In this document: positions 1 to 42,598 of the stretch, piece after piece
Layout of the letters: each line of letters opens with the position of its first letter
How positions within the stretch are numbered: the stretch's first letter is position 1
Translations under genes and position numbers: made by a program
Virus record (IMG/VR): IMGVR_UViG_3300009185_000039
Span: 1-42,598 of that record
DNA: 42,598 bases
Direction: 5' to 3' (one strand)
DNA from: a virus
The notes under the pieces: model-generated
What the model saw: the letters and a program-made list of their open reading frames with translations, nothing else
Databases searched by the model: none
What the model was told of the DNA's origin: nothing

Positions 1-36
1 CATCTTTCTGTACGAAGTGTGGGTAGGTTGGTGTGT

Positions 37-291
37 TCATAAGCCGAATGCTGTTTTCAAGAAGTTGCGGATTTGTGTTTTTGTGGGTTGCTCGGTGGCG
101 ATGACGATCCATCGGCCATCGGGAGAGTCGTAGGCGGCGAGCATGGGGAAGGCTCGGGCGGCTCGCATGATGATGTCGATGTCGGGTGCGCCGATATCGG
201 AGACGGGGAAGATGTCGAGGATGGGGCTGGGTCTGCGTTTTTTTGGTTTGTTGGTGGGGGCGACTGGTGGGCGGTGGACTCCGTAGATCAT
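37..291 (-). CDS. Small hypothetical phage protein (84 aa)
   Basis: I do not recognise this protein. It has a proline- and lysine-rich N-terminus followed by a compact predicted alpha/beta stretch with no membrane segment. Its ATG overlaps the stop of the preceding minus-strand gene by the ATGA arrangement (288-291), which supports the start and indicates translational coupling. It is the last gene of the minus-strand cluster visible here. Confidence 0.6.
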   Translation of the reverse strand: MIYGVHRPPVAPTNKPKKRRPSPILDIFPVSDIGAPDIDIIMRAARAFPMLAAYDSPDGRWIVIATEQPTKTQIRNFLKTAFGL

Positions 292-572
292 AGGGTTTCC
301 TTTTCAAAGACGGCCCAATACTCGTCGTGGCGAACCCAGCGGTAGCCTTGGGCGAGGAGGTCGCGGAGGGCTGCGGTGGTGGCGTCTTCGGAGATGTAGG
401 CGTCGGGGTTGGTGAGCACTTGCAGGGCGGAGGCGACTTCCTCCATCGGCAAGGTGGCGTATTGGTATTTCTTGGGGGTGGGCTTGGCGTTGAGTTGCTT
501 GAGCTGCTCCACAAGCGCGGGCAGCGTGGCGTCCACAAGCCGGACGCCTCGGATGGTGTTGAAGAAGTCCAT
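288..572 (-). CDS. Small hypothetical phage protein (94 aa)
   Basis: The function is unknown. The sequence has a helical N-terminal half (residues 15-30) and a C-terminal W-V-R-H-D-E-Y-W-A-V-F strand-like segment. It overlaps the next gene by ATGA at 288-291 and lies 2 bp after a gene that ends inside a dispersed repeat. Coding is supported by this tight packing and by an amino-acid composition like its neighbours. Confidence 0.6.
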   Translation of the reverse strand: MDFFNTIRGVRLVDATLPALVEQLKQLNAKPTPKKYQYATLPMEEVASALQVLTNPDAYISEDATTAALRDLLAQGYRWVRHDEYWAVFEKETL

Positions 573-573
573 G

Positions 574-798
574 TTATTGTTGATAGGGATTGACCACAGA
601 GGACACGGAGGACTCGGAGGGAGAAGGTGTTTGGAGGCTGACCCTCACGACATCTTGCTCGTAGTGTTCGGGCACATCGAACTCGTGCCCGACATGGAAT
701 GTCTCATTCGCTTGCTCGATTGCGGCTTCTCGCGACACGGCTTCGATGGTGAATGTTTTTATGATTGTGGCTTTTATGGTGACTTCGTAGGTTTTCAT
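574..798 (-). CDS. Small hypothetical protein with repeat-encoded C-terminus (74 aa)
   Basis: The N-terminus M-K-T-Y-E-V-T-I-K-A-T-I-I-K is nearly identical to that of the protein at 9129-9323, so the two are paralogues. The last 11 or so residues (S-V-S-S-V-V-N...) are the translation of the dispersed AACCACAGAGGACAC repeat, so the ancestral stop was probably lost when the repeat arrived. Another repeat copy lies just upstream of the start (about 800-840). The role is unknown. A short beta-strand-rich N-terminal domain is the only structural hint. Confidence 0.6.
   Translation of the reverse strand: MKTYEVTIKATIIKTFTIEAVSREAAIEQANETFHVGHEFDVPEHYEQDVVRVSLQTPSPSESSVSSVVNPYQQ
590..620 (+). repeat. 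Repeat family A, first copy (entry lists all copies)
   Basis: The consensus is TTAACCACRGAGGACACRGAG followed by RRCACGGAGG. It is the commonest dispersed repeat here and occurs on both strands. Approximate starts of copies are 590, 803, 3854, 5063, 5622, 8150, 9334, 10222, 12746, 16115, 18691, 19413, 19919, 21446, 22911, 23657, 25398, 27748, 30693, 36807, 37880, 38463, 39681, 40226 and 40902 (the last a variant). Most copies are intergenic. Those at 21446, 22911, 27748, 30693, 37880 and 38463 are translated, reading as N-H-G-G-H-G-E-H-G-G or close variants. Others supply C-termini of small genes. I associate this family with PVC-group genomes. Confidence 0.9.
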
Positions 799-844
799 AT
801 TCCTCTGTGTTCTCTGTGTCCTCTGTGGTTAATTATGTGGTTAA

Positions 845-1816
845 TCATGCTGTGATTTTTCTATTGAAGATGCCGAAGGGCATGGGGATGGCGGCGGAGG
901 GTTTGTGGGTGGATGTGGTTGGTTTTTTGGTGGTTGTGGATACGGGGTGGTCGGTGCGGTGGTGTGGGGGGATGAGGCGGATGAAGCTGGCGAGGCCTCG
1001 CCATTGGGCGCGGAGGATGTCGCCGAGGCGGTGCATGGTGAAGGGGTCGTCGCGGTGGTAGGATTCGGCTTGCTTGGTGAGTATTTTGCGCAGGTTGCGG
1101 CGGCGCAGTCCGGTCTTGATCTGGTGGGAGGCGGCGCGGAGTTTGCGGCGGGCTTGGCGGGTGGGCAGGATGCCGGTGGGAGTCGCGGCGATGCCGGTCA
1201 CGATGCGGTGTCCGGCGCGGGCGTGCTGGCGTGTCGTCTTGTCGGCGTTGATCTTAAAACCATGCGCGGCGGCGAGGGCAGGGATTTCTTTGAGAATCCT
1301 CGCGGCGACGGCCTCGCTGTTGCAGGAAAAGGTGAGGTCGTCGGCGTAGCGGGTATAGACAAAGGCGGGGCCGCGACTGCCGAGGATACGGCGCTTGGGG
1401 GTCAGCGACTCGCGCAGAGCGATCACGGCGGCATCGAATGGCGCAGCGGCGATGTTGGCGATGGCGGGGCTGGTCGGCAGACCTTGGCGGGCGGCTCCGT
1501 CGGGGAAGCAGTTCTGCCTATACCAAGTGCGTGCAATGATTTTCGGCGGGTCTGGCAGCATTTCCGATGTTACCGAGTCGAAGAAATCCTCGAAGTCGAA
1601 GTGCAGGGTAATCTGCCAGTCGCCGACATGGGCGAGGGCGTTGGTCACGATCGAGCGGCCTGGCATGAACCCGTGGGCGACTTTGTGTGTGTCGAGGTCA
1701 ATGGCTTGGTCATTCAGATGGTGGACGATGCCTTTGAAGAGAGGCTTATCTCTCGGGCTGGGGCAATAAATCGTGCGGAACTTGCCGTTGCCTTTAGGGA
1801 TTTTTGTGATTTTCAT
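845..1816 (-). CDS. Retron-like reverse transcriptase (323 aa)
   Basis: This is an RNA-directed DNA polymerase of the retron type. Visible motifs in order are R-T-I near residue 14, the retron 'X' motif N-A-x-x-H (59-63), F-D-F-E-D-F-F (first catalytic Asp, near 74), Q-G-L-P-T-S-P (111-117), the catalytic Y-A-D-D box (157-160), the K of I-N-A-D-K, and the retron 'Y' motif V-T-G (206-208). A basic thumb-like region ends in G-L-A-S-F-I. Retron RTs usually carry about 40-50 more N-terminal residues, so this one is short at the front. The start is fixed by a TAATG overlap with the TGT-like gene at 1816, so the two are translationally coupled. The C-terminus is a low-complexity Thr/Pro tail ending R-K-I-T-A next to a family A repeat. 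A diversity-generating RT was considered but the motifs do not fit. Confidence 0.88.
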   Translation of the reverse strand: MKITKIPKGNGKFRTIYCPSPRDKPLFKGIVHHLNDQAIDLDTHKVAHGFMPGRSIVTNALAHVGDWQITLHFDFEDFFDSVTSEMLPDPPKIIARTWYRQNCFPDGAARQGLPTSPAIANIAAAPFDAAVIALRESLTPKRRILGSRGPAFVYTRYADDLTFSCNSEAVAARILKEIPALAAAHGFKINADKTTRQHARAGHRIVTGIAATPTGILPTRQARRKLRAASHQIKTGLRRRNLRKILTKQAESYHRDDPFTMHRLGDILRAQWRGLASFIRLIPPHHRTDHPVSTTTKKPTTSTHKPSAAIPMPFGIFNRKITA

Positions 1817-2877
1817 TACTTTCTGTAAGCGAGTTCATCCATGAAGTTTTCTTTAGCTTTCTCGTGTCGCTTTTTGCTTTCGGCGATGGAGTGGGCGAGA
1901 AGGAGCTTGTTGGCGTTGGGCTTGAATCGTGGCGCGCTTTCGGGGTCGAATTCGCGTAGGTTGTAGTGGCGGACATTCACAGGCTTAGGGGCGGCGGTGC
2001 CTCGAAGCTGTTTGTTGATCCAGTTGTTGAGGGTGATTGCGGATTGCACGCAGAGATCCTGGCGGGACTGCCCTCGGGGACAGGTGCGCTTATTCTCGGC
2101 TACGAGGCGGCCATTGGCATCGTTGATCCAGAGTCCGTAGCGTGCTCCGTCGAGCCACTTGGAGGTGTCGCAGGAGGTAACGAATGGGTCTAACTGCATG
2201 ATGGCGTCGAGCCAATTTAACCCGAGGATGTGGAAATGCTCGCCCCAGCGTTGAGAGAGGGAGAGCAACTCGGCGAGGGCGCCCTCGTCCTTGGCTCGCA
2301 TCCACGGCACGCATCCGCCGATCGCGATAAGATCCGCTTCGGGGGAGTTCATCTCTCCGAGGAGTTGGGCGTCTTCTTTATTATACTGGCGTCGGGTTTG
2401 CGCCCATTCGACTAAGGCTTCGAGATGGTCGATGCGGCCGCCCCATTGCCATACAGGGATGATCTTGCCTGTCCAGTGATAGTATTCGCCCCACTTGCCG
2501 TCAAACTGGAACCATTCGCGGATGTTTTGCCAGCGATCCCATGTTTCCTGCGGATCGCCAAGCACATCTGGCATCGTGATGAAGGCGAGCTTGCGGACGG
2601 CTGCGGCAGTTTTTTTCTTCCCGTCGAATTCGTGGAAAAGTGGCGATTCGGAGAGGTGCAGGGTGTGGTTGATTTGCTCGGCCCATAGGTCGAGATCGGT
2701 GATGGGGGTTTTCAGCTTCCATTGTCGATAGGCTCCCGAGTCTATGGCTACGCTGGCGGCGGATTGGTGCCGCACATTTTTCCAATCGTGGGGGTCTGCG
2801 AGGAGTTGCGAGATATCGGCTCGGGCAAGCATTTCGGCTTCGCTGTTTCCGGCGATGCCGGAGAAGTAGATTTTCAT
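1816..2877 (-). CDS. TGT/DpdA-like transglycosylase family protein (353 aa)
   Basis: This protein is likely related to tRNA-guanine transglycosylases and the phage and bacterial DpdA proteins, which exchange guanine for a 7-deazaguanine in tRNA or DNA. In TGT order I see I-D-S-G-A-Y (about 45-50, candidate Asp acid/base), M-P-D-V-L-G-D (102-108), I-P-V-W-Q-W-G-G (140-147), A-I-G-G (185-188), H-I-L-G-L (216-220) and S-C-D-T-S-K-W (235-241, candidate nucleophile Asp). A Cys pair follows near residue 262, but a full zinc site is not obvious. It is coupled by TAATG to the retron-like RT, so they probably act together. No preQ0 synthesis genes (FolE, QueD, QueE, QueC) are in the window. It could be a DNA-modification enzyme, or the effector of a retron-like unit. 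Confidence 0.68.
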   Translation of the reverse strand: MKIYFSGIAGNSEAEMLARADISQLLADPHDWKNVRHQSAASVAIDSGAYRQWKLKTPITDLDLWAEQINHTLHLSESPLFHEFDGKKKTAAAVRKLAFITMPDVLGDPQETWDRWQNIREWFQFDGKWGEYYHWTGKIIPVWQWGGRIDHLEALVEWAQTRRQYNKEDAQLLGEMNSPEADLIAIGGCVPWMRAKDEGALAELLSLSQRWGEHFHILGLNWLDAIMQLDPFVTSCDTSKWLDGARYGLWINDANGRLVAENKRTCPRGQSRQDLCVQSAITLNNWINKQLRGTAAPKPVNVRHYNLREFDPESAPRFKPNANKLLLAHSIAESKKRHEKAKENFMDELAYRK

Positions 2878-2884
2878 AATGTAT

Positions 2885-3238
2885 TTATGGCGTGATTATT
2901 CCAAGGTTTGGCTCAAGTTCTCTTTTGTAACACTCAACCATTGCTGTGCTGAGGGCTGTTTCTGGTGTCGGGGCAAAATGAATTCTCGTCTCTTCGGATT
3001 CATAGTCTGGAGTGCCGTTTTTGCAGTAAACATGGCAGAATTTAATGCCCCGAAGTGGTCGGCCTTTGGAGGTTGTTGGGAAACTTGACTCCCCAACCCA
3101 AAATGTTGTTGCCCAACCATTCGAATACCCGAAAAGAACACGCTCGGGATCGTCTTCGTGCAGTATTTCCATGTCGGCGCATAGCACTGGCAGTTCATCG
3201 CACAGCATTTGCGCAAGTTTTTTTAATTTTTTGATCAT
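2885..3238 (-). CDS. Hypothetical protein (117 aa)
   Basis: The product is not recognised. It has a Lys/Leu-rich amphipathic N-terminus with two Cys (C-D-E-L-P-V-L-C) and then a mixed alpha/beta region containing W-A-T-T-F-W-V-G. It ends 7 bp before the TGT-like gene, so it is most simply part of the same operon with the RT. It is also the first gene downstream, in minus-strand sense, of the structured region 3262-3704. Confidence 0.6.
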   Translation of the reverse strand: MIKKLKKLAQMLCDELPVLCADMEILHEDDPERVLFGYSNGWATTFWVGESSFPTTSKGRPLRGIKFCHVYCKNGTPDYESEETRIHFAPTPETALSTAMVECYKRELEPNLGIITP

Positions 3239-3261
3239 TGATTGTTTTTGTTAAATGTTTT

Positions 3262-3704
3262 GCGCGCGGGGAGTGGTCGCAGATGACCGGAGCCGCGTCA
3301 GGCCGAGTTCCGGGCGGGGTTGGGCAAGCCCGGAGACGAAGCGCAGACGCGGGCCGGTCATGGCACTGGGTGTCGGAGAGTTTAGCGCGCACGGGGTAGT
3401 CGCGAGAACCACGGCAGGCCGCCAGAAAGCTCGGCACGAGGGGGTTGGGAAGGCTCGTGCCGCCTTAATGGTGTCCAGAGTAGTTCGAGGACTGTGCGCG
3501 GTGAGTTTTTGGCGCGCGGGAGTGGTCGCAAAGAAACCAGGTGCGTCCGATTCTGTGGTTCGAGTGGGGTTGGGTAAACTCGTATCAGTGAATCTGACAA
3601 ACCTGTCGTTTCGCCTGCATCTACTCGGTGCGCGTTATCGCTGGCCGGGCGAATCGCCTCGGGGCTGGCTCATCCGATAAAAAGCCGACTACTCCCGCAC
3701 GCGC
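3262..3704. ncRNA. Candidate structured RNA: three tandem ~125-nt hairpin units
   Basis: No convincing gene lies between 3239 and 3885. Three units start with GCGCGC at 3262, 3385 and 3512. Each has a conserved lead resembling GCGCGCGGGNAGTNGTCGC and then a hairpin whose loop is GGGGTTGGG plus a few bases. The stems differ but pair: CCGGGC/GCCCGG (3310-3333), CGGCACGAG/CTCGTGCCG (3432-3462) and CGAGT/ACTCG (3561-3582). Unit 1 has an outer helix (3285-3299 with 3346-3359) and unit 3 a second helix (3549-3553 with 3590-3594). An inverted copy of the lead lies at 3686-3704. Compensatory stem change around a fixed loop suggests a functional RNA (or DNA) structure. The strand is uncertain. Flanking genes are on the minus strand, which would make it a leader of the RT operon. 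I match it to no known family. Confidence 0.55.
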
Positions 3705-3885
3705 GGGGAGCCATGTGGGGCGTTCGGCCTTGCCTGTCTTCGGCATCCCCTTGCCTCTCAAGGAGGCAGCCCGCAGTGGGCAATACGGGCAGGGGTTGCG
3801 TGGACGCGGCGGAGGCTTTACTGGCCTTGCTGGCTACCGAAAGTGTTATGAATTAACCACAGAGGACACAGAGGACACGGAGGGG

Positions 3886-4149
3886 CTATGCCGAAATAAA
3901 AGAAGCGGTAAGTGCCACTTGATTTTCTCCGTGCGCTATTTGGGGGAAAGCTCGTCCCACAGCGGTTGGTTCAGGAAGGGAAGTTCCATGCGTTGTCGTG
4001 CGGGTTCCCCCCTTGGCTTTAATGAAATGCGCCTCGCATTGCCAAGCCCCATAGGTATTGCCATCCTCATCGAGTATGACAACTCCCGTGCAGTTTGGTA
4101 TAACAAGATACTGAGTTCCTTTTAGTTTGAAGGTTCTAAATGTTTTCAT
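3886..4149 (-). CDS. Hypothetical protein (87 aa)
   Basis: The function is unknown. It is beta-rich (L-K-G-T-Q-Y-L-V-I-P and G-V-V-I-L-D-E-D-G-N) and resembles small phage proteins with a single antiparallel sheet, but I can name no family. A family A repeat begins just beyond its stop, and the last residues may run into it. It is separated by 12 bp from the gene at 4162-4770. Confidence 0.55.
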   Translation of the reverse strand: MKTFRTFKLKGTQYLVIPNCTGVVILDEDGNTYGAWQCEAHFIKAKGGTRTTTHGTSLPEPTAVGRAFPQIAHGENQVALTASFISA

Positions 4150-4161
4150 TGGGTATTCGTT

Positions 4162-4770
4162 CTACAGCGCCGCAAGCTGGGTTTTGAGCTTGGCGAAGGT
4201 GGCGGGGTAAATTTGGGTGATGTCTGGGGCTGGGGGTATGGTGAAGTGGGCGATGAGGCTTGCCAGCGGGTGTCGGGCATGGATGCCGTCCTCGTCGGGC
4301 AGGCTGGTGTGGCAGAAGGTGTGGATGCGGGCGTGGTCATCGGCGATGTGGATGACGAGTTCGTTGCCGGTGATTTGGTCTTCCTCGGCGACGCCGTGCA
4401 TGGTCTGGCGGTCGATGATGTGTGAGGTCGGCGAGTCTTGGCAGACAACGCGGTAGGTCGAGCCTGCGGTGAAGGAATCGTCGAGGTCGGTGCGGCAGGT
4501 GATGTGGGTGACTTCATCGAGCCAAGCGATGCGTTGCTCCTCGTTGAGCGGCATGAAGGGGGCGGTGCGGCGGAGTCGGGCGCGGAGTATGGCCTCGATC
4601 GCGGTGCGTAGCTCGGGGCTTACGCTCTCCTGCTCGCTGTGCAGGAGAAGTTGCAAGAGCTTGCGTGTCTCGGCCATGAGCACGAGTTCCGCAGGCGTCT
4701 TGCCGCTCAAGGCGGATCGGCGCGCAGTGGCGATCGTGCCGTTTTTGCGGAGCCAGTGGGTGTGGGGCAT
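4162..4770 (-). CDS. Hypothetical protein (202 aa)
   Basis: This protein is not recognised. The N-terminal basic segment (M-P-H-T-H-W-L-R-K-N-G-T) is followed by a helical region (residues 25-75) and a beta-rich C-terminal half with several His and Asp residues. No membrane segment or nucleotide-binding loop is visible. A family B repeat sits directly upstream of its ATG (about 4776-4803), the arrangement used by many genes here. Confidence 0.6.
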   Translation of the reverse strand: MPHTHWLRKNGTIATARRSALSGKTPAELVLMAETRKLLQLLLHSEQESVSPELRTAIEAILRARLRRTAPFMPLNEEQRIAWLDEVTHITCRTDLDDSFTAGSTYRVVCQDSPTSHIIDRQTMHGVAEEDQITGNELVIHIADDHARIHTFCHTSLPDEDGIHARHPLASLIAHFTIPPAPDITQIYPATFAKLKTQLAAL

Positions 4771-4775
4771 AGGGA

Positions 4776-4803
4776 AGTTTTAAGTTTTAAGGATGAAGTT
4801 TTC
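4776..4803. repeat. Repeat family B, first copy (entry lists all copies)
   Basis: The consensus is AAGTTTTAAG repeated, then NATTAAGTTTTAAG, with drift to CAGTTTTCAG and GAAGGATGAAG. Approximate positions are 4776, 7176, 8108, 8613, 9124, 9889, 11121, 12480, 16060, 23700, 29266, 30459, 36752, 38938, 39646, 40860 and 40939. In most cases it occupies the 0-35 bp before a start codon, for example before 30488, 40981, 9888 and 11119, so it forms an A-rich 5' leader without a Shine-Dalgarno sequence. The copy at 29266 is translated inside the 1570-aa gene. Confidence 0.85.
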
Positions 4804-5055
4804 AGTTTTTGCGAGTTTGGCGGCGTATTTCTGGAGCATGAGGTCGAGGCTCCAGTAGTAAGACCACCCGCCCACTTCAACATGGTATCCGCCTGGGCAT
4901 TCACGGGGTATGCGGTTGATCGTTTCCACTGCCTGCGTGGCCTCTTGCAGTGAAGTATCACCGAGGCGGATTTGCTGTTCTGTGCCGCACTTTCTGCATT
5001 TGGTCGTCCAGATATATCCGTGCTCGTTGTGGTGGGATAGCTTTCCGTTTTTCAT
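4780..5055 (-). CDS. Small putative zinc-ribbon protein (91 aa)
   Basis: The sequence contains T-K-C-R-K-C-G-T (C-x-x-C) and later R-E-C-P-G-G-Y-H, which could supply three Cys and a His for a single zinc site. The C-terminal third is helical. This makes nucleic-acid or protein binding plausible, but no named family was recognised. A family A repeat lies between its start and the next gene upstream. Confidence 0.6.
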   Translation of the reverse strand: MKNGKLSHHNEHGYIWTTKCRKCGTEQQIRLGDTSLQEATQAVETINRIPRECPGGYHVEVGGWSYYWSLDLMLQKYAAKLAKTENFILKT

Positions 5056-5058
5056 AAA

Positions 5059-5208
5059 TTATTCAACCACGGAGGACACGGAGAACACGGAGAGGATTTT
5101 TATTTTATACTCCGCGCATTTTTGTTTTGTTTCTTCCCAGTCTTCTTTTAAGATGACTTCATTCCAAACTCTGCCGGTGTCTTTGGATTCTAAGGTTAAT
5201 TCCAGCAT
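5059..5208 (-). CDS. Very small protein with repeat-encoded C-terminus (49 aa)
   Basis: The start M-L-E-L-T-L-E-S is at 5208, 4 bp from the end of the preceding gene. Longer in-frame extensions upstream would overlap that gene in low-complexity sequence. The body contains a W-N-E-V and D-W-E-E-T helix. The last residues (S-V-F-S-V-S-S-V-V-E) are translated from family A repeat DNA, so the native C-terminus was replaced by the repeat. The function is unknown. Confidence 0.5.
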   Translation of the reverse strand: MLELTLESKDTGRVWNEVILKEDWEETKQKCAEYKIKILSVFSVSSVVE

Positions 5209-5212
5209 AGTT

Positions 5213-5416
5213 TTATATTGTTGCAAATGGGTTGCTGTGGATGGAGCGCAGGTAGCGCTCGTAGTGGAGGCAGGCGTCGCGGCGGTCGGCAAGTTGTTGC
5301 CTCTCGGCGGGATCGGTTTCCGCCTCCCAGCGGCGCTGGAGGCTCTGCCACTCGGCTTCGACGCGCTCCAGTTCAAGCTCCTCGGGGTCGAGGTCGTCGT
5401 TAATGATTCGGCTCAT
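5213..5416 (-). CDS. Small helical/coiled-coil protein (67 aa)
   Basis: The start M-S-R-I-I-N-D at 5416 is chosen because it overlaps the stop of the preceding gene by ATGA (5413-5416). The protein is highly charged and almost all helix, with heptad-like E-L-E-L-E-R-V-E-A-E-W-Q-S-L. A role as a small oligomerising or adaptor protein is possible but unproven. Confidence 0.6.
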   Translation of the reverse strand: MSRIINDDLDPEELELERVEAEWQSLQRRWEAETDPAERQQLADRRDACLHYERYLRSIHSNPFATI

Positions 5417-5661
5417 TTCAGGGTTCCCAGGTGTAACTCGCGGAGTATCGTCCACTCCATATTTCGTGCTTGCTCCTCGCGGTAAAGCTGGAGCAAGCGA
5501 ATGACGCCGATCATGATCGTGTCGTCTGGGTTGCGAAATTCTTCGACGAGACCCGCGATACTGCCGAGTTCGATCGACCTATCACGCATGATGTTAAATT
5601 CTTCTTCTGTGAGAGTTATGGATTTCTCCGTGTTCTCTGTGTGCTCTGTGGTTATATTCAT
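5413..5661 (-). CDS. Small hypothetical protein with repeat-encoded N-terminus (82 aa)
   Basis: The ATG at 5661 overlaps the stop of the AAA+ ATPase gene by ATGA, which supports this start. The first residues (N-I-T-T-E-H-T-E-N-T-E-K) are then a translated family A repeat. A native start at M-R-D-R (near 5590) is the alternative. The rest is helical (E-L-G-S-I-A-G-L-V-E-E-F and R-L-L-Q-L-Y-R-E-E). It is coupled to both neighbours, and its function is unknown. Confidence 0.6.
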   Translation of the reverse strand: MNITTEHTENTEKSITLTEEEFNIMRDRSIELGSIAGLVEEFRNPDDTIMIGVIRLLQLYREEQARNMEWTILRELHLGTLK

Positions 5662-7175
5662 GCGGCTTTTGCGATTTTGCGGGTTTTGGTTTCGGTGGCG
5701 GTGGGTTTGAGCGAGGCCTCGGTGGCGCGGCCTTTGAGTCGGTCGCGGCGGGCTTGGATGGCTGCGCCCATGGTCTTGGAGGTGGGGGTGGAGTTGGCGA
5801 GGGAAGCGAGTGCGTCTTCGGTGGTGGGTGGACGGAATCCGTCGTTGAGGGCGATCGTCACGGCGTTGCACCACACTTCTTCGATCTGGCGACCGGAGTA
5901 GCCTTCGCTGGCTTCGGCGAGGCGTTGCAGGTCGAATTCTTCGGGGTTCCAAGGAGTCGTTTGTTTTTGGCGAAGCATGGCGATGTGGATGCGCCAGATG
6001 GCGAGGCGCTCTTCGTGGTGGGGGAGGTCTACGAGCCAAGTCTTTACGCGGTCGATCACGGGGTCTGGTATCTTGTCAATATCATTCGCCGTGAAGACAT
6101 AGAAGATGCCCTCGGAATGGTCTTGCATATCTTGGATGATGGACTTGATGACGCGATCGGTGGTGCCTCCGTCGGTGCTGGAGCCGGAGCCGGAGAAGAG
6201 GCCATCGACTTCATCGATCCAAAGCACACAGGGGGCTACGGCTTTGGCTGTGGCGTGGACGGTGCGCCAGTTCTGCTCGCTTTGCCCGACAAGGGATCCG
6301 AAGAGATTATCTGCCTTGAGACGCAGAAGAGGGACGCCGAAGATCATGCCGCAGGCTTTGGAGAGGAGTGACTTGCCAGTGCCGGGGTGTCCGCAGGCAA
6401 GGAATCCGCGTGGAGGTTGAGCGCCGAAGGCGGCGGCAGCCTCGGTGTAAAGGTGGCGGTTGTTGGTGAGCCAAGACTTGAGATTCTCCAAGCCGCCGAT
6501 GCCGTCGAGAGTGGTGGGGTAGTCCACAATCTCCAAGATGCCGTTTTTGCGGATGGTGTTGGCTTTTTCGCGCTGGATGATGTCGGGCCGTATGTCGCCT
6601 GTCTCCACGATGGAGAGAGCGAAGGCGTCCTCGGCTTCTCCGGTGGTGAGGCCAGAGGCAGCGGCGAGGAGCGGTGTGAGATCCTCGGGGAGCATGATGT
6701 CCGCGCTCTCGGCGATGGAGCGGAGCACGATGGCGAGGGATTCGCGGTCGGGCAGGCTGAACTCGATAGGGGTAATGAGCTTGGAGCAATCGACAGGAAT
6801 CTTTAGCTCGGGGGCGAGGATGAGGAGGGTGATGCCGCGTGCCTTGCCTTGGATGAGGGCATCCTTGAAACGGCGAATAAGCACGGCATAGCCTGGGAAG
6901 TCGGGCGTGAGGAAGAGGTGGAAGTCACGCAGGAGCAACAGGCTGTTATCGGGCATGGAGGCCACGGATTCGAGGATTTCCACAGGGTCGGTGATGCCTT
7001 CGACTGTGCCTGCCATGACTTCGTGGCGGCCTTTGGCGATATCCCACGCAAAGAGGAGTCGGTCTGTGGCAGCGGCGGCCTCGGCGATGGTGCGCTCGAT
7101 GCGGGCTTCCTCGTGGCTCACGAGGTAGAGGCAGGGGTAGCCTGCTTTGAGGTAGTTGGTGATACGGGTTAGCAT
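5658..7175 (-). CDS. Ycf46-like AAA+ ATPase (505 aa)
   Basis: The N-terminal 220 residues form a Ycf46-type domain (C-L-Y-L-V-S-H-E-E-A-R-I-E), a degenerate ATPase-like fold. The C-terminal AAA+ domain has Walker A G-H-P-G-T-G-K-S (262-269), Walker B V-L-W-I-D-E-V-D (317-324), an F-T-A-N sensor-1 stretch and a G-Y-S-G-R-Q-I-E sensor-2-like region. The start at 7175 directly follows a family B repeat; upstream in-frame sequence is repeat-derived. With the DUF2997 and DUF1257 genes it forms a group also known, from memory, in cyanobacteria and some phages, where the role is unresolved. The extreme C-terminus T-R-K-I-A-K-A-A is identical to that of the unrelated protein at 10256. Confidence 0.85.
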   Translation of the reverse strand: MLTRITNYLKAGYPCLYLVSHEEARIERTIAEAAAATDRLLFAWDIAKGRHEVMAGTVEGITDPVEILESVASMPDNSLLLLRDFHLFLTPDFPGYAVLIRRFKDALIQGKARGITLLILAPELKIPVDCSKLITPIEFSLPDRESLAIVLRSIAESADIMLPEDLTPLLAAASGLTTGEAEDAFALSIVETGDIRPDIIQREKANTIRKNGILEIVDYPTTLDGIGGLENLKSWLTNNRHLYTEAAAAFGAQPPRGFLACGHPGTGKSLLSKACGMIFGVPLLRLKADNLFGSLVGQSEQNWRTVHATAKAVAPCVLWIDEVDGLFSGSGSSTDGGTTDRVIKSIIQDMQDHSEGIFYVFTANDIDKIPDPVIDRVKTWLVDLPHHEERLAIWRIHIAMLRQKQTTPWNPEEFDLQRLAEASEGYSGRQIEEVWCNAVTIALNDGFRPPTTEDALASLANSTPTSKTMGAAIQARRDRLKGRATEASLKPTATETKTRKIAKAA

Positions 7176-7203
7176 AGAAGTTTTAAGTATGAAGGATGAA
7201 GTA

Positions 7204-7226
7204 AAAATCCTTACAATAAGGATTTT
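7204..7226. repeat. 21-bp palindrome family P, copy 1 (family described here)
   Basis: The consensus is AAATCCTTA-NNN-TAAGGATTT, with 9-bp arms and a 3-nt spacer (CAA, CGA or, inverted, TTG). Copies are at 7204, 7576, 8878, 11610, 14391, 14471, 16155 and 26032. At 7211-7558 the gene stop lies inside the palindrome, giving a C-terminus K-S-L-L. Flanking T-runs would make it a weak bidirectional terminator. The copies inside coding genes point to a small mobile or gene-converted repeat. Confidence 0.85.
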
Positions 7227-7558
7227 GTTGCTGCTGACATGATGCGGTCTTCGGTGCAGACCACGATGTAGATTAGGCCTTCGGGTGGAGGGGGTATGGT
7301 GGGTTTTTCCATAACCTGAGTCCGATAGGCATTGAGGGTTTCGACCGGGGTGGCAAGGGTGAGAGCCGGTATGCAGCCAGCGGCGAGTTGTTTGTCGCGA
7401 TTGGCGATGAGGTTCTCGGTGGTCTCGTGCGCCTCGGCCAGTTGGAATGCCAACGGGTCGGTGAGATCGAGCACCCACAGGACATTGTTCTCGCCTGTGC
7501 AGGCAAGTTGGGCAATGTCGATGTGGTATTCGAACAGCGCGGCTTGGCGATGTGTCAT
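7211..7558 (-). CDS. Hypothetical protein (115 aa)
   Basis: The product is not recognised. It has an alpha/beta pattern with V-L-W-V-L-D-L-T-D-P and a C-terminal strand G-L-I-Y-I-V-V-C-T-E-D. The C-terminal K-S-L-L is read from palindrome P. It lies between the AAA+ and DUF2997 genes, so it may be an accessory of that group. Confidence 0.6.
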   Translation of the reverse strand: MTHRQAALFEYHIDIAQLACTGENNVLWVLDLTDPLAFQLAEAHETTENLIANRDKQLAAGCIPALTLATPVETLNAYRTQVMEKPTIPPPPEGLIYIVVCTEDRIMSAATKSLL

Positions 7559-7575
7559 AGTTTCATTTTTTAGAA

Positions 7576-7596
7576 AAATCCTTACAATAAGGATTT
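7576..7596. repeat. Palindrome P, copy 2
   Basis: The arms are AAATCCTTA and TAAGGATTT around a CAA spacer. It encodes the last residues (K-S-L-L) of the gene 7582-7812. Confidence 0.9.
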
Positions 7597-7812
7597 TGGA
7601 ATTACGGCGATGACCTTGCAGAACTGATCTTCCCAGCTTGGCACGCTGATCTGGATGGTGCGGTAGGGGGTGAGTCGGTGCTGGTTGGCTTCGCCTTGGT
7701 CTATGGCGAAAGCGTGGATTTTGCCTTCGTGGAGGAAGTGGGCGAAGAATCGGTGATCTTGCGGGATGGCAATGGCTTCAAATATCTTCACTGAAGAGGA
7801 GGTTGCGATCAT
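7582..7812 (-). CDS. Hypothetical protein (76 aa)
   Basis: The function is unknown. It has aromatic and His-rich segments (D-H-R-F-F-A-H-F-L-H) and beta strands (T-I-Q-I-S-V-P). The start at 7812 overlaps the DUF2997 stop by ATGA (7809-7812), so the two are coupled. Its C-terminal K-S-L-L matches that of the next gene because both end inside palindrome P. Confidence 0.65.
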   Translation of the reverse strand: MIATSSSVKIFEAIAIPQDHRFFAHFLHEGKIHAFAIDQGEANQHRLTPYRTIQISVPSWEDQFCKVIAVIPKSLL

Positions 7813-8003
7813 GCCTTTACTCGCTGGGCTTGGGTGGTGGTGCCGAGGGCGTAGTATTCCGGCTTTTTCTTGCGCGCTTTTTTGAGGCCGAGGGCTTCTT
7901 CGATTTCTTTCGTGGCCTGCTCACAGGCTCCACCTCGGAAGCCAGTAGCTTCCACGGTGACTGTGCCTGCGGCATCAATAGTGACTTCAATGGATCTGTG
8001 CAT
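7809..8003 (-). CDS. DUF2997 family protein (64 aa)
   Basis: The pattern I-E-V-T-I-D-x-x-G-T-V-T-V-E-A-T-G-F-x-G-x-x-C-x-x-A-T, then E-E-A-L-G-L and K-P-E-Y-Y, matches my recollection of DUF2997. Its members accompany DUF1257 (Ycf35) and Ycf46-like ATPases, as they do here. The length is normal for the family. The biochemical role is unknown. It is coupled to the gene at 7582-7812 and overlaps an out-of-frame ORF (7817-8110). Confidence 0.72.
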   Translation of the reverse strand: MHRSIEVTIDAAGTVTVEATGFRGGACEQATKEIEEALGLKKARKKKPEYYALGTTTQAQRVKA

Positions 8004-8110
8004 AATAGTATTTCTGTGGCTAAGGTTGCGGCTGCGTGAACCGACATACGGATGATGCGGTCTTGATCTTCGGGGCTAAGGCCTGGAAGAAGGGTGCGTT
8101 GGTTTGACAT
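7817..8110 (-). CDS. Small ORF overlapping the DUF2997 gene out of frame (97 aa)
   Basis: The first 40 or so residues (M-S-N-Q-R-T-L-L-P-G-L-S-P-E-D-Q and onward) lie in otherwise unassigned DNA after a family B repeat and look like a real small phage protein. The remaining 60 overlap DUF2997 in another frame and are Lys/Pro/Ser-rich, as expected of a non-selected frame. Either the overlap is real, or a frameshift or lost stop lengthened the gene. Confidence 0.4.
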   Translation of the reverse strand: MSNQRTLLPGLSPEDQDRIIRMSVHAAATLATEILLCTDPLKSLLMPQAQSPWKLLASEVEPVSRPRKKSKKPSASKKRARKSRNTTPSAPPPKPSE

Positions 8111-8179
8111 GGGAGTTTTAAGTTTTAAGAATTAAGTTTTAAGTTTTTAACTCCTCTGTGTTCTTTGTGTTCTCTGTGG

Positions 8180-8611
8180 TTAAACTGAGATTTGGAGTTT
8201 GATGGTGTCGCCGACTTGTTTGCGGGTCACATAGTAGCCCTTGGCCTTGGCGGCTGCGGTGGCGGTGTGGACTCCATACATCTGCTTGAGCTTGGTGAGA
8301 CCGTCGCCGAAGTGGGAGCGGAGCTTCTCGCCTGGCCCCCAGAAGTCGTAGAGGAGTGTGTAGGTCTTGGGCTTGGCGGGGTTGCGCACGACGCCGATCT
8401 GGTAGGTCGTGCCTTTGAGGCCGATGGCGTGCTCGCACTTGCCGAGCATATCCTGGGTGAACCCTGGAGGCAGTGGGAAGTCGCCGACATGGCGGCCATA
8501 CCACTCGTAGTTTTTCTTGTCTCGCAGGAAATTGCCGCCCATTTCTTGAATGGCGCTTTCGAGCGCGGTGAGGTTGCTGATCTCGATGTCGATGTTTGTT
8601 ACATGGCTCAT
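8180..8611 (-). CDS. DUF1257 / Ycf35-like protein (143 aa)
   Basis: The N-terminus M-S-H-V-T-N-I-D-I-E-I-S-N-L-x-A-L-E-S-A-I-Q-E-M-G-G is typical of DUF1257 (Ycf35 of cyanobacteria and plastids). A central G-L-K-G-T-T-Y-Q-I-G-V-V strand and a C-terminal A-A-K-A-K-G-Y-Y-V also fit. The biochemical function of the family is not established. Position in one cluster with DUF2997 and a Ycf46-type AAA+ protein strengthens all three assignments. A family A repeat follows the stop and a family B repeat precedes the start. Confidence 0.8.
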   Translation of the reverse strand: MSHVTNIDIEISNLTALESAIQEMGGNFLRDKKNYEWYGRHVGDFPLPPGFTQDMLGKCEHAIGLKGTTYQIGVVRNPAKPKTYTLLYDFWGPGEKLRSHFGDGLTKLKQMYGVHTATAAAKAKGYYVTRKQVGDTIKLQISV

Positions 8612-8637
8612 ATATTAAGAGTTTTAAGTTTTAAGGA

Positions 8638-8868
8638 TTAAGTTTTAAGTTGGTTTAGAGCGGCGAGTTGGGCTTCGGCGCTGGCGGCTTGGTTGCGTGT
8701 TTTGAATGTGGGCTGCTCGGCAAATGGTCGGGGATCGCAGACGATTCGCCATTTGCGATCGGCGTAGTTTCTTGATACGCAACCGACAGCTCCAGATGGA
8801 TAAATGATGTTTAAGACATACCATCCGCCGTGTCGCCATGGCGAATAGATGAATGAGGATGTGTTCAT
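8638..8868 (-). CDS. Hypothetical protein (76 aa)
   Basis: The product is not recognised. The N-terminal half is aromatic and beta-rich (W-R-H-G-G-W-Y-V-L-N-I-I-Y) and the C-terminus is an alanine-rich helix that ends at a family B repeat. It lies between palindrome P copy 3 and the DUF1257 gene. Confidence 0.6.
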   Translation of the reverse strand: MNTSSFIYSPWRHGGWYVLNIIYPSGAVGCVSRNYADRKWRIVCDPRPFAEQPTFKTRNQAASAEAQLAALNQLKT

Positions 8869-8877
8869 TTTAAGTAA

Positions 8878-8898
8878 AAATCCTTACGATAAGGATTT
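8878..8898. repeat. Palindrome P, copy 3
   Basis: The arms are AAATCCTTA and TAAGGATTT around a CGA spacer. It contains the 3' end (D-K-S-L-S) of the gene 8884-9120. Confidence 0.9.
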
Positions 8899-9120
8899 GT
8901 CGAAATACTCGCGTTCCCAATCCAAGCAGGCTTGGCGGGAGGGGTGCGAGTATTCGGCGGTGTCGGCGTGGGGATCAAAGCGCACTTCCCATTCTTGGGT
9001 GTGCTCGTTGAAGTCGATCCACGAGGCGCGCTGCGTGCGGCAGTGGCCGAGGCTTTGCAGGGGGATGGCGTCGGTGTGGAGGCAGGTAGCGGTGGCGTCG
9101 GGTGAGAAGGTGATGGTCAT
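8884..9120 (-). CDS. Hypothetical protein (78 aa)
   Basis: The function is unknown. Strand-forming segments (Q-E-W-E-V-R-F-D-P-H) are followed by a C-terminal helix (Q-A-C-L-D-W-E-R-E-Y-F) of the kind seen in many small phage proteins. The stop falls inside palindrome P copy 3. A family B variant (AGTTTTCAG type) lies directly upstream of the ATG. Confidence 0.6.
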   Translation of the reverse strand: MTITFSPDATATCLHTDAIPLQSLGHCRTQRASWIDFNEHTQEWEVRFDPHADTAEYSHPSRQACLDWEREYFDKSLS

Positions 9121-9128
9121 AAGAGTTT

Positions 9129-9323
9129 TCAGTTTTCAGGTTGAAGTTTTAAGTTACCGCTTCCCATCGTGTGGATTTCCAGGCTTGCTTCGGCGGGGTT
9201 GAGGAGGCCGTGGCGGTGCCAGATCCTGGTTGCCTCCGCAGTGACCTCGGTGCTGTTTTCAGCATTGATGGAAAATCTTTTGATAATTGTCGCCTTGATG
9301 GTTACTTCATAAGGGGTTTTCAT
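9129..9323 (-). CDS. Small hypothetical protein, paralogue of 574-798 (64 aa)
   Basis: The start at 9323 (M-K-T-P-Y-E-V-T-I-K-A-T-I-I-K) is chosen because it matches its paralogue and directly follows a family A repeat; longer in-frame extensions upstream are low complexity. The two paralogues share about 12 N-terminal residues and then diverge, keeping a length of 60-75 residues. The role is unknown. Confidence 0.65.
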   Translation of the reverse strand: MKTPYEVTIKATIIKRFSINAENSTEVTAEATRIWHRHGLLNPAEASLEIHTMGSGNLKLQPEN

Positions 9324-9361
9324 TATTTTTTTCTTCTCCGTGTTCTCCGTGTCCTCCGTGG

Positions 9362-9595
9362 TTAAATTCTTGTCTGGGCGACAATGGCGTTGCTGAGTAT
9401 GGAGATTTCCTTGCGGAAGTCGTGGAGGATTTCGCCGTTGGGGAGGCGGATGGCGAGGGCGAGGCGGTTGCCGCGTGGCACGAGGATGGGGATGCCGCCG
9501 TGTTTCTTGGCGAGGAGGATATGGTCGCGGTCGAAGGTGACGGAGGCTGTGCCTTGGAGCTTGCGTGGGATGGGGAGTGGGTTTTTTACAGGCAT
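9362..9595 (-). CDS. Hypothetical protein (77 aa)
   Basis: The product is not recognised. Beta-rich segments (S-V-T-F-D-R-D-H-I-L-L-A-K, I-P-I-L-V-P-R-G-N-R) suggest a small barrel. Its start overlaps the upstream gene by 10 bp, indicating coupling. A family A repeat follows the stop. Confidence 0.6.
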   Translation of the reverse strand: MPVKNPLPIPRKLQGTASVTFDRDHILLAKKHGGIPILVPRGNRLALAIRLPNGEILHDFRKEISILSNAIVAQTRI

Positions 9596-9888
9596 AGGAA
9601 GAGAAATTCCCTGGCGAGGGTCTTGAGGCGGCAGAGTTGGTGGGGCGTGAGCGGGATATTGTCGGCGGCGGATTCGAGGGCTTGGAGGTCGGGGCCGCTG
9701 GGGATGTGGATTTTAAGCACACGCTGGGCGGCTTCGGCGTGGAGGGTGGCGAGTTCCTGCTCGGCAATGCGGAGTTGGCGTTGTAGCTCGGCGACTTGGG
9801 TTTCGTTGGCAAGCATCTCGGCATGGAGGGCTTGGTTCTCCATCACGAGGCTGTCTATTTCGGTTTTGAGGAGTGCGGTGGTGCTCAT
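9586..9888 (-). CDS. Coiled-coil protein (100 aa)
   Basis: Residues 5-60 form a long heptad-like helix (K-T-E-I-D-S-L-V-M-E-N-Q-A-L and V-A-E-L-Q-R-Q-L-R-I-A-E-Q-E-L), indicating a coiled coil. The C-terminus holds L-T-P-H-Q-L-C-R-L-K-T-L-A-R-E-F. A family B repeat forms its leader. The function is unknown. Confidence 0.65.
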   Translation of the reverse strand: MSTTALLKTEIDSLVMENQALHAEMLANETQVAELQRQLRIAEQELATLHAEAAQRVLKIHIPSGPDLQALESAADNIPLTPHQLCRLKTLAREFLFLCL

Positions 9889-9915
9889 AGAGTTTTAAGT
9901 TTTAAGCATTAAGTT

Positions 9916-10218
9916 TTAAGTAGCTTTGGTTATGGCTGCCTTGGCTTTGCGGATGGCTGTGAGCCAGTCGGTTTCATCGCATTCCGTGCCTTGCTGGATG
10001 GGCAGGCGTTCGCCGATGGCGCGGAGCATGATTTCCAAGCAGGAATCGAGGGCGTCCAAGAGATCGGGGCAAGCGGCGACCAGTTTGGCGTCGGCTTGGG
10101 CTTGCGGGCCACAACCGAAAACATGGGCGATTCCATCGGATTTTCCATCGTCGGGCGCGATTCCGATGCTGTGCGCTACTCCAGAAATGGCCCATGGGCC
10201 GGGCGTGTGAGTCTTCAT
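9916..10218 (-). CDS. Widespread phage protein of the H-T-P-G-P-W type (100 aa)
   Basis: The N-terminal H-T-P-G-P-W followed by A-x-A-K-L-V-A-A-C-P-D-L-L-D-A-L is the signature of a common small protein in phages and prophages, whose function has not been established to my knowledge. The length is normal. The gene stands between a family A repeat upstream and a family B repeat downstream. Confidence 0.75.
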   Translation of the reverse strand: MKTHTPGPWAISGVAHSIGIAPDDGKSDGIAHVFGCGPQAQADAKLVAACPDLLDALDSCLEIMLRAIGERLPIQQGTECDETDWLTAIRKAKAAITKAT

Positions 10219-10255
10219 TTTTCTCCTCCGTGTTCTCTGTGTCCTCTGTGGTTAA

Positions 10256-11119
10256 TCATGCTGCTTTGGCGATTTTGCGGGTGGTGGCTCCGAATTGCAG
10301 GGCGATGCCTTGGGCGTGGGCGGCGGCGAGTTGGCGGGTGGTTTGGTTTTTCCGCATTTCCTCGGCGCTGAAAGTGAGTCTCTGCCTTGCCTCTTTGGCG
10401 ATATCGGCAATGATCGGGTCGTTGGTGATATTCAACGCCGGAATGCGGTCGAGGTATTCTTGCAGCTTGGCGAATGGGCCTTTGCGGTTCTCGCTGTCCA
10501 CGATCGGCCCGTCATTGGCGAGGGATTCGGCGGTGTCGCCGATGAGTCCGAGGAGGGTGCGGAGGACTTGGTTGCGGATCTGCGAGGTGGTGTTGGTGAG
10601 TCTCTGCTCGTATTCATCGGCGAGGCGCTTGCCGAGTTCATCGGTGAGTTGGTCTTTGATGAATTGGTTTGGCTCGGGCATGGGGAGTATGGCGAAGGTG
10701 AAGCGGAATTTGCCTGCCAGTGTCTCGCGGGTGGGGTAGTCGGCGATGTTGAACGCGCCGTTTTTGTCGTAGCGTTCCTGCTCCAGCCAGACATCGTATT
10801 TATCGAGCCAGTCTTGGGTGAGCTTGGCGTGCTCGACGGCCATTTCCTGCATGAAGGTGAGCCAGTTTTGCTTCTCGCCCTCGGTGCAGACGCGGATAGC
10901 GCCGATGGCTTCGAAGGTCATGTTGGAGTGGTATTTCCGCACCTTGCCCTCGAAGCTGGTGTGGGGCTTGAGGCTGTCGCCCCAGAGCTGCTTGACTCCT
11001 CGCACGGCATTGCTGCCGGTGGAGTAGGACTGGATGAGGTGAGCGGTGAGTTCGTCGTCGGTCTTGCTTTGGCCGGGGTGGCCGAAGCTGGTGGTGGCTT
11101 GCCAGAGTGTGGTTTTCAT
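10256..11119 (-). CDS. Hypothetical helical protein (287 aa)
   Basis: This is a largely alpha-helical soluble protein. The region around D-Y-P-T-R-E-T-L-A-G-K-F-R-F-T faintly recalls DUF3150-type phage proteins (low confidence). It contains no catalytic motif I can name. The last eight residues T-R-K-I-A-K-A-A are identical to the AAA+ ATPase C-terminus, and both genes stop immediately before a family A repeat. The gene lies 20 bp downstream of dnaN, separated by a family B repeat, so it may work in replication. Confidence 0.6.
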   Translation of the reverse strand: MKTTLWQATTSFGHPGQSKTDDELTAHLIQSYSTGSNAVRGVKQLWGDSLKPHTSFEGKVRKYHSNMTFEAIGAIRVCTEGEKQNWLTFMQEMAVEHAKLTQDWLDKYDVWLEQERYDKNGAFNIADYPTRETLAGKFRFTFAILPMPEPNQFIKDQLTDELGKRLADEYEQRLTNTTSQIRNQVLRTLLGLIGDTAESLANDGPIVDSENRKGPFAKLQEYLDRIPALNITNDPIIADIAKEARQRLTFSAEEMRKNQTTRQLAAAHAQGIALQFGATTRKIAKAA

Positions 11120-11139
11120 AGAGTTTTAAGGATTAAGTT

Positions 11140-12336
11140 TTAAGCCTCGCAGGGTTCCTCTTCTTCCTCGCAAGGCGCTTCGTCGGGTTCGGGGTTTGCG
11201 GCGGGTGGTGGTGTAACTCTCACGGGCATGAGGATATGGGTGTTCTGCTTGACTCCGGTGATGCGGGCGGGGTGCAACCCGTCGAGGTAGCTGAAGGTGT
11301 CGCCGCCGTTTTCGAGGGCGTCGATGAGGAACTGGGTGTTGAAGGCGATATTCTGCGGGTTCCCTGTGAGCACGGCGGGCTGCGTGAAGCTGCCGATGGT
11401 CACTTCGTCTTTGCGGAGGTGGAATGTGATGCGACCTGGGGACGGCTCCAGCAGGGTGCTGCAGAGTTCCTTCTTGCGGCCAGCGACGAGTTTGTTGATC
11501 TTGCGGAGGTTGGCCGCTGCGTCTTGGTTATTGAATCGCACCGAGTGGTTGGTGGGATCTGGCATGACTTGTCGCCAGTTTGGGTATCGCCCATCCAAGA
11601 GTTTTGAGAAAATCCTTATTGTAAGGATATTCTCTGTGGCTACGAAGGCGATGTAGCGGCTGGGTAGATGCACTACTGGCTCATCTGGCGATTCTTGATC
11701 CTTGGGGCGCTCCAAGCTGATCGAGGCGCGGGGCGGGATCATGCGGCACGCGGCGTAGGGGATCGTGACCCCATCCACTTCGAGGGGCGAAAACGGCTCG
11801 GTGTGCAGTCGCCGCCCATCGGTGGCGACGAGAATCCCTTCTTTGTCCCAATGGACGCTGTTGAGGATATAGCGCGTCTCGTCGGTGCTGGCGCACCGCA
11901 TGAGGCGCTTCATGGCATCGAGGTCGATCTGGCCGCTGACGGGCATCCAATCCACCTCGGGCAGAGGGGGAAACTCGTCGGCGCTCTCCGTGGTGATCGG
12001 GATGGTGGACACTTGACTACCTATGGTGAGCTGGATGCTGTCGCGGTCGAGTTGCAGGAAGGTGGCGGCATCTGCCGACGCGGCGGCATTGGCCAGCACG
12101 CCAGCATCTACGAGGAACGACCCCGCATTTTTGGCGCGGAGGGCGGAGAGCTTGCTGCCGGATGTCGGCACGCTTGCCGCGACGGCTTGCTCAAGGTTGG
12201 TCGCGGTGAATCGGGTTTCGTGGAGTCCCGGCTCGATATGCACACAGGCCAGCGCGGGCAATGTGGGGCGGGTATTTACGGCTCGCTGCAAGTGCTTGCA
12301 GGCGATGAGGAGGTGGTCTTTGTGGATGGTAATCAT
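11140..12336 (-). CDS. dnaN: DNA polymerase III beta sliding clamp (398 aa)
   Basis: This is a ring-shaped processivity clamp that tethers DNA polymerase to the template. Family signs are the N-terminal H-L-Q-R-A-V-N-T-R-P-T-L-P-A-L, A-T-D-G-R-R-L-H in domain 2, S-K-L-L-D-G-R-Y-P-N-W entering domain 3, and the C-terminal I-L-M-P-V-R strand. The clamp proper ends near residue 375, followed by an acidic tail (C-E-E-E-E-E). Its ATG overlaps the stop of the small membrane protein by ATGA. The sequence before S-K-L-L-D-G (N-I-L-T-I-R-I-F) is encoded by a copy of palindrome P and is a few residues longer than I recall for the E. coli clamp. A phage-encoded bacterial-type clamp is uncommon. Confidence 0.92.
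   Translation of the reverse strand: MITIHKDHLLIACKHLQRAVNTRPTLPALACVHIEPGLHETRFTATNLEQAVAASVPTSGSKLSALRAKNAGSFLVDAGVLANAAASADAATFLQLDRDSIQLTIGSQVSTIPITTESADEFPPLPEVDWMPVSGQIDLDAMKRLMRCASTDETRYILNSVHWDKEGILVATDGRRLHTEPFSPLEVDGVTIPYAACRMIPPRASISLERPKDQESPDEPVVHLPSRYIAFVATENILTIRIFSKLLDGRYPNWRQVMPDPTNHSVRFNNQDAAANLRKINKLVAGRKKELCSTLLEPSPGRITFHLRKDEVTIGSFTQPAVLTGNPQNIAFNTQFLIDALENGGDTFSYLDGLHPARITGVKQNTHILMPVRVTPPPAANPEPDEAPCEEEEEPCEA
11610..11630. repeat. Palindrome P, copy 4, inside dnaN
   Basis: The arms are AAATCCTTA and TAAGGATAT around a TTG spacer (inverse orientation), with one mismatch. It is read in frame as part of the clamp. Confidence 0.85.
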
Positions 12337-12479
12337 GATCTTGTAATAAGGATGGTGAAGAGGATCAGCAGGGCGGCGAAGACGGCAGCCAGCCGGAAGA
12401 ACCGCGCCTTGGCGGCGCGGATCTCCTTGGCGGCGCGTTGCTCGCGGTCTTCCCAGAGGATGTCGGAGAGGTGGCGCAT
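12333..12479 (-). CDS. Small single-pass membrane protein (48 aa)
   Basis: I read this gene from the DNA: M-R-H-L-S-D-I-L-W-E-D-R-E-Q-R, a basic helix rich in A-A-K, then a hydrophobic segment (L-A-A-V-F-A-A-L-L-I-L-F-T-I-L-I) and T-R-S. One transmembrane helix near the C-terminus is likely, with the charged N-terminal part in the cytoplasm. The stop overlaps the dnaN start (ATGA), so the two are coupled. A family B variant forms its leader. The size and topology would also suit an accessory lysis or membrane-anchoring peptide. The function is unknown. Confidence 0.6.
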   Translation of the reverse strand: MRHLSDILWEDREQRAAKEIRAAKARFFRLAAVFAALLILFTILITRS

Positions 12480-12537
12480 TTCAGTTTTCAGTTTTCAGTT
12501 TGAAGTTTTAAGAGTTGGAACGAAGCGGAATTAAGTT

Positions 12538-12717
12538 TTAAGGCTTAATGTAAGCGTTCACGCCGATGGTGACTGGCTTGCCGTTCACGATGGCGGTCGG
12601 CATGACTTGGTTGCCGCCGGTGGTGGCGACCACGAGGGTCTTGCCCGAGGAGGACGGGCGGGGCGATTGAAGCGGTAGGCGGATGATGAGGGTGTTGTTT
12701 TCGATGGTGGCTGACAT
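12538..12717 (-). CDS. Small conserved-looking phage protein (59 aa)
   Basis: Translation gives L-I-I-R-L-P-L-Q-S-P-R-P-S-S-S-G-K-T-L-V-V-A and ends G-V-N-A-Y-I-K-P. The S-G-K-T-L-V-V-A-x-T-x-G-N pattern is one I associate with a small family in phages and prophages of unknown role. S-G-K-T here is not a Walker A loop because G-x-x-x-x precedes it poorly. The stop lies in a family B repeat. Confidence 0.65.
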   Translation of the reverse strand: MSATIENNTLIIRLPLQSPRPSSSGKTLVVATTGGNQVMPTAIVNGKPVTIGVNAYIKP

Positions 12718-12899
12718 GGTTTTGGTGTTGTTGGGTTTGCTGCTGGATTGACCACACAGGACACAGAGGACACAGAGTGGTCGGAAAGGGGATTCCCTGG
12801 GATTGTTGGTGGTGTATTCTGCGTGCCCAGGGTCACGCAGCGCAGGCTCCGCCTGCGAGGGTATTTAGACGAGCCACGCACGGGTATCCCGTGCGATCG
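12718..12899. repeat. Intergenic stretch with family A copy and two strong hairpins
   Basis: After the family A copy (about 12746-12780) come CGCAGGC-TCC-GCCTGCG and GCACGGG-TAT-CCCGTGC. Each is a 7-bp perfect stem with a 3-nt loop. No gene is seen. They resemble small dispersed palindromic elements rather than terminators, as no T-run follows. Confidence 0.5.
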
Positions 12900-13295
12900 C
12901 TAAATTAAAGTGGAAGCAATGCTTTCCCTCCATATATCAGGCGCTTGCTGCACAGCGGGTGGAGGTGTGGGGTGGACTTGGCGGATCCACTTGGCATGGT
13001 GGAGGGGCCAGAGTGTGTCTTGACCGGGCGCGAAAAATCCCAAGTCTGGACGGCCTGGCTTGGCGTTAGCGATGGGGAAGACTTCCACCACCGACATACG
13101 GGCTTCGTATTCGACCAGCCAGAAGGTGCCTTTAAGCAGTTCGATGCGGGCTTCGCGGATGGCAGCAGAGCCTTCCTCGGTCATGAGGATGCCGTCCTCG
13201 CCTGGGATTTCCGCATCGACTTCGAACGGGATGTCGATGTGTTTGATGATGTTGCCAGCGAGATCGACGATCGGGAACGGGCGTATTGTTGTCAT
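12900..13295 (-). CDS. Hypothetical protein (131 aa)
   Basis: The product is not recognised. The N-terminal half is beta-rich with acidic loops (I-P-G-E-D-G-I-L-M-T-E-E), then W-L-V-E-Y-E-A-R, with a proline-rich C-terminus (H-P-T-P-P-P-A-V). A single-domain soluble protein is likely. The function is unknown. Confidence 0.6.
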   Translation of the reverse strand: MTTIRPFPIVDLAGNIIKHIDIPFEVDAEIPGEDGILMTEEGSAAIREARIELLKGTFWLVEYEARMSVVEVFPIANAKPGRPDLGFFAPGQDTLWPLHHAKWIRQVHPTPPPAVQQAPDIWRESIASTLI

Positions 13296-13412
13296 GGTAA
13301 AAAGTTGGCGGCGTCAATGAGTTTCAGGTTTTTCAGACGGACGGCACGGACGGCTGGGGGAGGTGAAAAAAAGGGAAGGGAGGGGTCTTGCGACCCCTCC
13401 CCTGTGGGCGGG

Positions 13413-14324
13413 TTAGGCGGCGACGGCCTTGCCGCTTTCGACGAAGGCGGCGGCCATGGCGCACAGGCGGGCGCCGATGCGGCCTTGATCCTCATCGCTG
13501 AGGTAGGCCATGGATGTCTCGACTTCACCGAGGAGGGCGAGAAGCTCATCGCAGTTCGCAGTCGGGTCGGCCTCGGGTGCGGCAGCGGGAGCTGCGGGCG
13601 TTGGCGTTGCCACAGGTGCGGGCGGCGGCTCAGATGCGGCAGGTGTCGCGGCGGCGGTAGGTGTCGCCACAGGCGCGGCAGGTGTTGGCGACTGGACGGC
13701 GGCGGCTTGGGCGGTCATGTCGGCGTTGGCTTTTGCCAATTCCTCATTCCGCTTTTTAACCTCTTCGAGTTCCTTGGCTTGCGCTTCGGCTTTTGCCTTG
13801 GCTTCGGCTTCGGCGGCGGCCTTGTCGGCTTTCACCTTATCCTCGATGGCGGTCTTCTCGGCGGCGGTCATGCCGCTGTCGTAGATCGCTTGCAGGTCGG
13901 CTTGGAAGTCGCCGCCTTGGCGGACGATCTCCACAGCCTGCTCGGGCGTGAGCTGCTTTTTCGATTTGGTGGTGATGACTCGGGCGATGATCGCCACTTC
14001 GGCGAAGGTGAGCTGATCGAACTCGGGTTCGGTCAGGTGTCCCGCTTCGACCAGATCGAAGACGCGAGCGCCGTAGGATGCGTTGCTGATCGTGCCGGGT
14101 TTGATTCCGGCGTCTCCCAGAACGCTGTTGATGAACTTGCCTTTCGGCAGGTTCTTGTCGATGATGCGATACAGTTTGCCGATGGCGGCAAACGCACGCT
14201 GGCCCGCTTGAGTCTCTGAGACGAAGCGGATGATGCGGTCGGCTTGGCTCAATGCCAACCCTTCCTGATATGTCATTGCCCAGACATCGGGCGCGCTGAC
14301 GGGCGCTTTTTTTGCTTTTGGCAT
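13413..14324 (-). CDS. Three-part hypothetical protein: helical head, coiled coil, Ala/Pro linker (303 aa)
   Basis: Residues 1-150 are helical and include K-F-I-N-S-V-L-G-D-A-G-I-K-P-G-T-I-S-N-A, which could be a helix-turn-helix. Residues 150-200 are an Ala/Glu/Lys coiled coil, 205-255 an Ala-Pro-Thr-rich flexible linker, and the C-terminus a small helical domain ending G-K-A-V-A-A. It resembles phage proteins that oligomerise through the coil and tether two domains. DNA binding by the head is a guess. Confidence 0.6.
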   Translation of the reverse strand: MPKAKKAPVSAPDVWAMTYQEGLALSQADRIIRFVSETQAGQRAFAAIGKLYRIIDKNLPKGKFINSVLGDAGIKPGTISNASYGARVFDLVEAGHLTEPEFDQLTFAEVAIIARVITTKSKKQLTPEQAVEIVRQGGDFQADLQAIYDSGMTAAEKTAIEDKVKADKAAAEAEAKAKAEAQAKELEEVKKRNEELAKANADMTAQAAAVQSPTPAAPVATPTAAATPAASEPPPAPVATPTPAAPAAAPEADPTANCDELLALLGEVETSMAYLSDEDQGRIGARLCAMAAAFVESGKAVAA

Positions 14325-14390
14325 ATTCTAAAAAGCCGTCGGGTTGCACGAGGAAAACGGACGGCGCGTTTTCATCGCGTTTTCAACAAA

Positions 14391-14411
14391 AAATCCTTAT
14401 TGTAAGGATTT
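14391..14411. repeat. Palindrome P, copy 5
   Basis: A perfect copy in inverse orientation (TTG spacer), about 65 bp upstream of the 13413-14324 gene start. Confidence 0.9.
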
Positions 14412-14470
14412 TTCGTGAACTCAAAAATTTCATGAAGCGGGCAGGTCGCGCACCCTTCACCCTTCCTCAA

Positions 14471-14491
14471 AAATACTTACAATAAGGATTT
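14471..14491. repeat. Palindrome P, copy 6
   Basis: The arms are AAATACTTA and TAAGGATTT around a CAA spacer, with one mismatch. It lies 60 bp from copy 5 and in opposite orientation, which makes the pair an imperfect inverted repeat. Confidence 0.85.
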
Positions 14492-14612
14492 TCGAGGAAG
14501 GACGCCGGGGCATGAAGCAGCCAGGTCTTCAAACTCAAAATCAAAGGAACAAACGAAAAGACGGCGAAGCCGACCGCTGGCCGGATGCGTCTTTTTTTCC
14601 TTTGAAAAACGA

Positions 14613-14710
14613 GAAAGGAAACAATCCCTTCCCGCCATATATCAAATGGCGAAGGAAACAATCCCTTCCCGCCATATATCAAATGGCGAAGGAAACAATC
14701 CCTTCCCGCA
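14613..14710. repeat. Iteron-like tandem array, 37-bp unit x 2.6
   Basis: The unit is GAAGGAAACAATCCCTTCCC then GCCATATATCAAATGGC. It starts at 14613 (1 bp longer), 14651 and 14688, the third copy ending after CCCGCA. Each unit contains a GCCAT/ATGGC inverted repeat and a GGAAACAATCCCTTCC imperfect palindrome. It sits in the 440-bp gene-free stretch 14325-14764. Iterons of a replication origin or an operator array are the two obvious readings. Confidence 0.8.
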
Positions 14711-14713
14711 TAG

Positions 14714-14748
14714 AAACAAAAAAGCCCTCAACGCAATGCGTTGAGGGC
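14714..14748 (-). terminator. Intrinsic terminator of the 14765-15808 gene
   Basis: GCCCTCAACGC-AAT-GCGTTGAGGGC forms a perfect 11-bp stem with a 3-nt loop (14724-14748). In minus-strand sense it is followed by TTTTTTGTTT. It lies 16 bp past the stop of the 347-aa gene. Confidence 0.85.
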
Positions 14749-14764
14749 CAATGTTTTGCGCTTG

Positions 14765-15808
14765 TTACGCTAACTTAGCGGCGATTTTCGGAAAGCGGCG
14801 CTTCATGGTTTTTGCATAAGTAGTTGACTCCCAGCCAGTTCCAATCTCAATCACTTGAGTTTTAACTTGCTGAGATTCAATGCTTTGCGGCAATTCCACT
14901 ACCGCGCCGTCTTGCAGGTCTTGCAAGTCACTCGGAATCAGCGTATTGTGCATGATTTCCGCGAGTTTATCCAATGCCTTGCGCTCCGATGAACTATTTT
15001 CTGGAGCGGAAAACATTCCATTGCAAATACTTACAGCGGTATTGCGGAGAAGCTCACTTTTCGCTTTCCATGCGTTATATGTGCGCTTGTCATTAAACCT
15101 CTGAGGATAAGCGAGATGCAAGCGATTCTTGCACTTGCGGAGCTTTTCTGCCATTTCATCGCAATTGAAATACTCTGTATCTTGTTCATCGCAAGAGTGT
15201 TGCAATTCAGCGCGAAGGAGTTTCCATGCCTTTTCATGGAATTTTTCGGCTTGCTCAACATCCTCAAAGAGAGGCATTTGCAATGATCTACGAAGCTCGC
15301 TGGCGCAAGCGGATGACGCAGCTTTGATTCCAGGCTCTAAAACCTTGCCCGTCAATGTTTTATGACCGGCAATCAGTCCAGTCAATGCCGCGCTGTGCAT
15401 TTCAATAAGGCGTTGAGCCTCAACGATTTGCCCGGAGCCATCGCGAGCGATTTTCTGATACTTCGCTTTCTGCTTGTCAGTCAACGAGTTATACTTGCCA
15501 ATGCTGATTTGCTTTGCAACGCCTTTCTTAGTCGTTGTCTGATAAGCAGTTCCGCCAAATGTGAAGTATTTCGCCCGCTGCCAGACGACTCTCCAAGCCG
15601 TTGTATTTAAGTCATTTACGCGATCCGCTTCACTTGGATTTGCCTTGAGATAGGCTTCAATCTCAAGCCGTTGCTTTTCAAGGTGTTGCGAACGGACATC
15701 CTCCTTTTTGTATTGTGGCAATTCCGCCGCTTTTCTCTTCTTTGCCACTCCGCGAATGTTCTGAACATATTGCTGATCAACTACTTGTGTTTTATTTTCT
15801 GTTTGCAT
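14765..15808 (-). CDS. Hypothetical protein, AT-rich gene (347 aa)
   Basis: This is a helical, Lys/Glu/Gln-rich soluble protein with several Cys (C-D-E-Q-D and C-D-E-M-A-E-K-L-R-K-C). No motif was recognised. Its base composition is visibly more AT-rich than that of its neighbours. It has its own terminator (14714-14748) and an AT-rich upstream region with a plausible promoter, so it looks like an independently acquired single-gene unit. Candidates include a lysogeny, defence or superinfection-immunity product, but nothing in the sequence decides this. Confidence 0.7.
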   Translation of the reverse strand: MQTENKTQVVDQQYVQNIRGVAKKRKAAELPQYKKEDVRSQHLEKQRLEIEAYLKANPSEADRVNDLNTTAWRVVWQRAKYFTFGGTAYQTTTKKGVAKQISIGKYNSLTDKQKAKYQKIARDGSGQIVEAQRLIEMHSAALTGLIAGHKTLTGKVLEPGIKAASSACASELRRSLQMPLFEDVEQAEKFHEKAWKLLRAELQHSCDEQDTEYFNCDEMAEKLRKCKNRLHLAYPQRFNDKRTYNAWKAKSELLRNTAVSICNGMFSAPENSSSERKALDKLAEIMHNTLIPSDLQDLQDGAVVELPQSIESQQVKTQVIEIGTGWESTTYAKTMKRRFPKIAAKLA

Positions 15809-15909
15809 TTTATTTATTTATTTTATGTTTATTACTGCGTTTCAGTCATTTGCGTTGTGCATCTGACTTCCTACAATCTATCAGAAAACGAAAAGGAAAC
15901 AAGTTATTT

Positions 15910-15936
15910 TTTATAGTTTATTAAGTTCATAATCAA
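15910..15936 (-). promoter_or_regulatory. Possible sigma-70-type promoter for the 347-aa gene
   Basis: In minus-strand sense TTGATT (15936-15931) and TATAAA (15915-15910) are separated by 15 bp, about 100 bp upstream of the start at 15808. The spacing is short of ideal. The rest of the divergent region 15809-16206 has no gene. It holds ACATACTTACTTATGT-type inverted repeats (about 15977-16003), a family B copy, a family A copy and palindrome P copy 7. Confidence 0.3.
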
Positions 15937-16154
15937 TAACTTACAAGTAGCAAAAAATCGCTTTTTCGGGCTGAAAACATACTTACTTATGTATAATTAT
16001 GTTTATTTCCGTCGATTGCAAAATGGTGTGTTTTCGAGCCGTCGGGCCGGTGGCGGTGAAAGTTTTAAGTTTTTAAGAATTAAGTTTTAAGGGTTGTCTT
16101 GGCGGATGCGGTTCTTCCTCCTCCGTGTCCTCTGTGTCCTCCGTGGTGAAATAA

Positions 16155-16175
16155 AAATCCTTACGATAAGGATTT
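16155..16175. repeat. Palindrome P, copy 7
   Basis: A perfect copy (CGA spacer), directly before the GTTGACT element upstream of 16207. Confidence 0.9.
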
Positions 16176-16206
16176 TTGAGGGCGTTGACTGCCGCCGTGT
16201 GGGGGT

Positions 16207-16449
16207 ATGAGCACGGACTGGCTGGAAATTTATAGGGACTACTCGGGGGAGGAGTTGGAGGCGGAGATTACTCGCATGAAGCAGGAGGCGACGGTGTATC
16301 TCTCGCAGAACATCGCGGACAAGAGCTACCAGAAATCCCTGGACGAAGTGCGGAACCGGCTCCATGCGGCGATCCGTGTGCGCAATGAGCGGCGGAATCG
16401 GGATGCGCCGAGCTGGGGTGTGCCGGACTTCTCGGCAGGGATTCATTGA
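16207..16449 (+). CDS. Small head-type protein, possibly gpW-like (80 aa)
   Basis: The sequence has an E-E-L-E-A-E-I-T-R-M-K helix, then N-I-A-D-K-S-Y-Q-K-S-L-D-E-V-R-N-R-L-H-A-A-I. It resembles small head-completion or connector proteins of the gpW sort that phages carry near terminase and portal, but the match is from memory. It is the first rightward gene and has GTTGACT 22 bp before its ATG. Confidence 0.5.
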   Translation: MSTDWLEIYRDYSGEELEAEITRMKQEATVYLSQNIADKSYQKSLDEVRNRLHAAIRVRNERRNRDAPSWGVPDFSAGIH

Positions 16450-16466
16450 CAGGATTTCGGGTGGGT

Positions 16467-16646
16467 ATGGAAAAGCGACTGGAAGGTGAGGACAAGGTGC
16501 GGATGCTGGAGCGCGAGATGCGGCAGCCGTCTGGCGGCGGGGCGTGTCCGAAGTGCGGGGCGCAGGTGCGCGATCCCTTCGGGGGCCGTGTGGTGATGCA
16601 CGATGTGCCGGGTTGCCGTGTGGTGAAATCGGGTTTCAAGGGCTGA
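16467..16646 (+). CDS. Small zinc-ribbon-like protein (59 aa)
   Basis: The start M-E-K-R-L-E-G is chosen; a TTG start at 16446 that overlaps the previous stop is possible. A C-P-K-C-G-A-Q-V-R-D-P-F-G-G-R segment and a later C in V-P-G-C-R suggest a small zinc-binding or treble-clef-like protein. It lies directly upstream of the dNMP kinase. Confidence 0.55.
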   Translation: MEKRLEGEDKVRMLEREMRQPSGGGACPKCGAQVRDPFGGRVVMHDVPGCRVVKSGFKG

Positions 16647-16651
16647 CCAAT

Positions 16652-17167
16652 ATGGCTGACCGTCTGTGTGTGTGTGGAGTGGCTGGGGCTGGGAAGTCGG
16701 CTTTGGCTCGGGTGCTGGCGCGCGACTATGGATATGAGGTGGTGAAGTTTGCGGATCCCCTCAAGGAGATGTTGCGTGTGCTGGGCTTGGGGGATCGGGA
16801 GCTGGAGGGCGACTTGAAGGAAGTGCCGAGCGATCTGCTCTGTGGGCGCACCCCGCGCTGGGCGATGCAACGCCTGGGCACGGAGTGGGGGCGCGACATG
16901 ATCGGCGGGTCGCTGTGGGTGGCGGCTTGGCAGCGGCGGGTGAAGGCGGTGCGGACGAGCCGGATCGTGGTGGATGATTGCCGTTTCCCGAATGAGTTGG
17001 CTGCTGCGAGGGAGATGGGGTTTGTGCCGGTGCGGCTATACCGAGAGGAGCGCACGCATTGGGGTGAGCGGCATGTCTCGGAATACGCGCTGGATGAGGT
17101 GTGGATGCCAGAGTTCCGCAACGATGGGGCGTTGGAGGCGTTGGCGCTCAACATACTGGGGCTATGA
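16652..17167 (+). CDS. Deoxynucleoside monophosphate kinase (171 aa)
   Basis: This P-loop kinase phosphorylates dNMPs to dNDPs for phage DNA synthesis. Walker A is G-V-A-G-A-G-K-S (9-16). F-A-D-P-L-K-E-M-L follows near 33, then Q-R-L-G-T-E-W-G-R and the V-V-D-D-C-R-F-P-N-E acidic motif, all as in phage dNMP kinases related to T4 gp1. The ATG at 16652 immediately precedes the P-loop strand. The stop overlaps the next gene by ATGA. Confidence 0.85.
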   Translation: MADRLCVCGVAGAGKSALARVLARDYGYEVVKFADPLKEMLRVLGLGDRELEGDLKEVPSDLLCGRTPRWAMQRLGTEWGRDMIGGSLWVAAWQRRVKAVRTSRIVVDDCRFPNELAAAREMGFVPVRLYREERTHWGERHVSEYALDEVWMPEFRNDGALEALALNILGL

Positions 17168-17352
17168 AGATCGATTTTGAAGTGCGCTTGGTGCTGTGTG
17201 CAAATGGGGTGGCCGTGGGGCCGCGCTTGCATAGGGACAAACCATTCCCCCGCTATGAGTTGAGCTATCCCGATACGCCCGAGGGGCGTGAGAAGGCCGA
17301 GGCCGACTTGGAGCGGATCAAAAAATATGTGGAATCCTATGACCGAAAATAA
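17164..17352 (+). CDS. Small hypothetical protein (62 aa)
   Basis: The start at 17164 is coupled (ATGA) to the dNMP kinase stop. The first half is a strand pair (D-F-E-V-R-L-V-L-C) and the second a charged helix (K-A-E-A-D-L-E-R-I-K-K). Overlap with the next gene indicates an operon. The function is unknown. Confidence 0.65.
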   Translation: MKIDFEVRLVLCANGVAVGPRLHRDKPFPRYELSYPDTPEGREKAEADLERIKKYVESYDRK

Positions 17353-17521
17353 ACCATCCGTCGATTCGCGATTGCTGTTTTTTAACGGATTGCGCGAGAA
17401 GTTTAAGAGGCCGCTGCTGCCAGTGCCTCCACCTATCACGGACGACACGGAGGCCGTCCCTCCACGGCAGATGGGGTTGGCCGAGTATATCGCCGTGAAG
17501 CGGCGTGGGGAGGCGCGATGA
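17339..17521 (+). CDS. Small hypothetical protein carrying a repeat-derived peptide (60 aa)
   Basis: The ATG at 17339 overlaps the preceding gene by 14 bp and the stop overlaps the next by ATGA. The central D-T-E-A-V-P-P-R is encoded by the GACACGGAGGCCGTCCCTCC repeat (family D), also present in the next gene. The function is unknown. Confidence 0.6.
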   Translation: MTENKPSVDSRLLFFNGLREKFKRPLLPVPPPITDDTEAVPPRQMGLAEYIAVKRRGEAR

Positions 17522-17763
17522 CTCGGGACGAGTTGTGGCGCAAGTTTGCGGAGCGGAACCCCTCCTTCGATGGCGACGGCATGGTAACGCTCTCGGCGCG
17601 GGGGCTGCGCAAGCTCTTCCGGCAGACCTGGGATTTTGCTTATGAGGCGGGGGCGGCTGGCGAGGATGACGATACGGACGGCACGGAGGCCGTCCCTCCA
17701 AGTAGCGTTGGAGATGACAGCATGGTTGAGGGGTTGATGCGAAGGTTTGGAATGAAAAAATGA
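17518..17763 (+). CDS. Small hypothetical protein with repeat-derived linker (81 aa)
   Basis: The N-terminal 50 residues form a helical domain (D-E-L-W-R-K-F and R-K-L-F-R-Q-T-W-D-F-A-Y). An acidic linker with G-T-E-A-V-P-P-S, translated from repeat family D, joins a short C-terminal helix (V-E-G-L-M-R-R-F-G-M). It is coupled by ATGA on both sides. Confidence 0.65.
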   Translation: MTRDELWRKFAERNPSFDGDGMVTLSARGLRKLFRQTWDFAYEAGAAGEDDDTDGTEAVPPSSVGDDSMVEGLMRRFGMKK

Positions 17764-18065
17764 AAATCGAAGACGAAATCACGGAACTCTCCGAGCGGTG
17801 GTATGAACTCATCGGGGATGAGCACCATAAGGATCGGGATTGCCACTGGTATATTGAAACGCGGTGGAGTTATGGGTTGCCGCAGGTGTATGTGGTCGTG
17901 CATGAGGGATATACCTTTGAGCGGATCGAGGAGGAATTTCATACCTACGCTGAGGCGCTGGAGGGGTTGAAGGGTTACTTGGAGCGGGCGATCTCGGAGG
18001 AAAACGCCGAGCGCGAGGATTCGGATGACAGCGAGGATGACAGCGAAGACGAAGAAGATTTATGA
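17760..18065 (+). CDS. Acidic-tailed hypothetical protein (101 aa)
   Basis: A beta-rich domain (C-H-W-Y-I-E-T-R-W-S-Y-G and Q-V-Y-V-V-V-H-E-G-Y) is followed by a helix and a long Asp/Glu/Ser tail. The acidic tail could mimic DNA or bind a basic partner. It is coupled by ATGA to the exonuclease gene. Confidence 0.65.
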   Translation: MKIEDEITELSERWYELIGDEHHKDRDCHWYIETRWSYGLPQVYVVVHEGYTFERIEEEFHTYAEALEGLKGYLERAISEENAEREDSDDSEDDSEDEEDL

Positions 18066-18607
18066 AAACAAAACTGGTGGTAGTGGATACGGAAACGGGG
18101 GGCTTGCGGGCGGATCGCCATGCGTTGCTCTCCATCGCGGCGGTCGATGCGGAAAGTGGTGAGGCGTTTCACTCTCTCATACGCCCTTCGGCGGATTGGA
18201 TCGTGGAGGCGGGAGCCTTGGAGGTGAATGGCTTGACCATGGACTTCCTGCGTGATGCGGGTCGTGCCGAGTCGGTGGTGCTGGCGGAGTTCGTCGCGTG
18301 GATGGAGGCTCGGCGCGGGTTCATGGTGGCTGGCTGCAATGTGGCCTTCGACCTCGGCTTCTTGGATGCGGCGGCCAAGCGGTGCGGCTTGAAGTGGCAA
18401 TCTGGCCGTTCGCTCGATATCCGTGGCGCGGCATGGCTCGCCTATGAGACGAAGGGGCTGGAACTTGCGATCGGCAAGGATGGCAACCCCAAGCTCTCGC
18501 TCGACAGCATCGCAGCGGCGCTCGGCTTGAGCCGCGCCAGCGAGAAACATGATGCGCTGGAGGATGCCTTGCTCACGCTGGCGTGTTTCCGCGAGTTGCT
18601 GGGGTGA
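18062..18607 (+). CDS. DnaQ-like 3'-5' exonuclease (181 aa)
   Basis: The DEDDh exonuclease fold is visible: Exo I D-T-E-T (Asp9, Glu11), Exo II N-V-A-F-D-L-G-F-L-D, and Exo III H-D-A-L-E-D-A-L-L-T with His and Asp five residues apart. Such enzymes proofread or trim DNA or RNA 3' ends. The length fits a stand-alone epsilon-like subunit. It closes a five-gene ATGA-coupled operon that starts with the dNMP kinase, which suits a role in nucleotide and DNA metabolism. Confidence 0.88.
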   Translation: MKTKLVVVDTETGGLRADRHALLSIAAVDAESGEAFHSLIRPSADWIVEAGALEVNGLTMDFLRDAGRAESVVLAEFVAWMEARRGFMVAGCNVAFDLGFLDAAAKRCGLKWQSGRSLDIRGAAWLAYETKGLELAIGKDGNPKLSLDSIAAALGLSRASEKHDALEDALLTLACFRELLG

Positions 18608-18722
18608 ATTTAACCACAACCGAGCGCCGTGGCAGGCGGGAGGTAGAGCAACCGCAGGTTGGCCCCGTAGGGGCGAGACGAGCGGGAGCGAGCGAGTCAA
18701 AGAACACGGAGGACACGGAGTT
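18608..18722. repeat. Composite repeat C in the gap 18608-18848
   Basis: TTTAACCACAACCGAGCGCC, then GGGGCGAGACGAGCGGGAGC GAGCGAGTCAAAG, then a family A copy. The middle block recurs at about 40199-40231 and the first block recurs inverted at about 40480-40502. No gene is seen in the 240-bp gap. Confidence 0.75.
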
Positions 18723-18848
18723 TTTTTGGAGGAATTGGGATTGCGGCGGCGCTTGGTTTCGCGCTGGTGATTTCATGCCCCAGGGTCGTAACCGCATAAA
18801 AGCGACCCCCTTCATTTTCAGGATAAAAACGCAGGCACTAATCAAAAA

Positions 18849-19091
18849 ATGAATGCAATTATCGAAAAACAGATCGGTGACACCCCAGAGACGGATGCTC
18901 GAACATACATCCCATCGATTGGGGCATCAACGGTTCCCGCTGAATTTGCGCGCAAGCTGGAGCGTGAGCGCGACGAGGCGCGGGCGGCGTTAATGAAGAT
19001 TGAGGATTTATTTATAGATGGCACAGACATTTACGCGGACAAAGAAAAAATGGGAATTATTGCAAGAGCCGCATTGGAGGGCGCGAAATGA
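18849..19091 (+). CDS. Small hypothetical protein with T-P-E-T-D-A motif (80 aa)
   Basis: The N-terminal T-P-E-T-D-A-R and the following A-E-F-A-R-K-L-E-R-E-R-D-E-A-R-A-A-L helix recur in the next gene (T-P-E-T-D-A-A ... A-E-R-E-R-D-E-A-R-A-E-L), so the two are paralogous. Such proteins are frequent in phages of aquatic bacteria and have no known function. The stop overlaps the next start by ATGA. Confidence 0.65.
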   Translation: MNAIIEKQIGDTPETDARTYIPSIGASTVPAEFARKLERERDEARAALMKIEDLFIDGTDIYADKEKMGIIARAALEGAK

Positions 19092-19432
19092 GCGAGACAC
19101 CAGAAACGGATGCGGCTATCAGCGATGGAGTCGAAATGCTTACAAACCAATCGGATTCTGTTGCTCTTTACCAAAAACTATGTGATGCGGTTTGCGAGAT
19201 ACAGGGTCTTAGACGCGAGCGAGACAAATGGGAGGAAACGGCGCGTCTTTACTGCCAGAACTCGGACTTCCACAGAGAAATGCGCGAAAAAGCGGAACGC
19301 GAGCGGGACGAGGCGCGGGCAGAACTCGTTGCTCACCGCGAAGGGCATCTTTGCGATTCGCATAGAGACATGATGGGAGATTGCATCGTTTGTAGCATGG
19401 AGGAAAAAAATGAGCGTGTCCTCCGTGGTTAA
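19088..19432 (+). CDS. Coiled-coil hypothetical protein, T-P-E-T-D-A type (114 aa)
   Basis: The N-terminal E-T-P-E-T-D-A-A is followed by a long charged helix and a C-terminal Cys/His-rich segment (H-L-C-D-S-H-R-D-M-M-G-D-C-I-V-C) that may bind zinc. The last residues run into a family A repeat (V-L-R-G). It is coupled to its paralogue upstream. Confidence 0.65.
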   Translation: MSETPETDAAISDGVEMLTNQSDSVALYQKLCDAVCEIQGLRRERDKWEETARLYCQNSDFHREMREKAERERDEARAELVAHREGHLCDSHRDMMGDCIVCSMEEKNERVLRG

Positions 19433-19436
19433 TTTT

Positions 19437-19994
19437 ATGGATATCAAAATAGCCCAGCAAGAGGCCATTACCGAATTGGTATTGGAAAATCAAAGGTTGA
19501 AGCGGGAGCTTGGCGAGGTGCGGGATGCGTTCAAGGTGGCCTACGATGAGCGAGTCCAGATGGAGATGGAGCGCAATGAGGCTGTTGCCGCTCGCAAGGC
19601 CAGTATAGAGGCTGGTCGCCGCTGGCGCAAGGTGGCCTCGGCCTACGAGATTCTCACGCCGCCTGTAGGTGGGAAGCGTATTATAAAGCTCGCGCATCGC
19701 GATGGCTGGCAGTGTGCCTATTGCGGTGTGGAGACTGGCTTTACAGGTAATAGCCCGAGAGCCACGGTGGATCATGTGGTGCCGAAGTCCAAGGGCGGGC
19801 TGGATCATTTGTCGAACTGCGTGGTGGCTTGCGCGGCGTGTAATGCGGCGAAGGGCGATCAAGTGGATTGGTCGCCGCCAGAGGTTGACGAGCCTAAATC
19901 GGAGATACCAAAGGAGAATTTAACCACAGAGGAGAACCCGAAGACTTGGGTGTGGCAGGATGGAAAATTTCGCAAAAAAAAACATGAAGAATAA
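19437..19994 (+). CDS. HNH endonuclease (185 aa)
   Basis: The N-terminal 70 residues are a coiled coil (N-Q-R-L-K-R-E-L-G-E-V). The nuclease domain follows: W-Q-C-A-Y-C-G, T-V-D-H-V-V-P-K-S-K-G-G, L-S-N-C-V-V-A-C-A-A-C-N-A-A-K-G-D. This gives the H-N-H catalytic set with two C-x-x-C zinc pairs. The start at 19437 is used because the longer in-frame extension is repeat DNA. It could be a packaging nuclease, a homing enzyme or a recombination nuclease. Residues after 165 include T-T-E-E-N, from a partial family A repeat. Confidence 0.85.
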   Translation: MDIKIAQQEAITELVLENQRLKRELGEVRDAFKVAYDERVQMEMERNEAVAARKASIEAGRRWRKVASAYEILTPPVGGKRIIKLAHRDGWQCAYCGVETGFTGNSPRATVDHVVPKSKGGLDHLSNCVVACAACNAAKGDQVDWSPPEVDEPKSEIPKENLTTEENPKTWVWQDGKFRKKKHEE

Positions 19995-20250
19995 ATACTG
20001 GATTATCGACCTCGATGGCTTCGGCATGACGGAAGTCACAAGAACGGCCTCCGGCCCATTCCCCTCCGTCGCCGAGGCTGAAAAATGGCTCAAGGCCGAG
20101 GCTAAGCAATCGTTTGCCTCCTTTAACGAGTTGGAAAAACTCGGGCCAGACCATAGTTGGGCGGCTCCGGTTTTGATCGTGGAGGAAAAGAAAAAGCTCC
20201 AGCAAGTGCCTGTCGTGAGCTTTGAAATAAAACTGGAGAAAGTGAAGTAA
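19984..20250 (+). CDS. Small hypothetical protein (88 aa)
   Basis: The start M-K-N-K-Y-W-I-I-D-L-D-G-F-G overlaps the HNH stop. It has a strand-helix-strand layout with S-V-A-E-A-E-K-W-L-K-A-E-A and W-A-A-P-V-L-I-V-E-E. Its stop abuts the RNA ligase start (TAATG), so the two are coupled. The function is unknown. Confidence 0.65.
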   Translation: MKNKYWIIDLDGFGMTEVTRTASGPFPSVAEAEKWLKAEAKQSFASFNELEKLGPDHSWAAPVLIVEEKKKLQQVPVVSFEIKLEKVK

Positions 20251-20909
20251 TGGAATTTCAAGAGTTTCCGAAAATGGCGCGCTTGTCGCGCGAGATGATC
20301 GTGACCGAGAAGATCGACGGCACGAATGCCCAGGTGTATATCGTGGGGAATCCCGAGGGGTTCTACACGGCGAAGCATCCCGATCCCTTGGTGATCGCGG
20401 AGGGGAGTTGCGGCGGCGAGCCAGCGGTGATATTTGCCGGATCGCGCTCGCGGTTCATCACGCCGCAGGATGATAACTTTGGCTTTGCGGCGTGGGTTCG
20501 GGATCATGCCCAAGAGCTTTTCGGCTTGGGCTTTGGGCGGCACTTTGGCGAGTGGTGGGGGGCAGGTATTCAGCGTAACTACAGGTTGAATGAGCGGCGC
20601 TGGAGTCTTTTCAATGTGTCGCGCTGGTGTCTTCACGGGCAGGAGCCGCAGCGCATTCCGACCGCCGATCCCCGCATAGAGAAGTGTCAAGAGCCTCTGC
20701 CCGAGTGCTGTGGCCTTGTGCCGGTGCTACACAGGGGGAAATTCAGCACGATGCTGTGCGACTTGATGTTGGAGGAGTTGCGAATGGGCGGGAGCGCGGC
20801 CGCTCCGGGGTTTATGAAACCAGAGGGCATCGTGGTCTTCCATGTCGCGGGAAATGTGGGGTTCAAGAAAACGATTGATAAAGACGAGGAGCCGAAGGGA
20901 GGCAGATGA
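20250..20909 (+). CDS. RNA ligase of the Rnl2-like nucleotidyltransferase group (219 aa)
   Basis: Motif I is E-K-I-D-G-T-N with the adenylated Lys near 21. S-R-S-R-F-I-T-P-Q-D-D-N-F-G-F-A follows, then motif III F-G-E-W-W-G, motif IV E-G-I-V-V-F-H and motif V F-K-K-T-I-D. These enzymes seal nicked RNA using ATP. In phages they often repair tRNAs cut by host anticodon nucleases, and this window also carries a tRNA and a VapD-type RNase. No polynucleotide kinase is visible. The stop is coupled to the next gene by ATGA. Confidence 0.85.
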   Translation: MEFQEFPKMARLSREMIVTEKIDGTNAQVYIVGNPEGFYTAKHPDPLVIAEGSCGGEPAVIFAGSRSRFITPQDDNFGFAAWVRDHAQELFGLGFGRHFGEWWGAGIQRNYRLNERRWSLFNVSRWCLHGQEPQRIPTADPRIEKCQEPLPECCGLVPVLHRGKFSTMLCDLMLEELRMGGSAAAPGFMKPEGIVVFHVAGNVGFKKTIDKDEEPKGGR

Positions 20910-21097
20910 TTCAAGAAGCGATCAAAAAACTTCGCCTCTACAATAAATGGCGGCGTGGCGACGAGAAACTCCCGCAGCCCGATCCGCGAGAAATCGGCAT
21001 CTGGATCGATGAGATTTGTAACTACGCCGAGGAGGTGGGCGCAAAATGCGACCAGCTTCGCACGGAGCAGGAATTTCGAGCCAACCGCAAGAAATGA
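20906..21097 (+). CDS. Small hypothetical protein (63 aa)
   Basis: This is a basic helical N-terminus (I-K-K-L-R-L-Y-N-K-W-R-R) followed by I-G-I-W-I-D-E-I-C-N-Y-A-E-E-V. It is ATGA-coupled on both sides, to the RNA ligase and to the zinc-ribbon gene. The function is unknown. Confidence 0.6.
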   Translation: MIQEAIKKLRLYNKWRRGDEKLPQPDPREIGIWIDEICNYAEEVGAKCDQLRTEQEFRANRKK

Positions 21098-21369
21098 ATT
21101 GCCCGAACTGCGGGGGCGATACGCGCGTGGTCGAGAGCCGTCCACGCGAAGACGGTGTGTGGCGGCGGCGCAGGTGCGCGAAGGCTCACCTCTCCTACAC
21201 GCTGGAGACGCCGACTGCCGAGCCGATTCGGAGGGTCAGGAAGAAGAAGGAAGTCCCTGTCGCAAAGCGAGCGGAAATTCCCTACTCCCCTGCCGTGGAG
21301 GAGTGGAATCTCAATGTCACAGCTTCCTCGCCGCTGTGGTTGAAGTCGATGGCGATGAAGCTCGGATAG
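21094..21369 (+). CDS. NrdR-like zinc-ribbon protein (91 aa)
   Basis: M-N-C-P-N-C-G-G-D-T-R-V-V-E-S-R-P-R-E-D is the opening zinc ribbon seen in NrdR, followed by R-R-R-R-C-A. The ATP-cone domain of NrdR is absent, so this is only the ribbon plus a basic tail (R-K-K-K-E-V). Short phage proteins of this kind are common and presumably bind nucleic acid. The start at 21094 is fixed by ATGA overlap. Confidence 0.7.
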   Translation: MNCPNCGGDTRVVESRPREDGVWRRRRCAKAHLSYTLETPTAEPIRRVRKKKEVPVAKRAEIPYSPAVEEWNLNVTASSPLWLKSMAMKLG

Positions 21370-21430
21370 TGTGCGCTAACCGACAAAATGCGATGCGGGC
21401 GCTCGCCGACTTGGTTGACTGCGATGCGCT

Positions 21431-23257
21431 GTGGGCATGGGGATTGACCACAGAGGACACAGAGCGCACAGAGAGAGGTTGCGTGAGTTGGCGCAGGTGA
21501 GTGGGCGGTTGGTGGAGTTTTCCGTGGCATGGGCGCGGCGCTTGAAGGGATTGAAGCCCGAGACGGTGCGGAAATTGCAGGAAGGGCTGCGCGAGCAGAC
21601 TCGGCAAGTGGGTGGCAGGCTTGGGGAAGGTGCGGATTTTCGTGTTTATGAATCCTTTACTCCTGGGCGCGGACGCACGGTCACGAAGGTTCTTAAAGAA
21701 AAAACTCTTAAAGAAAAAACGCGCGCGGAGAGGATGTCCTCCAACCCTTATCGAGGTGGAGTGGATGAAATCTTAAATAGAACCAAAAGAGAGTGGAGGG
21801 ATGTGGCAGAATCCCCCGCTGGCGCGCACGCGGCGCTGCCTGTGGGGTGGCACAAGGCGGGATATGTGCAGGATCGCATGGTTGAAGTGGACGCTCGAAG
21901 GAGATCAGGGCGGCGACGCACGGAGCCAAAGGAGTCTTTTGTAAAAAAAATCAATCCCTTTGCTCCTACTACTCAGACAGACAGGGGGCTCGCTCATAGG
22001 ATGCCATTAGGGGCCTCGGACTCCAGCCTCTTTACTCAGGTTTATACCGGACAAGAAGGAAAGTATTATGAAAATTTACGGGGCAGAACAAAAGTCACGG
22101 CTCACAACATCATGCTCGACCCGCGCAAGCGGAAGCTGGTTTTGACCGACCCGCTGGGGATGGTGTCGTTCGCCGCTCGCGGCGGGCGGTTGGTGGAGTT
22201 TAATACCTTTGGAGCTACGCGCGCGCTTTTGCAGGAGCTTAAATCGGCGGGGGTGGCTGTATCGCGAAAGGGGGGTGAGTCGTTTTACTCTGGGTCGAAG
22301 AATCTTATCAATATTCCTAGAGGGCAAGCGGGTGTCGCTGAGGGTGTAGGCAGGCGCAATGCGCTATTCCATGAGGCGGGTCATGCCAAAGTGAACGCCA
22401 GTGGAGGGTCAGACAAGTTTCATATCGAGGCGCATAAGGCCGATCAGTCAGGAGCAAGTTTGGCGGACAGGATGAAAGTCGGCAGTCATGGCAACGAAAT
22501 GCGTAGGCAGGAGCGCTTGGCAAACCAGACCGCGCAAGCCGATATGGAGCGGATGGGAGTGCCAAAGGAAAACATCGCCGCTTTTCGTAAGGACATGGCG
22601 GGGTCTCTGAATACCTACCGCGCAGGGCACTACACCACAGCTTCTCCGAAAGCGACAATTCCGGCCTCCTCTCCGAAAGCGACAACAGCGCAAGCCACTG
22701 CCGCAGCGCCTACTGCATCACAACCACCGCAGCCCCCACAACCCCCACAACCCCCACAAACACCACAAACGCCACAAACGCCACAAACGCCACAAACGCA
22801 ACCAACCTCGCCTTTCCGTAAAAAGCCTTGGTTTGGAACCGTTGCCGCAGGAGGTCTTGGAATTGGCGGACTCGGCTACATGGCTGCGAGAAAGCCAGAA
22901 CCTAAAGAATTTGACCACAGAGAACACAAAGGACACAAAGCAAGATTGCGTGAGTTGGCGCGGGCGAGCGGGCGGTTGGTGGAGCTGGCCCGAGTGCAGT
23001 CCGTGACGGGGCAGATTCTTAATATCAACCCTGTGCCGCGAAAGGTCGCCGACCCGATTCTCAGATCATTGCGGCGTAAATTGGAAAAGGGTGGGGACAG
23101 GCAGGCTGTGCGAGCGGCGTTCTTGGGGCCGGAGGGCCACGGATGCGGCGTGCTTCTGGGGAAGCTCCCCCCTCAAGAATACATAAGGAGACTGATTTAT
23201 GGAAGCCGAGATTGGTGGACATTGATGGGAAAAAGTCGATTTTGCATTATCGGATAA
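21431..23257 (+). CDS. Multidomain protein with cassette leader and HExxH metallopeptidase motif (608 aa)
   Basis: The start is GTG at 21431 or ATG at 21437. The N-terminus is a translated family A repeat followed by the cassette L-R-E-L-A-x-x-S-G-R-L-V-E-F-S. L-F-H-E-A-G-H (HExxH, 314-318) with later conserved-looking E and H residues suggests a zinc metallopeptidase-type fold. A Pro-Gln-Thr linker (about 430-460), a glycine-rich hydrophobic stretch and a second repeat plus cassette (L-R-E-L-A-R-A-S-G-R-L-V-E-L-A) follow. The zero frame ends soon after a C-CCC-CCT site (23167-23173). The -1 frame continues into the domain annotated next. It lies just upstream of the portal, so a virion or ejected protein is likely. 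Confidence 0.75.
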   Translation: MGMGIDHRGHRAHRERLRELAQVSGRLVEFSVAWARRLKGLKPETVRKLQEGLREQTRQVGGRLGEGADFRVYESFTPGRGRTVTKVLKEKTLKEKTRAERMSSNPYRGGVDEILNRTKREWRDVAESPAGAHAALPVGWHKAGYVQDRMVEVDARRRSGRRRTEPKESFVKKINPFAPTTQTDRGLAHRMPLGASDSSLFTQVYTGQEGKYYENLRGRTKVTAHNIMLDPRKRKLVLTDPLGMVSFAARGGRLVEFNTFGATRALLQELKSAGVAVSRKGGESFYSGSKNLINIPRGQAGVAEGVGRRNALFHEAGHAKVNASGGSDKFHIEAHKADQSGASLADRMKVGSHGNEMRRQERLANQTAQADMERMGVPKENIAAFRKDMAGSLNTYRAGHYTTASPKATIPASSPKATTAQATAAAPTASQPPQPPQPPQPPQTPQTPQTPQTPQTQPTSPFRKKPWFGTVAAGGLGIGGLGYMAARKPEPKEFDHREHKGHKARLRELARASGRLVELARVQSVTGQILNINPVPRKVADPILRSLRRKLEKGGDRQAVRAAFLGPEGHGCGVLLGKLPPQEYIRRLIYGSRDWWTLMGKSRFCIIG

Positions 23258-23643
23258 CAAAGCAGGAAAGCCACTTAAAGCCATCCAATGCAGACCTCCC
23301 TGCTCCTCCAAATATGACTTCTGAAGATATCATGCGAAATCACATTGGTTTTTCTTCGGGCAGGGCTATTAGCACATCCACACGACGAGCTTCCGCGATG
23401 CGATTGGTGTCTGAATATGGAGGCAAGACTCCCGTTGAGGGCGTTTATGCCACTCCTTTGGATGAACTCATTAAAAATCAGCGAGAGAAAATCAAGGGGG
23501 CGATGACTAACGCAAGGTATCCAGCAGAAAGAGAGATCACGCAAACACACGGCGACAATCTTCTGAAAGTGAGAAAGCACAAAGCCATCGTCGATCCCAC
23601 GCAAGGACCAGGAGATGATGTTACCTACACACGCTCCCGTTGA
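23143..23643 (+). CDS. -1 frame continuation with ADP-ribosyltransferase-like motifs
   Basis: Best read as the C-terminal part of the preceding gene after a -1 shift at 23167-23173, giving L-P-P-S-R-I-H-K. An independent start at 23143 is the alternative. The order L-H-Y-R-I (Arg), A-I-S-T-S-T-R (S-T-S) and Y-P-A-E-R-E-I-T (E-x-E) matches the R-S-E class of ADP-ribosyltransferases, with spacings typical of toxin domains. A phage ART could modify host RNA polymerase or other proteins on entry. The fold assignment is by motif only. The CDS stops just before a family A repeat. Confidence 0.5.
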   Translation: MRRASGEAPPSRIHKETDLWKPRLVDIDGKKSILHYRITKQESHLKPSNADLPAPPNMTSEDIMRNHIGFSSGRAISTSTRRASAMRLVSEYGGKTPVEGVYATPLDELIKNQREKIKGAMTNARYPAEREITQTHGDNLLKVRKHKAIVDPTQGPGDDVTYTRSR

Positions 23644-23718
23644 ATATATGACTCACCCCTCCGTGTCCTCTGTGTTCTCTGTGGTCAATCTCCCGTTGAC
23701 TGAAAACTGAAAACTGAC

Positions 23719-25437
23719 ATGAACTTTCTGGATCGAGCAGTATCTTTTTTTGACCCCGAGGCGGGGGTGAGTCGGGCGATGGCGCGGGAGCGGTTGAAGG
23801 CATTCGGGTATGATTCCGCGCAGCCTGGAACGAATCGCGGCGGCAGTGGCGGGAGGCAGAAGAACTCCTCCTCGGAGACATGGCGGATGCAGCGGGATCG
23901 TCTGGTGCTCTTGTGGGATGCGCGCGATGTGGTGCGGAATTTTTCGATCCTGCGCGGCATCATTTCGCGCATCGTTCAATACACCGCCGATACGGTTCAG
24001 TATGTCTCGCAGACGGGGGATGAGGAGATCGACTCGGCGTATCAGGATTACTTCCATGCGTGGTGCGAGCAGGCGGATATTACTGGTCGTCACCGGCTGG
24101 GCGCTCTGGTTTCCATGGCGATGTGGAGCTTGCTGGTGGATGGCGATCACGGCTGGCACTTGGTAGAGATCGATGCGGGCGGCGGCAAGCGGCAACTCCG
24201 CATCCAATCCATCGAGGCCGACCGCATCGGGGATCCGAATAATCCGATGAGTCCAGGGAACAACAACGACATCGGCGGCATCATCGTGGACGAGATGGGT
24301 CGCCCTGTCTCCTATCGCATCTTCAAGCGCGAGCGGCGCACGGCGTTGTATTCCTTTGAGCGGGAGATTCCTGCCGACCAGTTTATTCACATTTTCGATC
24401 CGATGCGGGTGGATCAATATCGAGGCGTCACGGCGCTCTCGACCGTCATCGCCCCCGCGCGGGATTTGTATGAGGTGTATCACTTTGAGAAGCTGGCGGC
24501 GAAGTGGCAAGTCGGCCATGCGGGGTTCGTGAAGGTGAGCGACCCGACACGGCGCGACGGCGGCATCTCGGCGTGGGATGGGAAGAAGGATAACCGCACC
24601 GACTCTCCTGGCACGATGGCGATGGAGGCGGGAAAAATCCAGCGTCTCTCGCAGGGCGAGGACATCCAGTTCGCTCCTGGCACGAACCGCCCGAGCGGAG
24701 CGTTCATGGCGCTGGTGCAGACGATGGTGCGCGAGATCGCCAGTGGGCTGAATATGCCCTACGGATTTTTGTATGACATGACGGCGTTCTCGGGTCACAC
24801 GGGTCGCATCGAGATCGCGCAAGCCATGCGCTCGATCCGCCGCTACCAGAAACTTCTCAGCGAGAAAGCCCTCGACCCGCTGCGGGATCGCGTGATCGGC
24901 CTTGGTATTTCCATGGGCGAGTTGCCAGCGCATCCGCAGTGGCGCAATGGCCGCTGGGGGTTTGGCCGCTCGCTCACAGGCGACTACGGCCACGACACGC
25001 AGGCGAATCTCCAGCTTCTCCAGGCCGGACTCGTCACGGCGAGCGACCTCATTGCCGAGACAGGGCAATCTTTCGAGGAAGTGGTGCGCCGTAGCGCGAG
25101 CGAAGTCGCTTACCTGCAACGGGTCGCCACCGAGACAGGTGTGCCGATCGAACTCATCAATCAACGCCTGCCTGGGCCGACTCAAGCCCTCGCCGCCATG
25201 GCCGAGCCGCCACAGCCGCCGCCACCTGGCCTCGTGCCGCAAGGGTTGGATGTGAAGCCGCTCTTGGAGTTGCTGAAAAATGTGGGCGAAGGGATTCTGG
25301 ATCGCGAGAGCGCGATTATCAATCTGATGAACCTGTATGGCGTGGAGCGGAATGCGGCTGAGAAGATGATCCCTGATGGGCCGAAGGAGAAGAGTTTAAC
25401 CACGGAGAACACGGAGAGCACGGAGGGGAAGAAATGA
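23719..25437 (+). CDS. Phage portal protein, lambda family (572 aa)
   Basis: This is the dodecameric portal through which DNA is packaged and ejected. Family features include V-R-N-F-S-I-L-R-G-I-I near 75, D-G-D-H-G-W-H, R-I-Q-S-I-E-A-D-R-I near 170, F-I-H-I-F-D-P-M-R-V-D-Q-Y-R-G-V-T and the membrane-distal G-L-N-M-P-Y-G-F-L-Y-D. These match lambda gpB-type portals in order and length. The last residues (T-T-E-N-T-E-S-T-E) are translated family A repeat. The stop is ATGA-coupled to the next gene. Confidence 0.93.
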   Translation: MNFLDRAVSFFDPEAGVSRAMARERLKAFGYDSAQPGTNRGGSGGRQKNSSSETWRMQRDRLVLLWDARDVVRNFSILRGIISRIVQYTADTVQYVSQTGDEEIDSAYQDYFHAWCEQADITGRHRLGALVSMAMWSLLVDGDHGWHLVEIDAGGGKRQLRIQSIEADRIGDPNNPMSPGNNNDIGGIIVDEMGRPVSYRIFKRERRTALYSFEREIPADQFIHIFDPMRVDQYRGVTALSTVIAPARDLYEVYHFEKLAAKWQVGHAGFVKVSDPTRRDGGISAWDGKKDNRTDSPGTMAMEAGKIQRLSQGEDIQFAPGTNRPSGAFMALVQTMVREIASGLNMPYGFLYDMTAFSGHTGRIEIAQAMRSIRRYQKLLSEKALDPLRDRVIGLGISMGELPAHPQWRNGRWGFGRSLTGDYGHDTQANLQLLQAGLVTASDLIAETGQSFEEVVRRSASEVAYLQRVATETGVPIELINQRLPGPTQALAAMAEPPQPPPPGLVPQGLDVKPLLELLKNVGEGILDRESAIINLMNLYGVERNAAEKMIPDGPKEKSLTTENTESTEGKK

Positions 25438-25751
25438 GTCCACGGACAGTTAAGACAATTTACGAGGGGGCGGGAGTTAAAGGAATTAAAAGTCGAGCAG
25501 GAGAAAATTCTTTGAAGGGCTCGGGTTGTTTGTCGTTTGGGCAGGCGGGGAAGAGACGGAAGTATCTCACGCAGGAGGAGCAGGAGAAGATCTGGATGGA
25601 GCATCTCAAGAAGGATATGGAGCGGGCGGAAGAATACTTCTGGCGGCAGACGCCGGAGCGGCGGCGGGTGCAGGATATCTACCTGGAGACGCACAGGGGA
25701 TTTGGTCGGGAAGGGAATGATTTTATTTTTGGAAAGGGAAAAAAACGATGA
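25434..25751 (+). CDS. Basic hypothetical protein (105 aa)
   Basis: This is a Lys/Arg/Glu-rich protein whose central helix (T-Q-E-E-Q-E-K-I-W-M-E-H-L-K-K) is likely a coiled coil. It is coupled at both ends (ATGA) between the portal and the 1570-aa gene. It could be a small connector or internal protein. The family is unknown. Confidence 0.65.
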   Translation: MSPRTVKTIYEGAGVKGIKSRAGENSLKGSGCLSFGQAGKRRKYLTQEEQEKIWMEHLKKDMERAEEYFWRQTPERRRVQDIYLETHRGFGREGNDFIFGKGKKR

Positions 25752-28700
25752 GTGAATTACTTCGCAAAGCAGTCGAGACGATGAAACTTCTCAAGAAGAA
25801 GCCGCACCTCAAACCTGTGGCGGCTGGCGGCGGCGAGTTGAGCAAGGCCGAGCGTTGGCGCACGGCGCAGATGGCGCAGGATTGGCTGAATGCAAATGCC
25901 GATCCGAAATATCACCGGCGCAGGTTGCCGGATATGGAGGAAAATGGGCAATTCAAGCTGTTGACGCGCGGGCGGCTGGGTATGAGGCTCAAAGAATTTC
26001 GCTATTATCAACCTCCCGGCGGCTACTACGGAAATCCTTACGATAAGGATTTTGCTCAGGAAAGACAGAAAGAGCGACGCAATGGGTTGATCAAAGCGGG
26101 CATCGTCGGCGCGGGTTTGCTGGGTGGTGGAGCTTTGCTGGGCCGTGGTTTGTATAAGGTCGGCAACAGCGGGGCTGTGCGGCGAGCCGAGGATCTGGCC
26201 GAAGAACTCTCGAAGCTGCGCGCCAGTAAGGCCGCTGCCGATGTCGGGAATGTCGCACCTGCTCCGCGTGGCCGCCCGAAGCTCAAAAGCGAAACGCCGC
26301 CTCCGACACCTCCTCAGACGCCTGCCCCTACACCGCCGCCGCAGACGCCTCCCCCCACACCCCCGCCAACGAATGTTGGCAAGGGGAGCAAGACCACACC
26401 AAAGACCAAGGTGGTCGAAAGTTTGAACAACTCGGGCGACTTGCCCGCTGCTGATGCCGCCGCTGAGATCGATGAGATCACGGCAGTCAAGCCACCCCGC
26501 AAGCTCACGGCGAGGCAACAAAAGCTGGCGAACCGGCAGGCTAAAGTCGCCAAATTCGCCGCCGCCCAATCTGGAGCCTCCGTCCCGTCCACGCCTGCTC
26601 CCGCAGCACCAGTCGTTCCGAAAACAAAGACTCCCGTAGTTGCAAAAACAGAGCCTCCTGCCACCCCTGCGTCCCGCATCGAGGCTATCAAGTCATCTGT
26701 GCAGCGTGTGGATGATGGCGTGCCTGCGCCAAAAGTCGCCAGCGCGACGAATGAGGAATTTTGGGAGAAAAAAGGGGTCGGCAAAGTTCCGCTTTTAGGA
26801 ACGCCCGAGCAGAACGCCGCCCTCCGCAAAAGGTTGGAAGACACTCATGCCGCTGGGGGGTTCACTGGCAAGGTCGCTGCCGATGTGATCGATGAGGCGC
26901 GCGCTTCGCTGAAACCGAAATCCGATTTTCCAGAAGGACTCAGCGATAAACTTCGCTCGGCAGGGAAGGAAAACAATCCAAAGCCTAGAGCTAAGAAAAA
27001 GTCCAAGGCCAAAAAACAGGATGCCGATGAGGCTGACGATCTCGATGATCTGGATGAGGCAGACGACATCAATGAACCTGATGCCTCGCCGGAGGAGGCC
27101 GATTGGGAAGCAAAGCTGAAGGAGAATCCTCAAGTGCGTGCCAAGAAATCTGCCGCAAAGTCAGATTCCAAAAAGCCTGCCGCAAAAGCTGCCGCAAAGT
27201 CGGATTCCAAAAAACCTGCCGCTAAGGCCGCCGCTAAACCTGCTGCCAAATCCAATAAGGGTAAAAAAGAGGCGGCTCCGCTTTCTTTTGCCGAAAGGAT
27301 CGCTGCCAAGGTCAAGGCGAAGCGTGCCAAAAAGAATGGCAAGAACCTCTCTGCCCTCTTGCACCGCGTGCGATATTTCAATCAATTTCAAACCGACGAG
27401 GCGGGCATCCCGCTCACGGGTCGTGTGGCGAGGGATCGCTTCGTGAAGAAGCTCCGCGATGAGGACTTGGATCGCCGCGATGCGAATATCCTGCGTGCCG
27501 GTGGCGCGGGGGCGCTGGCGGGCCTACTGGCTCGTGGCCGCATCGGCGCGAGCAAGCGCGCACTCATCGGCGCGGGTGCTGGCGGACTCGGCGTGATCAG
27601 CATTCGTGCCCTCACCAATAACGACCGCGACATCTACGGCGAGCGGGATCGTGGCAGCAAGCGCGCGGAATTGATCCCTGCTTTGGGTGGTCTCGGCGCG
27701 GCGGCGTGGCTTGCGGGTAAGCGGTTCAAGGCGTTTGCGAAGAAGTTTAACCACGGAGGACACGGAGAGCACGGAGGAGGGTTGAAGGAGTTTGCGTGGA
27801 TCTCGGTAAAAACAGATCGGGTTTCGGCAGATCATGCTGCAGCCAGAAGAGCAATTATAGAAAAATACGGCAAGCCGCAGGCGGAAGCGCGCGCCCCGGG
27901 TATCGCCGTAGAAAAGAAAGACGGCCCTTCTATCTTCGCGTCCATGAACAACCCTGATTCGCCATTCTATGTGCCTCCAGAAAAAAGAGAAGAGCAACGC
28001 CTGCGCGCAAAAGAATGGCACAGAATAAATCGTCTCCGCCATCTGGCTTTACGCAAGGAGTCCAACCTGGCCTCCCGTCTTCGGGGCGTGAAAAACTTTG
28101 ACGACTACCGGCTCTACTATTTCAAGGGTCGGAATACGGGCATTGCTGCGCGGAGTGCTGAGGAGGCTCGCTCGAAAAAGAAGCGTGGCGGCGATGAGTT
28201 GGTGGCTGTGCGCACGCCGAATGATTCCGAACGGAGCCAGATGGCGCGTGGGGTGTGGGTGCGGACTCGCCGCGATGGCAAGTCGCCTGGGCAATCCCGC
28301 TACGGCAAGGGCCGTGGGCAGGGGCCAGCGCGGAAGAGCTTGAGCGCGAAGCTGCGCGGATTGAAGGAGTTTGGGGTGTTGAAGTCAAAGATCGTGCCGG
28401 TAATAGAAAGGGGTATTGATTCGATTACTGATTATGATCCTTTCGGGCACTTCTCGCGGCAGACGGCAAAACTTAACACTCAGCAGGCTAAGCATGTGCG
28501 TGCACAGGAAAGCGCGCACGCGGCAAGAATGTCCCAAATACTTGGCAGCAAGTGGTCACCCAATTACGGTGAATCATATGGCGCGAAATTCTACACTAAA
28601 GAAGCAAAGGGATACCGCAAGCAGGCGGCTGATCGTTTCAAGCGAGACGCTGTAGTATCTGGGGTAGGATTAACCGCTGCTGGTGCTGGCGCTGGATATT

Positions 28701-30460
28701 TGGCTACGCGCAAGAAAGAGCAGAAACAACTTGCGGCGAAGATACGCGGGGTGCGGTTTTTCCAAGAAAAGAAATCTGGCATGAACCCCTATGCAGGTGC
28801 GGCGTTGTCTGGCTTCGGCAGTGGCGCGGCACTTGGCTCTCTGGCGCTGCTCAAGCGCGGGGCGACATTCCGTGGCGCGGCGAAGACGGCGGCGAAGCTG
28901 GGGTTGGCCTCGGCGGGTATCGTCGGCGGCGGGGCGTTGCTCGGCAGCAAGATCGTGGGCGATCCGCGTAAGGAGGAGTCCGCTCCCTTTATGAAGCGGG
29001 CGGCGATCGGCGGCACGCTGGTCGGCGCAGGCGCAGGACTCGGTGGGGCATTGCTGCTTCGCAAGACCAAGGGTGGAGCGCGTGCGCTTGTGGCGGCCTC
29101 TAAGAAGAGCGAGCCATTTTCACGGCCTGCCATGTGGTTGCGTAAGACTCCCCTGGCTGGAGCCGCTGCGATCGGTGCCGTGGGCGGGGCGTTTTATGGT
29201 GGCGGCATGGGCGCGGATGAAGGGCAGCAAGTCGATTCGATACGCAATCTGAGAAAGGATATGAAAAAGTTTTCAGTGGGCAGTTTTCAGTTTTCAGGGA
29301 AACGGCTGCGCGAGTTTGCGCTTATTTATAAAACCGGAATTGGCGGGGCGATCTTATCGCGCTCCTCCAAGGGCAGTTCATTTGCGGAGACAGCCAAGCG
29401 CGCCGCCAAGGCGGTGGGCGGGTGGGCGAAGCGGAATGGCACGGCGATCGGTCTCACAGGGGCCGGTGTCGGAGCCTCGGTGGCGGCATCCCGCTATTAT
29501 GGCCCGTCGAACAAGGGCTGGAAAAAGCTCGATGAGCCGAAGGAATTTGGCCGTGGCGACCAGGCGCGCTGGGATGCCCGCCGTGGCGGGGGTGTGCTGC
29601 CCAACGAGGACTCGCAATTTGCCAATACAGCCTGGGGCTGGGCGACTGATCGCCCGATGTATATCCCTAAGAGGAACAGCCAGGGCCGTGTCGAGAAAAA
29701 TCCCGATACTGGCGATACGATTCGCGTGAAATGGGACCCGAGTTCGGGTCAGCTCTGGAACTCCGTGGCCCGCGAGGCGGGACGCCAGCGCGTGAATGTG
29801 CAGCGCGGCGGGCGACTCTCGCGCGATCTCGTGGATGAGCTGCGCGGCGCACCCCGCCAGCGCGATGTCAGTGGTCGCATCAAGAAGCGTGAGTGGGAGA
29901 AAAGCTGGTTCCACAACAAGGCTACCGAGATCGGTATGACAGCGGCTGGCTTGGGCGGCCTAGCCACCGTGCGCTATGCCAATAACAACCCGGATACCAA
30001 GATCGGCGAAGCTTATAAAAAAACTAAAGCAAGCCTTCGTGCCACGGGGGATGGCCTCTCGGAGATCGGTAAGAACATCTTAGGGGGCCTCACAAAAATC
30101 ACCGCGAAAAAAGCATTCTCCGCGAAGCTCAAGAAGCTCCGTGAACTCGATGCCATTGCGGAATACGAGGGCTGGGATGTCCGTGATCCGCGTGGTCGCT
30201 CGGCCCGTGTCTTCGCACCCGGCAGCCGCAAGCGCGAACGCCGCCAGAAGGAATGGCATGAGAAGACGGAAAACGAGCGCAAGCTCTGGAAGGCAGGCAT
30301 CGCCGCAGGCGTGCTCGGCGGCGCAGGAGCCATGCTCGTCGGCCAACGCCTCGTCTCCGGCAAGTCGCTCATCCCCTCGCGGTTTATGCCCAAGAAGGTA
30401 ACTCCACCCGATGCCAGCGTCTTTGTGGATGCGGCCAAGGTGTTCAAGGCAGGCGCTTAA
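25748..30460 (+). CDS. Giant cassette-containing glycine-zipper protein (1570 aa)
   Basis: This is a modular, very basic protein. Cassettes of the S-A-K-L-R-G-L-K-E-F type occur near residues 80, 535, 680, 777, 866, 995, 1184 and 1458. Between them lie hydrophobic Gly/Ala segments with G-x-x-x-G spacing (near 115-130, 585-620, 975-990, 1012-1065, 1085-1105, 1140-1160, 1230-1250, 1515-1535) that could insert in or cross a membrane. Residues 185-330 are Pro/Thr-rich linkers and 450-520 a Lys/Ala block (K-S-D-S-K-K-P-A-A-K). Family A, family B and palindrome P repeats are translated in frame at 27748, 29266 and 26032. Lying between portal and protease, it is probably an internal or ejected virion protein made as a precursor. 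The family is not recognised. Confidence 0.8.
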   Translation: MSELLRKAVETMKLLKKKPHLKPVAAGGGELSKAERWRTAQMAQDWLNANADPKYHRRRLPDMEENGQFKLLTRGRLGMRLKEFRYYQPPGGYYGNPYDKDFAQERQKERRNGLIKAGIVGAGLLGGGALLGRGLYKVGNSGAVRRAEDLAEELSKLRASKAAADVGNVAPAPRGRPKLKSETPPPTPPQTPAPTPPPQTPPPTPPPTNVGKGSKTTPKTKVVESLNNSGDLPAADAAAEIDEITAVKPPRKLTARQQKLANRQAKVAKFAAAQSGASVPSTPAPAAPVVPKTKTPVVAKTEPPATPASRIEAIKSSVQRVDDGVPAPKVASATNEEFWEKKGVGKVPLLGTPEQNAALRKRLEDTHAAGGFTGKVAADVIDEARASLKPKSDFPEGLSDKLRSAGKENNPKPRAKKKSKAKKQDADEADDLDDLDEADDINEPDASPEEADWEAKLKENPQVRAKKSAAKSDSKKPAAKAAAKSDSKKPAAKAAAKPAAKSNKGKKEAAPLSFAERIAAKVKAKRAKKNGKNLSALLHRVRYFNQFQTDEAGIPLTGRVARDRFVKKLRDEDLDRRDANILRAGGAGALAGLLARGRIGASKRALIGAGAGGLGVISIRALTNNDRDIYGERDRGSKRAELIPALGGLGAAAWLAGKRFKAFAKKFNHGGHGEHGGGLKEFAWISVKTDRVSADHAAARRAIIEKYGKPQAEARAPGIAVEKKDGPSIFASMNNPDSPFYVPPEKREEQRLRAKEWHRINRLRHLALRKESNLASRLRGVKNFDDYRLYYFKGRNTGIAARSAEEARSKKKRGGDELVAVRTPNDSERSQMARGVWVRTRRDGKSPGQSRYGKGRGQGPARKSLSAKLRGLKEFGVLKSKIVPVIERGIDSITDYDPFGHFSRQTAKLNTQQAKHVRAQESAHAARMSQILGSKWSPNYGESYGAKFYTKEAKGYRKQAADRFKRDAVVSGVGLTAAGAGAGYLATRKKEQKQLAAKIRGVRFFQEKKSGMNPYAGAALSGFGSGAALGSLALLKRGATFRGAAKTAAKLGLASAGIVGGGALLGSKIVGDPRKEESAPFMKRAAIGGTLVGAGAGLGGALLLRKTKGGARALVAASKKSEPFSRPAMWLRKTPLAGAAAIGAVGGAFYGGGMGADEGQQVDSIRNLRKDMKKFSVGSFQFSGKRLREFALIYKTGIGGAILSRSSKGSSFAETAKRAAKAVGGWAKRNGTAIGLTGAGVGASVAASRYYGPSNKGWKKLDEPKEFGRGDQARWDARRGGGVLPNEDSQFANTAWGWATDRPMYIPKRNSQGRVEKNPDTGDTIRVKWDPSSGQLWNSVAREAGRQRVNVQRGGRLSRDLVDELRGAPRQRDVSGRIKKREWEKSWFHNKATEIGMTAAGLGGLATVRYANNNPDTKIGEAYKKTKASLRATGDGLSEIGKNILGGLTKITAKKAFSAKLKKLRELDAIAEYEGWDVRDPRGRSARVFAPGSRKRERRQKEWHEKTENERKLWKAGIAAGVLGGAGAMLVGQRLVSGKSLIPSRFMPKKVTPPDASVFVDAAKVFKAGA
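26032..26052. repeat. Palindrome P, copy 8, inside the 1570-aa gene
   Basis: A perfect copy (CGA spacer), translated as N-P-Y-D-K-D-F about 15 residues after the first L-K-E-F cassette. Confidence 0.9.
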
Positions 30461-30487
30461 AACTTAATTCTTAAAACTTAAAACTTA

Positions 30488-32200
30488 ATGGACTCAAGAC
30501 CACGCAACAACAACGGCCAATTCGCTCCCGAGGAAATGAGCGGCGTAGATGCCAACACCACCTCAGCGGCCTACAACCCGCAAATCATTGAGGCGCGTAA
30601 AGCGACCCTCGCCGAGAAACTGCGCCGTGCCATCGGCCTGCGCCGTGGCGTAGAGGAAAGCGTGCCGCAAGAGCAGAAGGTTCTTTCGAGGTTTAACCAC
30701 GGAGGACACGGAGAGCACGGAGGGGTGAAGGAGTTTTCGATTCTTAATAAAATTTCCAATCTCACCGGCATGGCGCAGATCAAGGCCGGGCGCGAAGCGT
30801 TGGATGCAGCGAAATACAACAGGTCGTTGAGGGACGCTTACCGCGCTGATGCCGTCAAGCAGAACAAGTTCCCCTACAGGGATTCTGGCCTTCAGTATAA
30901 GATTGAAAGCGGCATGAGGCATAGGGCTATTGCTCGCGGAACTGATGCTAAGTATGACGTGCGGCGAGCCAGGAAACTCATCAACGAAGGAGTTCGCCGC
31001 CGTAACATTTCGATTGGCGTCGGCGCAGGCGCGGTGGGTGCAGGCGCGGTGGCTGGGTATCTTGCGACGCGCGAGAAAGACCTCTCCGCCAAGCTCCGCT
31101 TGCGCGAGTTGGCTGAATACAAGCCCTCTGAGGAAGCGTTGAGACTTAGGGATGCAACATTGGCTTACAACAAATTTATCGGAGACGAGGAAGATTGGCA
31201 GGCCGCGTCTAACTCTGAAAAGGGGTTGAAGTTGAGAGGCGCTCACGCGGCCGCAAATAATGCGGTGCAGCAAAAGGGTATTCAATCGCAGTGGCATTTG
31301 CCGTTTGGCATCGGCAAAAAGGCAAAGGCGTGGCGTCAATACAATCAAGATATGGATTGGGTGAACAGCCACCTCTCCGCCAAGCTCCGCTTGCGCGAGT
31401 TGGCGCGGCAGGCGGCTTATGATCCCTATGCGGTGCAGGCGCAGCCTCCGGAGCCGGGGCAGACGGGCAGGGATTTTCGCAATGCGGCGCTAGGGATCGG
31501 GGCTTTGGGTGCTGGTGGCGGCGTGGCCTATGCAGGGTTTCGCGGGGCGCAGGCGGCAAAGAGCGCGCAGACGCTCACGGATGATGCGCTCAAGACCTCG
31601 GGCGAGGCTCGTAAGGCCGCTCGCTCGGCGAGGGTTGCTGCGGCGCGAGTGAATCGTGCTGGCAAGGTGATCAAGACGCAACTCACGACCTTCCCGACTT
31701 TCAAGAAGGTGGCGTCCAAGATTTTTGAAGAGGATTTGCAAGGCCTCAAGGAACTCGCTGCGCGAAGCGTGGAGTTGAACTCGATCACCTACCACGAGAC
31801 GAATGCAGATATTTTGCGCCGCAAGGCGCGCGGGCATCGGGAAAAAAGGGATGAATCTACTGGTATGTGGCCGTATGCGGTGGCTGCTCCAGGCATACTG
31901 GCGGCGTCGCCTGCTCTGCGTGCGGAGTCTTCAGGCCGTGTCGCTTCACTTGGCAAAAAGCTCTGGAAGGGTGAGCACGCCGACAATACGGCGCACATTG
32001 GCAATAAGGTGGCGGGGATTCTACGGGCGCACCCCGGCAAGGTCGTGTCGGCCTTGGCTCTGGCTCCTGCTGCCGTGCTGGGCGGGAATCTCGCCTACCA
32101 CACGATTGCCGCCCGCTCGAAAGACAGCGGCGTGAATAAGGAACTCAAGCTAGCGAACGAAATGCGCCGCCAGCGCAACGCGGAGGCGATCAAGAGATGA
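30488..32200 (+). CDS. Cassette and glycine-zipper protein, relative of the 1570-aa product (570 aa)
   Basis: It opens S-R-P-R-N-N-N-G-Q-F-A-P, a pattern common at the N-termini of phage virion proteins. It has a translated family A repeat followed by V-K-E-F-S (about 80), two near-identical S-A-K-L-R-L-R-E-L-A cassettes (near 202 and 300), and L-K-E-L-A-A-R-S-V-E-L (near 420). Gly/Ala hydrophobic segments near 180, 335 and 515 resemble those of the upstream giant. A family B repeat is its 5' leader. A further internal virion precursor is likely. Confidence 0.75.
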   Translation: MDSRPRNNNGQFAPEEMSGVDANTTSAAYNPQIIEARKATLAEKLRRAIGLRRGVEESVPQEQKVLSRFNHGGHGEHGGVKEFSILNKISNLTGMAQIKAGREALDAAKYNRSLRDAYRADAVKQNKFPYRDSGLQYKIESGMRHRAIARGTDAKYDVRRARKLINEGVRRRNISIGVGAGAVGAGAVAGYLATREKDLSAKLRLRELAEYKPSEEALRLRDATLAYNKFIGDEEDWQAASNSEKGLKLRGAHAAANNAVQQKGIQSQWHLPFGIGKKAKAWRQYNQDMDWVNSHLSAKLRLRELARQAAYDPYAVQAQPPEPGQTGRDFRNAALGIGALGAGGGVAYAGFRGAQAAKSAQTLTDDALKTSGEARKAARSARVAAARVNRAGKVIKTQLTTFPTFKKVASKIFEEDLQGLKELAARSVELNSITYHETNADILRRKARGHREKRDESTGMWPYAVAAPGILAASPALRAESSGRVASLGKKLWKGEHADNTAHIGNKVAGILRAHPGKVVSALALAPAAVLGGNLAYHTIAARSKDSGVNKELKLANEMRRQRNAEAIKR

Positions 32201-32283
32201 GCATCAAGTCCCGACTTATTCAACTGGCAGTAAGGGCTGAGCAGGAGGTAATGCTGCGGCGCAAGGAACCCCAAAAAAAATAA
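32197..32283 (+). CDS. Tiny coupled ORF (28 aa)
   Basis: M-S-I-K-S-R-L-I-Q-L-A-V-R-A-E-Q-E-V, ending K-E-P-Q-K-K, is a basic amphipathic helix. It overlaps the preceding stop by ATGA and ends 3 bp before the phosphoesterase start, so it fills the gap exactly. Translation is plausible from the overlap, but the function is unknown. Confidence 0.4.
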   Translation: MSIKSRLIQLAVRAEQEVMLRRKEPQKK

Positions 32284-32286
32284 TTT

Positions 32287-33297
32287 ATGAAAAAAACAAC
32301 CCAATGGGGAGCGGTGGCACAGGCCGCGCAGGCGGCGGATCATAAGTCGAAGCTCGACCAGGCCTTAGCCGACCTCGATGCGGAGCGCAAGGCGCACGCG
32401 GAGACGGTGCGGGCGCTGGAGCGGGCGCGCACGGGCACACGCCCGATCGTGAAGGCGAAGCCGACTTCGCCGAAGCCGGGAGCGGGTGATGTTGTTGAAG
32501 TGATTTTTTCGGATGTGCATGGGAACAAGCATGACCCAGCGGCCTTCTCGGCTTTTCTGGGCGACTTGAAGACGCTCCGGCCGGATCGCATCGTGATCGG
32601 TGGCGACTTCATCGATTGTGGCGGGTTTCTGGCGGAACACCACACTCTGGGCTATGTGGCTGAGACGGAGGATAGCTACGAGGACGATGTGCGCGTGGCA
32701 AATGACTTGCTCGATGCGGTGATGCACCACTCGGGAGGCTGCTCGGATATTCATTACGTTGAAGGAAATCACGAGTGGCGCGTGGAAAGATGGGCGCTCA
32801 CGCAGCGGCTCGCGCACCACAAGGATATCGACTTACTTCGCCGCACCTTCTGCGCCGAGCATGTGCTGAAGCTCGCGGAGCGCGGCATCAAGTATTACCA
32901 CCAAGGCAAGACGCATGGAGACTGCGATGTGCCAGGGTGGGTGAAGATGGATAAAATGTATTTCGTCCACAAGATCTCCAACGCTCGCGATGCGGCGGAT
33001 GTGGCGATGAGCAAGGCGGGGGGCAATATCTGCTACTTTGACACGCACCGCGCGAGTTTTAAGCCTAAGAACATTCCTGGGCTGGGGCTGATCTCCGCAT
33101 GGAACCCCGGCTGCCTGTGCAAGCGGCAGCCACTCTATGCGAATACGCGCCCGACCGAGTGGACGCATGGCTACTTGATCCGCTTTATTTCCCGCAAGAC
33201 CGGCGCGTTCCAGATGATCAATGTCACGATCAACGACGGCGTGAGTTATGCGGGGATGCTGCTCAAGGGCAGTGAACAGAAAAAATCTAACACCTAA
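32287..33297 (+). CDS. Calcineurin-like metallophosphoesterase (336 aa)
   Basis: After a coiled-coil N-terminus (about 20-55) the phosphoesterase motifs appear in order: F-S-D-V-H-G-N (74-80), G-G-D-F-I-D, E-G-N-H-E-W-R, and a late D-T-H-R-A-S metal ligand segment. The substrate could be DNA or RNA ends, nucleotides or cyclic nucleotides. Phages use such enzymes for DNA metabolism or to defeat nucleotide-signal defences. It is placed in the head operon between internal proteins and the protease. Confidence 0.85.
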   Translation: MKKTTQWGAVAQAAQAADHKSKLDQALADLDAERKAHAETVRALERARTGTRPIVKAKPTSPKPGAGDVVEVIFSDVHGNKHDPAAFSAFLGDLKTLRPDRIVIGGDFIDCGGFLAEHHTLGYVAETEDSYEDDVRVANDLLDAVMHHSGGCSDIHYVEGNHEWRVERWALTQRLAHHKDIDLLRRTFCAEHVLKLAERGIKYYHQGKTHGDCDVPGWVKMDKMYFVHKISNARDAADVAMSKAGGNICYFDTHRASFKPKNIPGLGLISAWNPGCLCKRQPLYANTRPTEWTHGYLIRFISRKTGAFQMINVTINDGVSYAGMLLKGSEQKKSNT

Positions 33298-33303
33298 AAT
33301 CCT

Positions 33304-33792
33304 ATGGCAAACCTCTGGCAACGCATCGTGAAGCAGCAAATGGTCGAGGAGCATGAGAATGATCCGAAATACCAATGGGAAACCTATGCCAAAGTGGGTT
33401 GGCATAAGCGCGAGCAGGTGGCGGAGGCTCTGGACTGTCATGAGGATAAAGTGCAAAGCGTGCTCAAGAGTGCCATCGCCTCAAAGAAGATCGAGCGGCG
33501 CGACATACCGATCTGGTGCAAGCTCAACAAGGAGCTAATCAAGATCGTGGCCTACCGCGAAAAGGGCAAACACACCGACCCGAAGGAGGAGAAGCCTGTG
33601 AAGTCCAAACCTGCCAAGGGCAGCAAGCGCCCCAAGCCGGTAGCGGGTATGGCGGTGCGTGCGCGCAATGGCAACTTCGGGAAGATCGCCGAAGTGCGTG
33701 CGGGCCGTATGAAGGTCGAGTGGGATAGCGGTAAGGTCACGCAGCCTGCCGTGAAGGCGATCGCCAAGGGCGACATTTATCTGGAGTTTTAG
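33304..33792 (+). CDS. Hypothetical protein, winged-helix-like head and small beta domain (162 aa)
   Basis: The N-terminal half (W-H-K-R-E-Q-V-A-E-A-L-D-C-H-E-D-K-V-Q-S-V-L) reads like a small helix-turn-helix. A Lys/Pro linker follows, then a KOW/SH3-like C-terminus (G-M-A-V-R-A-R-N-G-N-F-G-K-I-A-E-V). Nucleic-acid binding is a reasonable guess. It lies 2 bp before the next gene. Confidence 0.65.
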   Translation: MANLWQRIVKQQMVEEHENDPKYQWETYAKVGWHKREQVAEALDCHEDKVQSVLKSAIASKKIERRDIPIWCKLNKELIKIVAYREKGKHTDPKEEKPVKSKPAKGSKRPKPVAGMAVRARNGNFGKIAEVRAGRMKVEWDSGKVTQPAVKAIAKGDIYLEF

Positions 33793-33794
33793 CT

Positions 33795-34037
33795 ATGGCA
33801 GCGAAGCGCCAGCGCGAAAAGTGCGAGAGCCGCGCGGAGGTGGTGGAGCGCGTGGAGCGTATGCTGGCCGAGCACTTTGATGCGGGTGTGGGTATGGTTT
33901 CGTGGGCTGAGGATGGGGAAACGCAATATCTCACGCTCAAATTTGGCAATTCCTTTGCCGTGGAGGGCATGAGCGAGCAGTTGCCGATGTGTCTGGAGAT
34001 GCGTGACGAGGATGATGACGAAGAGGATGAGGACTGA
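33795..34037 (+). CDS. Small acidic-tailed protein (80 aa)
   Basis: The basic N-terminus (A-A-K-R-Q-R-E-K) leads into a helix (V-V-E-R-V-E-R-M-L-A) and strands, ending in an Asp/Glu tail (D-E-D-D-D-E-E-D-E-D). It precedes the protease-scaffold gene. No family was recognised. Confidence 0.65.
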   Translation: MAAKRQREKCESRAEVVERVERMLAEHFDAGVGMVSWAEDGETQYLTLKFGNSFAVEGMSEQLPMCLEMRDEDDDEEDED

Positions 34038-34060
34038 TTGTTGACGCTGCGCCGTGAGGC

Positions 34061-35377
34061 ATGGCGACGACGGCAAATCTTAAAGAATTTTACACCCCTT
34101 ATAACTGCGCGCAGAAGGTGGACGCTCTCAATGGCGTGATCCACGGCGTGGCGGTGATCACCAGCGGCGTGAAGGCACGCGGGCACGATCTGGAGGTGGA
34201 TGCGAAGACGCTCAACCAGATCAAGGAATGTGCCGAAAAGCTCGGCACGGTGCCGGTGAAATGGAACCACCGCACAGGCGCGGATGCCGTAAATGGCTAC
34301 TTGGATAATTTCCGCATCGAGGCCGCGAAGCTCCTCGGGGATTGGCATCTTCTCAAGAGCCACGACCGCTTTGCCCAGGCCATCGAAATGGCCGAGCGCA
34401 TGCCAGGAAATGTGGGCCTCTCGGCGGCATTCATGGGCGAGGACGAGATGGAGAACGGGCAAAAGAAAGCCCGCTGCTCGGAGTTGATCAGCGTCGATCT
34501 GGTGGCAAATCCCGCCGCGAATCCCTCCGGCCTTTTTGAAGCAAAACTTCCTGCCGCCCCCACCGAATTCGCGGGGTCAGTTGACACGCGAGCAATGGGC
34601 GAACCTTTTATGGACAACCAAAACAACCAAGCAAGTGCCGCCGCTGAGCCCTCCATGGGCGATCTTCTGGCTGCTATCCAAAACCTCACCGAGCGCGTTG
34701 CCGCACAGGATGAGACCATCGCGGCTCTTTCGCAAGAGGGTGCCGAAAACGACAACGAAATTTCCCTGGAAGAGATCATGGATCTCTCGCAGGAAGATAT
34801 CGCCGCCCTCGTCCAAGCTGGCGAGATCAGTGAGGAAGATGCCGCTGGCATCCACGCCTACCAAGCCGAAGTCATCGCTGCTATCGAAGCCGATGAAGCT
34901 GGCGAGCAGGGCGAAGGCAACGAGCCTGCTGGCGAACTCGCCGGTGCAGGAGTCGAAAGCTCCACAGGCGGCTCCGAGGGCACTGCTCTCTCCGCTCTCC
35001 AAAAACAAGTCCGTGAACTCTCGGCCCGCTTCGAACGCGAAGACGCCGCCGCTGAGAACAACGAGATCTCACATTATTTCTCCACCATCGAAGGCAACAT
35101 GACCCAACTCGCCGCCGAGCGCGCCGAGCTGAAGGAATTTGCCGACAAGCTCGCCGCTGAAAACGACGCGCTTCGCAACGCACTCAAAACTGGCATCCGC
35201 CCGCTGGCATTCAGCGCCGAGGGAGCCGTGCTCAGTGGCAAAAACGGGGAACTCCATGAGTTCGAATCCCGTGTGCAGAACCACAAGAGCCAAGGCAAGA
35301 CACATGCCCAGGCCGTGATGCTCGCCCACAAGGAAAATCCTGAAGCGCACCAAGACTGGATCCGCAACCAGGGCTAA
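34061..35377 (+). CDS. Prohead protease fused to capsid scaffold (438 aa)
   Basis: Residues 1-160 fit a phage prohead serine protease: V-K-W-N-H (His70), G-L-S-A-A-F (Ser121) and E-L-I-S-V-D-L-V-A-N-P-A-A-N-P (141-155). The rest is a Gln/Glu/Ala-rich, largely helical scaffold with an acidic middle, ending in a small basic domain. Candidate cleavage or leader motifs L-K-E-F (7-10), P-T-E-F-A (about 167), L-K-E-F-A (about 357) and L-H-E-F (about 397) occur in it, consistent with self-processing. It lies directly upstream of the decoration and capsid genes. The ATG at 34061 follows a GTTGAC element by 20 bp. Confidence 0.82.
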   Translation: MATTANLKEFYTPYNCAQKVDALNGVIHGVAVITSGVKARGHDLEVDAKTLNQIKECAEKLGTVPVKWNHRTGADAVNGYLDNFRIEAAKLLGDWHLLKSHDRFAQAIEMAERMPGNVGLSAAFMGEDEMENGQKKARCSELISVDLVANPAANPSGLFEAKLPAAPTEFAGSVDTRAMGEPFMDNQNNQASAAAEPSMGDLLAAIQNLTERVAAQDETIAALSQEGAENDNEISLEEIMDLSQEDIAALVQAGEISEEDAAGIHAYQAEVIAAIEADEAGEQGEGNEPAGELAGAGVESSTGGSEGTALSALQKQVRELSARFEREDAAAENNEISHYFSTIEGNMTQLAAERAELKEFADKLAAENDALRNALKTGIRPLAFSAEGAVLSGKNGELHEFESRVQNHKSQGKTHAQAVMLAHKENPEAHQDWIRNQG

Positions 35378-35399
35378 CTCAACCAAAGGAAAAAATACT

Positions 35400-35759
35400 A
35401 TGAACTTCAACACAGTTGTTTCTCTCCCTGCCGCAGTTGATCTGACTGGCAAAGAGCACGTCTCACTCAAACTCACAGCTACCGGCGTGGATATCGCCGG
35501 AGCCTCCGACACCGTGATCGGCACGCTCCTTCGCGGGGCCGCCATCAACAAGGCGGCAGATGTCTTCCTCAGCAAGGGGAACGGCCTCCGCTACGTCCAA
35601 GTCGGCAATGCCACAGCGATCCCTATGGGCAGCCTTCTGGAGCAAGCGGCAAGCGGCACTTATGTGCTCAAGACCACTGGCGCTACCGCTGGCTACGCCG
35701 TCGAGGCAGCGCCCGCAGGCAGTAATGGGGGCGGCATGATCCGCGCCATCATCCTCTAA
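35400..35759 (+). CDS. Probable head decoration protein (119 aa)
   Basis: This is a small Ala/Gly/Thr-rich beta protein (V-S-L-K-L-T-A-T-G-V-D-I-A and G-L-R-Y-V-Q-V-G-N-A-T-A-I-P) between the protease-scaffold and capsid genes, the usual place for capsid-stabilising decoration proteins. An AAAGGA ribosome site stands 11 bp before the ATG. The family assignment rests on size and position. Confidence 0.65.
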   Translation: MNFNTVVSLPAAVDLTGKEHVSLKLTATGVDIAGASDTVIGTLLRGAAINKAADVFLSKGNGLRYVQVGNATAIPMGSLLEQAASGTYVLKTTGATAGYAVEAAPAGSNGGGMIRAIIL

Positions 35760-35788
35760 AAATCAACACTCAATAGAAGACAACGATT

Positions 35789-36745
35789 ATGGCATACAAT
35801 ACTAACGATTCCGTTCCACGGACAGACATCTCCACACTTTTGATGGAGGCAGTCCACCAGGAAAAACACTTCGTCGCCTCCAGCCTCCTGCCCATTTACG
35901 GCAGCGAGCGTGAGGTCGGACGCTATCCGAAATTCCGCATCGGCAAGGGCGAACTCTTGAAAAAAGAGAGCCAAAAGCGCGGAGCCACCGGCACCTACAA
36001 CGAAAGCGAAGAGCAATTCGAGTGGGACAGCTACCAGACCGTTGAATACGGGCACGAAAAGCGCGTGGACGATGTCGTCCGCAAACAAATGCGCGATTTC
36101 TTCGACTCCGATATGGTCACGGCCAAGTTCTGCATGAACAAACTCATGCTCGACTACGAAGTGGAAGCTGCCGCTGCGATCATGGATCCTTCCGTGTTCA
36201 CGGCAAGCGCCGCAGGCACAGCCTACACCGAAGCGAACCTCGCTACGATGGACTTCCCTGCCGACTTGAACGCCACGATCGAAGCCCTCACCCTAAATGG
36301 TGAAGAGCCGAACACGATGGTTATCAGCCTCTCGGTCTATAATCGCCTGAAGCGCTCCAAGCTGCTCCAGACCTACCTCTACGGCCACTTGAACACAACC
36401 CAAGGCGGATCGAACATTACCCCAAACCTCATTGCCGAGGCCTTTGGCATCCCGAATATCGTGGTCGCCAAGAAGTCCTACGACAACGCGATCAAGGGCA
36501 AGACGAATGTCGTTCCTGTATGGGGCAATAGCTATGTCTGGCTCGGCGAAGTGCAAGGCGGCGACTTCATGAACGGCGGCTGCGGTCGCACGATCATCTG
36601 GGATGCCGACAGCGAAGGCGGCCTCTTCACCACGGATCAATACCGCGACGAGCCTCGTCGTGGCGACAAGATCCGCGTGCGCAGCAATCGCGTGATCAAG
36701 ATCGTGAACCCGAACTCGGGCCGACTCATCGGAACCGGACTCTAA
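35789..36745 (+). CDS. Major capsid protein (318 aa)
   Basis: The N-terminal V-P-R-T-D-I-S-T-L-L-M-E-A and F-V-A-S-S-L-L-P-I-Y, then F-E-W-D-S-Y-Q-T-V-E-Y-G-H-E-K, are typical of an HK97-fold coat protein N-arm and E-loop. The G-I-P-N-I-V-V-A-K-K-S-Y, W-G-N-S-Y-V-W-L-G-E and I-K-I-V-N-P-N-S-G segments fit the P-domain and C-terminal strands. It follows protease-scaffold and decoration genes in the standard order. Confidence 0.88.
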   Translation: MAYNTNDSVPRTDISTLLMEAVHQEKHFVASSLLPIYGSEREVGRYPKFRIGKGELLKKESQKRGATGTYNESEEQFEWDSYQTVEYGHEKRVDDVVRKQMRDFFDSDMVTAKFCMNKLMLDYEVEAAAAIMDPSVFTASAAGTAYTEANLATMDFPADLNATIEALTLNGEEPNTMVISLSVYNRLKRSKLLQTYLYGHLNTTQGGSNITPNLIAEAFGIPNIVVAKKSYDNAIKGKTNVVPVWGNSYVWLGEVQGGDFMNGGCGRTIIWDADSEGGLFTTDQYRDEPRRGDKIRVRSNRVIKIVNPNSGRLIGTGL

Positions 36746-36850
36746 GGAAAAGTATGAAGGAGGAAGGATGAAGTAGGAAACTGCTGAGTCCTTCCTCTTT
36801 TTTTTGATTAACCACAGAGGACACAGAGAACACAGAGGAAGAGAATTTTT

Positions 36851-37744
36851 ATGAAAAGATTACATGAGTTCACTTCTCCGCTTGGAGAATTTAACAAAGC
36901 CTATGCTCAAGAGGAAGAGAATGCTCGGGCGGCTGCCAGATTGGCTCGGTTGAATTATCGGAACGGCAAACGAGAATACAAATACATCAAACAAGGTGTT
37001 TCAGATAACCCTGCTATCGCTGACTTGCAGCAAAAATTGCACGATGAAAGCTATGTAAGGCGCGGGGCTGGCCTTGGATTGCTGGGTGGTGCTGCCGCTG
37101 GGGCGGGCGGTTTTGCTCGCGGCGGAGTTCCTGGAATGCTTTTGGGAAGTGCAGTTGGCGGTTTGCTGGGTGCGTATGGAGGAGTGCAAGTCGGCGGTCG
37201 CATCCGTAAAAACAAAGACAAAAATCTATCTGCCAACCTCAAGCCTGCTCTCCGCGAGCTGGCGGCTCGCAGCGAGGCGATCACGGAATTCGCCATGGTG
37301 CGTGATGCCAATGGCCAGTTTGTCGAGGTCGAGGACGAAGGCGGCATGGGTATGGGCACGGCGGTCAAAGCCGGGGCAGGTGCTGCTGCTCTCGGCGGCG
37401 CAGGCTACGGAGCCTATCGAGCCGACAGGGCGATCATGGGTAAATACGGAAAGCAGGGGCTTATTGAAAACATGGATTCGCGCAACCTGCCTTCAGCCTA
37501 CGCAGGCACAACCGCTGCTGGAACAGGAGCCGCTACTCGCGGCCAAGCCTACCGCTCCGCGCTCAAAGATATTGGCAACTCTGCCACAAGCCGAGTTAGC
37601 CAAGGGTGGGCTGCGGGCAATGCTGCCTACAACGCAGCGGGTCGCCGCGCCAGTGCGGCTTTGCCAGTAGAGGCCAGTGGCTTTGGGGCTAAGCTCCTTC
37701 GCGGAATTCGCAAGGGACTGAGCGTGGCAACCAAAATGGCTTAA
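36851..37744 (+). CDS. Cassette-led glycine-zipper protein (297 aa)
   Basis: It starts M-K-R-L-H-E-F-T-S-P-L-G-E-F-N, very like T4 internal-protein leaders with two x-E-F sites. A Gly/Ala hydrophobic segment (75-118), the cassette S-A-N-L-K-P-A-L-R-E-L-A-A-R-S-E-A-I-T-E-F-A (about 128-149) and a second Gly/Ala segment follow. The cassette is nearly identical to that in the 298-aa gene. AGAGGAAGAG forms a ribosome site. Probably an internal head protein processed by the prohead protease. Confidence 0.7.
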   Translation: MKRLHEFTSPLGEFNKAYAQEEENARAAARLARLNYRNGKREYKYIKQGVSDNPAIADLQQKLHDESYVRRGAGLGLLGGAAAGAGGFARGGVPGMLLGSAVGGLLGAYGGVQVGGRIRKNKDKNLSANLKPALRELAARSEAITEFAMVRDANGQFVEVEDEGGMGMGTAVKAGAGAAALGGAGYGAYRADRAIMGKYGKQGLIENMDSRNLPSAYAGTTAAGTGAATRGQAYRSALKDIGNSATSRVSQGWAAGNAAYNAAGRRASAALPVEASGFGAKLLRGIRKGLSVATKMA

Positions 37745-37753
37745 ATAACTTAC

Positions 37754-37824
37754 TGCAGGATGGAGAAACGGTATCTCACGAGGCCCATAACCTTGCGTTC
37801 CGGGTTCGATTCCCGGTCCTGCTA
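37754..37824 (+). tRNA. tRNA-Met (CAU anticodon)
   Basis: The cloverleaf runs: acceptor TGCAGGA/TCCTGCT (pair 1-72 is a U.U mismatch), D stem GAGA/TCTC, anticodon stem CGAGG/CCTTG with loop CCCATAA, variable CGTT, T arm CCGGG-TTCGATT-CCCGG, discriminator A, no encoded CCA. The unpaired 1-72 position is an initiator-like trait, but the anticodon stem lacks three G:C pairs. Position 33 is C instead of U. CAU could also be an Ile tRNA modified to lysidine. Confidence 0.85.
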
Positions 37825-37878
37825 ATTTCCACACCACCACAACCGCTGGCAGGCCGGGCAAAGTCTGCCACTTTTTTT

Positions 37879-38775
37879 ATGATTAACCACAGAGGATACA
37901 GAGAACACGGAGTGAAAGAATTTGCAAAAATCTCTCCGAACAAGGCTGCTTGGGAGGCAGCTTTTGAGCGCGCACGATCCCATGTCTTTGCCGAGAATAT
38001 TGCAAAGCAAGCGAAGGCCAAGCCTGCCGTTCGCAAGCTGCGATCGAACTCGCTTCCTGATGCGGATTGGGCTGGGCCGGGGTGGAAAGTCTTTAAGCCT
38101 TCTTCGTCTGAGATGCGGTCATCGTTGCCTCGGCAATCGGGCGCGGCGTGGCTCATGTCAGCCAACCTCAAGCCCGCCTTGCGCGAGCTGGCGGCTCGCA
38201 GTGGGCGGATCGTGGAGTTTGGACATAGCGAGGCCGAAGATGCGGTGATTGCGGCTTTGAAGGCTGCGGCGAGCGCGGATGAGACACCTGCGCAGCGGGC
38301 GATGCTGCTCAAGCGCGGCCTTATCGAGATGGTGAAGGGCCAACTGGTGATCAACGAGCGCGGCTATGACATGATGAAGAAGGCAGGCGTGCCGCCGAAG
38401 CTGACTCCCGAGGAACGCCGCGAAGAGATCATGGGGACTGAGGAAGAGAAACGGCTTTCCAGGTTTAACCACGGAGAGCACGGAGGACACGGAGTGGAAT
38501 TTGCGCGGGGGGATTATGCTCTCGCTTCAGCAGAGGGTGTTTTATCAAAACTTAACCCGGCCTTTAGCTTGGCGCGCTCGCGGAGCCTGACATTAGGTGG
38601 GGCGAAAGCGGTTGCGGCGCGGGTGCCGAGGCGCGGAACTGCCGAGGTAAAAAAACTTGCCGATGCGGTGCGGTGGCATCGGAATAATAGTAAGCTGGCC
38701 CTTAAAAACCTTCCGCACAATGTAAATTCAGAGCAAGGGATTTTTGAGAAAATATACGAAGGCTATCCTTATTAA
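37879..38775 (+). CDS. Cassette-led hypothetical protein (298 aa)
   Basis: The start codon and first residues (I-N-H-R-G-Y-R-E-H-G) come from a family A repeat, followed directly by V-K-E-F-A-K-I-S. A second cassette S-A-N-L-K-P-A-L-R-E-L-A-A-R-S-G-R-I-V-E-F-G is near 95-116. A translated repeat plus V-E-F-A-R-G-D is near 195-210. The region between is helical (residues 120-190). It shares its cassette with the 297-aa gene across the tRNA. The function is unknown; a virion-associated precursor is likely. Confidence 0.65.
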   Translation: MINHRGYREHGVKEFAKISPNKAAWEAAFERARSHVFAENIAKQAKAKPAVRKLRSNSLPDADWAGPGWKVFKPSSSEMRSSLPRQSGAAWLMSANLKPALRELAARSGRIVEFGHSEAEDAVIAALKAAASADETPAQRAMLLKRGLIEMVKGQLVINERGYDMMKKAGVPPKLTPEERREEIMGTEEEKRLSRFNHGEHGGHGVEFARGDYALASAEGVLSKLNPAFSLARSRSLTLGGAKAVAARVPRRGTAEVKKLADAVRWHRNNSKLALKNLPHNVNSEQGIFEKIYEGYPY

Positions 38776-38798
38776 GAGTTCTCCCTCCGTGTCTTCAT

Positions 38799-38927
38799 CC
38801 GGCGGGGCAGCGAGGGCACTACGCCACTCAGTCGTAGCCTGGGGCGGGTCGATGTTTGGTCGGCCCTGACTTGCTGAAAAAGTGCAAGGAAGCGCATCGG
38901 GCAGGTGAGCGACCTGGCCCCCGTCGG
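38799..38927. ncRNA. Candidate multibranched structured RNA
   Basis: A closing helix CCGGCGGGG (38799-38807) pairs with CCCCGTCGG (38919-38927), with one G.U. Inside are four hairpins: CTACG/CGTAG (38819-38837), GGGTCGAT/GTCGGCCC (38846-38866, three G.U), CTTGC/GCAAG (38870-38888) and CAGGT/ACCTG (38902-38916). The gene-free gap 38776-39091 also has a family B repeat. No known family was recognised and the strand is undecided. Confidence 0.5.
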
Positions 38928-39091
38928 ACCTTCTTGAAGTTTTAAGTTTTAAGCATTAAGTTTTAAGTCGCGCTTCTGCGTGAGGTAAGCCGTGAGTGCC
39001 TTGAGGCGCGGGTTTCGCTTGTGTATTACTTGTGTGTTTCCCGCGTCATTTTCCCGCCTGCCGCCAGCGGACTCAAACCACGGAGGCGGCG

Positions 39092-39382
39092 CTACGCTCC
39101 TAAATCGATCGCGGGCCTGAGATCGTTGTTCTCCTCGATTCGTAGCATTCGAATATCGCTGACGCTGGCTGCGAACCATGGGAATGTTTGAGAGAGTTGC
39201 TGGGCTGCAAGGACGCACTTTACGGCATCGATGTCTTTGCCGAAATACGCCGACCCTTGTTGCCACTCGAATCCTTTGTTGGTGAGGAATTTTTTGATGT
39301 CGGCGTAGGCGTTGTTGTGGGATGTCGATCCGTAGGTTTGCTTCAGGGTTTCCTGATCCAAGTCAAAAATAATGGCATACAT
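39092..39382 (-). CDS. vapD: VapD-family endoribonuclease (96 aa)
   Basis: M-Y-A-I-I-F-D-L-D, N-N-A-Y-A-D-I-K-K-F-L, G-F-E-W-Q-Q-G-S-A-Y-F-G, F-P-W-F-A-A-S-V and D-I-R-M-L-R-I-E-E-N-N-D-L are the VapD hallmarks. VapD proteins have a Cas2-like ferredoxin fold and cleave RNA. The start at 39382 matches the usual N-terminus; an in-frame ATG at 39445 adds 21 non-conserved residues. It is the only minus-strand gene in the late block, lies between two structured non-coding stretches, and has no visible VapX antitoxin. Confidence 0.88.
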   Translation of the reverse strand: MYAIIFDLDQETLKQTYGSTSHNNAYADIKKFLTNKGFEWQQGSAYFGKDIDAVKCVLAAQQLSQTFPWFAASVSDIRMLRIEENNDLRPAIDLGA

Positions 39383-39477
39383 GCGATTGGCGGTGGGTAG
39401 CGGGGCAGCGGTGGTTTTTGTTTCTGGCAAAAAATGAGCAACCATAGAGCGACACTCATTCTTTTTTGAGGATTGTA

Positions 39478-39645
39478 AAGCCTTTGTTGACTGCGTGGCT
39501 TGGCTGTGAGGCGAAGCCTGGAGTCAGGCGGCGAGCGGGGAGCCTTGAAACCCGTATTCTTAAAAGGAATCACCACCCAAGCGGCAATACACGGGGCCGC
39601 TACTGAAACCGTGATCCGGCGTCACGCCCGGACGCCTCGCCCTCT
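39478..39645. ncRNA. Gene-free stretch with several hairpins, possible structured RNA
   Basis: Between vapD and ssb I see no gene but a run of stems: GGCTT/AAGCC, CCTG-GAGT-CAGG, ATTCT/GGAAT, GCGGC/GCCGC and CCGGCG/CGC-CCGG, with GAGGCG near the left and CGCCTC near the right as a possible closing helix. A family B and a family A repeat follow up to 39714. The evidence is weaker than for 38799-38927. Confidence 0.35.
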
Positions 39646-39747
39646 TAGTTTTAAGTTTTAAGTATTAAGTTTTAAGAGCCTCCTCTGTGCTCTCTGTGTC
39701 CTCTGTGGTTAATTTGCTCCTGCCCGTTGACTCGCTTTTGCGGGAGT

Positions 39748-40179
39748 ATGGCGAATGTAAACAAGGTGATATTGATCGGGAATGTGACGCGGGATGTGGA
39801 GGTGAAGGCTACTCCGAAGGGAACGGCTGTGGCGGGCATCACGCTCGCGGTGAATCGCAGCTACAAGGCGGACTCGGGCGAGAAGCGGGAGGAGGTGACT
39901 TTCGTAGATGTGGAGCTATGGGGCCGTGTCGCGGAGATCGCGGGCGAGTATGTGAAAAAGGGGAATCCTCTCTATGTCGAGGGTCGGCTCAAGCAGGATT
40001 CGTGGGAGGACAAGGACTCGGGGCAGAAGCGCACGAAGCTGAAGGTGGTGGCGGAAAATATCCAGCTTCTCGGCTCTCGGCAGTGTGCAGCGAAGGCGGC
40101 AACCGAGGAACGGCCTGTGGAGGCGGCTTCCGAGTCGCCGCGCGTGGTGGAGCAGGAGAGCGATGATATACCATTCTGA
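39748..40179 (+). CDS. ssb: Single-stranded DNA-binding protein (143 aa)
   Basis: The OB fold is clear: N-K-V-I-L-I-G-N-V-T-R-D-V-E-V, G-I-T-L-A-V-N-R-S-Y, V-T-F-V-D-V-E-L-W-G-R, L-Y-V-E-G-R-L-K-Q-D-S-W. The C-terminal tip D-D-I-P-F is the partner-binding peptide of bacterial SSB. The start at 39748 has GTTGACT 21 bp before it. It covers single strands in replication and recombination. It is placed among head and tail genes and away from dnaN. Confidence 0.93.
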   Translation: MANVNKVILIGNVTRDVEVKATPKGTAVAGITLAVNRSYKADSGEKREEVTFVDVELWGRVAEIAGEYVKKGNPLYVEGRLKQDSWEDKDSGQKRTKLKVVAENIQLLGSRQCAAKAATEERPVEAASESPRVVEQESDDIPF

Positions 40180-40254
40180 GGGGATTGACCGAAGACCAGG
40201 GGCGAGACGAGCGGGAGCGAGCGAGTCAAAGGACACAGAGAGCACAGAGGAGAT

Positions 40255-40282
40255 GTTGAAAAAACAGGGTCGTTTTTTCAAC
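40255..40282. terminator. AT-rich hairpin after ssb, possible terminator
   Basis: GTTGAAAAAAC-AGGGTC-GTTTTTTCAAC forms an 11-bp stem 76 bp past ssb. The rest of the gap 40180-40538 has repeat C (about 40199-40231), a family A copy, a near-perfect palindrome TCCGGACAT-C-ATGTCCGGA (about 40330) and an inverted repeat C fragment. No gene is seen. Confidence 0.45.
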
Positions 40283-40538
40283 AGGCCAATGCGTAACCAC
40301 CGCCACAATTCGGACACAGATCCGGACATCATGTCCGGATTCTTCCCAATTCCGGCGACCTATCTGATATACGCCGCCCCGCATATACGAAGAATATACG
40401 ATCGAGCGTATCGAATTCAATCTCTATGTGAGCCATTTGAGCCATTTTTGAGCCGTTTCCCAATGACCTCCCGCATGCCCCGGCGCTCGGTTGTGGTTAA
40501 TTTCTTCCTTCATCCGTTGACTTGTGTGGGGTGGCATT

Positions 40539-40862
40539 ATGGCTTTCGACGATTCCTTTGCGCTTTCTGATGCGGTGGCTTTTGCGGAGATGGGCGCGCC
40601 GGTTACGATCAATGGCACGCAGATCGTGGCGATCCGGCAGCCGAACGAGGTCACAAACATGGCGGTCGATGGCGGGCTCGCGCGTGATGACTCGGCGAAG
40701 TTTGAGGTATCGCTCTCGGATTTTACGCAGTTTGCCATAAAGGTGGGCGTGCGTGTGCAGCAGGGGGCGGAGGCTTGGCGTGTGGCGGCGGTGCGCAGGC
40801 GCGGCGGCACGGTGGATCTGGTCTGCATGAGCACGAGCGGGCAGAGCGGAAGAGAGTTTTGA
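40539..40862 (+). CDS. Probable head-tail joining protein (107 aa)
   Basis: The product starts M-A-F-D-D-S-F and is a beta-rich small domain (T-I-N-G-T-Q-I-V-A-I and I-K-V-G-V-R-V-Q-Q-G-A-E-A-W-R-V-A-A-V). This pattern is common to phage head-closure and tail-attachment proteins lying between capsid and tail genes. GTTGACT lies 22 bp before the ATG. The role is inferred from fold impression and position. Confidence 0.6.
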   Translation: MAFDDSFALSDAVAFAEMGAPVTINGTQIVAIRQPNEVTNMAVDGGLARDDSAKFEVSLSDFTQFAIKVGVRVQQGAEAWRVAAVRRRGGTVDLVCMSTSGQSGREF

Positions 40863-40980
40863 AGGATGAAGTATGAAGGAAGAAGGATGAAAAAAAAGGC
40901 TCTCGCAAAGGCACGGAGACACGGAGGGGCAGGCTTCGAAAACTTAAAACTTAATTCTTAAAACTTAAAACTTTTCAACT

Positions 40981-41391
40981 ATGGATGAAGTCACAGGAGT
41001 TATCGAGAGTGAGATCGTGCGATTGCTGCTCGATGGGGCGGTGGTGGATTGCGATGTGCTGCCAGGGCGCGCGGAGCCGCAGGAGCGGGCCGACGAGTAT
41101 GTGAGCGTGGTGGCCCTGGAGGCCGAGTATCGCGCTGGGAATACCTATCTCGTGGAGTTGGAATTCCGCGTGGTCGTGCCGGTGGATGATACCGATGCGA
41201 TCGTGCGGCAAAAGGAGCGGCTGCGCCAGGTCGTGGATTGGGTGCAGTGCGAGGACTCGCCGCTGCGGGGCTTCGAGAGCGAGGTGCTGCGCTTGCACGG
41301 CCATATCATGCGCCGCCTTTTCAGCAAGGTCGGCGAGCGCAGCCGCGCGGAGATCGCCCATGTGCGATTCGGAGCGACGGCGCTGAGTTGA
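40981..41391 (+). CDS. Probable tail completion/terminator protein (136 aa)
   Basis: An N-terminal helix is followed by strands (T-Y-L-V-E-L-E-F-R-V-V-V-P-V-D-D) and a helix (Q-K-E-R-L-R-Q-V-V-D-W-V), and ends in V-R-F-G-A-T-A. This is the alpha/beta outline of tail terminator proteins, and the place between the joining protein and tail tube genes fits. A family B repeat is its leader. Confidence 0.55.
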   Translation: MDEVTGVIESEIVRLLLDGAVVDCDVLPGRAEPQERADEYVSVVALEAEYRAGNTYLVELEFRVVVPVDDTDAIVRQKERLRQVVDWVQCEDSPLRGFESEVLRLHGHIMRRLFSKVGERSRAEIAHVRFGATALS

Positions 41392-41427
41392 CGGCGGGGA
41401 GGGAGTGAAAATGGAGGATATCAATTT

Positions 41428-41760
41428 ATGGCACTAACAAGATCAGGAGACGCTTTCGTATTCGGCCCAGAGGGCAATGGTGTTGGCGCACCGGGCATGG
41501 GGATTATCTCCAAGAGCACGCAGCGCAAATACGGCTCGGAAATCGAGATCGTCGGCGGCGATGGCGAGTTGGTGGATAAGGTTTACTCTGGTGCGGAGGA
41601 TACGGTCGTGACCACGGAATATGTGAGTTCGACGGCAATGCCTACGGATGCTTTGGGAACTGGCAGCTTGACGGCTGGAGTTCTTACCCGCGTGTCCTTG
41701 CAGCTCAGTAACGAGGATATGGCCAAGGTGGAAAAGGAAATGCTGAAGATAACACTCTAA
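41428..41760 (+). CDS. Possible tail tube-type protein 1 (110 aa)
   Basis: A small Gly/Thr/Val-rich beta protein (Y-G-S-E-I-E-I-V-G-G-D-G-E-L-V-D-K-V-Y). Its layout resembles the next gene, with a repeated T-A-G-V-L-T-R-V-S-L-Q strand. It could be a tube or minor tail component. A GAGGATATC sequence precedes the ATG. Confidence 0.5.
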   Translation: MALTRSGDAFVFGPEGNGVGAPGMGIISKSTQRKYGSEIEIVGGDGELVDKVYSGAEDTVVTTEYVSSTAMPTDALGTGSLTAGVLTRVSLQLSNEDMAKVEKEMLKITL

Positions 41761-41773
41761 AAAGGATAAAAAT

Positions 41774-42130
41774 ATGGCTCTAATGACATTGGCAAATGCG
41801 ACAGGCGTGGGGGTTCCTGCGGCTGAAAATACTCAGGCTGGGATCACTGCGATCACTCAAGCCTCGATCGAGCGCGCGGCAGGGACAGTGGTGCGTGCCA
41901 AGAATGGTCTCGGCGATGTGAAGGCTGTCTTGATTGGGAAAGAAGTGATCACGATGAATGTGAGCGGTTATTCCACAAGCGCCGCTGGCGCGGTCTTGGG
42001 CTCGGCCATAAAGGTGGGCGGCAAGGAAGGCAAGGTAGTGTCTGCAAGCATCGAGGCTACGGCGGAGGACTTTACCAAATTCAGCGCGCAAGGCGCTGCA
42101 TTGAAGGACGCGTCCGGCGGCGGTTCTTAG
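41774..42130 (+). CDS. Possible tail tube-type protein 2 (118 aa)
   Basis: An Ala/Thr/Val-rich beta protein (G-D-V-K-A-V-L-I-G-K-E-V-I-T-M-N-V-S-G-Y-S-T and G-K-V-V-S-A-S-I-E-A-T). It has a clear AAAGGA ribosome site and is followed by a strong terminator, which suits an abundantly made structural protein. The similarity in size to the preceding gene suggests related roles. Confidence 0.5.
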   Translation: MALMTLANATGVGVPAAENTQAGITAITQASIERAAGTVVRAKNGLGDVKAVLIGKEVITMNVSGYSTSAAGAVLGSAIKVGGKEGKVVSASIEATAEDFTKFSAQGAALKDASGGGS

Positions 42131-42147
42131 GTGATTTGATTGATCTT

Positions 42148-42179
42148 AAAAGCCCGCTGGTCTCCAGCGGGCTTTTTTG
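42148..42179 (+). terminator. Intrinsic terminator after the tail tube-type genes
   Basis: AAAAGCCCGCTGG-TCT-CCAGCGGGCTTTT forms a 13-bp perfect stem with a 3-nt loop followed by TT. The A-run on the left also allows action on the minus strand. Confidence 0.92.
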
Positions 42180-42199
42180 TTGACTCGCGGAAATGAGGC

Positions 42200-42598
42200 A
42201 TGGGTGGCGAGTATTTTGTATTTGACGAGCGGTTCGCGGAGGCGTTTTTGCATGAGGGGCGTCCGGCAAGGGTCATGGGAATGCGGCTGCGGCCTTTTTC
42301 CTACTGGCATAAGGTGCAGTTGGAGTATGTGCAGAGCAAGGTGCTCTTGGGCGGGGCGGGATTGTGGGATGCGTGGGTGGCGGCCAAGGTGTGCTCCACC
42401 GAGTATCCGCAGAATGCGAACTTTCGTAAAAGCTACTCGAATCTCTGGATGCTCTGCTGGCACGCGAGGTATGGATGGCGCAGCGTGAAGCGGGAGATGG
42501 AGAGGCTCACGGCACACATCGCCGACTTTGCTAGTCCGCCGAAGCTCTGGAGCGGTAAGGGGAGTTCGAAGGTGCGGCTCGCCGAGGCGCTGGAGGAG
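42200..42598 (+). CDS. Tail-region protein, 3' end outside the window (133+ aa)
   Basis: I read an open frame from ATG 42200 to the window end: M-G-G-E-Y-F-V-F-D-E-R-F, then R-L-R-P-F-S-Y-W-H-K-V-Q-L-E-Y-V, W-D-A-W-V-A-A-K-V-C-S. The C-S-T-E-Y-P segment and position just after tube-type genes recall tail assembly chaperone-like proteins of related phages. This is weak evidence. A GTTGACT element ends 15 bp upstream and a terminator lies before that. Confidence 0.6.
   Translation, partial: MGGEYFVFDERFAEAFLHEGRPARVMGMRLRPFSYWHKVQLEYVQSKVLLGGAGLWDAWVAAKVCSTEYPQNANFRKSYSNLWMLCWHARYGWRSVKREMERLTAHIADFASPPKLWSGKGSSKVRLAEALEE

Follow-up and report, generated by a model that had tools for sequence, protein, structure and literature searches.

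The window, a viral DNA stretch of 42,598 nucleotides (IMG/VR record IMGVR_UViG_3300009185_000039), carries a gene module composed of a Ycf46-like AAA+ ATPase, a DUF2997 protein and a DUF1257 (Ycf35 family) protein, with further genes between and upstream (Table 1). All module genes described here are on the minus strand. The three families had been named from the letters and reading frames in a sequence-only reading of this DNA, and profile searches confirmed the names: the cut-offs of PF06868 and PF11211 are passed, and the ATPase is recognised by Pfam AAA and phrog_8638.

Table 1. Genes of the module and its immediate surroundings (window positions).
Product	Length (aa)	Position	Strand	Evidence and remarks
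Ycf46-like AAA+ ATPase	505	5658-7175	-	Pfam AAA E 2.3e-21; AAA_lid_3 E 2.5e-6; phrog_8638; alignment with phage relatives; C-terminus ...TRKIAKAA
Accessory protein	115	7211-7558	-	no Pfam/PHROG match; present in 2/3 contigs of ~90% identity
Accessory protein	76	7582-7812	-	no Pfam/PHROG match; present in 0/3 contigs of ~90% identity
DUF2997 protein	64	7809-8003	-	PF11211 E 3.2e-15
DUF1257 (Ycf35 family) protein	143	8180-8611	-	PF06868 E 5.2e-5; N-terminus MSH
Protein within module stretch	76	8638-8868	-	marginal PHROG match only, E 0.095
phrog_38408-family protein	78	8884-9120	-	phrog_38408 E 4.8e-6, residues 2-47; fourth partner in many loci
DUF3150-related protein	287	10256-11119	-	profile from DUF3150 cluster; C-terminus ...TRKIAKAA, as in ATPase
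Sliding clamp (DNA polymerase processivity factor)		11140-12336	-	phrog_947 E 1e-37; directly upstream; given as context, not counted in module

ATPase with a degenerate N-terminal half and a C-terminal AAA module followed by the lid. Walker A is GHPGTGKS, Walker B is LWIDEVDG; both motifs and the lid expected of a Ycf46-like AAA+ protein are present. The phrog_8638 profile spans almost the entire protein (PHROG profile search, E 1.2e-88). A Ycf46-specific model is absent among its Pfam and NCBIfam matches. The most likely start codon is at 7175, giving 505 aa; a start at 7478 was rejected because it extends upstream of the N-terminus common to relatives. The GRFDE segment, part of the two-arginine finger of classical AAA proteins, is incomplete in the alignment (PDPVIDRVK-TWLVDLP vs RRGRFDE or similar in relatives), which could alter or weaken the activity of the window ATPase and leaves its family membership unaffected. 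Among solved structures the best sequence match is Cdc48/p97 (E 1.8e-41). Unlike these unfoldases, the window protein is phage-borne, has one canonical AAA module in 505 aa and scores far under the NCBIfam CDC48 cut-off.

The DUF2997 protein passes the PF11211 gathering cut-off (56.2 vs 24.1 bits) over model positions 1-47 of 47, and its cysteine at residue 27 is invariant across 46 aligned homologues. The DUF1257 protein passes that of PF06868 (23.9 vs 22.2 bits), and again in the genome search, and shares the MSH N-terminus and conserved G/Y positions with its relatives (alignments A5, A9). Its AlphaFold model is confident (pLDDT 91.5), with no confident relative in the PDB (Foldseek best E 0.78); AMPK/KA1-like domains were rejected as fold relatives, the best VIA-align Z of 5.0 being too weak for use. 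The model of DUF2997 is poor and unfit for structure search. Sequence profiles of both families found no relative among solved structures, and the small proteins of the module had no match in NCBIfam or PADLOC. By tblastn the window DUF1257 had no match in cultured phages. The family does occur there, the protein of phage HJ05 as query returning 17 records. The profile scan of sequence collections was built on a tighter clade (A7).

Two small genes do lie between the ATPase and DUF2997, as had been noted (7211-7558 and 7582-7812), but they are not conserved in relatives; since they are patchy or absent in three contigs of ~90% identity, they are treated as accessory. A 97-aa frame at 7817-8110 overlaps the DUF2997 gene, and its substitutions against three close relatives are compatible with gene or non-gene. 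The protein at 10256-11119 has no match to Pfam DUF3150 (PF11348). That model is reached by its relatives L033 (E 2.1e-18), L056 (E 1.1e-11), L109 and L169, and L014 falls barely short; the window protein, a divergent relative, is therefore termed DUF3150-related only. With it counted in, the unit reaches at least position 11119. The cluster of the window clamp occurs in 10 loci, every one with the trio.

The linkage of the trio is far above chance, and three seedings recover the same set. Among 86 ATPase-seeded loci, DUF1257 is present in 52 and DUF2997 in 50, without exception on the strand of the ATPase (DUF1257 in 52/52 matches). DUF1257-seeded loci (n = 36) contain the AAA gene in 34 and DUF2997 in 35; DUF2997-seeded whole-genome loci (n = 25) contain the AAA gene within 3.1 kb in 23 and DUF1257 in 22. 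The trio thus recurs as one unit across many phages and bacterial chromosomes, which bears out the linkage proposed from the window. DUF1257 and DUF2997 form a natural fusion in L022. In the cultured phages HJ05 and L338C the order is AAA-x-DUF1257-DUF2997-(phrog_38408).

The suggestion that the unit is self-contained is not supported in phages. In phages and mobile elements DUF3150 is usually added to the trio, in most phage loci, and phrog_38408 often; the latter family is found in 21/86 ATPase-seeded loci and also in Nitrospirota operons. In a rival set (cluster O mycobacteriophages Corndog and Catdawg) an ATPase homologous to that of the window has clamp and ParB genes in its region, but DUF1257 and DUF2997 are lacking and the whole trio is replaced by the same ATPase family with two other proteins, c3/phrog_11021 and c7. 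Profile-profile comparison detected no homology of Corndog-type c3 to DUF3150 (probability 12%) or of c7 to DUF1257 (0.3%). Nor is the gene following AAA in HJ05, L338C, JP1 and RcMenchie (g66) a disguised DUF3150 by this measure (0.1%).

The linked trio is also present in Desulfobacterota-type and Nitrospirota genomes. Desulfobacterota-type chromosomes have the operon HEAT - Hsp70-like - AAA - DUF1257 - DUF2997, with core trio, strand and tight order as in phage; the places that DUF3150 and phrog_38408 take in phage are filled there by the Hsp70-like ATPase and the HEAT-repeat protein. Among 34 loci, the Hsp70-like gene is present in 17 and DUF3150 in 10, with an overlap of 0. The HEAT-repeat neighbours match Pfam HEAT_2 (E 4.4e-15 to 7.6e-10). 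Four Hsp70-like proteins were scanned against Pfam: L170:6368-7801 matches HSP70 (PF00012, E 7.9e-11, 41.3 vs 20.6 bits cut-off); those of L171, L172 and L174 match no Pfam family but are matched by the same profile as L170.

Ycf35 and Ycf46 are retained by plastids and cyanobacteria and are not known to have a settled function. Ycf46 is a full-length AAA+ protein with a degenerate N-terminal half, an architecture common to Slr0374 of cyanobacteria, its counterparts in red plastids and the window ATPase. A profile built on phages also matches an AAA protein encoded beside a canonical Ycf35, which itself scores 102 bits against PF06868 (genome G196; L179). The noted co-occurrence of all three in cyanobacteria and plastids stands in part. 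In Synechocystis, DUF2997 and DUF1257 are adjacent, as in the window, in a cluster where the [4Fe-4S] ferredoxin gene fed7 takes the place of AAA and for which neither DUF3150 nor phrog_38408 is reported (PMC4284462); Ycf46 (slr0374), however, is in a separate stress-induced operon, slr0373-slr0374-slr0376, away from Ycf35 (PMC7496141). In the literature searched, no description of the module as such and no publication on DUF3150 was found; the papers found on DUF1257 or DUF2997 do not concern phages, and those naming Ycf46 together with phage are, by title and abstract, not relevant.

The window module is best read, at a probability of about 0.5, as the phage form of a widespread AAA+ protein-remodelling or chaperone module, with one set of accessory parts in cells and another in phages. 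The motor would be the Ycf46-type ATPase; as a classical AAA protein it most likely assembles into a ring and pulls on or reshapes substrate proteins. DUF1257 and DUF2997, tied together by near-constant gene linkage and the natural fusion, would be its dedicated small partners, probably binding each other and serving as a putative adaptor or cofactor. Counted against an adaptor role are the DUF1257 fold without confident PDB relative and the poor DUF2997 model. In cells the core is predicted to work with the Hsp70-like ATPase and HEAT-repeat protein as a chaperone-type machine. In phages and mobile elements DUF3150 and phrog_38408 replace these two and may supply or present a phage client. Chaperoning had been proposed from the window, and the chromosomal neighbours support it indirectly; Hsp70-like and HEAT neighbours are a feature of the chromosomal branch, however, and their absence from the phage branch is counted against this reading. 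Action within the infected cell rather than in the particle is suggested by the sole experimental evidence, published mass spectrometry of Corndog, in which the homologous AAA gp96 was detected in infected cells and not in particles (PMC4351075). Three or four protein families without an assigned function, linked in phages and Desulfobacterota-type chromosomes, are thus likely parts of one machine. The Ycf35/Ycf46 relatives are accompanied by Hsp70-like and HEAT-repeat proteins in cells and by DUF3150 in mobile elements, and the company of chaperone (Hsp70-like) genes is a first testable clue to the role of these long-unexplained proteins. The cultured phages HJ05, L338C and JP1 are experimental hosts of the module in which each part can be dissected.

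Maturation or repair of a redox, Fe-S or radical enzyme is a distinct minority possibility: the AAA protein would remodel the enzyme, and DUF2997 and DUF1257 would handle a metal or sulfur group. The invariant cysteine of DUF2997 is consistent with this, as are the cyanobacterial neighbour fed7, without which tolerance to H2O2 and Cd falls (PMC4284462, PMC4307280), the response of slr0374 to oxidative stress and to a lack of iron (PMC7496141), and an NrdG-like radical-SAM gene that lies close to the trio in nine loci and separates DUF2997 from DUF1257 in four of these. That gene is nevertheless confined to a minority of loci and is not seen beside the window module, the DUF1257 alignment has no conserved cysteine, an enzyme client common to all loci is absent, and a non-systematic look at phage and Desulfobacterota-type loci revealed no ferredoxin. 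Rather unlikely is remodelling of phage replication or another DNA-protein complex. The sequence-only reading had offered nucleoprotein remodelling, for which the only ground is the position of the module in or next to a replication block (beta-clamp, DnaB, Pol I). The window module lies in a leftward block with the sliding clamp adjoining; in JP1 and L338C it is followed by DnaB helicase and Pol I; a ParB-like cluster lies near AAA in ten loci; and in Corndog, too, the leftward region with AAA includes a clamp gene and a ParB-like gene (PMC4351075). Phage early genes are, however, often packed together whatever their function, a DNA-binding domain was not found in the three proteins, and the neighbours in the Desulfobacterota-type operon are chaperone-like, not replicative.

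A counter-defence or host-takeover device, with AAA acting against a host system, is very improbable. In its favour is a similarity between the AAA domain and IetA, an anti-phage ATPase (PADLOC E 5.3e-25; NCBIfam IteA E 1.7e-24), but the match is confined to the generic AAA module, and the scores (86.7 bits against a 510-bit cut-off for NCBIfam IteA, with Cdc48 outscoring IetA) rate it low; the trio exists, moreover, as a chromosomal operon.

Within the remodelling or chaperone reading, a candidate docking signal is the basic-hydrophobic C-terminal tail common to the ATPase and the DUF3150 protein. An improbable extension makes the module an autonomous ATP-driven chaperone or unfoldase, in which such a tail (R-K/R-I/L type) would mark clients and end the motor, DUF1257/DUF2997 would read it, the cellular version would be an Hsp70-HEAT-AAA machine, and plastid Ycf35/Ycf46 would be remnants. 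In the discovery set the mean tail score is 16.2 vs 9.4 for other same-locus proteins (0/1000 as high), and the match is strong against mismatched loci too. In the replication set of 19 new loci the score is 12.4 vs 9.15 for other same-locus proteins (0/1000), but the match is no better than in mismatched loci; a shared tail type is therefore supported, genome-by-genome matching is not. Similarity between AAA and Hsp70-like tails is not significant (104/1000). Genome-wide in three phages the motif ends 2-6 of 95-148 frames, so the motif alone is not rare. The window ATPase and DUF3150-related protein end alike, and their two matched tails are 22/24 identical as DNA; a copied repeat is therefore possible there.

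For the window, a virus record of 42.6 kb, Pfam bears out the DUF1257 (Ycf35 family) and DUF2997 assignments proposed by the sequence-only reading, and recognises an AAA domain with its lid in the Ycf46-like AAA+ ATPase. The ATPase is also matched by phrog_8638 of PHROGs across almost its full length (E 1.2e-88). Its start had been placed too far upstream, at 7478; the N-terminus common to relatives begins at 7175. The 115-aa gene between DUF2997 and the ATPase is present in two of three contigs of about 90% identity, the 76-aa gene in none of the three.

Features of the window, in order of position
Feature	Position	Strand	Assignment
Reverse transcriptase	845-1816	minus	phrog_2825, E 3.5e-30; many PADLOC RT families
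353-aa protein	1816-2877	minus	phrog_887 (queuine tRNA-ribosyltransferase), E 6e-10; could therefore be DpdA-like, an enzyme for 7-deazaguanine modification of DNA
AAA+ ATPase	5658-7175	minus	Pfam AAA and lid; last in transcription order
Small gene, 115 aa	7211-7558	minus	no family; fourth
Small gene, 76 aa	7582-7812	minus	no family; third
DUF2997	7809-8003	minus	Pfam E 3.2e-15; second
DUF1257	8180-8611	minus	Pfam E 5.2e-5, above cut-off; first
Small protein	8884-9120		phrog_38408
DUF3150-related protein	10256-11119		reaches the profile built here, below the Pfam cut-off and therefore so named
1570-aa open frame	25748-30460	plus	Ala/Lys/Pro-rich (KPAAKAAAK stretches), structural half of genome

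The trio is one unit by three different seedings. Among 86 ATPase-seeded records (85 phage or viral loci and the window), scored with profiles built in this analysis, DUF1257 occurs in 52 and DUF2997 in 50, in every case on the ATPase strand, on either side of the ATPase and at varying distance. Seeding with DUF1257 (36 newly fetched loci from viral and genome collections) gives AAA in 34 and DUF2997 in 35. The Pfam DUF2997 model matches 35 of 297 whole genomes from the phylum of a deltaproteobacterial match; 25 fetched 3-kb loci contain AAA (23) and DUF1257 (22). One virus (L022, 10355-10924) naturally encodes DUF1257 and DUF2997 as a single fused protein of 190 aa. Cultured carriers include Aeromonas phage HJ05, Rhizobium phage L338C, Agrobacterium phage JP1 and Rhodobacter phage RcMenchie.

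In cyanobacteria, DUF2997 and Ycf35 are likewise clustered, there with the ferredoxin gene fed7 (DUF2997-ycf35-fed7; PMC4284462); fed7 and ycf35 belong to the SigD regulon (PMC8875361). Ycf46 (slr0374) is part of a stress-responsive operon; its loss, according to earlier work cited in the same paper, lowers extracellular carbonic anhydrase activity (PMC7496141). A literature search largely outside subscription journals turned up no paper on DUF3150 and none on a phage-borne trio, an absence that is weak evidence.

Clustering of neighbouring frames revealed an additional partner, DUF3150 (PF11348; E 2.1e-18 in locus L033). Its profile matches in 35 of 86 ATPase-seeded records; among the 36 DUF1257-seeded loci, several of them truncated where a contig ends, 26 have it. 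The fourth small protein, phrog_38408, is present in 21/86. On Nitrospirota contigs (91-136 kb), three loci are compactly arranged as AAA-DUF1257-DUF2997-DUF3150-phrog_38408.

Of 34 larger genome loci, 17 carry an Hsp70-like protein and 10 carry DUF3150, never both. The Hsp70-type operon encodes HEAT-repeat and Hsp70-like proteins together with AAA, DUF1257 and DUF2997; one sits on a 4.2 Mb contig. By Pfam, one of the Hsp70-like proteins is confirmed as HSP70 (E 7.9e-11) and four neighbours as carrying HEAT repeats; three sister proteins of the Hsp70-like group match no Pfam family, so that their label rests on a common profile match. In genome G196 the neighbour of AAA is a canonical Ycf35 (102 bits), and genes for FGE-like, HEAT and DUF2997 proteins lie within the same 5 kb. 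From the contexts seen, loci with DUF3150 are read as a mobile-element branch and those with Hsp70/HEAT as a chromosomal one. In a quick ATPase tree the Hsp70-type rows group together, nested among trio-bearing phage rows (support 61, not secure); sampling began from a phage protein, so that the tree does not show which way the transfer went.

A second phage set, seen in 27 of the 86 records, among them that of Catdawg, a Corndog-like mycobacteriophage, lacks DUF1257 and DUF2997 and has two other proteins instead: c3, within phrog_11021, in 27 and c7 in 26. The AAA-c3-c7 set occurs in L005, L038, L040 and some 24 further viral loci, never with DUF1257, and its ATPases form one clade in the tree (support 99). 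The c7 protein (N-terminus MPCDT, histidine-rich C-terminal stretch HSHDGGKTWH) looks metal-binding. No homology of c3 or c7 to DUF3150 or DUF1257 was detected. Published mass spectrometry detected Corndog gp96, an AAA relative of the window ATPase, in infected cells only; it was not seen in purified particles (PMC4351075), suggesting that this relative is non-structural.

Gene linkage joins the parts, two of them can occur fused, and the closest solved relatives of the motor, by sequence, are Cdc48/p97. The most likely mechanism is an ATP-driven ring that would remodel a protein client, DUF1257 and DUF2997 serving it as adaptor or cofactor. In cells it would work with chaperone-like partners, in phages with DUF3150 and phrog_38408. 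The DUF1257 structure is predicted confidently (pLDDT 91.5), with no convincing PDB relative. A redox or metal role for the module is a less probable alternative, suggested by a DUF2997 cysteine invariant in 46 sequences, by fed7 adjoining the cyanobacterial genes and by NrdG-like genes in some phage loci. These radical-SAM genes lie near the trio in L025, L026, L030-L032, L034, L037, L062 and L065, and between DUF2997 and DUF1257 in four loci.

The window ATPase and DUF3150-related protein end identically (TRKIAKAA). Over the last 12 residues of 28 dereplicated pairs, AAA-DUF3150 likeness is 16.2 vs 9.4 for other proteins of the locus (0/1000 as high) and 12.4 for mismatched loci (maximum 14.8). 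In 19 new pairs it is 12.4 vs 9.15 for other proteins (0/1000 as high), and the excess over mismatched loci (11.7) is not reproduced. Unrelated proteins adjoining AAA in HJ05, JP1 and RcMenchie likewise have RK-L/I-kind tails. The tail is treated as a lead, a candidate signal. The window's own pair of tails agrees at 22/24 bases, and a copied repeat is therefore possible there; several other pairs have just 8-14 of 24 bases in common. The reverse transcriptase C-terminus, IFNRKITA, resembles both tails.

A near-identical 21-base palindrome, AAATCCTTAC(A/G)ATAAGGATTT, occurs at 7205, 7576, 8878, 14391 (a variant), 16155 and 26032; several copies overlap or adjoin gene ends, some inside the cassette. 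Intergenic repeats of the type ACCACGGAGGACACGGAGAACACGGAG were seen by eye beside genes, in both orientations, at about 5066, 5628 and 8150.

Follow-up and report, generated by a model that had tools for sequence, protein, structure and literature searches.

The cassette-bearing head block and its predicted protease

The window, that is, the whole stretch of viral DNA analysed here (42,598 nucleotides), contains a head block in which six proteins carry a short recurring cassette (Table 1). The carriers are placed between the portal and the major capsid protein (MCP) and beside the MCP, a packaging and head context, and the original prediction of near-identical cassettes in six proteins was borne out at all six ORFs. 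The core of the cassette is Phi-x-E-F/L, constant among copies as Phi-[KR]-E-[FL]-[AS], and its fullest form is F/L-S-A-K-L-R-x-L-R-E-L-A; of the S-A-K/N-L-R form first proposed, the S-A-K/N part is confined to a subset of internal copies.

With the regular expression [LIVM][KRHT]E[FL], drawn up after the copies had been seen, the six proteins (3,781 aa) gave 20 matches against 0.88 expected from within-protein shuffling, and the remaining 42 of the 48 window ORFs (8,921 aa) gave 2 against 2.6 expected; ORF sets are greedy longest ORFs, some of them spurious. The predicted counts stood for the 30488 protein, with four sites, and for the 34061 protein, with four strict sites (NLKEF, QVREL, ELKEF, ELHEF) and an extra TEF between its protease and scaffold parts. 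The predicted counts were too low for 25748, where nine sites rather than about eight were found, and for 21431 (two RLREL and three LVE[FL]), 36851 (LHEF, LGEF, LREL, ITEF) and 37879 (VKEF, LREL, IVEF, VEF). The three Glu-less copies expected in the giant protein are present, the other six of its sites having Glu. The hydrophobic moment of the cassette gave a weak signal (mean z 0.63). A membrane-like segment was found in 70 of 118 modules of at least 50 aa, with a mild trend for such segments to follow joints (median distance 49 vs 87 residues), and an AlphaFold model of 36851 was uninformative (pLDDT 47, pTM 0.20).

Table 1. Features of the head block in the window (nucleotide positions unless stated).
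Feature	Position	Strand	Remarks
21431 ORF	21479..23257	+	probable true start TTG 21479
21431 ORF leader	N-terminus from TTG 21479	+	MRELAQVSGRLVEFS; putative start
21431 ORF internal cassettes	22187 and 22943-22990	+	
21431 ORF zincin-type motif	residue 314 of ORF		HEAGH
Portal, lambda family (PF05136)	23719..25437	+	no cassette
1570-aa protein (25748)	25748..30460	+	nine joints; seven Gly/Ala-rich membrane-like segments
25748 joints with Glu (six)	25985, 27779, 28358, 29303, 29534, 30134		
25748 joints without Glu (three)	27362, 28085, 28748		HRVRYF, GVKNF, GVRFF, respectively
R1 repeat copy in 25748	27742..27780	+	in frame, directly before GLKEF
Candidate internal start in 25748	TTG 27782		behind GGAGGAGGG
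570-aa protein (30488)	30488..32200	+	cassettes at 30722, 31097, 31388, 31742; three membrane-like segments
R1 repeat copy in 30488	30683..30733	+	in frame, directly before GVKEF
Candidate internal start in 30488	GTG 30725		behind GGAGGG
Protease-scaffold fusion (34061)	34061..35377	+	putative scaffold role of C-terminal part
34061 fold region	residues 19-163		T4 gp21-like in predicted model; H70, S121, D146
34061 cassette positions	residues 7-9; C-terminal		LKE; GELHEF
Major capsid protein (phrog_1005)	35789..36745	+	no cassette; anchors block
297-aa protein (36851)	36851..37744	+	N-terminal MKRLHEFTSPLGEF, internal LKPALRELAARSEAITEF; two membrane-like segments
37879 ORF	37912..38775	+	probable true start GTG 37912; leader MKEFAKIS
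Candidate internal start in 37879 ORF	38494		GTG or TTG; behind R1
37879 ORF cassettes	38176, 38206, 38488	+	

A protease had been proposed at 34061, and the N-terminal part of this protein is predicted to have the T4 gp21 fold. A model of residues 1-175 (mean pLDDT 73.6) had 5jbl as its best Foldseek match (E 1.5e-4), with a VIA Z score of 11.6 and an rmsd of 3.5 over 130 residues, herpesvirus proteases coming next at Z 7.0 or less. H70, S121, and D146, invariant in 19 of 19 sequences, aligned with T4 H85, S140, and D168, which we take to be the catalytic triad of gp21. The Ser-Asp spacing of 25 equals that of SPN3US S153-D178 (PMC5694885). LKE lies where gp21 has LIE-9, with N-terminal LKEF in 8 of 8 rows of alignment A1 and 5 of 19 rows of A3, and the C-terminal GELHEF was invariant in the eight rows of A1. 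By sequence, a Pfam search of 34061 with E values allowed up to 1 gave no peptidase family, gp21 was not among the matches listed by a profile search of solved structures, and PF03420 was uninformative, matching neither the record nor any of 14 controls; because there was no sequence profile match, we call the protein gp21-like and do not file it as Peptidase_S77 (PF03420). 34061 had no match in annotated phages, and a search with the giant protein 25748 returned no match either.

Occurrence of the cassette in related phages

The tests whose pattern was not set from the tested sequences were the regular expression runs on relatives and the held-out profile run. Within the head block of nine related records, 113 matches to the regular expression were found against 11.2 expected, and elsewhere in the same records 63 against 46.3, in counts made on pieces with 100-base overlaps whose end genes are cut and of which a few may have been counted twice; enrichment outside the block is slight. 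A profile trained on the blocks of those same records gave 14 matches outside them, of which 8 fell in the genes immediately upstream and the other 6 were scattered. The profile search of related phages that had been suggested was also run on held-out records: trained on the window, L001-L004, L006, L008, and L009 and applied to L010, L012, L013, L017, L041, L044, and L048, with protease ORFs left out, the profile matched 20 times in 14 of 140 ORFs against 0.2 in shuffles. Chance or tail proteins (L012 15104, L017 14878) may account for a few of these matches, and two others (L041, L048) nearly duplicate one another.

The claim that cassettes lie at or near the N-terminus in several proteins was upheld in relatives, where leader forms begin many separate genes (e.g., MNLKSRLKELAAKS, MITRLRELSARC, MDTNIKPRLRELAARSERVVEF) and 34 of 183 matches to the regular expression fell within the first 30 residues (12.3 expected, protease N-termini counted). 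In the window, MKRLHEFTS opens 36851, and a short N-terminal leader is also present in 34061 and probably in 21431 and 37879. Loci with more distant proteases (L053-L057, L026, L029, L015, L016), several of them short, gave no match scoring above 13 with the block-trained profile, and the looser regular expression gave a few matches in L015 and L016; as far as these sequences go, the cassette system is best seen in one clade. The host is probably a Verrucomicrobia-like bacterium, which we can only infer because relatives in bacterial assemblies include many metagenome-assembled genomes and distant matches outside Verrucomicrobiota.

Joints between exchangeable modules

Judged from the alignments, the cassette is both a leader and a joint, and modules swap after E-F/L. 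One module following the cassette is the start of a gene in one phage and the interior of a longer protein in another. The module A[ML]VRDANGQ/ASGR has an internal cassette in window protein 36851, L002, and L006, and a cassette at the gene start in L001 (13854), L008 (at the chosen ATG), and, from a putative start, L003 and L004. In an alignment of eight rows chosen for carrying the cassette, four of them with little or nothing upstream, 11 of the 23 invariant columns fell in residues 131-148, partly by choice of rows. At L001 12859, another module comes after the cassette. The module DSRPRNxNGQ is preceded by a start region in 9 of 11 records and by SRLREL or SRLRQF in 2.

Among 162 distinct sites (protease ORFs and L100, a duplicate of L008, being left out), 55 pairs shared the downstream and not the upstream sequence and 47 the reverse, 36 of the latter having 18 or more residues upstream on both sides, and the switch point lay after E[FL]; the sites were picked by motif, so that identity from -3 to 0 is by construction, the pairs are not independent, and in some the upstream difference is divergence alone. 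With L100 and the protease ORFs included (211 sites) the numbers were 73 and 52. Of 98 non-independent internal HSP ends, drawn from related records, 55% lay within 20 residues of a cassette, compared with 25% at random.

At three joints of relatives, E was present in 8/14, 1/6, and 2/4 rows, and F/L in 14/14, 5/6 (one row off register), and 4/4; at the joint before NQFQTDEAG, E was present in 0/14 rows and F/L in 5/14 in that register. We rely on these named joints only, since off-register seeds are mixed into a tally over all joints (205 in number, 91 having E and 123 F/L). In these alignments the hydrophobic F/L is the more constant part, a pattern more in keeping with targeting or docking than with cleavage as an obligatory step, and the idea that every copy is cut is weakened, Glu being lost at orthologous joints where F/L stays.

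Proposed role, alternatives, and known systems

We think it fairly likely that these proteins include polyproteins whose injected cargo is leader-tagged, docks in the prohead, and is cut wherever a cassette has Glu. The cassette would be a short leader marking where each head-internal protein module begins, and its Phi-[KR]-E-[FL] core would dock that module to the prohead core, probably through the scaffold half of 34061; where Glu is present, the gp21-like protease would cut after Phi-x-E during head maturation. Modules fused in one reading frame would keep the leader at the joint, so that 25748 and 30488 would be polyproteins located in the virion and cut into separate ejected proteins, and at Glu-less joints neighbouring modules would remain together. 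The proposal of capsid-targeting and cleavage elements is partly supported, by the protein-level conservation, the head-block concentration, the N-terminal leaders, the T4-like N-termini, and the gp21-like model of 34061; cutting at every copy is its weakened part. The joints of exchangeable modules, the repeat-linked copies with possible starts, and the resemblance of the carriers to polyvalent injected proteins had gone unnoticed in the original prediction. Somewhat more doubtful, and put forward tentatively, is a general grammar in which any block behind a leader is loaded into the head, a series of blocks is a true polyprotein cut into separately ejected effectors, loss of Glu is a fusion switch, and blocks swap at the leader.

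The strongest alternative, which we regard as unlikely, is that the cassette is a docking or packing helix only, targeting without cleavage, with E a residue of the helix surface. The steadier F/L at the three named joints agrees with it, as does T4 IPIII, in which targeting depends mainly on residues 4 and 7 and processing on 8 and 10, an Asp at 10 preventing cleavage while leaving targeting intact (PMC9026906); L/I-x-E also shows no enrichment in the scaffold half of 34061 (5 vs 4.8), the MCP (3 vs 2.8), or the portal (5 vs 5.0). Set against it are the Glu that occupies -1 in 94% of cassettes, in a collection whose seed favours E, and an encoded protease that models as a gp21 fold with LKE at residues 7-9.

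That the cassettes stem from translation of a selfish or recombinogenic DNA repeat seems very improbable. The dispersed repeat R1 adjoins several of the copies and is read there in frame as NHGGHGEHGG, and ORFs 21431 and 37879 each begin within a dispersed repeat, where TTG 21479 and GTG 37912 would place the cassette at the N-terminus; however, R1 is also present without the cassette, in other frames and on either strand, and the minus strand of the held-out set had no cassette match (in only 24 ORFs). Over all pairs, codon agreement was higher than the background in the window (0.435 vs 0.36) and L013 (0.458 vs 0.352), but at background in L002 (0.354 vs 0.352) and L004 (0.376 vs 0.374) and near it in L006 (0.366 vs 0.343); among near-identical pairs it exceeded background in the window (22/33), L002 (72/146), L004 (13/17), and L013 (8/16) and was near it in L006 (34/97, 0.351 vs 0.306). 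Since agreement was near background in three of five records, the cassette appears mainly conserved as protein, and a DNA-repeat origin was mostly rejected, the window, L013, and near-identical pairs being exceptions. It is just as improbable that the motif has no head function and the carriers are of an ordinary kind, structural or tape-measure-like with K/E/L-rich helices: although the motif is short (a four-residue core), composition-preserving shuffles do not reproduce it and it sits at module joints.

If the reading of leader-tagged polyproteins is true, it would explain how a phage can load several injected proteins as a single chain and release them from it. It would also allow head cargo to be predicted in uncultured Verrucomicrobia phages by a readable rule, and it would supply a capsid-loading tag that is natural and occurs in repeats. 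Like T4 IPI-IPIII and gp21, the system has a short N-terminal E-F leader, a predicted gp21-fold protease, and Phi-x-E near the protease N-terminus (PMC9026906, PMC9958956); T4 gp21 cleaves after L/I-x-E and carries LIE-9 (PMC9026906), its nine N-terminal residues blocking the site and thought to be self-cleaved (PMC9958956). The T4 ipI N-terminus MKTFKEFTS (NC_000866) resembles MKRLHEFTS of 36851. Unlike in T4, protease and scaffold-like part are in one protein here, and leaders are also repeated inside long proteins, at joints of exchangeable modules; repeated internal capsid-targeting leaders were not found described in the available text of the literature searched. From sequence, the sites can be likened to those of the phiKZ and SPN3US ejection proteins, which have several cut sites; head proteins of these phages are cleaved behind Glu in short motifs, and their propeptides contain redundant sites. 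Of the 14 sites mapped in SPN3US, 13 serve to remove N-terminal propeptides and the other removes the C-terminus of the protease (PMC9026906, PMC7411985, PMC10052503), whereas the sites here delimit modules that would be kept.

The carriers also resemble polyvalent proteins, which are long and mosaic, with a phage packaging context and zincin-like HEXXH motifs (PMC5512222). Such motifs were found in 12 of 63 cassette ORFs and 1 of 179 other ORFs, and Pfam matches of the carriers all fell short of the cut-off (e.g., PF14542, E 0.013; PF01435, E 0.024; PF19197, E 2.8e-5). Recombining cassettes have been suggested for Verrucomicrobium spinosum. Domain release from polyvalent proteins is ascribed to embedded peptidases, a short leader per joint not being described in the available text of that source (PMC5512222); our reading would make the processing of polyvalent proteins testable. 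Finally, P1 DarB is a very large injected protein loaded into the head by an N-terminal signal, of which the source, in its available text, describes one (PMC9024508), whereas the cassettes here repeat inside the protein.

Distribution of the cassette

The recurrence of a short cassette (a Phi-x-E-F/L element, in its fullest form F/L-S-A-K-L-R-x-L-R-E-L-A) in six proteins of the window, a virus record of 42,598 nt, was confirmed; the proteins are named here by their start positions 21431, 25748, 30488, 34061, 36851, and 37879. The strict motif [LIVM][KRHT]E[FL] matched 20 times in these proteins versus 0.88 expected from shuffling, and 2 times versus 2.6 expected in the remaining 42 of the 48 ORFs of a greedy set.

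When viral contigs were searched with 34061 and the major capsid protein (MCP), nine loci came up at 70-97% identity, followed by remoter ones down to ~35%. The nearest relatives in bacterial assemblies were a Spartobacteria MAG (80%), an Akkermansiaceae MAG (66%), and Verrucomicrobiaceae (54%), from which we infer that the hosts are most likely Verrucomicrobiota; weaker matches (26-53%) included Planctomycetes among others.

A regex fixed on the window and applied to nine relatives over the whole length of their records gave 113 matches in the head block (42,571 aa), where 11.2 were expected, and 63 versus 46.3 outside it (153,631 aa). There were 14 profile matches outside the block, 6 of them scattered and 8 in genes just upstream that look like those of injected proteins. 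Trained on the close group only and scored on seven remoter records with protease ORFs left out, the profile found 20 sites, spread over 14 of the 140 ORFs, versus 0.2 in shuffles, and none among 24 minus-strand ORFs. For 15 further loci, the nine with distant proteases had no profile match above 13, and the remaining six had 14 altogether, 8 of them within the protease ORF; a looser regex does detect sites in records L015 and L016.

The genes just upstream of the block that have profile matches include two (L071:8636-11170 and L076:6114-8351) that each contain at least four cassette-like sites, together with HEXXH motifs and tandem ARGDYAIPALGKM modules, and one of them has a weak GNAT match (PF14542, E 0.013).

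Head block and dispersed elements of the window
Feature	Position	Strand	Remarks
Portal	23719	plus	PF05136
1570-aa (25748) and 570-aa (30488) proteins	3' of portal in head block	plus	
Metallophosphoesterase	32287-33297	plus-strand block	PF00149
Protease-scaffold protein	34061	plus	scaffold role putative
Small protein	35400	plus	between 34061 and MCP
MCP	35789-36745	plus	phrog_1005
Two further proteins	36851, 37879	plus	3' of MCP
Single tRNA-Met (CAT)	37754-37824		between 36851 and 37879
R1	near 592, 3855, 5065, 12743, 21446, 22913, 25398, 36810	plus	
R1	near 27749, 30695, 37885, 38467	plus	immediately 5' of GTG/TTG codons able to open a leader
R1	near 801, 5624, 8152, 9334, 10224, 16119, 23657, 39681	minus	
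R2, AAGTTTTAAGTTTTAAG or complement	4774, 8112, 8618, 9889, 11120, 30456, 38936, 39645, 40939		several right upstream of ORF starts (8110-, 8611-, 9888-, 11119-, 30488+, 40981+)
Partly palindromic element, core AAAATCCTTACRATAAGGATTT	7191, 7562, 8864, 11596, 14377, 14457, 16141, 26018		eight copies, one within gene 25748; perhaps an operator or a replication iteron
37-nt tandem repeat, 2.6 copies	14615-14709		within lowest-GC 2-kb bin

Cassettes as leaders and module joints

In relatives, the cassette frequently forms the N-terminus of separate genes. In our module alignment, the module A[ML]VRDAxGx follows an internal cassette (LKPALRELAARSxxxxEF) in 36851, L002, and L006, and the same cassette is at or near the gene start in L001 (13854), L008, L003, and L004, the last three starts being chosen by the analyst; in L001 12859 a different module follows the internal cassette. 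Of 11 records with the module DSRPRNxNGQ, 9 have it at the opening of the 30488-type gene, and in L013 and L017 it lies within a protein, after SRLREL or SRLRQF. Pairwise comparison of 162 distinct non-protease sites revealed 55 pairs alike in the downstream 20 residues and unlike upstream, and 47 pairs with the reverse pattern, the switch in similarity being placed after E[FL]. Within 20 residues of a cassette lay 55% of 98 homology breakpoints, versus 25% at random. Because the protease and MCP of close loci stay 72-97% and 81-96% identical, respectively, the cassette proteins are shuffled against a stable background.

The metallophosphoesterase lies amid strongly shuffled neighbors and shows 96-98% identity among the close relatives having it, with none found in L008. 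In L001:239-5851, the joint (internal cassette) RFHEF is followed at residues 484-501 by RRDFLK and a hydrophobic stretch with a weak Tat-signal match (PF10518, E 0.018), which a cut at this joint would expose as an N-terminal signal.

Judged by codon choice, the cassette is conserved as protein more than as DNA. Same-residue codon agreement between copies matched the gene background in L002 (0.354 vs 0.352) and L004 (0.376 vs 0.374), came close to it in L006 (0.366 vs 0.343), and exceeded it for the window (0.435 vs 0.36) and L013 (0.458 vs 0.352), two records in which some copy pairs look like recent duplicates, for instance two copies in 30488 that are identical over 34 nt. Several cassette copies follow R1 (AACCACRGAGGACACRGAG..., TTAACCACRGAGGACACRGAGRACACRGAGG), a repeat of ~20 copies on both strands across the whole window that also stands, on the plus strand, immediately 5' of the ATG codons at 25434 and 36851. 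At gene starts R1 is possibly a GGAGG-rich ribosome-binding array, perhaps mobile, and its in-frame copies may mark internal starts, old or still active.

A predicted gp21-like protease and the T4 analogy

The protease predicted at 34061 is supported by an AlphaFold model of residues 1-175 (pLDDT 73.6, pTM 0.68), for which Foldseek ranked T4 gp21 first (E 1.5e-4) and VIA gave Z 11.6 (rmsd 3.5, 130 aligned, 11% identity), with herpesvirus proteases ranking lower (Z 7.0 or less). When gp21 (from NC_000866) was added to the alignment, H70, S121, and D146 of 34061 paired with H85, S140, and D168, the catalytic triad of T4 gp21. LKE lies at residues 7-9 in the window protease and at residues 4-6 in those of L006, L008, and L009; LKEF occurs in only 5 of 19 rows of the protease alignment. 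T4 gp21 is described as cleaving after L/I-x-E, with LIE-9 in its own N-terminal region (PMC9026906), and as having its site blocked by nine N-terminal residues until activation (PMC9958956). L/I-x-E was not in excess in the putative scaffold half of 34061, the MCP, or the portal, so gp21-like cutting, if it occurs, would be aimed at cassettes rather than spread. Near its N-terminus the MCP has LME (residues 18-20), invariant across eight aligned rows, perhaps as a cut site, perhaps as a feature of the fold.

The T4 internal protein ipI starts MKTFKEFTS, resembling MKRLHEFTS of 36851, and ipII and ipIII start MKTYQEFIAE (NC_000866). According to PMC9026906, IPIII targeting is governed mainly by residues 4 and 7 and processing by residues 8 and 10, Asp at 10 stopping processing but not targeting. 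Residue 7 is Phe, corresponding to the F of the leader E-F, and by analogy the F/L face of the cassette would dock the leader while Phi-x-E would be the cut site. This division suits joints that have lost Glu and kept F/L: E and F/L are present in 8 and 14 of 14 rows at DAIAEYEGWD, 1 and 5 of 6 at DDYRLYYF, and 2 and 4 of 4 at GRGDQARW. Some joints may keep neither, because that before NQFQTDEAG has E in 0 of 14 rows and F/L in 5 of 14 in that register. The proposed capsid-targeting and cleavage role stands in part, favored by the predicted gp21-like fold and the T4-like leaders; the loss of Glu at several joints weakens the case for a cut at every copy.

Carriers and known systems

Membrane-like Gly/Ala segments numbered 4.3 per 1000 aa in cassette carriers versus 0.77 in other plus-strand ORFs, and HEXXH occurred in 12 of 63 carriers versus 1 of 179 others; a Pfam scan of 16 carrier-type proteins from relatives and the window gave no match over the cut-off. 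These segments and motifs fit the injected, mosaic polyvalent proteins described in PMC5512222. By analogy, the carriers may be targeted, cleaved, and ejected. The sequences and the model partly support the original interpretation and extend it to modular head proteins that carry leader tags and exchange modules at the joints, alongside a gp21-like protease. Capsid targeting with prohead proteolysis and polyvalent proteins are both kinds already known.
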